Positions 1-42,870 of a stretch of 42,870 nucleotides of DNA are shown one piece after another (position 1 is the stretch's first letter; each line of letters begins with the position of its first letter). The translations under genes were made by a program, and so were the position numbers. The stretch comes from an uncultured Ruminococcus sp. Lineage in GTDB: Bacteria; Bacillota; Clostridia; Oscillospirales; Acutalibacteraceae. The stretch lies in assembly GCA_902765625.1 (NCBI GenBank), contig CACXAO010000011.1:1-42870 (forward strand). The letters are read 5' to 3'. Under the pieces are notes generated by a model. That model saw only the letters and a list, made by a program, of their open reading frames with translations, did not search any database and had not been told where the DNA came from.

Positions 1-737
<737 letters not shown>

Positions 738-741
738 CTAT

Positions 742-770
742 ATTTTATCACTTTTGCCAACCATTGTAAA
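742..770 (-). promoter_or_regulatory. Probable promoter of nifJ
   Basis: On the minus strand TTTACA (765-770) is followed after 17 bases by TAAAAT (742-747). The leader of about 95 bases between this and nifJ can form two hairpins: AACGTGT/ACACGTT, and CGGCTTT/AAAGCCG nearer the gene. Whether these regulate the gene is not known. Together with the REP-like element and the glcK terminator this accounts for most of the gap 642-1138, where no gene is seen. Confidence 0.5.
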
Positions 771-861
771 GTGTTTTGAATGGCGTTTTAAAAGTTTTTT
801 TATCACTATGCAACAGAATTTGCGCCTGACTGATATTATACGATAAATGTTTGGCAAAGAA

Positions 862-1072
862 AAAGCCTCCCTTCGTAAGGGAGGTGGCGCGGCATTTATG
901 CCGAGTTTTTGGGTGCGGACAAAGGCAGATACTTTACCAAACTGAAGATAGAATGGGAAACTTGCTTGCTTTGCCAATCACCCTTCAGTCATGCCGACAA
1001 TCCATTATGAATTGAAACTGGTTTTTCGACAAGCCCAGCTCCTTTACTAAAGGAGCCTTCAATAACAACTAA
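862..1072. repeat. REP/MITE-like palindromic element with a hairpin at each end
   Basis: The left end is the hairpin GCCTCCCTTcgtAAGGGAGG followed by TGGC and the second small palindrome CGGCATTTATGCCG. The right end, read in reverse, begins with a similar hairpin, GGCTCCTTTagtAAAGGAGC, followed by TGGGC. The left-end unit recurs twice at 6041-6168. No transposase gene or coding sequence lies inside. This looks like a dispersed non-autonomous repeat; the exact ends are uncertain. Confidence 0.6.
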
Positions 1073-1084
1073 GTTAATTTTTCA

Positions 1085-1115
1085 ACAAAATCAGGGAGCC
1101 CGCAAGGAGCTCCCC
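1085..1115 (-). terminator. Terminator of glcK
   Basis: The minus strand has GGGAGC and GCTCCC arms around a short TTGC-containing loop, followed by TGATTTTG. It lies about 25 bases after the glucokinase stop codon. The T tract is short, so it may be leaky. Confidence 0.6.
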
Positions 1116-1138
1116 TAAGATGTGAATCTTTAATTTTA

Positions 1139-2089
1139 TCAGTCCAGAAACGCCGCGCCGATGATGCCTGCGTCGTTGCCGAGGGTGCAGGTGCAGAGCA
1201 TTGTCTGCTTGTCGTTGTGCTTGGTGTAGCGCTCCTCCTCGATGATCTTTCTCAGCGGACGGAGCAGGTTTTCGCCCTGATTCGAGATACCGCCGCCGAT
1301 GCAGAGTACGTCGGGCTGGAAGATGTTGATGATATTGACAAGACCTGTGGCGAGGTAGCCGAAGTAGGTGTCGAGAACCTCCTGAGCGTCGTTGTCGCCT
1401 GCCGCAGCAGCGTCAAACGCGGTCTTGCCGTTTACCTTGTTGATGTCGCCGTCAGCGAGCTTGAGCATGTAGCTGTAGTCCATCTTGTCGGAGAGGATCT
1501 TCTCCTTTGTCAGGTTGATAAGACCCGTCGCGGAGGAATAAGCCTCCCAGCAGCCCTTTCTGCCGCAGCCGCACTCCTTGCCGTCCTTGACGATGACCAT
1601 GTGACCCAGCTCTGCGCCGGCAAAGTTGGAACCGCTGTAGATTTTGCCGTTGATGATGATTCCGCCGCCGACTCCTGTGCCGAGGGTGATGGCAACTGCG
1701 TTCTTTGCGCCCTTTGCTGAGCCTGCGAGGTACTCGCCGAGAGCAGCCGCGTTAGCGTCGTTCTCGATAAGAACCTTCTTGTTGAGGCGCTCCTGCATCA
1801 TCTTCACTACCTCCCAGTTGTGGAAATGGAGGTTTGCGGAATACTCGATTATGCCGGTCTTGGGGTTTACCGCGCCGGGTACGCCGATACCTACGCTCTC
1901 GACCTCGTCGATCGAAACGCCTGCCTTTTCGCATGCCTTCAAAGCGACCTCAGCCATGCTGTCGCAGATCGAGCTTTCGGGACGCGGAACGTTGGTCTTG
2001 CACGACGCCTTTGCTACGATTTTATACTCCTCGTCGACCAATCCTGCTACGATATTGGTGCCGCCGAGGTCAATTCCCAGTCTATACAT
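1139..2089 (-). CDS. glcK: ROK-family glucokinase
   Basis: 316 residues. This is a cytoplasmic ATP-dependent sugar kinase of the ROK family, most likely glucokinase (glucose to glucose 6-phosphate). The N-terminal phosphate-binding motif DLGGTN is at about 7-12, the catalytic Asp is in ENDANAA (about D111), and the ROK zinc site is CGCGRKGCWE (C173, C175, C180) with H163 in AELGH. The length matches GlcK. ATG at 2089 is chosen because AGGGAG lies about 8 bases upstream; an in-frame GTG at 2098 directly overlaps that site. The gene stands alone between a promoter at 2124-2152 and a terminator. N-acetylmannosamine or other hexose kinases of the ROK family cannot be excluded from sequence alone. 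Confidence 0.88.
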   Translation of the reverse strand: MYRLGIDLGGTNIVAGLVDEEYKIVAKASCKTNVPRPESSICDSMAEVALKACEKAGVSIDEVESVGIGVPGAVNPKTGIIEYSANLHFHNWEVVKMMQERLNKKVLIENDANAAALGEYLAGSAKGAKNAVAITLGTGVGGGIIINGKIYSGSNFAGAELGHMVIVKDGKECGCGRKGCWEAYSSATGLINLTKEKILSDKMDYSYMLKLADGDINKVNGKTAFDAAAAGDNDAQEVLDTYFGYLATGLVNIINIFQPDVLCIGGGISNQGENLLRPLRKIIEEERYTKHNDKQTMLCTCTLGNDAGIIGAAFLD

Positions 2090-2123
2090 TTTAAACACTC
2101 CCTGTATTAAAATTTATGGTTTT

Positions 2124-2152
2124 ATCATACCACAAATTTACAGGTAAAGCAA
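2124..2152 (-). promoter_or_regulatory. Probable promoter of glcK
   Basis: On the minus strand TTGCTT (2147-2152), a 17-base spacer, and TATGAT (2124-2129) preceded by TGG, giving an extended -10. The leader is about 30 bases. Confidence 0.6.
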
Positions 2153-2180
2153 TAAAAAATTAGATATTTTTACGGATTTA

Positions 2181-2505
2181 GTTGGTAGTTGGTAGTTGGC
2201 AGTTGGTAGTTGGCAGTTGGTAGTTGGTGGTTGGTGGTTGGTGGTTGGCAGTTGGCAGTTGGTAGTTATTAGTTGGTAGTTGATAGTTGGTGGTTGGTGG
2301 TTGGTAGTTGGCAGTTGGCAGTTGTTAGTTGGTGGTTGGTGGTTGGTGGTTGGTGGTTGGCAGTTGGTGGTTTTTAGTTGGTAGTTGATAGTTGGTAGTT
2401 GGAAGAGCAAAAATATAAATCGGGTGCGGGCAGAGCCCGCCATTCACTCCACTCTCAACTCTCCACTCTCCACTCTCAACTCTCCACTCTCAACTCTCAA
2501 CTCTC
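2181..2505. repeat. Heptanucleotide-array element, long GTTGGTA arm plus core hairpin plus CAACTCT arm
   Basis: About 30 consecutive, degenerate 7-bp units (GTTGGTA, GTTGGTG, GTTGGCA and variants) run from 2181 to about 2404. A core follows (about 2412-2443) with ATCGGGTGCGGGC, an AGA loop and GCCCGCCATT. A second arm of the other type (CTCAACT, CTCCACT units) fills about 2444-2505, up to the stop codon of the CotH gene. This explains nearly all of the gap 2090-2505. The open frame across it is a by-product of the repeat and is not called as a gene. Confidence 0.9.
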
Positions 2506-4320
2506 TTAATACTTAAATACTTTTCCTATGTTCCCTGCGTAGCCGTCGTTGCAGATCTCGGCGAGGCTTTGCTGGATTTTTGTCGCTTCGGTTATGTCAA
2601 TCGCGCCGTCTGCGTTGATGTCGGCAACCGCCTTAATCTTGTCGTCTGCAACCGCGAGGTCGGCCGCGATTTTCTGGATCTCCGTTGCGTCGTCTACCGT
2701 GATTGCTCCGTCGAGGTTGGCGTCGCCCACCTTCAATTCAACAGCGTCGCCGTCCTTTGGAATCTCGATCGAATAATCCTGCGGCTCGAGCTGACTTGTT
2801 ACGTCGGGAGTGACGAGCTTTACCTTTACATTCTCCGTCACCATCCAGCCGGGAAGTTCTATGCTGTAGCTGTAGTTTTTGCGCGAGGTGTATTTCCAGA
2901 CGTTTTCCGCGTCGGAAAGCGTCAAGGTCTTTTTGAAATACATCGGTTCCTCCGCGTAAAGCTCAACGGTCAGATCCTTAACGCTGCTTGTGTTCAGGAT
3001 ATCTACCGAGACACTGAGTTTATGCGGATCGTTCAGCCTCTGGCTGAAGGTTCTCACGTTGACTCCGTAAACCGCAAGCGTATTGCCGAGCCACGCGTTA
3101 TGCTCGCGGTACCAGTTTTTCAGGAAGCTGACGTTTTCGTCAAAGGTGGGTTCGGGTGTGCGCATCTGAATCGTGTAGCGCTTGCTCACATCCCAGCCTG
3201 CCTCGTTGAAATTGCGGCTGAAAACGTCGCCGTACTTTGCGAGAAGCCCGTCGATCAGTCCGCCCTCGGAGTAGATGTTTTTGAAGAAGGCGTAGTGCTC
3301 GCTGTAGACCTTTCTTACGTCCTCGCGGAACTCGTTCCTCATCATCAGGTGATAGAACAGGTTGGTGTAGGCGGTGTAGAGTCTGTCGGGCGTTGAGGCG
3401 TGCTCATATGACTTTGACGAGCTTGCGTTTACGTTGCCCGAGGCGAGGTCGTAGTCCCACGGAGGTCCCGCGTAAAATACGCCGTCCTTATAATAATAGT
3501 ATACCGAGCTGTAGTTTGAGTCGACGTTCTTTACGAACTCGTTGACGAGATAAAGCTTTGCGAACGACTCGATGTTCGTTACCGACGCCATCGTTTCGTA
3601 ATTTTTGCTCAGAATGGCTGACGTGAGGGTGTCGACCTTCTCCTGAATATAAGCGAGCTGTTCCTCGTTAGGCTCCTCCGGCTCGCTGAGAGCAAAGCGG
3701 TAGCCGTTTGACTTGATATAGGTCACGCCCTCTTCGTCGCGGTTGTACTCGTACTCAATGAGGAAGTCCTTCATTCCGTTGTTGCTTTCGATGTCGATAT
3801 CGACCCTGTCCTTGCCCTCCTGAACAGGCTCCATCAGGGTGTAACAGCCCTTGAAAACGCCGTCGACCCACAGCTCGACGTACTTCTGGTTCGAGGTGTA
3901 GTCGATATCAAGCTCTCGGGCGATATCAAACGCGATGTAGTTGCGCATGAGGGTGGGGTCGAAGCAGTTCGCGAGAAGCGCCCACTTTTTGCCCTTGCCC
4001 ATGCCGAGCACGTCCTTTTTCTTTGCGAATTTGAATGTGAACGGCTTTTTCTCGGCAAGCGCGGTGCTGTTGCCGCGAACCTTGAAGCTCGCCTTGTCCT
4101 CGAGAACGCTGCCGTCCACGTCCTCGATCTTTACGCTTGCGCCGACGTAGCCGTCAGCCTTGACAATACTGTTGCCGTTGCCCTCGTCGGTGGTGACGTA
4201 GACTCTCGGAACGGTGAGTTCTCCGTTTTCCGCCTCTCCGTTTTCCGCTGCGTTTACCTGAATGCAAAAGAGACCCGCAAACACCGCGGCGCAGAGCAGC
4301 ATAGAAATAATTTTTTTCAT
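2506..4320 (-). CDS. Secreted CotH-kinase-family protein with C-terminal type I dockerin
   Basis: 604 residues. A signal peptide covers about 1-25 (MKKIISMLLCAAVFAGLFC). A CotH-like domain (about 35-400) contains RNYIAFDIA (about 126-134), an ELWVDGVFKGCYTLMEPV segment and GPPWDYD (about 285-291), the acidic motif expected to bind metal. CotH of Bacillus spores is an atypical protein kinase. A linker or beta domain follows, then a dockerin (about 531-595) with two calcium loops, DANLDGAITVDD and DINADGAIDITE; the second has Glu where Asp is usual. Dockerins bind cohesins, so the protein is probably exported and docked on a cellulosome-type scaffold or the cell surface. ATG 4320 is preferred over ATG 4329 because the AGGAG site abuts the latter. 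Kinase activity is an inference. Confidence 0.88.
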   Translation of the reverse strand: MKKIISMLLCAAVFAGLFCIQVNAAENGEAENGELTVPRVYVTTDEGNGNSIVKADGYVGASVKIEDVDGSVLEDKASFKVRGNSTALAEKKPFTFKFAKKKDVLGMGKGKKWALLANCFDPTLMRNYIAFDIARELDIDYTSNQKYVELWVDGVFKGCYTLMEPVQEGKDRVDIDIESNNGMKDFLIEYEYNRDEEGVTYIKSNGYRFALSEPEEPNEEQLAYIQEKVDTLTSAILSKNYETMASVTNIESFAKLYLVNEFVKNVDSNYSSVYYYYKDGVFYAGPPWDYDLASGNVNASSSKSYEHASTPDRLYTAYTNLFYHLMMRNEFREDVRKVYSEHYAFFKNIYSEGGLIDGLLAKYGDVFSRNFNEAGWDVSKRYTIQMRTPEPTFDENVSFLKNWYREHNAWLGNTLAVYGVNVRTFSQRLNDPHKLSVSVDILNTSSVKDLTVELYAEEPMYFKKTLTLSDAENVWKYTSRKNYSYSIELPGWMVTENVKVKLVTPDVTSQLEPQDYSIEIPKDGDAVELKVGDANLDGAITVDDATEIQKIAADLAVADDKIKAVADINADGAIDITEATKIQQSLAEICNDGYAGNIGKVFKY

Positions 4321-4334
4321 CTTAAACATCTCCT

Positions 4335-4366
4335 AAACAGAAAGGGCTGCCGCGCGGACAACCCTT
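4335..4366 (-). terminator. Terminator after guaB
   Basis: Read on the minus strand, AAGGGTTG pairs with CAGCCCTT around a nine-base loop, about 40 bases past the guaB stop. The T-rich tail is weak on this strand (TCTGTTT). On the plus strand the same hairpin is followed by ATTTTTTT, but no plus-strand gene is there to use it. Confidence 0.6.
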
Positions 4367-4406
4367 ATTTTTTTGCATAGTATCAAACACGTTTCAAAAG
4401 CGGTGC

Positions 4407-5950
<1,544 letters not shown>

Positions 5951-6040
5951 TACGTATTTTTTATTTCCAATCGATTAATTATTGCTTTTGACAGACCGTC
6001 GCCGTCGTAACATCATCTGATATAAAAGTATCATCTCACG

Positions 6041-6168
6041 AAACCACCCTTCCGACTCTGCATAAATGCCGAGCCACCTCCCCTCAAGGGGAGGCTTTAA
6101 AAGAAACCACCCTTCCGACTTGGCATAAATGCCGAGCCACCTCTCCTCGAAGGGGAGGCTTTAATAGA
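6041..6168. repeat. Two tandem REP-like palindromic units
   Basis: Two direct copies of about 62 bases: 6041-6102 and 6104-6168. Each reads AAACCACCCTTCCGACT, then a GCATAAATGCCGAGCCACCT stretch, then a hairpin of the form CCCCTcaaGGGG followed by AGGCTTTAA. Copy 2 has changed bases in the hairpin. The same unit occurs in reverse orientation at 862-905. This is the main content of the gap 5889-6225, together with the guaB promoter and the next terminator; no gene is seen. Confidence 0.8.
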
Positions 6169-6182
6169 AACCGCTGACCGCC

Positions 6183-6211
6183 AAAAAAAACAGGAGCCCT
6201 TGCGGACTCCC
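6183..6211 (-). terminator. Terminator of the yfhO-type gene
   Basis: On the minus strand GGGAGTCC, loop GCAA, GGGCTCCT, then GTTTTTTTT. The stem has two G-T pairs. It starts about 15 bases past the stop codon. Confidence 0.85.
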
Positions 6212-6225
6212 GTTGATTTAATCGT

Positions 6226-9024
6226 TTAATTTTCATCCATACCGTCGAGCTGCGACTTATACACAGGGTCGGGTATGATCTTTTTCTTTAGCACGTACGT
6301 CAGCACGCAGGCTGCGGCAAACAGGAACGCGCAGATCATCGATATCGCGAAGCCCGGCCAGAAGCCGTTGGGATAATACGTCAGCTTTATCTCGTGCTCG
6401 CCTGCCTCAAGCGGGAATGCGAGAAGCGAATTGCCTACGGGTGTGATCTCGACCTTCTCGCCGTCGACGGTTGCCGTCCAGCCCTTTTCGTACGGGATTG
6501 AGGTGTAGAACAGACCCTTTTCCTTTACGCTGATCTTACCCTGCATGGAGCTTGAGGTGCACTTCTCGGTTTCCATAACGCTCTCGCTGAGCTTTGCGTA
6601 GCCCTTCTCGAACACGTCCTTGTTGAGCATATTTACATATACTCTCGCAGTGCCGCTCACGCCTGCCTTGAGGTCGGCGTATACGGAGATCTTGTCGCCC
6701 TTGTTGAAGTAGCCGATGCACGCTACGTATGAACGCGCCATGCCGTACTTTGCGGACTGCGCAACGTCGTTCTGCATTACGGTCACGTCGTCGCCGTTCT
6801 GAATGTCGGCGTACATCATATAAAGACCCTCTTCGGGAGCCTCGTAGTTCCACTTTACGTGGGGTGTGACCGCTGTGTCGATGCAGCTGTAGTTGTAAAA
6901 ACCGTATTCCTTTTTGGTAACGGTAAATTTATCCGCCTCGGTGTGACCCTGAGATACGACCTCGAGTCTTGTATATACGTCCTCGTTTAAGCCGGTGGCG
7001 TACTTAAAGAACTCGTTCTGCTTCTCAAACGGATTGAACTGATCCTCGTTGTCGTTCTCCTGCCAGTTCTGAAGCGCGGAGTTCGTCATGAAGCCCATCG
7101 GGATATAGTGGGTGTTCTGGAACAGCTTTACGCTGCCGGACTCGGTGACGAGATTGTCGCCCGACGACCTTACAGGAACCAGATCGTAGGTATTGTTCAC
7201 CTTGCCGCTGCGCGAGATGATATACTTGAGATTCATGAACATATTCGTTACGGGCGAGCCTTCGGCGTAGGTGTAACGGTTGCCGCTCTTCCAGCCCATC
7301 ATTCCGAAGTTCTCAAAGAAACGCGTCATGTTCTCGTTCGCCATCGAGTTGAACATCGAAAGACCGTGGTAGTGGTTGAGAGCGCCGTCGTTGAGGGTCT
7401 GGGTAGTTGCCGTCTCGGCGCGCCACAGCTCCTTGGTATCAGCCTCGAGCTCGTTCATTGACTCGATAACTGTCGCGGTGTTCTCGCCGCCGCGCGGATA
7501 TTCGTAGGTTGTGGTGACGGTGGTGCGGTTAACGCCGAGGTAAGCGGTAACGCCGCTCTGAGCGATCGTGACAATCAAAAGCGCCAAAACCATTATATTT
7601 TTCGGAATGACCCGTTTGGTGTACAGTATCACGACTACCGAGATAAAGATAACGAGCGCTCCGATCGCGATCAGGTTGGGGATCTCCCAGTCGGGATGGT
7701 CGGTGAACATCTTTTCAGCGCCGGGGTCGCCCACAGTGAGCAGAACGACCGCGATGCTCATTGCCGAGGCGATCAGCGCACCGACAACGCTTATCGAATC
7801 AATTGTCGTAAACGCGCGGAAAGCCATTACGATCATGATGAAGCTGATGAGGAAGCTGAAACGATAGGGGATCATGTTTGTAAAGTGGAAGCCGTGCCAG
7901 ATGTAGTCGAGCTGACGGATGATGCAGCTGAGGAACATAAAGACGATCATTACCACGTTTACGATTTTTTCTCTCAGGCGGATCTTCGGGCTTGTCAGAG
8001 AGAGGAAGCCGAAGAACATTGCGAACGCCGAGCACGAAATATTCGGCAGAGCGTCGGCAGCCTTGTTGGCAGCGCAGGTGAAGTTCGCGAAGCTGCCCGT
8101 TATGCTCTTGAGAGCGCGGAGCACGCCGAGAAGATCGTTGGAACCGCCGATGTTTATCGCGAATGATGTCGGGAAGGTGCTGCCTGAGGCGTGGGTATTT
8201 TTGAGCGCCATGAACGCAGGCAGCAGGAAGAAGGTTGTAAGACCGATAGCGATCATCGAGAAAATGCCGGTCTTGAGCAGGTTGATAAAGAAATTCTTTA
8301 CTCCGCTCCAGTAAACGATTGAGTAGCCGATAAAAATCAGCAGCACAAAGATACATACGAACAAGCCGATGTAGTAGTTCATGATCAGCGCAAGCGCAAG
8401 GCTTACGGTGAACAGACGGAAGCGGTTCTCGGTGAGCAGCTTGACCGTGCCGAGCGCGACGAGAGGAGTAATGCAGACCGTGTCCATCCAGATTGTGTTC
8501 CAGTAGTAGCCCATAAAGTAGGCGCAGAACGAGAAGCAGCAGGCGAACATGATAAGCGAAACGTCGTTGCGCTTGTAGACGCTCTTTAAGAAGTAGGCGG
8601 TAAACGCGCCGCCGAGAGCGATTTTGAGAGCTACGGAGAACATCAAAAACTCGCGCAGCCAGTCGGCAGGTATGAACACCGACAGGAAGTTTACGGGACT
8701 TGCGAGGTAGTAGGACATCAGCGAGAAGTAGTTGACTCCTCCGCCCACAGACCATGTCCAGAAGAAGGATTCGCCGTGCTGCAGCTTATACTGGAAGTCG
8801 GCGAGGAAGGGATAATACTGATGCCACAGGTCGGTAACAAGAATCTGCTTGTCGCCAAAGGGTGAAACGCTCATAAGAGCAAAGGCGGTTACCATCAGGA
8901 CAAAGGGTACCAGAAACGACAGCCATATAAACCGGTTGCGATACGCAAATTCGGTGAAGCTCCGTTTCTTTTTCTCATTGTCCGGATTGTTAGGAACCGC
9001 CGTTTTCGTTGATAAAACGGGCAT
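6226..9024 (-). CDS. YfhO-family multi-pass membrane protein (probable GT-C glycosyltransferase)
   Basis: 932 residues. The N-terminal two thirds has about a dozen hydrophobic segments, beginning with FIWLSFLVPFVLMVTAF. The first outer loop carries DLWHQYYPF, the acidic/aromatic motif characteristic of the YfhO family. A large soluble region of about 350 residues follows, with the typical YEKGWTATVDG segment, and a final membrane helix closes the protein. YfhO proteins (and Listeria GtlB) are thought to transfer a sugar from a polyprenyl-phosphate donor to teichoic acid outside the membrane. The divergent neighbour at 9176 encodes the enzyme class expected to make that donor, which supports the role. 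Start ATG 9024 has GGAGG upstream. Sugar and acceptor are unknown. Confidence 0.87.
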   Translation of the reverse strand: MPVLSTKTAVPNNPDNEKKKRSFTEFAYRNRFIWLSFLVPFVLMVTAFALMSVSPFGDKQILVTDLWHQYYPFLADFQYKLQHGESFFWTWSVGGGVNYFSLMSYYLASPVNFLSVFIPADWLREFLMFSVALKIALGGAFTAYFLKSVYKRNDVSLIMFACCFSFCAYFMGYYWNTIWMDTVCITPLVALGTVKLLTENRFRLFTVSLALALIMNYYIGLFVCIFVLLIFIGYSIVYWSGVKNFFINLLKTGIFSMIAIGLTTFFLLPAFMALKNTHASGSTFPTSFAINIGGSNDLLGVLRALKSITGSFANFTCAANKAADALPNISCSAFAMFFGFLSLTSPKIRLREKIVNVVMIVFMFLSCIIRQLDYIWHGFHFTNMIPYRFSFLISFIMIVMAFRAFTTIDSISVVGALIASAMSIAVVLLTVGDPGAEKMFTDHPDWEIPNLIAIGALVIFISVVVILYTKRVIPKNIMVLALLIVTIAQSGVTAYLGVNRTTVTTTYEYPRGGENTATVIESMNELEADTKELWRAETATTQTLNDGALNHYHGLSMFNSMANENMTRFFENFGMMGWKSGNRYTYAEGSPVTNMFMNLKYIISRSGKVNNTYDLVPVRSSGDNLVTESGSVKLFQNTHYIPMGFMTNSALQNWQENDNEDQFNPFEKQNEFFKYATGLNEDVYTRLEVVSQGHTEADKFTVTKKEYGFYNYSCIDTAVTPHVKWNYEAPEEGLYMMYADIQNGDDVTVMQNDVAQSAKYGMARSYVACIGYFNKGDKISVYADLKAGVSGTARVYVNMLNKDVFEKGYAKLSESVMETEKCTSSSMQGKISVKEKGLFYTSIPYEKGWTATVDGEKVEITPVGNSLLAFPLEAGEHEIKLTYYPNGFWPGFAISMICAFLFAAACVLTYVLKKKIIPDPVYKSQLDGMDEN

Positions 9025-9111
9025 GTTTTTTGAACCTCCATATTAAATTTTTGCTAACCATTTTATTGTAACACGTTTTTTGTCCGAGGTAAATATTTTT
9101 TTTGAAATTTG

Positions 9112-9141
9112 TTGGACTTTTCGGTTATTGTTTGGTATAAT
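9112..9141 (+). promoter_or_regulatory. Promoter of the GT2 glycosyltransferase gene
   Basis: TATAAT (9136-9141) preceded by TGG forms an extended -10. TTGGAC (9112-9117) is an acceptable -35 with an 18-base spacer. A weaker minus-strand pair (TTTACC, 17 bases, TACAAT) in the same gap could serve the divergent yfhO-type gene. Confidence 0.6.
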
Positions 9142-9175
9142 ATTTTTCGATATATATACGAAAGGTTCTATTCAT

Positions 9176-10126
9176 ATGAAAACTATTGATTTGGTAGTAC
9201 CATGCTTTAACGAGGAAGAAGGTCTTGAGCACTTTGTTACCGAGACAAACAAGGTCATCGACACCCTGCCCGGATACTCCTTCCGCTATATTCTTGTAAA
9301 CGACGGCAGCAAGGACAAAACGTATCTCGTTATGAAACGCCTTGCCGCGAAATTTGATAATATAAAATACATCTCCTTTTCGCGCAACTTCGGCAAGGAG
9401 GCGGCTATGTACGCCGGACTGCAGCACTGCGACGCCGACTATGTTGTCGTTATGGACGCGGACTTGCAGCATCCGCCGGCGGTGTTTCCGCAGATGCTCG
9501 AGGCTATGGAGGAAGGCTGGGACTGCTGCGCCACTAAGCGCGACGAACGCGAGGGCGAAAGCTTTTTCAGAGGTGCGTTCTCAAAGCTGTTCTTCCGTCT
9601 TTCGAACCGCATGACCGACGTCAAGAATCCGTACGGCGCGATGGACTACCGCATGATGACAAGACAGATGGTCAACTCTATTCTCGAGCTCAGCGAGGTT
9701 CAGAGGTTTTCGAAGGGTATCTTCTCGTGGGTCGGCTTCAATACGAAGTGGATCACCTTCAAGACGGTTGACCGCGAGCTCGGCAAGTCGTCGTGGAAAT
9801 TCTCGTCGCTCTTCAAATACGCAATCGACGGAATAACCTGCTTCTCGGTAACTCCGCTTCGGTTTACGGCGGTCATGGGTGCGATCATCTTTTTCCTCTC
9901 CCTCATCTACATCATGGTGACGCTCATCCAGACGATCTTCTTCGGAATCCAGACTCCCGGTTACGTTACCACGCTCTGCGCGGTTCTGTTCCTCGGAGGA
10001 CTGACGGAGATGTCCATCGGCATTCTCGGCGAGTACATCGGCAGGATATATATGGAAACAAAGGACAGACCCATCTACATTACCAAGTTCTCAAACTTTG
10101 AGGACGAGGACTACGAAGAAAAATAA
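9176..10126 (+). CDS. CsbB/GtrB-type polyprenyl-phosphate glycosyltransferase (GT2)
   Basis: 316 residues. The GT-A fold domain starts with TIDLVVPCFNEEEGL, has LVNDGSKDKT (about 41-49) and the DAD metal motif in VVMDADLQHPP (about 94-96). Two C-terminal membrane helices (about 235-260 and 270-295) end in GEYIGRIYMETKDRP, the hallmark of the CsbB/GtrB/DPM1-like family. These enzymes load a sugar onto undecaprenyl phosphate on the inner membrane face. The divergent yfhO-type gene is the likely partner that uses the product. ATG 9176 is chosen because the promoter at 9112-9141 would start transcription downstream of any longer in-frame start. The Shine-Dalgarno (GAAAGG) is modest. Confidence 0.9.
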   Translation: MKTIDLVVPCFNEEEGLEHFVTETNKVIDTLPGYSFRYILVNDGSKDKTYLVMKRLAAKFDNIKYISFSRNFGKEAAMYAGLQHCDADYVVVMDADLQHPPAVFPQMLEAMEEGWDCCATKRDEREGESFFRGAFSKLFFRLSNRMTDVKNPYGAMDYRMMTRQMVNSILELSEVQRFSKGIFSWVGFNTKWITFKTVDRELGKSSWKFSSLFKYAIDGITCFSVTPLRFTAVMGAIIFFLSLIYIMVTLIQTIFFGIQTPGYVTTLCAVLFLGGLTEMSIGILGEYIGRIYMETKDRPIYITKFSNFEDEDYEEK

Positions 10127-10136
10127 CAGTTCCGCT

Positions 10137-10267
10137 TAACTGCCAACTAAAAAACTACCAACAAAAAAACTACCAACTATCAACTAAAAACTACCAACTA
10201 AAAAACTACCAACTACCAACTAAAAAACTACCAACTAAACAACTACCAACTAAACAACTACCAACTA
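10137..10267. repeat. Heptanucleotide array, single arm (ACTACCA units)
   Basis: Degenerate AACTACC units, many spaced by AAAAA or AAACA, run from just after the glycosyltransferase stop to the terminator. Only one arm is present: there is no GTTGGTA arm and no GC-rich core. Confidence 0.85.
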
Positions 10268-10302
10268 AAAAAGGCAATGACGCAATGTCACTGCCTTTTT
10301 GT
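10266..10302. terminator. Bidirectional terminator between converging genes
   Basis: AAAAAAGGCA pairs with TGCCTTTTT, with an inner TGAC/GTCA stem. It carries an A tract on one side and a T tract on the other, so it can end both the plus-strand glycosyltransferase transcript and the minus-strand parA-parB-serS transcript. Confidence 0.85.
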
Positions 10303-10311
10303 TTTACCCAA

Positions 10312-10779
10312 TCAATAGCCCTGAAAAGCTCGTTTGACAGCGTCTATAACATTTATTCCGTTTGCTGTCATGATTATGATTGCGATTACCGCGATGATTA
10401 TGCTTATAAGTGTAAGAACAAGCTGTGCTCTCGCCCATGTTACAAGCGAGCGTTTGCTGCTGCCGCCGAAGCCCCAGACGAGCAGCAGGATGATGTTGAG
10501 GATAGGGATGCACATCAATACCCATCTGCCTATCCAGCCCCATGTTGAAACGTGCTCGTCGGGATGATAACCTAGTCTTGACGCCGAGCTGTCAACATAT
10601 ACGGGAACGGGCTGCTGATAAACAGGCTGCTGATACGACTGACGCTCGTTTCTCTGAGCATGACGGGCGTTGTTGTAGCTGTCGCCGTAGTTGTTGTTCT
10701 TATTCTCTCTGAGTGGAGTGCCGCAGCTGTTGCAGAAATCGGGGTCGGTCACGGGCGCTCCGCAGTTCGGACAAGTCAT
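10312..10779 (-). CDS. Zinc-ribbon membrane protein of unknown function
   Basis: 155 residues. The N-terminus is a zinc ribbon, CPNCGAPVTDPDFCNSCGTPL (two CxxC pairs, residues 3-24). A polar Gln/Asn/Tyr-rich linker follows (about 25-75). Two hydrophobic segments come next, VLMCIPILNIILLLVWGF and LVLTLISIIIAVIAIIIM. The topology suggests a cytoplasmic ribbon and tail anchored in the membrane. It begins 12 bases after serS with a strong AAGGAGGAG site, so it is last in the parA-parB-serS operon. This zinc-ribbon plus membrane architecture is common in Clostridia, but no function is known to me. Confidence 0.8.
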   Translation of the reverse strand: MTCPNCGAPVTDPDFCNSCGTPLRENKNNNYGDSYNNARHAQRNERQSYQQPVYQQPVPVYVDSSASRLGYHPDEHVSTWGWIGRWVLMCIPILNIILLLVWGFGGSSKRSLVTWARAQLVLTLISIIIAVIAIIIMTANGINVIDAVKRAFQGY

Positions 10780-10791
10780 AGATTCTCCTCC

Positions 10792-12072
10792 TTACTTACC
10801 GATAACTTCCTTGCCGCCCATGTAGGGTCTGAGAGCGACGGGAATACGGACAGAACCGTCCTCGTTGAGGTTGTTCTCGAGGAAGGCGATGAGCATTCTC
10901 GGAGGAGCCACAACGGTGTTGTTGAGGGTGTGTGCAAAGTACTTTCCGCCCTTGCCGCTTACGCGGATCTTGAGGCGGCGTGCCTGAGCGTCGCCGAGGT
11001 TTGAGCAGGAACCGACCTCGAAATACTTCTTCTGACGGGGTGACCATGCCTCAACGTCGAGCGAACGAACCTTGAGGTCTGCGAGGTCGCCCGAGCAGCA
11101 TTCGAGCGTGCGGACGGGAATGTCCATTGAACGGAAGAGGTCGACGGTGTTCTGCCAGAGCTTGTCGAACCACATCTTGCTCTCCTCGGGCTTGCAGACG
11201 ACGATCATCTCCTGCTTTTCGAACTGGTGGATTCTGTAAACGCCTCTCTCCTCAATGCCGTGAGCGCCCTTCTCCTTGCGGAAACAGGGTGAGTAGCTGG
11301 TGAGGGTCTGCGGCAGGGTATCTTCGGGATTGATGGTGTCGATGAACTTGCCGATCATCGAGTGCTCCGAGGTGCCGATGAGGTATAAGTCCTCGCCCTC
11401 GATCTTGTACATCATGGAGTCCATCTCGGCGAAGCTCATAACGCCGGTTACAACGTTTGAACGGATCATGAACGGCGGTACGCAGTAGGTGAAGCCGCGG
11501 TCGATCATGAAATCGCGCGCATAGGAGATAACCGCGCTGTGAAGTCTCGCGATGTCGCCCATCAGATAATAGAAGCCGTTGCCTGCAACCTTTCGCGCTG
11601 AGTCAAAGTCGATGCCGTTGAGATTCTCCATGATGTCGGTGTGATAAGGAACCTCGAAGTCGGGCACAAACGGTTCGCCGTAGCGCTCGATCTCAACGTT
11701 CTCGCTGTCGTCCTTACCGATCGGAACGGACGGGTCGATGATCTGCGGAATGGTCATCATTATCTCGGTGACCTTTGAGCTGAGCTCGGCTTCCTTCTGC
11801 TCAAGCTCCTCGAGGAGATCAGCCTGCTTTGTTACCTGCTCCCTGATAGCCATGGCTTCTTCCTTCTTGCCCTGATGCATCAGCGCGCCGATCTGCTTTG
11901 AGATCTTGTTGCGGTTTGCGCGAAGATCGTCAGCCTGCTGCTTTACTGCGCGGCTTTCGGCGTCGAGCTTGATAACCTCGTCAACAAGAGGAAGCTTGCT
12001 GTCCTGAAACTTCTTCTTGATATTTTCTTTTACCGCGTCGGGATTTTCTCTTAAAAATTTAATGTCAATCAT
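10792..12072 (-). CDS. serS: Seryl-tRNA synthetase
   Basis: 426 residues, standard length. It charges tRNA-Ser (and tRNA-Sec where present) in the cytoplasm. The N-terminal coiled-coil arm (about 30-100) is followed by the class II core: motif 2 FRKEKGAHG...RIHQFEKQEM, the serine-site segment VGSCSNLGDAQARR, and motif 3 with LNNTVVAPPRML. The start ATG 12072 overlaps the end of parB by 8 bases, so translation is probably coupled. I see no T-box leader, which agrees with an internal operon position. Confidence 0.97.
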   Translation of the reverse strand: MIDIKFLRENPDAVKENIKKKFQDSKLPLVDEVIKLDAESRAVKQQADDLRANRNKISKQIGALMHQGKKEEAMAIREQVTKQADLLEELEQKEAELSSKVTEIMMTIPQIIDPSVPIGKDDSENVEIERYGEPFVPDFEVPYHTDIMENLNGIDFDSARKVAGNGFYYLMGDIARLHSAVISYARDFMIDRGFTYCVPPFMIRSNVVTGVMSFAEMDSMMYKIEGEDLYLIGTSEHSMIGKFIDTINPEDTLPQTLTSYSPCFRKEKGAHGIEERGVYRIHQFEKQEMIVVCKPEESKMWFDKLWQNTVDLFRSMDIPVRTLECCSGDLADLKVRSLDVEAWSPRQKKYFEVGSCSNLGDAQARRLKIRVSGKGGKYFAHTLNNTVVAPPRMLIAFLENNLNEDGSVRIPVALRPYMGGKEVIGK

Positions 12073-12931
12073 CGTTGTTCTCCTTGCTTAATAAATTTGA
12101 TAACTCCTGTAACTCCTCGTCGGAATAAAATTCTATCTGAAGCACGCCGCCCTCTTTTTTCTTGTTCTTGCTGACGGTTATCTTTCTGCCTAAGCTCTCG
12201 TTGAGCGCAAGCTCCACCATCTTGTAGAACGAAGGCTGTCTCTCGGGCTTCTCTTCGACCTTGACCTTTACGGGCTTTTTGCAGAGCGCTTCGGTCTGAC
12301 GAACCGAGAGGTCTTTCTTTATGATCTCGTCGGCGACCGCCTTCATCTGCTCCTCGTTTTCAAGAGTGAGCAGCGCTCTTGCGTGACCTGCCGAAATCTC
12401 GTCGTCCCTCAGCAGCTCTCGGATGCTCTCGGGAAGCTTCAAAAGTCTCAGCGCGTTCGCGATAGCCGGACGGGATTTGCCCATTGACTGAGCTACCTCC
12501 TCCTGAGTGAAGCCGTGCTCCTTCATCAGCACGTTGTAACCCTCAGCTTCCTCGAGGGGGGTCAAGTCCTCGCGCTGCAGGTTTTCTATCAGCGCAAGCT
12601 CCATTGTTTCGGATTCGGTAAGCTCGCGGATAACGACGGGAACCTCTGTCAGACCCGCCATCCGGCAGGCGCGGTAACGTCTCTCGCCTGCTACTATCTC
12701 GTAACCGCCCAGAGGAAGCGGACGGACAAGCAGCGGCTGCAGCAGTCCGTGCGCCGAAATGCTCTCGGCAAGCTCGGATATCGTCGATTCGTCGAAGTTC
12801 TGACGGGGCTGCGAACGGTTAGGCTCTATCTCGGAGATTTTGAGGGTGACTGCTCCGTCGCCCTTTTCGCTGTCGTTTTCAATGAATATGGCGTTCAGAC
12901 CCTTGCCCAAGCCGCCCAGTTTTTTTGCCAT
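12065..12931 (-). CDS. parB: Chromosome-partitioning protein ParB (Spo0J)
   Basis: 288 residues. It has LGKGLNAIF at the N-terminus, the ParB CTPase motifs EPNRSQPRQNF, GYEIVAGERRYRA and ALIENLQREDLTPLEEA, and a central helix-turn-helix (about 125-150, TQEEVAQSMGKSRPAIANAL). The C-terminus is a probable dimerisation domain. ParB binds parS, slides as a CTP clamp, recruits SMC and stimulates ParA. It overlaps parA by one base and serS by eight. A parS site lies just upstream of the operon at 13799-13814. Confidence 0.96.
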   Translation of the reverse strand: MAKKLGGLGKGLNAIFIENDSEKGDGAVTLKISEIEPNRSQPRQNFDESTISELAESISAHGLLQPLLVRPLPLGGYEIVAGERRYRACRMAGLTEVPVVIRELTESETMELALIENLQREDLTPLEEAEGYNVLMKEHGFTQEEVAQSMGKSRPAIANALRLLKLPESIRELLRDDEISAGHARALLTLENEEQMKAVADEIIKKDLSVRQTEALCKKPVKVKVEEKPERQPSFYKMVELALNESLGRKITVSKNKKKEGGVLQIEFYSDEELQELSNLLSKENNDD

Positions 12932-13698
12932 CAGCGTCTCTCCTTTGCGATAATTTCCTTTGCAAGCTCAGTGTAGGCGAAGCTGCCCTTGCAGCTCTTG
13001 TCGTAGTAGATAACGGGCATTCCGAAGCTGGGCGCCTCGGAAAGTCTTACTCCGCGCGAAATGACGGTGCCGAACACCTTGCCCGGGAAGAACTTTTTGA
13101 CCTCCTCTACCACCTGCTGAGTCAGGTTGAGTCTGCCGTCGTACATCGTCAGCAGCACTCCCTCAAGCTCGATTGAATAGTTGTACTGACGTTTGATTCT
13201 GCGCACCGTGCTCATCAGCTGTGACAAACCCTCGAGCGCGTAGTACTCGCACTGGATAGGCACGATGAACGTGTCCGCCGCGGTCAGCGCGTTCGCGGTG
13301 ATCAGTCCGAGCGACGGCGGACAGTCGATGATAATGTAGTCGTAATACTGCTTGATCGGTAAAATCGCGTTTTTGAGCAAAGCCTCGCGCTTGGGCTTGT
13401 CCACGATCTCAAGCTCCGCCGCCGCCAGATTTATTGACGAGGGCAGCAGATGTAAGTTTTGATAAGGCGTTGTAAGCACGCATTCCTCGGCTCTCGCTCC
13501 CTCGACAATAACGTCGTAGGTCGAGAGCTTCACCTTGCTTTTGTCAATCGCCACGCCGCTTGTCGCGTTGCCCTGAGGGTCGGCGTCCACAAGCAGCACC
13601 TTTTTTCCGAGGGAGCCCAGGCAAGCCGCGAGATTGACCGCGGTGGTTGTTTTGCCTACGCCGCCCTTCTGGTTCGAAATTGCGATAATCTTAGCCAA
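12931..13698 (-). CDS. parA: ParA-family ATPase (Soj)
   Basis: 255 residues. The deviant Walker A, KGGVGKTT (11-18), and [11 protein letters not shown], then [12 protein letters not shown] (Walker B region) define the ParA/Soj family. The protein binds DNA in its ATP-dimer form and works with ParB in origin segregation and in control of DnaA. The start is TTG at 13698; no ATG is in frame nearby, and an AGGAAG site lies about 12 bases upstream, a rather long spacing. A rare start with a weak site may keep ParA low. It is the first gene of the parA-parB-serS-zinc-ribbon operon, with its promoter at 13745-13773. Confidence 0.96.
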
Positions 13699-13744
13699 AA
13701 GGTCTGTACACTTCCTATCTTTGTATTTTCAAATCACGATTCAT

Positions 13745-13773
13745 ATTATATCACAACCGCGTTTGTTTTTGAA
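13745..13773 (-). promoter_or_regulatory. Promoter of the parA-parB-serS operon
   Basis: On the minus strand TTCAAA (13768-13773), 17 bases, and TGA-TATAAT (13745-13750), an extended -10. The parS site begins about 25 bases upstream of the -35, so spreading ParB could repress this promoter (inference). Confidence 0.65.
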
Positions 13774-13798
13774 GTGTATTTTTAAATTTCTTTGAGAA

Positions 13799-13814
13799 TG
13801 TTTCACGTGAAACA
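13799..13814. other. parS centromere site 1
   Basis: TGTTTCACGTGAAACA is a perfect 16-bp palindrome and a perfect match to the bacterial parS consensus. It lies between parA and noc. Confidence 0.96.
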
Positions 13815-13816
13815 CA

Positions 13817-13862
13817 TTTAAAACGCAAACAGGCGCACCGTAAAGGCACGCCTGCTCGCAAG
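13817..13862 (-). terminator. Strong terminator downstream of noc
   Basis: On the minus strand the arms CAGGCGTGCC and GGTGCGCCTG (two G-T pairs) close on the loop TTTAC. The stem extends through GCGAG/TTTGC and is followed by GTTTTAAAT. It lies about 160 bases past the noc stop codon. Confidence 0.8.
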
Positions 13863-14024
13863 GGGTTAGATAAGGAAATGGGTATGAGTGGAACGGATGC
13901 TTTCGCACCCTAGTGGAAAGTAAAATCAAACACGCAGATACTCGACTGAGTTTATCAGAGAAAAGGGTATTTTATGGGTAATTTGGGGTATATATGTACA
14001 TCAAAACTTCCGTACCTGCGTGTT
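13863..14024 (-). ncRNA. Possible structured RNA or long structured 3' UTR of noc
   Basis: No gene is seen between the noc stop and its terminator, but the minus strand has RNA-like structure. AACACGCAG (14016-14024, overlapping the noc stop) pairs perfectly with CTGCGTGTT (13929-13937). A hairpin GGGTGC-GAAA-GCATCC has a GNRA loop and a G-U pair that only works on this strand. ACTC-AGTC-GAGT is another small hairpin. The region ends in the strong terminator at 13817-13862. It matches no RNA family I recognise, and I see no convincing promoter of its own. Confidence 0.3.
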
Positions 14025-14862
14025 ATGAAACATATTTATTTGACGGATACGTTTTTGCTTTCGGGATTCGTATTGTGTATTCGATAAAATCTTCTGTGTC
14101 TGTTTTGTTTGACTGTGCGTCAATTCCCGAAAGGCGCATCGTATCTATCGCCTTATTGATAGTGTTAAGGAAAATCCTTACGTCTTTTATCACCGCCTTA
14201 CTGTTTCCTTTTGCCTTCTCGGGCTTCTGGGAGGAATTTAGCAGGATGCCGACGAGGTGTTCGGTTTGTTTTACGTTCAGGTTGTCCGCAACGATTCTCG
14301 ACAAGGCTTCCCGACGGGTTACCTCGTTCTCGATTCTGAGTAAGGCGCGCGCGTGCCGTTCGCTCAGTCCTGCGCGTTCAATCCACTCCTGCTCGTCGTC
14401 GGTAAGACGGAGCAGCCTGAGCTTGTTTGCCACGGCGGACTGACTTTTGCCGAGCCTTTGCGCCGCCTGCTCCTGCGTAAGACCGTAGCGGCGTATCAGC
14501 CTTGAAATTCCGCGGGCTTCCTCAAAGATTCCGAGGTCAGCCCGCTGGAGATTTTCAAGGAGAGCGTAAATGGCAGACTCTTTTTCTGAGCAGCGCACCA
14601 CGATGCACGGCACCTTGCGCAGTCCGGCTGTAACCGCCGCGCGAAGGCGGCGTTCGCCCGCGATAAGCTCGTATTCCGTGCCGCTTACCTTGCGGACGGT
14701 CAGCGGCTGAAGGATTCCGTTCTCCGCGATTGAGCGGGACAATGCGGAAAGCTCGTCCTCGTTGAACTGCTTACGTGGCTGCGCCTTGTTGGGTCGGATT
14801 TTGATGATGGGGATTTCAGAGATTATGTTTTCGCTCTTCACCAAAAAATTCAACCGCATCAC
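14023..14862 (-). CDS. noc: Second ParB-family protein, probable nucleoid occlusion factor Noc
   Basis: 279 residues. It shares the ParB plan: KIRPNKAQPRKQF, YELIAGERRLRA (CTP-binding region), ALLENLQRADLGIFEEA, and a helix-turn-helix TQEQAAQRLGKSQSAVANKL. Its place directly after rsmG is that of noc in Bacillus, where Noc binds its own palindromes and blocks division over the nucleoid. The basic first residues (MRLNFLVKSEN) could be a membrane-contact segment like that of Noc. No Noc box resembling the Bacillus site was spotted. The start is uncertain: GTG 14862, ATG 14859 or TTG 14853; the TTG is best spaced from GAGG. It could alternatively be a second ParB. Confidence 0.82.
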   Translation of the reverse strand: MMRLNFLVKSENIISEIPIIKIRPNKAQPRKQFNEDELSALSRSIAENGILQPLTVRKVSGTEYELIAGERRLRAAVTAGLRKVPCIVVRCSEKESAIYALLENLQRADLGIFEEARGISRLIRRYGLTQEQAAQRLGKSQSAVANKLRLLRLTDDEQEWIERAGLSERHARALLRIENEVTRREALSRIVADNLNVKQTEHLVGILLNSSQKPEKAKGNSKAVIKDVRIFLNTINKAIDTMRLSGIDAQSNKTDTEDFIEYTIRIPKAKTYPSNKYVS

Positions 14863-14897
14863 CCTCAGTCAGCATCAGGGGTCGTCCCTGTGCTATT

Positions 14898-14906
14898 ATA
14901 ATACCA
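14898..14906 (-). promoter_or_regulatory. Possible promoter of noc (extended -10)
   Basis: The 107-base gap between rsmG and noc contains TGG-TATTAT-AAT on the minus strand. No clear -35 is present, so it would depend on the extended -10. Confidence 0.35.
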
Positions 14907-14969
14907 TATCGGGCGTGCGGTTTTTGTCGCATTGTGAGCGATTATTTTATATTCTTTTGTCGGAGAATG

Positions 14970-15674
14970 TCAGAGAGGCTTGGATTTTATCTTTCCGTTC
15001 TGACGGGGATATTTCTCGGGTGTGGGCGAGACCTTTTCTATCTCAACAAGGGTTCTGCCGCCTCCCTCAAACGGAAGCTCGAACTCATAGATGTTTCTGA
15101 TTTTTCCGCCGAGGATTCCTATCGCCTTTTTCGCGGAATTGATTTCACCCTCAGCCGTTCCCTTGAACGCGACGAAGCGTCCCGAAAGACGGGCGTACGG
15201 CAGACAGTATTCGCTGAGAATATTCAGCTGCGCAACCGCGCGCGATACAACGAGGTCAAAGCCTTCGCGGAGGTCGAGATTCTGACCGCCTTCCTCTGCC
15301 CTGCTGTGGATAAGCACGGCGTCGAGATTCAGCTCGCCGCAGACCACGTTCAGAAAATTCAGACGCTTTTGCAGACTGTCTAGCAGGGCGAGCTGAATAT
15401 CGGGTCTTGCGATTTTCAGAACAAGTCCCGGAAAGCCTGCGCCTGTTCCAACGTCGATGACGCGCGCGTTCTGCGGCACGTCGATATAATTGAAAATGCT
15501 CAGGCTGTCGGCGAAGTGCTTCACCGCAACTCCCTTTGGGTCGGTGATCGCGGTGAGGTTGATTTTTTCGTTCCACTCGCAGAGAAGCTCGTTGTACCTC
15601 TCGAGCTGAGATATCTGCTCCTCGCTGAGCCTGATTTTATAGTCCCTGATTGCTTCGGTTAAATACTTTCTCAT
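14970..15674 (-). CDS. rsmG: 16S rRNA (guanine527-N7)-methyltransferase
   Basis: 234 residues, the usual length. It methylates G527 in the 530 loop of 16S rRNA using S-adenosylmethionine. The N-terminal helix has YNELLCEWNEKINLTAI, the SAM-binding motif is VIDVGTGAGFPGLVLKIA (about 70-87), and SRAVAQLNIL follows. The start overlaps the end of mnmG by four bases (ATGA type), so the two are translationally coupled. Loss of this enzyme gives low-level streptomycin resistance in other bacteria. Confidence 0.96.
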   Translation of the reverse strand: MRKYLTEAIRDYKIRLSEEQISQLERYNELLCEWNEKINLTAITDPKGVAVKHFADSLSIFNYIDVPQNARVIDVGTGAGFPGLVLKIARPDIQLALLDSLQKRLNFLNVVCGELNLDAVLIHSRAEEGGQNLDLREGFDLVVSRAVAQLNILSEYCLPYARLSGRFVAFKGTAEGEINSAKKAIGILGGKIRNIYEFELPFEGGGRTLVEIEKVSPTPEKYPRQNGKIKSKPL

Positions 15675-17545
15675 TGCCGCTCCTTATTCGCCGCCATCCA
15701 GATCAGAAGTACGCTGATATCCGCAGGCGATACGCCCGAGATTCGCGAAGCCTGTCCGATATTGAGCGGCTGTATTTTGTTGAGCTTTTCCTGCGCTTCA
15801 AGCCGCAGACCTTTTATTTCGCGGTAATCAAAGTTGTTCGGCAGCAGCTTGTCCTCAAGCCTGCGCACCTGCTCCACCTGACGGAGCTGCTTTGTGATGT
15901 AACCCTCGTACTTGATTTCGATCTGCACCTGCTCCATCACGTTGCGGTCGAGCTGTGGTCTGCCGGTGTCGATCGGCGCAAGGCACTCATAGTCGAGCTG
16001 CGGCCGCTTCATAAGTTCGATCAGACGGACGCCCGTTGTGATCTCGGATGTTTCACGTGAAACAAGTATGCGGTTGACCTCCTCGGTCGGCGAAATTACG
16101 GTCTCTTTAAGGCGCTTGATTTCGCGCTTCTTCTCGTCCTGCTTTCTGAGAAATTTCTGCCAGCGCTCCTCCGAGATAAGTCCGAGCTTGTAGCCAGTCG
16201 GAGTCAGTCGCACATCGGCGTTGTCCTGACGGAGGACAAGACGGTACTCGCTGCGCGAGGTCATCATTCTGTAAGGCTCGTTCGCGCCTTTTGTGACGAG
16301 GTCGTCAACCAAGGTTCCGATGTACGAATTCGCGCGCGTGAGAACGAACGGCTCTCTGCCGAGAACCTTGTGCGCGGCGTTCACTCCGGCGACAAACCCC
16401 TGAGCCGCGGCTTCTTCGTAGCCCGAGCTGCCGTTGAACTGTCCTGCGCCGAACAGGTTCGGGAACTCCTTAAACTCGAGGGTCGGGTTCATCGCGGTCG
16501 GGTCTACGCAGTCGTATTCGATCGCGTAGGCAGGGCGCATCATCACGCAGTGCTCCAAGCCTTTTATCGTGTGGTAGAACTTGAGCTGAACCTCCTCGGG
16601 CAGCGAGCTGCTCATTCCCTGCAAATACATCTCCTCGGTGCTCTCGCCGCAAGGCTCAATAAAGAGCTGATGGCGCGGCTTGTCCTTGAAGCGCATGATC
16701 TTGTCCTCAAAGCTCGGACAATAGCGCGGACCCACGCCTTCGATCCGTCCTGCGTAGAGCGGCGAACGGTGGATATTTTCGAGGATGATTTTTTTCGTCT
16801 CGTCGTTGGTGTAGCTGATGTGGCAGTCGACCTTGTTCTCGCCGAGGCTCTCGGTTTCATACGAGAACGGCTCGGGCGGATCGTCGCCCTTTTGAACCTC
16901 AAGCTCTGAGAAGTCGATCGAACGGCGGAGAACTCTTGCCGGCGTTCCTGTTTTGAAACGGCGAAGCGGAAGTCCGAGGTCCTTCAGACTCCTGCCTAGC
17001 CTAGTCGCCGGGAAGGTTCCGTCAGGTCCGCTTTCGTAGCTGACCTCGCCCACGTATATCCTGCCGCCGAGGTAGGTGCCCGTCGCGACGACTACCGTCT
17101 TGCAGAAGTACACCGCGAGCATCTGAGTTGTCAGCTCATAGCCGCCGTCCACCTTTTTAATATCGGTGATTTCAGCCTGACGAAGCTCGAGGTTTTCCTG
17201 CAGCTCGATTTTGTGCTTCATCGTGTCGGCGTATTTTCTCCTGTCGATCTGAGCGCGCAGCGAATGAACCGCGGGACCCTTTCCCCTGTTGAGCATTCTC
17301 GACTGCAAAAAGCACTCGTCGGCGGTCTTGCCCATCTCGCCGCCGAGCGCGTCAAGCTCGCGGACAAGGTGACCCTTTGCAGTGCCGCCTATCGATGGGT
17401 TGCACGGACAGTTGCCGACGGCGTCCATGTTGATCGTAAAAATAGCAGTGTGGCAGCCGAGCCGGGCGGCGGCAAGCGCGGCTTCGATGCCTGCGTGACC
17501 CGCGCCGATAACGGCTACGTCGTAATTGCCTGCTGAATATGTCAT
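15671..17545 (-). CDS. mnmG: tRNA uridine-5-carboxymethylaminomethyl modification enzyme, FAD subunit
   Basis: 624 residues. With MnmE it makes the cmnm5 or nm5 modification of U34 in tRNAs, using FAD, NADH and methylenetetrahydrofolate. The FAD motif DVAVIGAGHAGIEAALAAAR is at the N-terminus, NPSIGG(T)AKGHLVRE follows, and the C-terminal helical domain binds MnmE. ATG 17545 is chosen over ATG 17554 because AAGGA sits 8 bases before it and directly abuts the other. The gene carries a perfect parS (16049-16064), which encodes the residues VSRET. It lies between mnmE (24-base gap) and rsmG (4-base overlap). Confidence 0.97.
   Translation of the reverse strand: MTYSAGNYDVAVIGAGHAGIEAALAAARLGCHTAIFTINMDAVGNCPCNPSIGGTAKGHLVRELDALGGEMGKTADECFLQSRMLNRGKGPAVHSLRAQIDRRKYADTMKHKIELQENLELRQAEITDIKKVDGGYELTTQMLAVYFCKTVVVATGTYLGGRIYVGEVSYESGPDGTFPATRLGRSLKDLGLPLRRFKTGTPARVLRRSIDFSELEVQKGDDPPEPFSYETESLGENKVDCHISYTNDETKKIILENIHRSPLYAGRIEGVGPRYCPSFEDKIMRFKDKPRHQLFIEPCGESTEEMYLQGMSSSLPEEVQLKFYHTIKGLEHCVMMRPAYAIEYDCVDPTAMNPTLEFKEFPNLFGAGQFNGSSGYEEAAAQGFVAGVNAAHKVLGREPFVLTRANSYIGTLVDDLVTKGANEPYRMMTSRSEYRLVLRQDNADVRLTPTGYKLGLISEERWQKFLRKQDEKKREIKRLKETVISPTEEVNRILVSRETSEITTGVRLIELMKRPQLDYECLAPIDTGRPQLDRNVMEQVQIEIKYEGYITKQLRQVEQVRRLEDKLLPNNFDYREIKGLRLEAQEKLNKIQPLNIGQASRISGVSPADISVLLIWMAANKERQ
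16049..16064. other. parS centromere site 2, inside mnmG
   Basis: TGTTTCACGTGAAACA occurs again, identical in all 16 bases to the site at 13799. It lies in mnmG coding sequence and is read as Val-Ser-Arg-Glu-Thr. The two sites are 2.25 kb apart, and the pair sits about 6-8 kb to the left of dnaA. Confidence 0.95.
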
Positions 17546-17569
17546 ATTTATCATTCCTTAGTTGCGCGG

Positions 17570-18940
17570 CTATTTGCCGACGCAGAAATTGTGGAACACG
17601 CGGTCGATAACCTCGTCGCTTGTTTTCTCGCCCGTCATTTCGAGCAGCTCCGAAATCGCGTCCTCCAGCGAAACCGTGACCGCGTCAAAGGTCATGCCTA
17701 TCTCAACCGCCGCCTTTGCCTCGCGGACTGAGTTGAGCGCGTTAAAAACGTTGCTTCTCTGTCTTTCGTTCGAGAGAATACCCTCGCTCGGGTTGAGCTG
17801 ACCTGTTCCGGCAATTTTTTCAACCGCTTTTACAATGTCCTCTCTGCCCTCACCGTTCGCGGCGGATACATATATTATATTGCTGATAGCAGATTTTATT
17901 TTGTCTATATCTAATTTAGAGTCCAGATCGGTTTTATTGATGATCGCGACCGTCGGAACCTCCCTTGAAAGCTCTATCAGCTCCAGATCATCGTCGTCAA
18001 GCTCGCGGCTGTTGTCAAAAACCGCGAGAAGCAGTCCGCACTGACTCAGTTTTTTTCTCGCGCGGTCAACGCCGATTTTCTCGACCGCGTCGTCGGTATC
18101 TCTCAGACCTGCCGTGTCGCTCAGACGAAGTATCACGTCGCCCACAAGGACGGTGTCCTCGACCACGTCTCTCGTCGTTCCGGGAATGTCGGTGACAATG
18201 CTCTTCTCCGTTCCCGAGAGCAGGTTCATCAGCGTGCTTTTGCCGACGTTCGGTCTGCCTGCGATCACCGTGTCTATTCCCTGCTTCACCGCCTGACCCA
18301 TGTCGTAGGTCTCGAGCAGACGCGAAAGGGTGACCTCCGCCTTTTCGCAGGTGACTAGAATGTCGTCCTCACTGACCTCGGCGATGTCCTCCTCGGGATA
18401 ATCAGCCCATGCGGAAAGGTGCGCGGTGAGAGTCAGCAGCTCGTCCTTGACGGCGGTGATCTTCTTGCGAAGCGCGCCTTCCTTAACGCAGATTGCGGAA
18501 CGCGCCGCGCTTCTGCTCTTTGCGGAGATGATATCTATGACCGCCTCCGCCTCGGTCAGATCGACCTTGCCGTTGAGGAACGCGCGCTTTGTGAACTCGC
18601 CAGCCTCGGCAGGAACAGCCCCGGCGACGAGAACCGCTCGGAGCACCTGCTTTGTGATGAACATACCGCCGTGGCACGAAAGCTCCACGACGTCCTCTCC
18701 TGTGTAGCTGTGGGGCGCGCGGAAAACAAGCGCGACCGCCTCGTCGATTTTCTCACCCTCAAAGACCACGCTTCCGAACGCGGCGGTGTAGCCCTTCATG
18801 TCGGCGAGCTTTTTGTTATTGATATTTCTGAATACCCTGTCGGCGATCTCAATCGCGCCGTTGCCCGACACCCTGATAACGCCTATTCCGCCCTCGCCCT
18901 GAGCGGTGCTGATGGCGGCTATGGTTGTGTTGTTCTTCAT
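17570..18940 (-). CDS. mnmE: tRNA modification GTPase MnmE
   Basis: 456 residues. It has an N-terminal folate-binding domain (TIAAISTAQGEGGIGVIRVSG), a helical domain, and an inserted Ras-like G domain with GRPNVGKSTLMN, DIPGTTRD, DTAGLRD and NKTD. It ends with FCVGK, the conserved CxGK whose Cys takes part in the reaction. It partners with MnmG, encoded 24 bases downstream. ATG 18940 has TAGG at about 7 bases. A longer in-frame start at 18982 lies within the jag terminator region and is unlikely. The ribosome site is just past that terminator's T tract, so mnmE, mnmG and rsmG depend on readthrough or on an unseen promoter. Confidence 0.96.
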   Translation of the reverse strand: MKNNTTIAAISTAQGEGGIGVIRVSGNGAIEIADRVFRNINNKKLADMKGYTAAFGSVVFEGEKIDEAVALVFRAPHSYTGEDVVELSCHGGMFITKQVLRAVLVAGAVPAEAGEFTKRAFLNGKVDLTEAEAVIDIISAKSRSAARSAICVKEGALRKKITAVKDELLTLTAHLSAWADYPEEDIAEVSEDDILVTCEKAEVTLSRLLETYDMGQAVKQGIDTVIAGRPNVGKSTLMNLLSGTEKSIVTDIPGTTRDVVEDTVLVGDVILRLSDTAGLRDTDDAVEKIGVDRARKKLSQCGLLLAVFDNSRELDDDDLELIELSREVPTVAIINKTDLDSKLDIDKIKSAISNIIYVSAANGEGREDIVKAVEKIAGTGQLNPSEGILSNERQRSNVFNALNSVREAKAAVEIGMTFDAVTVSLEDAISELLEMTGEKTSDEVIDRVFHNFCVGK

Positions 18941-18950
18941 AATTTTACCT

Positions 18951-18979
18951 AAAAAAAGGGAGCGGAAAAATCCGCTCCT
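18951..18979 (-). terminator. Terminator between jag and mnmE
   Basis: On the minus strand GGAGCGGA, loop TTTT, TCCGCTCC, then CTTTTTTTA. It is a strong, perfectly paired intrinsic terminator, with its T tract only about 10 bases before the mnmE start codon. Confidence 0.9.
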
Positions 18980-18982
18980 CAA

Positions 18983-19774
18983 TTACTTAATTCTGCCGTA
19001 AAGACCTGTTTCGCCGCCTTCATTGAGCGGTACTCTGTCGGGATTGACAGGCGCTGCGCCGGACTTCTTTTTGCCGCCGTTGTAAGGACGCTTGCCGCCT
19101 CTGCGGTTGTTCTGATAGCCGCCCTTGCGGTTGCTCTTGACCTTGGGGTCGGGTCCGATTACTACGTGACGCGCGGCGTTCTCGCCCTCGCTCCACGAAA
19201 TCGCTCCGTTCACCTTCTGTACGGCGGTGTGGATAATTCTTCTCTCGTAGGGGTTCATCGGCTCGAGGCTTGTTTTTCTGCCTGTCTTAATCGCCTTGAA
19301 CGCGAGCTTTCTGCCGAGGATCTCGAGAGTCTTTTCTCTCTTTTCGCGGTAGTTGCCGGTGTTGACGGTCACCTTGATGTAAGGCTCCTCGCCGTGGTTG
19401 GCAACAAGGCTTGTAAGATACTGCAGAGCGTCGAGGGTCTCGCCTCTTCTGCCGATAACAAAGCCTACCTCCTCGCCCGAGAGGTTGAACTCAACGGCGT
19501 TCTCCTCGGTGGCGTTTGTTTCGATCTCTACGCTTGAAAGAGTCATTTTATCGAGCACATCTCTGAGGAATTTCTCGGCTCTCTCGTTGGGGGTGTCCTT
19601 GATGAACACTCTTACCTTGGCGGGTCTGCCGCCGAAAAGACCGAACTTTTTCTTTTCCTCCGTCTGGATAATTTCCAGCTCATACTCGGCGGTATCGTCC
19701 AGACCGAGCTGTGCCTTTGCTTTTTCGAGGGCGTCCTGTACGTTAATACCCTCGCATATAGCTTCTTTAATCAT
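18983..19774 (-). CDS. khpB: Jag/KhpB RNA-binding protein
   Basis: 263 residues. An N-terminal Jag domain (about 1-55, EAICEGINVQDALEKA then KKFGLFGGRPAKV) is followed by a KH domain with GRRG (in VGFVIGRRGETLDALQYL) and an R3H domain with RRIIH (in NPYERRIIH). A basic Gly/Asn-rich tail (about 215-263, with RRGGKRPYNGGKKK) is longer than in Bacillus and may add RNA affinity. KhpB acts with KhpA in RNA binding and in cell elongation and division in streptococci. The neighbour yidC is upstream, the classic arrangement. ATG 19774 or the adjacent ATG 19777 could be used; GAGG spacing favours 19774. Confidence 0.93.
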   Translation of the reverse strand: MIKEAICEGINVQDALEKAKAQLGLDDTAEYELEIIQTEEKKKFGLFGGRPAKVRVFIKDTPNERAEKFLRDVLDKMTLSSVEIETNATEENAVEFNLSGEEVGFVIGRRGETLDALQYLTSLVANHGEEPYIKVTVNTGNYREKREKTLEILGRKLAFKAIKTGRKTSLEPMNPYERRIIHTAVQKVNGAISWSEGENAARHVVIGPDPKVKSNRKGGYQNNRRGGKRPYNGGKKKSGAAPVNPDRVPLNEGGETGLYGRIK

Positions 19775-19813
19775 CATTTACCTCTGGAATAATTCCAAAA
19801 CTTTACTTCAAAA

Positions 19814-20809
19814 TTACTTCTTCTTTTTCTTCTTTGCGTTCGCATTACCTGCCGAAGCGCTTTCGCTCGGCGCGTACACATAGGGAACCTTTGCCTCGTT
19901 TTCAAAGAGCAGCGCGGCGTGTCTTGCCTCGCTGTTGGCTGTGAGCTTCACGGGACTGCATATCTTCGCGAGAACAATCGACTGAATCAGACTGAGTATC
20001 GCGGAAATAAACCAGTAGAAGCCGAGCGCACTCGGAACCGAGTAGGTAATGTAAGCCGAAAACAGCGGGAGAAGGTACATAACTACCTTCATGCAGCCCT
20101 GCTGCTGACCCATCGCGCTGCTGTTTACCTTTGTCATAATAAACTGCGAGCCGATGTTGGATACCAGACAGAGCGCGGGGAAAATCAGGTATACAGACCA
20201 GAAACCGTGGTCTGCGGGTACGCTGAGCAAATCAAGTCCGAACAGACTGAAGCCGTCGGAGAAAGAGTCGATCGCAGCGATATTGTCGGCTGTAAAGAGC
20301 GACTGCAATGTTGACGACTGCGAGACAAACTGATCATACTTAAACAAATCGAGCAGCGCGATCTGCTGGTAGGTGGGATTTGAATTTGCAACATATCCCG
20401 GGATTTTTGACATATAGCCGACAGCCGAAGTTACGGCGTCGCCGTTGAGGTGAAGTGTGTTTGTAAGCGGATAAGCGACGGCGTAGAATACGCCGAAGAG
20501 AACAAGCATAGGAACAATGGTGGTCAGGCATCCGCCCATGGGCTTAACGCCCTCTTTTTCGTAGAGCTTGTTCATTTCTTCCTGGAGAAGCTGGCGGTTG
20601 TTGCCGTATTTCTCCCTCAGTTCCTTTTGTTTCTTGGAAAGTCTTGCGTTTCCCGACATTGATTTTTGCTGTTTGACTGAGAACGGCAAAATCAGCAGCT
20701 TGATAACAATGGTAAATGCAATAATCGCGAGTCCGAAGTTCTGAAACACATAGAATGCAGCCCACAGCGCATAGCCGAGGAAGTTACCGAGAAAACCGAA
20801 AATTTGCAT
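19814..20809 (-). CDS. yidC: Membrane protein insertase YidC (SpoIIIJ type)
   Basis: 331 residues. This is the short Gram-positive Oxa1/YidC form. The first core helix FGLAIIAFTIVIKLLILPFSVKQQ carries the conserved Arg/Lys-region residues, and a cytoplasmic hairpin (KQKELREKYG...EMNKLYEKEGVKP) follows. Further helices end in a Lys-rich tail (KKKKKK), which contacts the ribosome in other species. It inserts proteins into the membrane alone or with SecYEG. A GCGAGG site precedes ATG 20809. A long periplasm-side loop between the second and third helices (about 120-200) looks expanded. There is no clear lipobox at the N-terminus, unlike Bacillus SpoIIIJ. Confidence 0.95.
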   Translation of the reverse strand: MQIFGFLGNFLGYALWAAFYVFQNFGLAIIAFTIVIKLLILPFSVKQQKSMSGNARLSKKQKELREKYGNNRQLLQEEMNKLYEKEGVKPMGGCLTTIVPMLVLFGVFYAVAYPLTNTLHLNGDAVTSAVGYMSKIPGYVANSNPTYQQIALLDLFKYDQFVSQSSTLQSLFTADNIAAIDSFSDGFSLFGLDLLSVPADHGFWSVYLIFPALCLVSNIGSQFIMTKVNSSAMGQQQGCMKVVMYLLPLFSAYITYSVPSALGFYWFISAILSLIQSIVLAKICSPVKLTANSEARHAALLFENEAKVPYVYAPSESASAGNANAKKKKKK

Positions 20810-20827
20810 ATAAAACCTCGCTTAATT

Positions 20828-21043
20828 TCATTTTTCAGGGACAGGGTCGTACCCGCCCTTGGAAAAAGGATTGCAGCGCAGAATACGCCACAAGGTCAGA
20901 GCACCGCCCTTTAGCGCTCCGAAGCGTTCAATAGCCTCAAGTCCGTACTGCGAACAGGTGGGATAATACTTGCAGTGGGCACGGGTATAAGGAGATATTG
21001 CGGACTTGTAGAATTTTATCAATGCGATCAAAACCTTTTTCAT
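20828..21043 (-). CDS. yidD: Membrane protein insertion efficiency factor YidD
   Basis: 71 residues. The signature [19 protein letters not shown] and the ending [15 protein letters not shown] are diagnostic. It is a small membrane-associated protein that assists YidC-dependent insertion. Its ATG overlaps the rnpA stop (ATGA at 21040-21043), and yidC follows 18 bases later, so the three are co-translated. Confidence 0.96.
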
Positions 21044-21396
21044 GTCGAACCCCGGTCATTCAATAATCCTGCCTGTTTCAGGTGGTATCTCATAGCCTTC
21101 TCAACATCCTGCGTCTTGACGTGCGGAGTTTTTGCCCTCGCAACAAAGACAATCTCGTACCCGCTTTTGATTTCGGGATAAAGACTGTCGTAAGACGCTC
21201 TGATAACTCTTCTCGCCCTTGAACGCCTGACAGCGTTGCCAACCTTTTTTCCTGTGGTGATTCCGTAGCGCGGCGGCTGCCGTCTGTCCCTCATCCTGAG
21301 CACGTACGTCACAAGCACGGGACTGACATAAGACTTTCCTTTTCTGTACAGTCTGGAAAACGTGCTGTTTTCCTTAATAGTCGCATATCTTGGCAT
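21040..21396 (-). CDS. rnpA: Ribonuclease P protein component
   Basis: 118 residues. It contains the RNase P protein signature [18 protein letters not shown] and an N-terminal [15 protein letters not shown]. It binds RNase P RNA and helps cleave the 5' leader of tRNA precursors. ATG 21396 is chosen because GGAGG lies 8 bases before it; a longer in-frame extension would lie within the rpmH-rnpA hairpin. The gene follows rpmH after an attenuator-like hairpin. Confidence 0.96.
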
Positions 21397-21421
21397 TATA
21401 AGCCTCCAACCGTCTCCGCAA

Positions 21422-21453
21422 CAAAAGAAAGACCACATTTAAAAGTGGCCTTT
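21422..21453 (-). terminator. Attenuator-like hairpin between rpmH and rnpA
   Basis: On the minus strand AAAGGCCAC pairs with GTGGTCTTT (one G-T pair) around an eight-base loop, followed by CTTTTGTT. A partial terminator here would make much more L34 mRNA than rnpA mRNA, matching the demand for each (inference). Confidence 0.6.
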
Positions 21454-21456
21454 TCT

Positions 21457-21591
21457 TTAGTAAGACAACCTTTTTCTGCCTTTAGCTCTTCTTCTAGCCA
21501 ATACTTTTCTGCCGTTGGATGTGGACATTCTCTTTCTGAAGCCATGCTCCTTCTTTCTGTGAAGCTTCTTAGGCTGGTATGTTCTCAGCAT
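21457..21591 (-). CDS. rpmH: 50S ribosomal protein L34
   Basis: 44 residues on the minus strand, starting [20 protein letters not shown] and ending [10 protein letters not shown], a full-length L34. It was read directly from the sequence because it is very short. AGGGAGG lies about 9 bases before ATG 21591. It is the first gene of the leftward cluster, driven by the strong promoter at 21633-21661. Confidence 0.97.
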
Positions 21592-21632
21592 ACTTAAAAC
21601 CCTCCCTTCAAAATATAACCTTGCAATATAGC

Positions 21633-21661
21633 ATTATACCTTATTTTCCGCGGTTCGTCAA
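21633..21661 (-). promoter_or_regulatory. Strong promoter of rpmH
   Basis: On the minus strand TTGACG (21656-21661), 17 bases, TATAAT (21633-21638): one mismatch to the vegetative sigma consensus. Confidence 0.85.
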
Positions 21662-21770
21662 GTGATTTATTTCGCATACCGAAAAATTATTTTTCTTTTA
21701 TTGCACTTTTATAACGAAGCTTCCTGCCGCTCACCCGGTTTAATAATTTCACCCTGAGCTTTCAACATAC

Positions 21771-21779
21771 TTTTGCACA
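21771..21779 (+). other. DnaA-box match 1
   Basis: TTTTGCACA fits the relaxed consensus TTWTNCACA. Confidence 0.5.
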
Positions 21780-21812
21780 CCGCTTTTGCGATGTTTTACG
21801 TCAAAAACCGCG

Positions 21813-21821
21813 TTTTCCACA
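21813..21821 (+). other. DnaA-box match 2
   Basis: TTTTCCACA fits TTWTNCACA, in the same orientation and exactly 42 bases (four helical turns) from match 1. A weaker TTTTCCATA lies two bases further on. Confidence 0.6.
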
Positions 21822-21853
21822 TTTTTCCATACTCACAGGTTAATAATTTAACA

Positions 21854-21960
21854 AGTTGGTAGTGGTTAGTGGGTAGTTGGTAGTTGGCAGTTGAATATAA
21901 ATCGGGTGCGGGCAGCGCCCGCCATTAACTACCAACTAATAACTACTAACTACCAACTAT
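21854..21960. repeat. Heptanucleotide element with both arms, upstream of dnaA
   Basis: The left arm has GTTGGTA-type units (21854-21893). The core (21894-21926) has ATCGGGT then GCGGGC-AGC-GCCCGC then CATT. The right arm has complementary ACTACCA units (21927-21960). The two arms can pair, making a cruciform or long hairpin. It sits between the DnaA boxes and the dnaA promoter. Confidence 0.92.
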
Positions 21961-22004
21961 ATATAATAGTATACGGAACTTGAAAACCGCTCTGCTTAAA
22001 ATAC

Positions 22005-22033
22005 TTGCAATTTCCGAACAGAAGTTGTATAAT
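22005..22033 (+). promoter_or_regulatory. Promoter of dnaA
   Basis: TTGCAA (22005-22010), 17 bases, TATAAT (22028-22033). Transcription from here gives a leader of about 180 bases before dnaA. Confidence 0.75.
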
Positions 22034-22084
22034 AAAAGAGAATGAATATTAATGTGGGGAAATTTGCGAAATGAGTAGAACAGA

Positions 22085-22194
22085 GAGAATTTTCCGACGT
22101 TTTTGTGCCCGAACAGCTTTTCGGACACGGAATAATTTTTCGCTTGCAGAGCCGATAAACACCGTTTTTTCGGCATACCGGCAGTCGGATTCTC
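22085..22194 (+). promoter_or_regulatory. Structured dnaA leader with terminator-like hairpin
   Basis: GAGAAT (22085-22090) can pair with ATTCTC (22189-22194), closing a domain that contains two hairpins. The first pairs TTCCG (22092-22096) with CGGAA (22128-22132), has an inner GTGcCCGAA/TTCGGaCAC stem, and is followed at once by TAATTTTT, which looks like an intrinsic terminator. The second is GCCGA/TCGGC. A regulatory role is inferred from structure only. Confidence 0.4.
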
Positions 22195-22222
22195 CCCTAT
22201 AGGAAAGGAAAGACAAAAGCTT

Positions 22223-23545
<1,323 letters not shown>

Positions 23546-23562
23546 CGTATACTAATATATAT

Positions 23563-23650
23563 AGTAGTTAGTAGTTGGTAGTTGGTAGTTTAATAGAAAT
23601 CGGGTGCGGGTGTCCCGCCATTACTACCAACTAAAAAACTACCAACTCTC
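23563..23650. repeat. Heptanucleotide element with both arms, downstream of dnaA
   Basis: The left arm is GTAGTTA/GTTGGTA units (about 23563-23591). The core has AATCGGGT then GCGGG-TGT-CCCGC then CATT. The right arm is ACTACCA units (about 23623-23650). The core stem differs from the 21.9-kb copy by loss of one whole C-G pair and a changed loop, so pairing is preserved. Confidence 0.9.
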
Positions 23651-23816
23651 ATACATTTCCACTCACATTCACATCACAGAAAAGCTTCAACTTTGGGCGT
23701 TGAAGTAAAAGTGGAAATCACCTGACACACACAAACACTTCACACGCATTTCACAGTGGAAGTATTTTCCGCTTCGGAATCGCGAATATCGCACTTTTTC
23801 TATATTTTAACACTGC

Positions 23817-23848
23817 CTACTACTACTACGAAAAATAATAAAGAATTA
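23817..23848 (+). other. DnaA-trio-like tract and AT-rich unwinding region
   Basis: CTACTACTACTAC (23817-23829) is followed by GAAAAATAATAAAGAATTAG, about 40 bases before dnaN. In Bacillus subtilis a CTACTATTACT-type tract in the same place and orientation forms the DnaA-trios where the helix opens. Confidence 0.6.
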
Positions 23849-23868
23849 GATTGGAGAGGAATCCACCA

Positions 23869-24975
23869 ATGAAAATTTCCTGCCTGCGTTCGGATCTGCA
23901 GACCGCTATCTCGAACGTATCCAGAGCGGTGTCAGCCAAATCAACCATTCCTGCTCTCGAGGGCGTGCTTGTTAAGGCATACGGAGATAAGCTCAACATC
24001 TCGGGCTACAATCTCGAAATCGGAATCACCACCGACATAGACGCTACAATCAAGGAGGAAGGCGAGATCGTTATTAGCTCAAGACTGTTCTTTGACATCG
24101 TGCGCAACCTCCCCGAGGAAATCCTCACGATTGAAACAGACGACAGACTTGTTATATACATCAACTGCGGCGCAGCCGACTACAAGATCACGGGCATGTC
24201 CTCGGTCGAGTACCCCGACCTGCCCACCTTTGAGCAGACCGACGGCATCACCCTCGATTCAAAGACTCTGCGCGAAATGATCCGTCAGACTGTTTACGCC
24301 GTAAGCGAAAACACCGCGAAACCCATCTACACAGGCTCGCTCTACGAGATAGAAAACTCCGTTCTCACGATTGTGGCTATCGACGGCTACCGCATGGCAG
24401 TACGCAGAGAGAACGTTCAGAGCGACAGCGAGACCTCGTTCATCGTGCCCGGCAAAACCCAGCTCGAGATACTCAAGCTGCTTTCGGACGACGAGGAACC
24501 CGTTGAGATCATCATCGGTCAGCGCCACATCACCTTCAAGGTCAAGAACTACAGGGTTATTTCGCGCCTTATCGAGGGTATTTTTATCGACTACAAAACT
24601 ACGATCCCGGCAGTCGCAAAGACCGAGGTCGTTATCAACGTAAAGAGACTGATCAATTCGGTCGAGAGAATGTCGCTTATGAATAACGAGAGAATGCAGA
24701 GTCCCGTTCGCTGCAAGTTTCTCGGCGACGAAATCAAATTTTCATGCGCGTCCGCGGTCGGTTCCGCGAGCGACACTATCGGCGTGACTATCGCCGGCGA
24801 GAACGTGGAGATCGGCTTCAACAACAGATACATGCTCGACGCTCTCAAAAACGCCGACACCGACGAGGTTAGGCTTGAGCTAAACGGCCCGATATCGCCC
24901 ATCGTTATCAAGCCCGTTCAGGGAGATAACTTCGTGAGCATCGTAGTTCCCATGAGGTTGGCAAATGAAGGCTGA
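23869..24975 (+). CDS. dnaN: DNA polymerase III beta subunit (sliding clamp)
   Basis: 368 residues, three repeated clamp domains. The start [24 protein letters not shown] is typical, and so is the C-terminal [10 protein letters not shown], near the peptide-binding pocket. The clamp encircles DNA and tethers polymerase and repair proteins. ATG 23869 follows GGAGAGG at about 10 bases; an in-frame TTG further upstream overlaps that site. The 3' end overlaps rlbA by 11 bases. Confidence 0.98.
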
Positions 24976-25180
24976 AATCCTTAAAATAGACACGGAGTTC
25001 ATCCGCCTGCAGGATCTGCTCAAGCTCTCGGGTCTTGCCGCGACGGGCGGAATGGCAAAAATCGTCATTCAGAACGGCGAGGTAAAGGTTAACGGCGAGG
25101 TCTGCACCATGCGCGGCAAAAAGCTGCGCGGCGGCGATACCGCCGAGTACGACGGAGCGACAGTTAAAGTAGAGTTATGA
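24965..25180 (+). CDS. rlbA: S4-domain RNA-binding protein of the YaaA/RlbA type
   Basis: 71 residues, nearly all one S4 fold: [36 protein letters not shown] followed by RGKKLRGGD. This small protein lies between dnaN and recF in most Firmicutes and has been linked to ribosome assembly. It overlaps dnaN by 11 bases and recF by 4, so dnaN-rlbA-recF is a coupled unit. Confidence 0.93.
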
Positions 25181-26292
25181 GGGTAGAGAGCATATCCTTC
25201 AAAAATTACCGCAATCTCGCGGAACAGACGCTCGACCCCTGCGACGGCGTCAACATAATCTACGGCAACAACGCGCAGGGCAAGACGAATATTATCGAGG
25301 CGCTGTGGCTGTTCTGCGGCGGTCATTCGTTCCGCACCCAGAGCTACAGGGAGCTTATCGCATTCGGCGAAAGCTTCGCTCACCTCGAATGCGCCTTTTT
25401 CGGTCAGGACAGACGTCAGACCGCAAGCATCACCATTGAGCCTTCAAAGAGGCTGATAAAAATCAACGGAGTCGAGAAAAAGACCTCGGCTGCGCTTATA
25501 GAAAAATTCTGCGCGGTTGTGTTTTCGCCCGAAAACCTCAGCCTGATAAAACGCGGACCTGCCGAAAGGCGCAGCTTTATCGACAGCGCAATCTGCCGCG
25601 AAAAGCTCAGGAACGCGCTTACCCTCCAGAGGTACAACCGCCTGTTAAAGCAGCGAAACGCGCTGCTCAAGGAGATAGTGAAGAACGAGTCGCTTCGCTC
25701 AACCCTGAATCTCTGGGACGAGCAGCTCACAACCCTCGGCGCAGAGATAGTCAGGCAGCGGCTCGACTTTACAAGGATGATCTCCGAGAAAGCGGCTGTC
25801 TTTCATAAGGGGATATCGCGCGGCAGCGAAACGCTGAGCCTGCGCTATGTATCGAGCTTCGGCGCTGAGGAGGGCGACTCAAGAGCAGCGCTTAAACAAA
25901 AGTTCCTCGAAAAATGTGCCGCGAATTATCAAAACGAAATCTTCACCGGTTCGACCGCCTCGGGCGCTCACCGCGACGATATAGAAATACTCATCAACGG
26001 CAAAAACTCACGCTTCTTTGCCTCTCAGGGTCAGCAGCGCAGCGCCGTGTTGTCCTTAAAGCTCGCCGAAGCGTCGGTTCTCCGCGAGAGAATGGGCGAG
26101 AACCCCGTTATTTTATTCGACGACGTGCTCTCGGAGCTTGATAACGACCGTCAGGATTATCTCTTAAACGAGCTGAAGGGCTGTCAGGTTTTCATCACCT
26201 GCTGTGAAAAATCCAACAAGGAACAGCTCAGCGAGGGCAAGGTCTTTTACGTAGAGGAAGGCAGGGTCGATGAACTGAGAGTTCAGAGTTGA
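25177..26292 (+). CDS. recF: DNA replication and repair protein RecF
   Basis: 371 residues. The N-terminal [14 protein letters not shown] is followed by Walker [10 protein letters not shown] (about 30-38), the ABC-type signature region [16 protein letters not shown], and Walker [13 protein letters not shown]. It loads RecA at gaps with RecO and RecR. The last residues (LRVQS) and the stop codon are written in AGAGTTC/AGAGTTG heptamers, so the neighbouring repeat has run into the 3' end of the gene and may have changed its C-terminus. Confidence 0.97.
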
Positions 26293-26491
26293 GAGTTGAG
26301 ATAGCAGTTATCAGCACCCGATTAAAAATCTTACGCTCTTAACTGCCAACTACCAACTAAAAACTACCAACTACCAACAAAAAAACTACCAACTAAAAAC
26401 TGCCAACTACCAACTACCCAACTACCAACTACCAACTACCCAACTACCAACTACCCAACTACCCAACTACCAACTACCCAACTACCAACTA
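26275..26491. repeat. Heptanucleotide element between recF and remB
   Basis: The left arm is AGAGTTG units beginning inside the recF stop region (26275-26302). A degraded core in reverse orientation contains ATCAGCACCCGATT. The right arm is a long run of ACTACCA and ACTACCCA units (26340-26491) that ends three bases before the remB ATG. It is a mixed element (arm types differ), as at 2.2-2.5 kb. Confidence 0.9.
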
Positions 26492-26493
26492 AA

Positions 26494-26748
26494 ATGTACT
26501 TACATCTTGGAAACGACGTTGTAATCAAAACAGAAAATATAATCGCCGTATGCGACCTCGACGCCTGCACGGTTTCAAAAAAGACGAGGGATTTTCTCTC
26601 GCTCGCCCAAAAGCGCGGAGAGGTAATAAACGTGTCCTACGAGCTGCCAAAGTCGTTCGTGGTATGCGTTGAGCGCGGCGTCAGGAAGGTATATATCTCT
26701 CAGCTCTCGGTAAAGACCCTGAGCAGGAGAGAGCTGAAATTTCATTAA
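26494..26748 (+). CDS. remB: RemB-type DUF370 regulator (YaaB)
   Basis: 84 residues, beginning MYLHLGNDVVIKTENIIAV and containing PKSFVVCVERGVRKVYIS, typical of the DUF370/RemB family. In Bacillus, remB lies between recF and gyrB, as here, and its relative RemA is a DNA-binding activator of matrix genes. There is no recognisable Shine-Dalgarno: the heptamer array runs to within three bases of the ATG. Translation must be SD-independent or start by another route. Confidence 0.9.
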   Translation: MYLHLGNDVVIKTENIIAVCDLDACTVSKKTRDFLSLAQKRGEVINVSYELPKSFVVCVERGVRKVYISQLSVKTLSRRELKFH

Positions 26749-26762
26749 AACGGAGTAATCAT

Positions 26763-27487
26763 ATGAAGAAAAAGAAATGTCCATACTGCGGCAGAAGAGT
26801 GCCTTATTCCGTCGCTTTCAGCAGAAGAAGAAAAGCAGAATACGTCTGCAAAAACTGCGGCAGAGAGAGCCGCGTCGTGATAAAACGTTCGGTAATTCTT
26901 GCGTTTTTGATCTGTGCCATCATCTCGATCGCGATTTTCGTACTCTGGGTCTACCTCAAGCTCACCTACAATCCGCTGGGCATTGTGGCTATCGCGATTC
27001 CGCTTATTATTTTCACAATCATTTCTCCTAAGTTCGTCCGCTTTGAGGCGCTCAAAAAATACAAAAAGACGATGGAGGCAAAGAAGGCAGGCATAGCCTA
27101 CTCCGACAACCTCTCCGTTTCCGAGATCGACAACGAGTTCAGCGGTCTTGACAGCGGCAGCAGGTTCAGCATCAACTCCGACATTTTCAACCAGATAAAA
27201 GCCGAGCGCACCACCGCAAAGGAGCAGGCTGAAAACAACGAGATCTCATCGACCTCAAACGAAATCGATAATTCCTACGTTCATGTTATAGACGACGTAA
27301 GCGAGCAGCATTCGGTAGACGAGGCTCCGCTCAAGAAGCTCCATTCCGAGGGCAGCCGCGTTAACCGCCACTACATCAGTCCTCCGGTTCAGGAAGAGCA
27401 GCCGATCCCCGTTTACGAGGAGGTCGAGGACGACGTGAAGGAATACAAGCCCGACGGCAACAAGTATTCCGCAAACAGAAGGTTTTA

Positions 27488-27488
<1 letters not shown>
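26763..27488 (+). CDS. Zinc-ribbon membrane protein of unknown function
   Basis: 241 residues. A zinc ribbon (CPYCGRR, residues 6-12, and CKNCGRES, about 29-36) is followed by two hydrophobic helices, VILAFLICAIISIAIFVLWVYL (about 43-64) and LGIVAIAIPLIIFTII (about 71-87). A long hydrophilic, acidic C-terminal half (about 100-241, rich in Glu, Asp and Ser) looks disordered and cytoplasmic. It starts 14 bases after remB and shares one base with the next gene, so it is in the remB-gyrB unit. I do not recognise a function. Confidence 0.8.
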
Positions 27489-29775
<2,287 letters not shown>

Positions 29776-29807
29776 GAGAATAACGATTTGCAGTCAGGAG
29801 GGAAACC

Positions 29808-30239
29808 ATGCATTCCAGAACATATATCACCGTAAGATACGCCGAAACCGACAGAATGGGCATTGCCCATCACGCCAATTTTCCGATCTGGTTCGAAATC
29901 GGCAGAACCGACTTTATACGCCTTTTCGACACCACCTACACCGAGATGGAGAAGTCAGGCATTATGACTCCCGTCCGCAATCTTTCGGCGCACTACATTC
30001 TGCCGGCGCAGTACGAGGATAAGCTGGTTATCCGCACCTGGTGCACCCACTTATCAGCCGCGAGAATCGAGTTCTCGTACACCGTAAAGCGAATCAATGC
30101 CGACGACACCCAGACGGAGCTTGCCTACGGAAGCACGGAGCACGGCTTTGTTGACGCAAAAACCTTCCGTCCCTGCAACTCCAAAAAGCGTATGCCTGAG
30201 CTTTACGAAAAGATGAATCAGAATATCAAGATTTTATAA
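29808..30239 (+). CDS. Acyl-CoA thioesterase, hotdog fold (YbgC/4HBT-like)
   Basis: 143 residues. The motif RYAETDRMGIAHHANFPIWFEIGR (residues about 9-32) is the 4HBT active-site segment, with the catalytic Asp in ETD. It probably hydrolyses an acyl-CoA thioester in the cytoplasm; the substrate is unknown. AGGAGGG lies just before ATG 29808. It sits between gyrB and gyrA, an unusual insertion in the gyrB-gyrA pair. Confidence 0.85.
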   Translation: MHSRTYITVRYAETDRMGIAHHANFPIWFEIGRTDFIRLFDTTYTEMEKSGIMTPVRNLSAHYILPAQYEDKLVIRTWCTHLSAARIEFSYTVKRINADDTQTELAYGSTEHGFVDAKTFRPCNSKKRMPELYEKMNQNIKIL

Positions 30240-30390
30240 GAGAGTTAAGAGTGAAGAGTTAAGAGAGGAACCGCCGCCGCGCAGACAGCGCGCATTAATC
30301 GGAAAAATCGGTTCCCGGCTGAATTGATATTATTTTCAGAGCACTCTCCGCTTACAAAATTCAACTCTCCACTCTCAACACTCCACTCTA
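30239..30390. repeat. Heptanucleotide element, AGAGTTA/CAACTCT type, between the thioesterase gene and gyrA
   Basis: The left arm is AGAGTTA and AGAGTGA units (30239-30268). The middle is different from the other copies, with GCGCGC-containing and ATCGG stretches that can form hairpins. The right arm is CAACTCT, CCACTCT units (about 30361-30390). It ends just before the gyrA ribosome site (AGAGG). Confidence 0.8.
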
Positions 30391-30405
30391 AAAAGAGGTA
30401 AATTC

Positions 30406-32949
30406 ATGAGTAACGAACAGCAGATGAATGAAAACCGAATAATCGACGTTGACCTGCAAAACGAGATGCGGCAGAGCTTTCTGGACTACTCCATGAGCGT
30501 CATTGTCGCGCGCGCGCTTCCGGATGTGCGCGACGGTCTCAAGCCGGTTCACCGCCGCATTCTTTACACCATGTTTGAGCGCGGTCTCGACCCCTCAAAG
30601 CCCTACCATAAGTGCGCGGACACCGTAGGTTCCGTGCTCGGCGCGTACCACCCTCACGGCGACGCTTCCGTTTACGACGCTATGGTAAGACTTGCGCAGG
30701 ATTTCTCTATGCGCTATATGCTCGTTGACGGTCACGGCAACTTCGGTTCCGTCGACGGCGACCCGCCTGCTGCCTACCGTTACACCGAGGCGAGAATGAG
30801 CAAGATCTCAATGGAGATGCTCACCGATATCGACAAGGACACAGTAGACTTCATTCCGAACTACGACGACCGTCTCAAGGAGCCTGTTGTGCTTCCCAGC
30901 CGCTTCCCGAACCTGCTTGTCAACGGTTCAAGCGGTATCGCCGTTGGTATGGCTACCGAGATTCCGCCGCACAACCTCGGCGAGACCATCGACGCCGCCT
31001 GCGCCTATATCGAAAATCCCGACATAGAGCTTGCCGAGCTGATGGACTGCCTGCCCGGACCCGATTTTCCGACCGGCGGCATCATCATGGGCAGAAGCGG
31101 CATCCGCGCCGCCTACGCCACCGGCAAGGGCAAAATCACCGTCCGCGCGCGCACCGAGATCGTAGAGGCGAAGAACGGCAGATTTAAAATCATCGTTACG
31201 GAGCTGCCCTACAAGGTAAACAAGGCGCGCCTTATCGAGAACATCGCGAATCTCGTCAAGGACAAGCGCATTGAGGGCATTTCGAATATTGAGGACCACT
31301 CCGACCGCATCGGTATGCACATCGAGATCGATATCAAGCGCGACGCGTCTCCGCAGATCGTCCTCAACCAGCTGTTTTCATTCACTCAGCTACAGGTCAC
31401 CTTCGGCGCGATCATGCTCGCAATCGTCGACGGTCAGCCGAAAATTCTCACTCTCAAGGATATGCTCAAGTGCTATATCGAATTTCAGGAGGACGTTATC
31501 CGCCGCAGAACGGAGTACGACCTCAAGAAGGCTCAGGACAGAATGCACATTCTCGAGGGCTTGAAGATAGCTATCGATTTTATTGACGAGGTAATCCGCA
31601 TTATCCGCGCAAGCAAGGATCAGCCCTCCGCGAGAACCGCTTTGATGGAGCGCTTCGGTCTTGACGAGATACAGGCTCAGGCTATCGTCCAGATGCGTCT
31701 CGGACAGCTCACCAACATGGAGCGTCACAAGATTGAGGAGGAGATCGAAGGCCTGAAGGCTAAGATCGCCGACTTCCTCGAGATTCTCGCAAGCGAGACC
31801 CGTAAGCTCGAAATCGTCAAAGAGGAGCTTACCGCTATCCGCAACAAGTACGCCGATCCGCGCCGCACCGAGATCTGCGCGATCAACGGCGAGGTGGATA
31901 TCGAGGATCTTATCCCTCAGGAGGAGTGCGTTCTCACGCTCACGCAGTTCGGTTACGTCAAGCGCCTTGCCGTTGATACCTACAAGATTCAGCGCAGAGG
32001 CGGCAGAGGCGTTTCGGGAATGTCGCGCCGCGAGGAGGACGTCGCCACCGAGATGTTCATCATCAATTCCCACGACTACGTTCTGTTCTTCACCGACAAG
32101 GGCAGGGTTTACCGTCTCAAGTGCTACGAGGTTCCCGAGGGAAGCCGTCAGTCGAAGGGTATAAATATAGCAAACCTGCTTCCGATTTCTCCCGAGGAGA
32201 AGGTCACCTCGATGATTCGCGTTCACGAGTTCGACGAGGACAAGTACCTCGTTATGGTAACGCGCAAGGGTATCATCAAGCGTATCGCGCTCAACGCCTA
32301 CAACACCGCGCGCAAGGGCGGTCTTATCGCGCTCGAGCTTAACGAGGGCGACGAGCTTGTCTGGGTAAGAATGACCGACGGCAACGCAAACGTCATCGTA
32401 GCCACCCGTCTGGGCGCGGCTATCCGCTTCAACGAAAACGACGTCCGTCAGATGGGCAGACAGGCGAGAGGCGTTAAGGCGCTCACCCTCAAGGAGGGCG
32501 ACGAGGTAGTGGGAATGAGCGTTGTTCGCGAGGGCGGTCTTGTTCTCACCGTCAGCGAAACAGGCTACGGCAGACTCTCGAGTCCCGAGGATTACCGCAT
32601 TCAGAGCAGAGGCGGCAAGGGTCTGATCAACTACCACATCGAGCGTTACGGTAAGGTCGCCGCGATAAAGGTCGTTGATATCGACGACGATATCATCATC
32701 ATCTCGCAGGACGGCATTATAATCCGTATTGCCGCCGATTCTATCCGCGTTTGCTCGCGTCCGTCAAAGGGCGTTACCGTCATGAAGATGGGCGAGGGAG
32801 ACAAGATAGTCACCGTTGCACGCGCGCCGCACGTAGACGGAGCCGATGAGGAAACGGACGGTGAAGCTGAGGGAGAGGTTGAGGCAGAAGCAGAGGCTGT
32901 TGAAGCCGAAGCTGAAACCGCCGAATCCGCAGAAGAATCAAACGAATAA
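30406..32949 (+). CDS. gyrA: DNA gyrase subunit A
   Basis: 847 residues. The breakage-reunion domain has the active-site Tyr126 in [10 protein letters not shown]. The quinolone region reads [13 protein letters not shown], with Ala87 where E. coli has Ser83 and with the acidic Asp91 kept. The gyrase-specific GyrA box QRRGGRG starts the beta-pinwheel, so this is gyrase and not topoisomerase IV. The last 40 residues are an acidic tail of Glu/Ala/Asp repeats, of the kind known to modulate supercoiling in other GyrA proteins. Start ATG 30406 has AGAGG at 7 bases. A heptamer element separates it from the upstream genes. Confidence 0.98.
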
Positions 32950-32954
32950 AAATT

Positions 32955-32980
32955 CAGGGCTGTAATCAACTACAGCCCTG
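32955..32980 (+). terminator. Hairpin after gyrA (weak terminator or processing site)
   Basis: CAGGGCTGTA, loop ATCAAC, TACAGCCCTG: a perfect 10-bp stem. It is followed by TTATAGT, not a T tract, so it may not terminate fully. The next gene begins 20 bases later. Confidence 0.45.
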
Positions 32981-33000
32981 TTATAGTATCAAGGAGTTAT

Positions 33001-33711
33001 ATGAAGAGAATAATATCATTGTTTCTCGCCGCAGCTTTGGCACTCAGTCTTGCGGCGTGCGGAGGATCGGGGATAGATATCAGTCAGCCCGAGAACCTCG
33101 CGACCTTTGACGAGCCTTCGTATATGCAGACCGAAGGCGGCGCTGTTGAGGACAGCTTCAACGTAAACGGCAGGAGGTTCAACCTCACTCTGTACGAATT
33201 CACCTCGAAGTACAACGCCGAAAAGCAGCTTCGCGGCGACAGCGATTTGCTGACTATGGACAACTGGAAGAAAAACGGTCAGGTCACCAAGGACAACAAG
33301 GGCGTTAAGATACAGTATTATTATTATTACGACGACGAAAATCTCAACCTCACCGCGACGGTTGAGGTCGACTGCGACAAGCTGGTAAACATCGGCTGCG
33401 GTACAACGGTTAGCCGCTTTACGGGCAAGGAGAACGGCAAGAACAACAGCGACGCAATTTTGCTCAAGGCCGCGCTTGCGGCTCAGGTGGTCTGCGGCTA
33501 CGACAGCAGCTATCTGAACACATTGCAGGATATTTTTTACAAGACTACCACCGGAACCGAAACCTCGCTGTATTACGACGGCTTTGTCTTTGCGCTCAAC
33601 ACAAAGAACGAGAACGGCGACAAGGAAAAGGGTCTTATGCTTTTCAGGGTATTTCCGGTAACTGAGGAACACAGACAAGAGTGGAAGCTAAAGGATTATA
33701 AGGATATGTAA
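33001..33711 (+). CDS. Predicted lipoprotein of unknown function
   Basis: 236 residues. The signal peptide MKRIISLFLAAALALSLAAC ends in a lipobox (LAAC, lipid Cys 20). The mature part is hydrophilic with no domain I recognise. A five-Tyr run (about 106-110) and alternating charged and aromatic strands suggest a beta-rich extracytoplasmic domain. AAGGAG precedes ATG 33001. It lies behind gyrA across a hairpin and ends in a strong shared terminator. Confidence 0.8.
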   Translation: MKRIISLFLAAALALSLAACGGSGIDISQPENLATFDEPSYMQTEGGAVEDSFNVNGRRFNLTLYEFTSKYNAEKQLRGDSDLLTMDNWKKNGQVTKDNKGVKIQYYYYYDDENLNLTATVEVDCDKLVNIGCGTTVSRFTGKENGKNNSDAILLKAALAAQVVCGYDSSYLNTLQDIFYKTTTGTETSLYYDGFVFALNTKNENGDKEKGLMLFRVFPVTEEHRQEWKLKDYKDM

Positions 33712-33738
33712 AAAAGGTGCCGTTTGGCACCTTTTTTG
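33710..33738. terminator. Bidirectional terminator between convergent lipoprotein genes
   Basis: AAAAAAGGTGCC, loop GTTT, GGCACCTTTTTTG. A and T tracts on both sides let it serve both strands. Confidence 0.92.
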
Positions 33739-33754
33739 TTGGTCAGTGAAGTTT

Positions 33755-34537
33755 TTATACCAGCTCGCTTGAGTCAATGCGCTCGTATTGGTAGTTGTTG
33801 TAGGTCAGCTTGTCGCCGTCTACCGAATATTCGGCGCTGCCATTTGTTTCGTCGGGCATAAAGCATTTGGTGCTCACCTTGCCGTCCTCGGCGGAGTAGT
33901 TGTAGAAGGTGAAGCTCAGACCCTTCTGGGTTTCGTACATGATTCCCTGATCGTCAAAGTAGAGGAATCCGCCGCTGTCGTCCTTCCATGCGCCCACAAG
34001 TTCGCTGTCGATTTTCGCGTCAGCCTCGGGAAGCGGAATGCAGGAGAACGACATATATTTTTCAAGCTTTGTCTGCTTCTTTGTGTCGGCGTCGGTCAGG
34101 GTCAGGGTGTTGTTGTCGTCGGAAAACTCGTAGGTGTATTTGCCGTTGATTCCGAAAACCATCTGGGTTGCCATCTGATTGATGTCGGTGTTCAGCTCGT
34201 AGTTGCTGATGTAGCCCATGCTGCCCATCATCAGGTAGCAGGTGGAATCGCCGTCAAAAACGTAGGTGAAGCTCCGGTAGGTCTCGCCCTCGTCGCGCTC
34301 GGTTATGTGCCACGCGCCGGCAAATTCGTTTCCGTCGTAGTTGATCGCGTGCAGGTCGGTGAGATTGACATCGCGCGCGGTTTTGATATCGGACGCCGCT
34401 TCGTCATGAGTGGCATCGGTCTCGGCGGCGGTGGTCTGAACCTCGGATGATGAGGATTCTCCGTTCGAACAAGCCGCAAGCGATACTGCCGCTGCGCAGG
34501 CGAGTGAGAGTGTGAGTATGCGCATTAGTCTTTTCAT
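33755..34537 (-). CDS. Predicted lipoprotein with two lipocalin-like repeats
   Basis: 260 residues. The signal peptide ends in LAAC (lipid Cys 22). A Ser/Thr/Glu/Asp-rich linker (about 24-55) follows. Two segments start with similar motifs, FAGAWHITERDEG...YVFDGDSTCYLM and LVGAWKDDSGGFLYFDDQGIMY, the pattern of small lipocalin-like beta domains common in clostridial lipoproteins. No ligand or role is known. GAGG lies 8 bases before ATG 34537. Confidence 0.8.
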   Translation of the reverse strand: MKRLMRILTLSLACAAAVSLAACSNGESSSSEVQTTAAETDATHDEAASDIKTARDVNLTDLHAINYDGNEFAGAWHITERDEGETYRSFTYVFDGDSTCYLMMGSMGYISNYELNTDINQMATQMVFGINGKYTYEFSDDNNTLTLTDADTKKQTKLEKYMSFSCIPLPEADAKIDSELVGAWKDDSGGFLYFDDQGIMYETQKGLSFTFYNYSAEDGKVSTKCFMPDETNGSAEYSVDGDKLTYNNYQYERIDSSELV

Positions 34538-34606
34538 ATTGATTACCTCGCAAAATTGATATGTCTATTCTAAACCTTATTGAATGAATTGTCAACCGAG
34601 AGCGCG

Positions 34607-35143
34607 TCAGCGTTTGATAAAGAGCTTTTTGGAGAGCTTTGATTTTTCGAGAAAAACGCTCAGAGGCAGACCGAGAACAAACAGCACCGCAAGCTCGCCG
34701 ATAGCGACGAAGCCGCCCGAAAAGAGAAAGCCGGTGAGAGTGAAGCCTCCGTCGGTGAAAAAGAAAGCAATCTCGAAGCCGACGATCAGACCGTTAAAGA
34801 GCGCCGGCATAAGACAGGCGAAAACGGGCAGAGAAAAAAGTCTTGCGTTGCGCAGCAGGTACATCGTAACAGCCGCGAGCAGGCTTGCAACAGAGCCGAA
34901 AATCATGTCGAGAGGACCGAGCACGGCGAACGACGAGAGGTTAGCGAGCACGCAGCCGAGGGTCAGACCCGGAACAGCCGCCGGAGTAAACAGCGCCAAA
35001 ACGGTAAGAGCCTCGCTTGCACGGAACTTGATCGCGGCAGAGGTCGACTCGGGAAAGAGCGTTGCCTGGAGTATGGTAAGAACGGCGTAAAGCGCGGCGA
35101 TTATTGACGTTTGAGTAAGAAAATAAACGGATTTGTTTTTCAA
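34607..35143 (-). CDS. queT: QueT-family transporter (probable queuosine-precursor uptake)
   Basis: 178 residues, five to six membrane helices. It starts with TQTSIIAALYAVLTILQATLFP and has the IKFRASEALTVLALFTP motif of the QueT/DUF988 family, substrate-binding (S) components of ECF-type importers. The start is TTG 35143: TGAGG is 7 bases upstream and no better ATG is in frame. No ECF ATPase or T component is in the window, so it would share one encoded elsewhere. No preQ1 riboswitch is seen; the leader from the promoter at 35169-35197 is about 20 bases. Confidence 0.85.
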   Translation of the reverse strand: MKNKSVYFLTQTSIIAALYAVLTILQATLFPESTSAAIKFRASEALTVLALFTPAAVPGLTLGCVLANLSSFAVLGPLDMIFGSVASLLAAVTMYLLRNARLFSLPVFACLMPALFNGLIVGFEIAFFFTDGGFTLTGFLFSGGFVAIGELAVLFVLGLPLSVFLEKSKLSKKLFIKR

Positions 35144-35168
35144 GCGTATTCCTCATTTATTATTCCTA

Positions 35169-35197
35169 ACTATATCACAAAAAATTGCGAAATTCAA
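35169..35197 (-). promoter_or_regulatory. Promoter of the queT-type gene
   Basis: On the minus strand TTGAAT (35192-35197), 17 bases, TGA-TATAGT (35169-35174), an extended -10. Confidence 0.65.
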
Positions 35198-35226
35198 TTG
35201 ACGAAATGGCAAAAATAGGATAAAAT
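35198..35226 (+). promoter_or_regulatory. Promoter of the transglutaminase-like gene pair
   Basis: TTGACG (35198-35203), 17 bases, TAAAAT (35221-35226). Its -35 is directly adjacent to the -35 of the divergent promoter, so the two are back-to-back and may compete. Confidence 0.65.
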
Positions 35227-35264
35227 TATAATGTATAGCTATGTATCAAAAAAGGTGATTGTGT

Positions 35265-36530
35265 GTGAATCCTAAGGTGAGAAGGGCTGTAATCATAGCC
35301 GCCTTATGCGTATTTGTAATAACGGTATTTTTAATATTTCTGAATACCGCCGGAGTTCCGATAACCAATATCCGATACGTTTTCAGTCAGAAGCCTGAGC
35401 TTCCCAACCGCGATTTGGGAGAGAAAAAAATTACTGCCGACAGGGAGTCCGTCGTCATGACCCGAGGCTACGACGCGCTAGAGGACGATCTTAAGGAAGT
35501 CTACGAAACCGTCGGCGAGTATATCAACAAGACCGGCTCCGAGATGTTTTGGATTAACTGCAGCCATGAGGATTTCATCAGAGTGCACAGGGCGTATCTT
35601 ACCGACCATCCCGAGGTTTTTTGGCTGACGACCGACGGCGCCGGTTATCGCTACGGCGAGTACGACGGAGGAGTCAGTATCGAATACAGGTTCAGCTTTG
35701 ACGGAGATTATCTCGATGAGATGAAAGAGGAGCTTTCGAAACGCGTCGAAAAAATCATGTCGGACGCACCCGGGGAAGCCTCTGACTACGAGCTGGAGCT
35801 TTACTTCAACGAGTATCTGACCAAAACCGTCAGCTACGACGAGGAAAAGTCGTCTCCCATGAGGGGCAATCCCTACGGCGCGCTGATTTACGGCAGAGTC
35901 GTCTGCGCCGGGTACTCAACGGCGTTTCAGCTGCTGTGCAACCGTGCCGGAATTGAGTGCAGCTCGGTTTACGGCTACATTACAAACACCGACGGCGAGG
36001 GCAACAACGCCGAAAAGAACGATCTGCATCAGTGGAACTGCGTAAAAATCGAGGGCGACTGGTATTATACCGACGTGACGTGGAATGATAACAGCAACGG
36101 CACCTCGGCGCACGCGTACTTCAATATCACCGCCGACGAGATCAAAAGGACGCGCAGCTTCAACCCGTTTTACGAGGACGACCCCGAATGGAACGATACA
36201 TACTTCAATTATTTTGCTCCGGAGTGCGACTCCAAGGAGTATAACTACTATCAAAAGACAGGCGCCGAGATCACCGACCTTGAGGACGATACCGAGATAC
36301 TTGCGGTGATAATGGACGCGGCAAAGCAGAAGAAGCCGACCGTAGACCTGCGCGTCAGCGACAGTCTTGATTATGAGAGCACTGTGGAATCGGTTGCGAA
36401 GATCTACGCGTTCCGCTGGATAGAGGGCGTAAATTACTACAACGGCAACGACCCGTCGGTGATTCCGCCCACCCAGTTATTTTACTACAAAAAGACACAC
36501 TGTATTGTTTTGAATTTGGATTACAGATAA
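35265..36530 (+). CDS. Membrane-anchored transglutaminase-like protein
   Basis: 421 residues. One N-terminal membrane helix (about 8-28) is followed by an extracytoplasmic part. The motif TDHPEVFW (113-120) precedes a transglutaminase-like core with the catalytic triad Cys214 (RVVCAGYSTAF), His255 (DLHQWN) and Asp270 (WYYTDVTWND). A C-terminal domain (about 310-421) is shared with the next gene. It could cross-link or cleave surface proteins or peptidoglycan-linked peptides; the substrate is unknown. The start is GTG 35265, with AAGGTGA at 7 bases. The next gene begins 4 bases after its stop. Confidence 0.85.
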   Translation: MNPKVRRAVIIAALCVFVITVFLIFLNTAGVPITNIRYVFSQKPELPNRDLGEKKITADRESVVMTRGYDALEDDLKEVYETVGEYINKTGSEMFWINCSHEDFIRVHRAYLTDHPEVFWLTTDGAGYRYGEYDGGVSIEYRFSFDGDYLDEMKEELSKRVEKIMSDAPGEASDYELELYFNEYLTKTVSYDEEKSSPMRGNPYGALIYGRVVCAGYSTAFQLLCNRAGIECSSVYGYITNTDGEGNNAEKNDLHQWNCVKIEGDWYYTDVTWNDNSNGTSAHAYFNITADEIKRTRSFNPFYEDDPEWNDTYFNYFAPECDSKEYNYYQKTGAEITDLEDDTEILAVIMDAAKQKKPTVDLRVSDSLDYESTVESVAKIYAFRWIEGVNYYNGNDPSVIPPTQLFYYKKTHCIVLNLDYR

Positions 36531-36534
36531 CCTT

Positions 36535-37782
36535 ATGAAAAAATTTCTGACTGCCGCACTTGCGGCGAGCCTTACGATACTTCTGACCGCCTGCGACGCC
36601 GTCGGAGTTATCAACAGCCTTATTGTGGACGAAACCGCCAACGACCCGAAGGTCGAAAGCGCCGCCGAGGAGCATAAAAAGGAGATCTCAGGCTACGGCT
36701 ACAACGCTCTCAAAACCGACGAGGAACGCAGGGTATATTCTATTCTCGACGTGAGCCTCAGCGAAGGCGGCAATCCGCATTTCGTTATCAACAACGACGG
36801 CACTATCGATAATATGGGCAATATCCTCGAGATGTACAAGTCAGACCACCCCGAGGTGTTCTGGATTGACGACAACTACGGCTACGAGTACACCACATTC
36901 GCCACCTACACCGAGGTCAACGTGCTTTTGTCGATGAAAGACTCCGAGCTTAACGAGGCAAAGCAAAAGCTCGATGAAGCCGTCAATAAAATCGTAGCCG
37001 ATATGCCCGAAAATCTCACCGACTATCAGAAGGAGCTTTATATAAACGACACCCTGCTCGACTGCTGCGAGTACGACAGCGAATCCGCAAACGACGGCAA
37101 GACCCGCGGCAACGAGCAAAACGCCTACGGCGCACTTGTCGACGGAAAAGCGGTCTGCGAGGGTTATACGCGCGCGTTTCAGCTGCTTTGCAGCAAGGTC
37201 GGGATTGAGTGCATTCCGATAAACGGAACCTGCGAGAGCGATTCGTCGATGAACGGCAACCACATCTGGAACGCGGTCAGGCTCGGCGGCGAATGGTACT
37301 ACGTCGACTCAACGTGGAACGACTATCAGCCCGAGGACTCCGAGTACATGCTGACCGATATCGAGCGGCATTTGTATTTCAATGTCACCACGGAAAAAAT
37401 CACTCAGGATCATACGATCAGTCCTCTTTACGGCGATGAAAGCGAGGTAGATTACTACAACGCCTATGTGCCCGAATGCACCGCCGAGACCTACAACTAC
37501 TTCAACTACAGCGTGCCGCTGCTCAGCGACCTCGACGACTGCTCCGATTTTCTCGAGCATATGGCTGACGCGGCTGCAAAGGGCAAGGATACCTTTGAAT
37601 TCCGCATCGACGATTCTCTCGATTACGACGGCACCGTCGACAGCATCGTTGAAAGCTACGCGATCGAATGGATAGACTACTGCAACTCCGTTAACGACGA
37701 CGACCACCAGCTGGGCGACGGCTGCATGGTATATTTTTACAAGGAACTGAATGTTTCGGCGTTAAGTCTGGAATATATTTAG
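36535..37782 (+). CDS. Transglutaminase-like lipoprotein
   Basis: 415 residues, a paralogue of the upstream gene. The signal peptide ends in the lipobox LLTAC (lipid Cys 20). It shares SDHPEVFW (about 103-110), the triad Cys208 (KAVCEGYTRAF), His243 (GNHIWN) and Asp258 (WYYVDSTWND), and a similar C-terminal domain with DDSLDYDGTVDSI. The first copy is held by a membrane helix and this one by lipid, so both face outward. No good ribosome site is present, so translation is probably coupled to the upstream gene. A short hairpin (AGGGAA/TTCCCT) follows the stop without a T tract. Confidence 0.85.
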   Translation: MKKFLTAALAASLTILLTACDAVGVINSLIVDETANDPKVESAAEEHKKEISGYGYNALKTDEERRVYSILDVSLSEGGNPHFVINNDGTIDNMGNILEMYKSDHPEVFWIDDNYGYEYTTFATYTEVNVLLSMKDSELNEAKQKLDEAVNKIVADMPENLTDYQKELYINDTLLDCCEYDSESANDGKTRGNEQNAYGALVDGKAVCEGYTRAFQLLCSKVGIECIPINGTCESDSSMNGNHIWNAVRLGGEWYYVDSTWNDYQPEDSEYMLTDIERHLYFNVTTEKITQDHTISPLYGDESEVDYYNAYVPECTAETYNYFNYSVPLLSDLDDCSDFLEHMADAAAKGKDTFEFRIDDSLDYDGTVDSIVESYAIEWIDYCNSVNDDDHQLGDGCMVYFYKELNVSALSLEYI

Positions 37783-37827
37783 GGAACCTCCAAAATTCCC
37801 TCAGATCAAACAGAAAGGAAAGGTTAA

Positions 37828-38580
37828 ATGAAGTATGATATCAGAAAGCTCAGGCTGATTTCCAACGAGAAGATTGCCGACGGCATATATGATATGCGTC
37901 TTGAGTACGGCGACGGCGAAATCCCCGTTGCCTGCGGACAGTTTGCTCACGTATATGTGCCCGGCAAAAGTCTGCGCCGTCCGATTTCGGTCTGCGACGC
38001 GCGCGGCGGAGAGCTTCGTCTTGTTTATCAGGTAAAGGGCGAAGGTACAAAAATAATGTCGCAGATGAAGGCTGAGGAAACGGTCGACGTTCTCGCGCCT
38101 CTCGGCAACGGCTTCAATATCGAAAAGGGCAGGCGATACGCTCTTATCGGCGGCGGAATCGGCGTTCCTCCAATGCTTTATACAGCGGCAAAGTGCGAGA
38201 ATCCTCTTGTTATCACGGGCTTCCGCAACGAATCGCTTGTGATTTTGCAGGACGATTTTGTCAAGGCAGGAGCCGAGCTGCTGCTTTGCACCGACGACGG
38301 CACCGCCGGCAAAAAGGGCTTTGTCACCGATCTTATCCGCGAGAATATCGGCAGGGTCGACGAGGTCTGCGCCTGCGGACCCACTCCCATGCTGAAGGCG
38401 ATCGCTCAGGTTTGCCGCGAGTTCGGCAAGCCGTGTCAGATATCCCTTGAGGAACGCATGGCGTGCGGAATCGGAGCCTGTCTTGTCTGCGCGGTAAAGG
38501 TGCGCAAAAACGGCGAAGAGATCATGCAGCACGTCTGCAAAAACGGTCCCGTATTCAACGCAGAGGAGGTAGTATTTTAA
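37828..38580 (+). CDS. pyrK: Dihydroorotate dehydrogenase B, electron-transfer subunit
   Basis: 250 residues. It has the FAD motif RRPISVCD, the NAD-binding GGGIGVPPM, and a C-terminal [2Fe-2S] site in CGIGACLVC plus a later HVC. PyrK passes electrons from PyrD to NAD+ in the class 1B enzyme of pyrimidine synthesis. AAAGG lies about 6 bases before ATG 37828. It overlaps pyrD by one base. No PyrR leader is visible in the 45-base upstream gap, so it may be read from the transglutaminase unit or from an unseen promoter. Confidence 0.95.
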   Translation: MKYDIRKLRLISNEKIADGIYDMRLEYGDGEIPVACGQFAHVYVPGKSLRRPISVCDARGGELRLVYQVKGEGTKIMSQMKAEETVDVLAPLGNGFNIEKGRRYALIGGGIGVPPMLYTAAKCENPLVITGFRNESLVILQDDFVKAGAELLLCTDDGTAGKKGFVTDLIRENIGRVDEVCACGPTPMLKAIAQVCREFGKPCQISLEERMACGIGACLVCAVKVRKNGEEIMQHVCKNGPVFNAEEVVF

Positions 38581-39491
38581 TGGCTGATTTATCGGTAAAG
38601 GTCGCAGGCGTTAGCTTCAACAATCCGCTTATCGCCGCTTCGGGAACCTTCGGCTTCGGCAGAGAGTACGGCGAGTTCTATCCTCTCAGCAAGCTCGGCG
38701 GAATCTCGTGCAAGGGAATCACCCTCAAGCGCCGCGACGGCAATCCGCCGCCCAGAATCGCCGAGACTCCCTCGGGCATTCTCAACGCGGTAGGACTCCA
38801 GAACCCCGGCGTTGACGTTTTCATTCAGGACGATCTGCCTTGGCTCAAGCAGCAGGGCACCGTCGTTATCGCCAACATTGCCGGAAATACCGTCGAGGAA
38901 TACTGTATGATGGCTGAAAAGCTCAGCGAGACCGATACGGACATGATCGAGCTTAACATCTCCTGTCCCAACGTAAAGAGCGGCGGTGTGCAGTTCGGCA
39001 CAAGCTGCGAGTCGGTAGGCAACATCACAAAGGAGGTTCGCGCGCACTGCAAAAAGCCTCTCATTGTAAAGCTCAGCCCGAACGTGACCGACATCGCTTC
39101 GATCGCACAGGCTGCCGAGGCGGAGGGAGCAGACGCGGTTTCGATGATAAACACCCTCACGGGCATGAAAATCGACATCAACACCCGCCGTCCGATCATA
39201 CATAACAACACGGGCGGTCTCAGCGGCGCGGCAGTATTTCCCGTCGCGGTCAGAATGGTGTGGCAGGTGAGCAACGCGATAAAGATCCCGATCATCGGCA
39301 TGGGCGGCATCACAACATGGGAGGACGCCGTAGAAATGCTCATCGCCGGCGCAACGGCGCTGCAGATCGGCACGGTTCTGTTCTCAGACCCGTACGCGCC
39401 GATAAAAATCGCCGAGGGAGTGAACAAGTTCCTCGACGATAACAATATCTCAAGTGTAACGGAGCTGACGGGCACCGTCAGACCGTGGTGA
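38580..39491 (+). CDS. pyrD: Dihydroorotate dehydrogenase B, catalytic subunit
   Basis: 303 residues. It has NPLIAASGTFGFGREY near the start, NISCPNVKSGG with the catalytic Cys of class 1B enzymes, and GMGGITTWEDAVEMLIAGATALQIGT, the FMN phosphate site. It oxidises dihydroorotate to orotate. ATG 38580 shares its A with the pyrK stop, giving tight coupling; longer in-frame starts lie inside pyrK. The downstream gap (39492-39576) holds a CCGCCG/CGGCGG hairpin without a T tract. Confidence 0.96.
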   Translation: MADLSVKVAGVSFNNPLIAASGTFGFGREYGEFYPLSKLGGISCKGITLKRRDGNPPPRIAETPSGILNAVGLQNPGVDVFIQDDLPWLKQQGTVVIANIAGNTVEEYCMMAEKLSETDTDMIELNISCPNVKSGGVQFGTSCESVGNITKEVRAHCKKPLIVKLSPNVTDIASIAQAAEAEGADAVSMINTLTGMKIDINTRRPIIHNNTGGLSGAAVFPVAVRMVWQVSNAIKIPIIGMGGITTWEDAVEMLIAGATALQIGTVLFSDPYAPIKIAEGVNKFLDDNNISSVTELTGTVRPW

Positions 39492-39576
39492 TTTCTTATT
39501 CTTTTTATATCATTCTAATCCGCCGTTTGTCAGCGTAGGCGGCGGTACACAACAAATGCAAGGAGTAAACGGCAAA

Positions 39577-40416
39577 ATGAACTATCAGTATGATGTTGTG
39601 AATTATGATAAAAATATTCCCGCAACAATCATGTATCTAAATCTATCGTCAGATACCAGAAAAACCGAGCTGCAGTGGCACCGCGAGCCTGAGATAGTCT
39701 ATGTTATCGAGGGAAAAAGCGAGTGCAGCCGCAACGGTGAATTCAAAATCGTAGAGGAGTGCGATTTTATTCTATTCAACAGCGAGGACGTTCACCTCGT
39801 CAGACCGGTCGCCGGTACAAGCTGCCGGCTGCTGTGCGTAAACTTTTCCTTTGAATATATCAGAATGTTCTGCAAAACTATCGACAGCGTGTTTTTTGAC
39901 ATAGGCGAGAACCACGATGTGCACCGCCGCATCGCCGCCCTGCTCAAAAAGATGTCGGAGGTCGATACAAACGGCGACTATTCCTCGCTGTTGCAGATTT
40001 CATACATAAATAAGATATACTACCTGCTGCTCAACCACTGCATGTGCTTCCGGCGCACGGCGGATTCGGTTGCGCTGCCGAAGCGCGATTTTTCGTACGC
40101 AAAAACAGCCATCGCGTATATTAATGAAAACTTCCGCCGCGAAATACCCCTCGGCGAGATCTCGGCGGTCGTCAACCTCTCGCCCTCGTATTTTTCGAAG
40201 TATTTCAAGAACGTCACCCAAGTGAGCTTTTCGGAGTATCTCGCAAATCTGAGGCTCGAAAACGCGATAAACGACATGATCACCGGCAACTCCACCGTTT
40301 CGACAGCGGCTATGGAAAACGGCTTTGCCAACGTGAAATCGTTCATCACCCAGTGCAAAAAAATCTACAACTGCACGCCTGCTCAGTACAAAAAACGCAT
40401 AGCGGCGCGCACATGA
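39577..40416 (+). CDS. AraC-family transcriptional regulator
   Basis: 279 residues. An N-terminal cupin-like sensing domain (about 10-100, with WHREPEIVYVIEGKSE and NSEDVHLVRPV) is followed by a linker and a C-terminal AraC DNA-binding domain (about 175-275). That domain has two helix-turn-helix units, including LSPSYFSKYFKNVTQVSFSEYL and GFANVKSFITQCKKIYNCTPAQY. The family usually controls sugar use or stress genes; the target here is unknown. ATG 39577 follows AAGGAG at about 11 bases; ATG 39556 lies upstream of that site. Confidence 0.9.
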   Translation: MNYQYDVVNYDKNIPATIMYLNLSSDTRKTELQWHREPEIVYVIEGKSECSRNGEFKIVEECDFILFNSEDVHLVRPVAGTSCRLLCVNFSFEYIRMFCKTIDSVFFDIGENHDVHRRIAALLKKMSEVDTNGDYSSLLQISYINKIYYLLLNHCMCFRRTADSVALPKRDFSYAKTAIAYINENFRREIPLGEISAVVNLSPSYFSKYFKNVTQVSFSEYLANLRLENAINDMITGNSTVSTAAMENGFANVKSFITQCKKIYNCTPAQYKKRIAART

Positions 40417-40430
40417 TAAAACGGCTCATG

Positions 40431-40460
40431 ACCCCTCCTTTTCGGGAGGGGTTTTGCTGT
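40431..40460 (+). terminator. Terminator of the araC-type gene
   Basis: CCCCTCC, loop TTTTCG, GGAGGGG, then TTTTGCTGTTTTT, about 15 bases after the stop codon. Confidence 0.9.
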
Positions 40461-40592
40461 TTTTGAGATTCTTGCAAATTGACCAAGTTTTTGCAGGAAA
40501 CTTGAGCGTTAACCACCGTAAAAATAATTCTAAAATGAAATAATAAGTAATTTCGTTGTAAGAGTTGCACAAAATCAAAACACTGTTTTAGT

Positions 40593-40621
40593 TTGACATT
40601 ACCAAAGAACGGCGTTATAAT
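40593..40621 (+). promoter_or_regulatory. Perfect consensus promoter of the 3D-domain gene
   Basis: TTGACA (40593-40598), 17 bases, TATAAT (40616-40621): an exact match to the vegetative sigma consensus. The leader starts at about 40628 and opens with the hairpin GTTACA-GAAA-TGTAAC (40629-40644). Confidence 0.9.
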
Positions 40622-40685
40622 GCGTCACGTTACAGAAATGTAACCTGCAAATCGATTAAAATTGATGTCAAAGGAGTGTTTTGAA

Positions 40686-41819
40686 ATGACTCATAACAGT
40701 TCCAAACCCAATAAATTAATGGCGGCGTGCGCGGTAGGCATGGCGGCAGTGGTAGGCTTCGGTTCAATCTTCGCCGTAGCTGCTGCGGCTTCAACTCCCG
40801 ACGAAAGCATTTCCGCCGAAAGCACCGAGCCCACCGATAAAACCGTCTACGACTTCCTCAGCAGAGAGGGCGACTTCCATGTTCTCTCGGCGTTCGAGGT
40901 CACCGTTGTTAAGGACGGCGAGCAGGTGAAGCTCCTCTCAAACGGCGGCAAGGTCTCCGATATTCTTGAGCAGGCAGGCGTGACCGTTGATGAAAACCAG
41001 ATTTCCTATCCCGCGGCGGACAGCGAGATCACCGGCGACTGCGAGATCCGCGTTCTCGACGCGACTCCCGTTTCGATCACAGCCGACGGCGAGACAAACG
41101 AGGTTCTGCTTCCCGACGGCACCGTTGAAGAGGCTCTCAAACTCGGCAGCGTCAAGCTCGGCAAGGACGATATCCTCGACGTAAAGCGCACCGAGCCGAT
41201 CAGCAAGGTCGATTCGATCACGATCAAGCGCGTTACATATAAGGACGAGACCGTATCGGAGTCGATTCCCTTCGACAAGGTCAAGGAGAACTCCGACGAG
41301 ATAGACCTCGGCGAGACCGAGATCAAGACCGAGGGCGTTGACGGCGAAAAGGCTGTAGTAAAGCGCGTCAAGTACATCGACGGCGAACGCGACAGCAGCG
41401 AAACGATCGCCGAGAAGGTTGTAAAGAAGCCCGTTGACGAGGTAACTCTCGTCGGCACAAAGGGTGCGGCTTCCGCGGACGGCGCAGGCAGCTTCACCGA
41501 CGAAAACGGCGTTGAGGTTTCTTATAAATATAAGCTGACAGGCTCCGGCACAGCTTACACCGCTGCTTCGGGTGCGCTGACAGCTACCGGCACTCCGGTT
41601 TACGAGGGCGGCGTTGCGGTCAACCCCAACCTCATTCCCTACGGTTCAAAGCTCTACATCGAGTCCACCGACGGCAGCCGCGTTTACGGCTACGCAAAGG
41701 CTATCGATACCGGCGGCGCTCTTATGGACGGCTCAGCGGTCGTAGACCTGTTCTACTTCTCGCTTGACGCCTGCTACAGCTGGGGCAGACGCGACGTTAA
41801 CGTCTACGTCATCGAATAA
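40686..41819 (+). CDS. YabE-like exported cell-wall protein (DUF348, G5-like and 3D domains)
   Basis: 377 residues. A signal peptide (about 1-40, LMAACAVGMAAVVGFGSIFA) is followed by two ubiquitin-like DUF348 units (about 65-160: FEVTVVKDGEQVKLLSNGGKVSDILEQAG, then PVSITADGETNEVLLPDG). A G5-like region (about 175-260, TYKDETVSESIPFD) comes next, then a C-terminal 3D domain (about 290-377) with AIDTGGALMDGSAVVDLFY. YabE/Rpf2-type proteins are peptidoglycan hydrolases, and the 3D domain holds the three Asp of the catalytic fold. ATG 40686 has AAAGGAG at 9 bases. Confidence 0.88.
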   Translation: MTHNSSKPNKLMAACAVGMAAVVGFGSIFAVAAAASTPDESISAESTEPTDKTVYDFLSREGDFHVLSAFEVTVVKDGEQVKLLSNGGKVSDILEQAGVTVDENQISYPAADSEITGDCEIRVLDATPVSITADGETNEVLLPDGTVEEALKLGSVKLGKDDILDVKRTEPISKVDSITIKRVTYKDETVSESIPFDKVKENSDEIDLGETEIKTEGVDGEKAVVKRVKYIDGERDSSETIAEKVVKKPVDEVTLVGTKGAASADGAGSFTDENGVEVSYKYKLTGSGTAYTAASGALTATGTPVYEGGVAVNPNLIPYGSKLYIESTDGSRVYGYAKAIDTGGALMDGSAVVDLFYFSLDACYSWGRRDVNVYVIE

Positions 41820-41842
41820 ATTCGTGTGTTTTAAGAAAATGA

Positions 41843-41871
41843 TTGATTTCTCAGGAGTTTTCATGTATAAT
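41843..41871 (+). promoter_or_regulatory. Promoter of the lipoprotein gene at 41924
   Basis: TTGATT (41843-41848), 17 bases, TATAAT (41866-41871), with TG two bases before the -10. The -10 overlaps the first base of the terminator hairpin that follows. Confidence 0.75.
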
Positions 41872-41906
41872 AGGTGGTGTATTGCAAACATCACCTATTT
41901 TCTTTT
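41870..41906 (+). terminator. Terminator of the 3D-domain gene, overlapping the next promoter
   Basis: ATAGGTGGTGT (41870-41880), loop ATTGCAA, ACATCACCTAT (41888-41898), then TTTCTTTTG. The stem has one G-T pair. Transcripts started at the overlapping promoter would begin near 41878, inside the first arm, and so could not form the hairpin. Confidence 0.85.
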
Positions 41907-41923
41907 GTAAAGGATTGATATCA

Positions 41924-42460
41924 ATGAAAAAGATTTTCGCGGCGCTTGCGGCGGCAATTATGATTTCCGTATTAACCACAGGCTGCTTCGGTATGGGTCA
42001 GAAGACGGCTGTCGCTACCGGCGACGAGGCGCTCAGTCAGGAAGCCGCAGATTATGGGGATAGCTTCGAGGGTCTGAGCAACTATCTCGCTTCGTTCGGC
42101 TATATCAACCCGGTTTCGGATAACGAGAACGTCACCTTCGTTTCTATGGACTACGAGCTTGTCGGCGCTGACAAGGGAAGAAAGTATACAGAGCAGACCA
42201 AGAAAAAGGCGACGATCGAAATATATGAGTTCAATCTCAAAAGCACCAACGCTACTGCCGACGAGGTTCTCAAGAGCGTAAAGGACGGAGGCAAGTTCGC
42301 GATCTACGATCTGCCCGAGGTAAATCACGTATATCTTTCAAACAACGGCAAGTATATGATGATCTACACTGACAAGTCTATCAACGAGGATAATACCGAA
42401 AGCGACGAGTATAAGCTCCGCGATGAGATACTCACAAAGTTCAGGGAATTCCACGAATAA
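41924..42460 (+). CDS. Predicted lipoprotein of unknown function
   Basis: 178 residues. The signal peptide MKKIFAALAAAIMISVLTTGC ends in a lipobox (lipid Cys 21). The mature protein is acidic and hydrophilic (with GLSNYLASFGYINPVSDNEN and VNHVYLSNNGKYMMIYTDKS); I recognise no domain. It has its own promoter and terminator. ATG 41924 has AAAGGA about 9 bases upstream; longer in-frame starts lie before the transcription start. Confidence 0.82.
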   Translation: MKKIFAALAAAIMISVLTTGCFGMGQKTAVATGDEALSQEAADYGDSFEGLSNYLASFGYINPVSDNENVTFVSMDYELVGADKGRKYTEQTKKKATIEIYEFNLKSTNATADEVLKSVKDGGKFAIYDLPEVNHVYLSNNGKYMMIYTDKSINEDNTESDEYKLRDEILTKFREFHE

Positions 42461-42480
42461 TTTTTCTGATACAAATTTAG

Positions 42481-42507
42481 GGTCGGTTGATGAAAACCGA
42501 CCTTTTT
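42481..42507 (+). terminator. Terminator of the lipoprotein gene
   Basis: GGTCGGTT, loop GATGAA, AACCGACC, then TTTTTGTTTT. Confidence 0.93.
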
Positions 42508-42565
42508 GTTTTGATAAGTACTTTTTTATACTAATAGTTTAAACAAATAAAGTATAAAAGCGCGG

Positions 42566-42579
42566 CACAACATGTTGTG
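42566..42579. promoter_or_regulatory. Perfect palindrome upstream of the rRNA promoter
   Basis: CACAACATGTTGTG is a 14-bp perfect palindrome about 80 bases before the rRNA -35. It could be a protein-binding site; no protein is identified. Confidence 0.3.
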
Positions 42580-42658
42580 GCTGTATTAACGGAGATTGTC
42601 AAAATAGCGCAAATGGGAAAGAAATTCAAAAAAAATTGAAAAATTTTCAAAAAACCCC

Positions 42659-42687
42659 TTGACTTTTTCGGAATATAGGCGTATAAT
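42659..42687 (+). promoter_or_regulatory. rRNA operon promoter with A/T-rich UP element
   Basis: TTGACT (42659-42664), 17 bases, TATAAT (42682-42687). The 40 bases before it are nearly pure A and T (A tracts at about 42627-42655), like the UP elements of strong rRNA promoters. Confidence 0.88.
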
Positions 42688-42693
42688 GGCAAT

Positions 42694-42870
42694 GTTCGGT
42701 TGAGAGAAACGACTCACGGCAATGTGAAATATCACTAAAGCAGTATTCGATTTCTTGTTGATATCGAACAAATAGGACCTTGAAAATTGAACAACGAAAA
42801 GTAAGAAAAACCCGTAATGTTCTTTGAGTAATTACTCAAGAAATTACAGTGAGTACACACTAAAAAGTAC
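42694..42870 (+). other. rRNA operon leader with boxA (16S gene expected beyond the edge)
   Basis: The leader contains CCTTGAAAATTGAACAACG (a phrase common before 16S genes in Firmicutes), a boxA match TGTTCTTTGA (42818-42827), and the perfect palindrome TTGAGTAATTACTCAA (42824-42839), which overlaps boxA. No 16S sequence is reached before the window ends. With the terminator, palindrome and promoter this accounts for the gap 42461-42870; no protein gene is seen there. Confidence 0.8.

What the first reader, a model, noticed from the sequence alone, without database searches (positions are those of the whole stretch)
2181..30390. A dispersed family of heptanucleotide-array elements with a conserved core hairpin, concentrated around oriC
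Seen: six intergenic loci (2181-2505, 10137-10267, 21854-21960, 23563-23650, 26275-26491, 30239-30390) are built from 7-bp units, either GTTGGTA/ACTACCA or AGAGTTG/CAACTCT. Several share a core ATCGGGTGCGGGC...GCCCGCCATT. Arms flank the core in inverse orientation, so the element can fold into a long hairpin. Arm types can be mixed (2.2 kb, 26.3 kb), as if arms recombine. Four of the six lie between rpmH and gyrA. A 7-bp period matches neither codons nor the helical repeat, which argues against a coding role. I know of no named element with this plan. Inference: a mobile or self-expanding repeat, or a nucleoid/RNA-structure element.
Basis: seen in the sequence. Interest (0 to 1): 0.75.

Follow-up and report, generated by a model that had tools for sequence, protein, structure and literature searches.

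The report
Hairpin repeats with seven-base arms
The window carries members of a large, apparently unnamed family of short intergenic DNA elements, a conserved hairpin flanked by inverted arms of about 32 bases made of seven-base repeats, spread patchily through gut Ruminococcus-like bacteria, and they offer a concrete handle on why seven-base repeats are so common between bacterial genes.

Summary
All six loci are 7-bp arrays: three have the exact core, one a remnant, one another cap, one none. Local slippage alone is excluded. The core occurs 14 times in this genome, in 19 of 59 other congeners, and 4-47 times in each of 19 Ruminococcus-type MAGs. A stem pair left free in the search covaries (143 of 148 listed matches Watson-Crick, three pair types). 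Arms have a standard size, commonest 32 nt; 14 of 48 paired arms span 120-126 bp. Around one core, 74 arms show 45 heptads, homogeneous within an arm. Similar inverted arms surround other caps in other families. Concentration at oriC is not supported. Rejected: Rho loading sites (no Rho in 22 of 22 carriers), stop-codon cassettes, RAYT-driven REPINs. Best reading: a non-autonomous REPIN/MITE-like mobile palindrome whose arms also slip. The mover is unknown, and no clean empty site was found. Inverted pairs of about four or five heptads are in print for Xanthomonas (PMC4692102) and Geobacter (PMC2700814); the hairpin-cored element was not found in print. SPADE (PMC6344855) calls heptamer abundance unexplained.

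The parts
2179..2405 (+). left arm, about 32 units of TAGTTGG type (expanded)
2419..2444 (+). core hairpin ATCGGGTGCGGGCAGAGCCCGCCATT
2447..2505 (+). right arm of a different heptad (CTCAACT/CTCCACT)
10138..10269 (+). single-armed AACTACC/AACTAAA array without core, after the stop codon of ORF 9080-10126 and before what looks by eye like a terminator hairpin
21854..21893 (+). left arm (AGTTGGT) of the element upstream of dnaA
21901..21926 (+). core hairpin (CAGCG loop form)
   Evidence: RNA fold of 21854-21960 z -6.17
21927..21959 (+). right arm (AACTACC type)
23562..23590 (+). left arm between dnaA and dnaN
23599..23622 (+). core hairpin (TGT loop form)
   Evidence: RNA fold of 23563-23650 z -4.57
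23623..23650 (+). right arm (ACTACCAACT...)
26278..26301 (+). AGAGTTG arm that overlaps the 3' end of recF; the recF ORF (25177-26292) stops inside it
26314..26323 (-). remnant of the core (GCACCCGATT = AATCGGGTGC reversed)
26341..26491 (+). AACTACC arm running up to an ATG
30240..30266 (+). AGAGTTA/AGAGTGA arm abutting the stop codon of ORF 29808-30239
30267..30360 (+). different cap, no canonical core
30361..30389 (+). right arm (CTCTCCA type), just before gyrA (30406)

Best explanation
These are copies of a non-autonomous, palindromic, dispersed mobile element. The standard full form, seen in related genomes, is about 120-126 bp: a ~32-nt 5' arm of about 4.5 heptads, a ~57-nt cap with two small hairpins (the right one being AATCGGGTG + stem + CC), and a ~32-nt 3' arm with heptads complementary to the first. 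Half-elements (right hairpin plus right arm only) and longer composites also occur. Shown: dispersed copies, patchy distribution among congeners, covarying hairpin, near-constant arm length and fixed register, inverted arms, lineage-specific presence, heptad copy number that changes between close relatives. Inferred: that the hairpin is what a trans-acting enzyme recognises on single-stranded DNA; that arms then slip by 7-nt units (strongly so in this species, up to 588 bp); that host selection confines copies to intergenic spots, mostly at gene 3' ends. The mobilising enzyme is not identified, and the usual Y1/RAYT transposase is not supported.
For: No core in the dnaA spacers of 29 other relatives' loci, as far as they reach. 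Structure: with one stem pair left free, 143 of 148 listed matches are Watson-Crick (C-G 108, A-T 19, T-A 16), 3 T-G, 2 C-A; 87.2 expected if the sides were independent. Anatomy: 285 period-7 runs against at most 30 for any other period 4-12 in 112 loci; neighbouring runs in the order 5' arm then 3' arm 48 times, the reverse 5, same-type 17, ambiguous 16; run lengths 29-34 nt in 128 of 285, commonest 32; 14 of 48 pairs span 120-126 bp. Same intergenic site with opposite core orientation and other arms in related species: L138/L212 and L136/L172. Heptad number differs at 3 of 6 arrays compared between two close relatives, with one 57-bp difference of a hairpin plus a 31-nt arm. 78 cores placed in spacers: 54 tandem, 18 convergent, 6 divergent, where spacers number 262, 87 and 77.
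Against: No exact filled/empty site with a target-site duplication was found; the nearest case (L415/L131) can equally be a deletion between the two direct hairpin copies. Arm sequences vary far more than the terminal repeats of a normal MITE. No transposase is linked: Y1 is absent from this genome and from 8 of 19 carriers, and no core lies in any of the 30 Y1 loci (4 of them show a heptad run). Only 14 of 48 pairs have the standard total length (61-260 bp in all). Patchiness can also arise by loss. In this genome the copies sit on few contigs, which dispersal alone does not explain.
Confidence: 0.55

Rival explanations
1. Host-functional RNA element: a transcript end or stability element at gene 3' ends, with the long arm hairpin blocking exonucleases or terminating transcription on both strands.
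For: Predicted RNA folds are strong: the 8 full-size copies I chose give z -4.8 to -8.3, window 21854-21960 z -6.2. Stem covariation with 3 T-G cells. Few in divergent spacers.
Against: No clear orientation preference in tandem spacers (33 opposite, 21 same). No U-tract seen in the copies read. No Rfam family at gathering score in the window. 40 of 59 other congeners lack the core. DNA cruciforms would show the same covariation. The mixed-arm 2396-2520 folds weakly (z -2.0), and in some best folds (e.g. L156, L196) the cap does not form the core hairpin.
Confidence: 0.17
2. Protein-binding iteron arrays: a DNA-binding protein reads boxes at 7-bp pitch, as RHH ParB (Omega) does on 7-bp parS repeats or as guessed for IHF/HU in Geobacter.
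For: Arms tend to hold an A-N-T box at 7-nt pitch: ANT in the heptad consensus of 237 of 285 runs against 186 +/- 7 for shuffled letters, own genome 83 of 90 against 44, G283 54 of 55 against 27. Xanthomonas heptads GGGANTN keep the A and T too (PMC4692102). Omega binds contiguous 7-bp WATCACW repeats, four needed for full activity (PMC9499535 passages). Geobacter class-3 sites: five tandem heptanucleotides (PMC2700814 passages).
Against: 45 distinct heptads in 74 arms, several within one genome, leave only a 3-bp box to recognise. ANT is not enriched in G319 (18 of 35 against 18.6) and only marginally in G206 and G307. WATCACW itself occurs once in 1 of 97 arms. It does not explain why spacers are alike within an arm.
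Confidence: 0.13
3. Plain microsatellite slippage: heptanucleotide arrays arise locally and the hairpins are incidental.
For: 3 of 6 arrays compared between close relatives differ in length, by 7, 14 and 44 nt. Simple heptad arrays without a cap exist elsewhere, e.g. A. baumannii CP040048 and K. variicola CP133157. Own arrays reach 588 bp.
Against: Dispersed identical core, fixed register 3 nt after CCCGCC, commonest length 32 nt, paired inverted arms, covarying stem.
Confidence: 0.07
4. REPIN mobilised by a REP-associated Y1 transposase (RAYT).
For: Inverted hairpin doublets, intergenic, high copy. Y1 matches occur in 11 of 19 carriers, and 4 of 30 Y1 loci have a heptad run near (L312, L317, L324, L333).
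Against: Y1 is not found in this genome nor in 8 of 19 carriers, including one with 31 cores; 0 of 30 Y1 loci hold the core, and several show hairpins of their own.
Confidence: 0.05
5. Rho loading (rut) sites: G-poor, YC-rich 3' arms with YC every 7 nt.
For: The 3' arm is 4.3% G and 27% C, with 5.8 YC per 32 nt.
Against: No Rho RNA-binding domain found in 22 of 22 core carriers including this genome, while the search finds it in 9 of 14 control genomes and in G283, G319, G307. The reversed arm has nearly as many YC (5.2).
Confidence: 0.01

Closest known systems
Xanthomonas GGGAATC / GGGANTN repeats (PMC4692102; passages and one section read)
   Same: Heptads with conserved A-N-T; most motifs have four units; 70 (Xcc) and 75 (Xac) cases of two sites in convergent orientation on opposite strands, noted as possible stem-loops or cruciforms; dispersed without origin preference; 89-93% intergenic, nearest the upstream gene's end, only 7-8% between divergent genes (here 6 of 78 placed cores).
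   Different: G-rich, studied as G-quadruplexes; one heptad family; no conserved hairpin core in what I read; not proposed as a mobile element in what I read.
Geobacter metallireducens class-3 'predicted global regulator binding sites' (PMC2700814; passages and supplement legends as printed in the main text, not the figures)
   Same: Five tandem heptanucleotides (consensus MTYCTGA) in 15 of 16 aligned sequences, drawn as looping from one strand to the other; the site classes are said to be mostly found in pairs.
   Different: No conserved hairpin core in the passages seen; read as IHF/HU sites; different heptad.
REP / REPIN (PMC3116915, passages)
   Same: Short hairpins, inverted doublets, intergenic, tens of copies, non-autonomous.
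   Different: Heptad arms; no associated RAYT found; hairpins seen beside Y1 genes here are of other sequence.
TAACTGA repeats of Beggiatoaceae, Cyanobacteria and Bacteroidetes (PMC4679880; abstract and one section); cyanobacterial STRR (recalled; mentioned in PMC4692102)
   Same: 7-bp tandem intergenic arrays; indels in 7-nt steps; patchy phylogeny; an A-N-T in the unit.
   Different: Direct repeats, only one indirect repeat in the Maribeggiatoa genome; no hairpin cap in what I read.
Omega/ParB parS heptads of pSM19035 (PMC9499535, passages)
   Same: Contiguous 7-bp repeats, direct or inverted, four or more.
   Different: Fixed consensus WATCACW, plasmid centromere.
MITEs (recalled definition)
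   Same: Small, non-autonomous, inverted ends, dispersed.
   Different: Terminal arms here are not sequence-conserved; no target duplication or parent transposon found.

Membership tests
REPIN/REP | Hairpin units in high copy, extragenic | tested here: met
   one search counts; 20 of 120 cores inside crude ORFs, most of the long ones just past an early start codon
REPIN/REP | Inverted doublet of two hairpin units | tested here: met
   inverted arms 48 against 5; two-hairpin cap in full-size copies; half-elements also exist
REPIN/REP | RAYT gene present and flanked by the element | tested here: not met
MITE | Conserved terminal inverted repeats | tested here: not met
   45 distinct heptad consensus in 74 arms
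MITE | Target-site duplication / clean empty site | tested here: inconclusive
   flanks too diverged, or alternative readings
MITE | Parent autonomous transposon with the same ends | not tested
   only Y1 was searched
Heptanucleotide SSR/VNTR | Tandem 7-bp units varying in copy number | tested here: met
Xanthomonas GGGANTN paired repeats | About four heptads, inverted pairs, intergenic | tested here: met
Xanthomonas GGGANTN paired repeats | G-rich unit GGGANTN | tested here: not met
   3' arms are 4.3% G and 27% C, heptads differ
Geobacter class-3 heptad sites | Five tandem heptads, paired | tested here: met
   about 4.5 units, inverted pairs
Geobacter class-3 heptad sites | Consensus MTYCTGA | tested here: not met
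Geobacter class-3 heptad sites | Bound by IHF/HU | not testable with these tools
   only suggested in the paper
Omega parS | WATCACW heptads | tested here: not met
   one occurrence in 1 of 97 arms
Rho rut site | Host encodes Rho | tested here: not met
   0 of 22 carriers
Rfam RNA family | Match at gathering score | tested here: not met
   window only

The most novel reading that the evidence does not exclude
A widespread, unrecognised class of bacterial element in which any of many heptads is laid down as a near-constant quantum of about 31-32 nt (about five boxes at 7-nt pitch) on both sides of exchangeable hairpin caps. The arms are then made by an iterative 7-nt copying step at the birth of each copy rather than inherited as a fixed sequence. 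This class would be the source of the unexplained excess of heptanucleotide repeats between prokaryotic genes, from Clostridia to Xanthomonas, Geobacter and cyanobacteria.
Probability: 0.23. Interest if true: 0.9.

Novelty: new variant of a known kind. Interest (0 to 1): 0.6.

Why it matters
[quoted passage not shown] Here many of them are not free arrays: they are the arms of a palindromic element with a standard arm length and a covarying hairpin, and the same inverted ~31-nt arm plan recurs round other caps in other families. Together with the paired heptads already in print for Xanthomonas and Geobacter, this turns an old statistical oddity into a physical object that can be searched for, typed, deleted and pulled down. 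If the arms are made anew at each insertion, an unknown 7-nt iterative copying step exists. At the least it gives a family of variable-number markers and a new repeat class for rumen and gut Ruminococcus genomics.

Tried and rejected
Stop codons in all three frames (7 being coprime to 3): 60 of 97 arms (first 28 nt) against 55.9 +/- 4.2 for column-shuffled heptads; composition explains it. Rho rut sites: refuted for these hosts by absence of Rho. RAYT/REPIN. Local hypervariability of arms: orthologous copies at 86-98% identity keep their heptads (L151/L217, L198/L216, L159/L197), so the diversity of arms between loci is not fast local turnover. Precise insertion boundaries from dnaA spacers (two relatives aligned): flanks too diverged. 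Gene order to test origin proximity: C11 and C17 map beside dnaA in a congener, but the other sampled contigs gave too few hits to say anything. Cyanobacterial plasmids as a comparison: 2 and 1 period-7 runs on two 50-kb stretches. Plasmid and phage collections (one query each): no record covers 80% of the query. One IMG/VR contig (L239) carries a right hairpin with a 32-nt arm; the other (L238) shows no array.

Rows dropped before counts: loci L126, L128, L168, L202, L211, L219, L230 (7 of 119) were left out because they show a lone chance core without arms in unrelated GC-rich or other-phylum DNA; for four of them I saw no record title. Searches kept them. One search held 21 genomes; the 2 with one chance core each (G169, G170) are not among the 19. 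Pattern counts include a few overlapping double matches of one place. In one search two such doubles were dropped, and only the matches listed could be counted. One search used L119-L198 only, because titles of later loci were not shown.

Full report
1. Check of the observation. All six places hold 7-bp arrays. Three hold the exact core (2419-2444, 21901-21926, 23599-23622). The 26.3-kb place holds only the 10-base remnant GCACCCGATT, the 30.2-kb place a different cap, and the 10.1-kb place one arm without a core. Mixed arm types at 2.2 kb and 26.3 kb are as described. dnaA (22223-23545), dnaN, recF, gyrB and gyrA are confirmed by NCBIfam. The recF ORF ends at 26292, inside the arm that starts at 26278, so that arm supplies the stop codon of the ORF as it stands.

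2. Own genome. The assembly is a 2.14-Mb draft in 93 contigs, 88.9% complete, 3.63% contaminated. With one stem pair left free the core occurs 14 times: C7 5, C10 2, C11 3, C17 3, C58 1. Density on C11, the origin contig, is like that on C17 and C7, so a concentration at oriC is not supported. Arrays are unevenly spread all the same. Of 18 contigs without listed AACTACC, AACTCTC or core matches (first 20 kb of each sampled), 17 show no period-7 run, the exception being C13, while most stretches of the 12 carrier contigs hold one to twelve (the list was cut at places with mismatches). Carrier contigs tend to higher GC. Whether this is regional or a mixed bin is open; could not decide it.

3. 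Relatives. Each of 19 such genomes holds 4-47 exact cores, none of the reversed pattern; the listed places lie on many contigs. In the genus, 20 of 60 genomes have it (this one and 19 of 59 others), with 0-40 copies. The stricter pattern ending in CATT was found in 1 of 150 family genomes, this one. Of 34 other genomes with a dnaA match, loci of 29 were fetched; none holds the core in the spacers beside dnaA, as far as the loci reach. One CGGGTGCGGG in L291 lies away from dnaA in what looks like coding sequence, five loci show a period-7 run somewhere, and one of these (L276) is a different 32-nt heptad array in the dnaA-dnaN spacer.

4. Anatomy. After CCCGCC come 3 nt, then a heptad array in fixed register: 97 of 127 flanks have lag-7 identity of 0.6 or more. 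The array is closely sized: of 97, the commonest lengths are 32 (24) and 33 (17), range 24-67. Its average unit is MAYYNTT, with 4.3% G. In 112 loci (786,636 bases) there are 285 period-7 runs and at most 30 of any other period from 4 to 12. Neighbouring runs stand as 5' arm then 3' arm 48 times, the other way 5, same type 17, ambiguous 16. Of the 48 pairs, 14 span 120-126 bp (range 61-260), which fits 32 + about 57 + 32. Left and right arms of one element are kin: mean score 15.9 against 9.07 +/- 0.66 when re-paired, reached by 0 of 5000 permutations, although an element's own partner is best or tied in only 6 of 48 rows. Many copies are half-elements or hold further hairpin modules between the arms: only 37 of 88 right arms find a clear partner within 160 nt upstream (12.5% expected from swapped arms).

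5. Hairpin. Loci found by the exact core cannot show covariation. In one search one pair was left free: 143 of the 148 listed matches are Watson-Crick (C-G 108, A-T 19 in five genomes, T-A 16 in six), 3 T-G, 2 C-A; 87.2 would be expected if the two sides were independent. Independently, 112 of 165 GGGTG-anchored stems are followed by a heptad tail, against 2 of 47, 2 of 34, 0 of 7, 1 of 20 and 3 of 53 for other anchors. The exact-core loci make up most of the 112; of the 36 stems that are neither CGGG nor CGGGC, 10 have the tail (one of them, L152, is an exact core with a longer stem). Whole elements fold well as RNA: the 8 full-size ones I chose give z -4.8 to -8.3; window 21854-21960 -6.2, 23563-23650 -4.6; the mixed-arm 2396-2520 only -2.0. 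In some best folds (L156, L196) the cap pairs otherwise than in the core hairpin. DNA cruciforms would give the same signal.

6. Arms. Around one core, 74 arms from 39 genomes show 45 consensus heptads. Identity is 0.793 between units of one arm, 0.578 between arms of one genome, 0.488 between genomes. Orthologous copies keep their heptads. Over about 64 kb aligned between two close relatives (G156 and G356, blocks 92-98% identical), 3 of 6 arrays compared differ in length, by 7, 14 and 44 nt, and one place differs by 57 bp, holding an extra hairpin copy and a single 31-nt AAATAAG arm; the same composite sits at a second G156 locus. That can be an insertion or a deletion between the two hairpin copies. 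At two homologous sites related species carry the core in opposite orientation with different arms; such pairs were found among loci chosen for having a core, so they do not prove hotspots.

7. Beyond the core. A general arm motif occurs in 14 of 149 genomes of the phylum; in some of these its reversed control is as frequent, as it must be for heptads that read alike when reversed. In four other genomes (G206, G283, G319, G307; stretches chosen for having the motif) heptad runs are again often 29-34 nt (7 of 16, 26 of 55, 15 of 35, 6 of 20), and many stand as inverted pairs round other caps. An A-N-T triplet is over-represented in unit consensus in the core loci (237 of 285 against 186 +/- 7), in the own genome (83 of 90 against 44) and in G283 (54 of 55 against 27), marginally in G206 and G307, and not in G319 (18 of 35 against 18.6).

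8. Gene context. Of 120 cores, 20 fell in crude ORFs, 78 could be placed in spacers and 22 could not. The 78 are 54 tandem, 18 convergent and 6 divergent, while all spacers of 30 bp or more number 262, 87 and 77; in tandem spacers 33 cores oppose and 21 follow the genes. Most long ORF overlaps put the core within some 50 nt of an early start codon.

9. Mechanism. Most likely a REPIN/MITE-like non-autonomous mobile palindrome whose arms also slip (0.55). Shown: dispersal, patchiness, structure, sizing, 7-nt instability. Inferred: mobilisation in trans and recognition of the hairpin. Tests against other readings: Y1 transposases not found in this genome and 8 of 19 carriers, and no core at any of 30 Y1 loci, though 4 of these have a heptad run near; no Rho in 22 carriers although controls respond; stop codons no more than composition gives; no Rfam match in the window.

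10. Known work. Searches of the paper library listed no description of this element; subscription papers are mostly missing from it, and Elhai 2008 on small dispersed repeats was not held (recalled only). Closest in print: Xanthomonas GGGANTN heptads (PMC4692102, passages and one section), mostly four units, with 70 and 75 convergent pairs on opposite strands, mostly near the end of the upstream gene, 7-8% between divergent genes, no origin preference; and Geobacter metallireducens class-3 sites, five tandem heptanucleotides, of site classes mostly found in pairs and suggested to bind IHF/HU (PMC2700814, passages). TAACTGA repeats (PMC4679880, abstract and one section) are direct arrays. SPADE states that heptamers are the most abundant tandem repeats between prokaryotic genes, without a clue to function (PMC6344855, passages and Discussion). 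REPINs: PMC3116915 (passages). Omega heptads: PMC9499535 (passages).

11. Verdict. A real, dispersed element family; a new variant of the short palindromic mobile-repeat kind. Its paired-heptad plan has precedents in Xanthomonas and Geobacter; the conserved covarying hairpin core, the many heptads round one core and the standard element were not found in print. The bold reading, a general class of sized heptad-armed elements behind the heptamer excess, is not excluded, gains from those precedents, and is testable.

Noticed in passing
own genome contigs C7, C10, C11, C17, C22, C26, C52, C57, C58, C64, C65, C77 against the others: Listed heptad arrays and cores are confined to these contigs (about 20% of the assembly), apart from an AAACTTA-type pair on C13; they tend to higher GC: either a regional concentration or a mixed bin.
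   Followed up: partly
own C10:35091-35678 (L085 15091-15678): Longest heptad run seen, 588 bp of AACTACC type.
   Followed up: no
window 6040-6172: Tandem pair of a 63-bp unit with a GGCATAAATGCC palindrome and a CCTCCCCTCGAAGGGGAGG hairpin, another dispersed-repeat candidate.
   Followed up: no
L223 (opposite L153's element), L180 4005-4247: A different palindromic repeat (TGTCATTGCGAGG...GTGGCAATCC type) sits at a homologous site or inside a heptad-armed element.
   Followed up: no
L201, L215 after the core: Runs of small hairpins spaced by ATATCACT/ATATCGCT in place of heptad arms.
   Followed up: no
G156 L415 6790-6900 and L418 800-930: Composite arm-hairpin-arm-hairpin with a duplicated 18-nt hairpin; the orthologous site of the L415 copy in G356 lacks the extra unit.
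   Followed up: partly
A. baumannii CP040048.1 near 605,890; K. variicola plasmid CP133157.1 near 133,050: Long uniform (CTCTGTT)n and (GATAATA)n arrays without a cap.
   Followed up: partly
L318, L326, L334 (Y1 transposase loci of G164): Y1 genes with strong 31-nt hairpins of their own near them, candidates for a separate REP/RAYT system.
   Followed up: no
L312, L317, L324, L333 (Y1 loci): A heptad run (in L324 an inverted pair) lies in the same fetched locus as a Y1 transposase match; 4 of 30 such loci, no core.
   Followed up: no
viral contig L239 (IMGVR_UViG_3300014043_000012), about 1270-1330: A right hairpin with a 32-nt arm on a predicted viral contig, a possible vehicle between genomes.
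   Followed up: no
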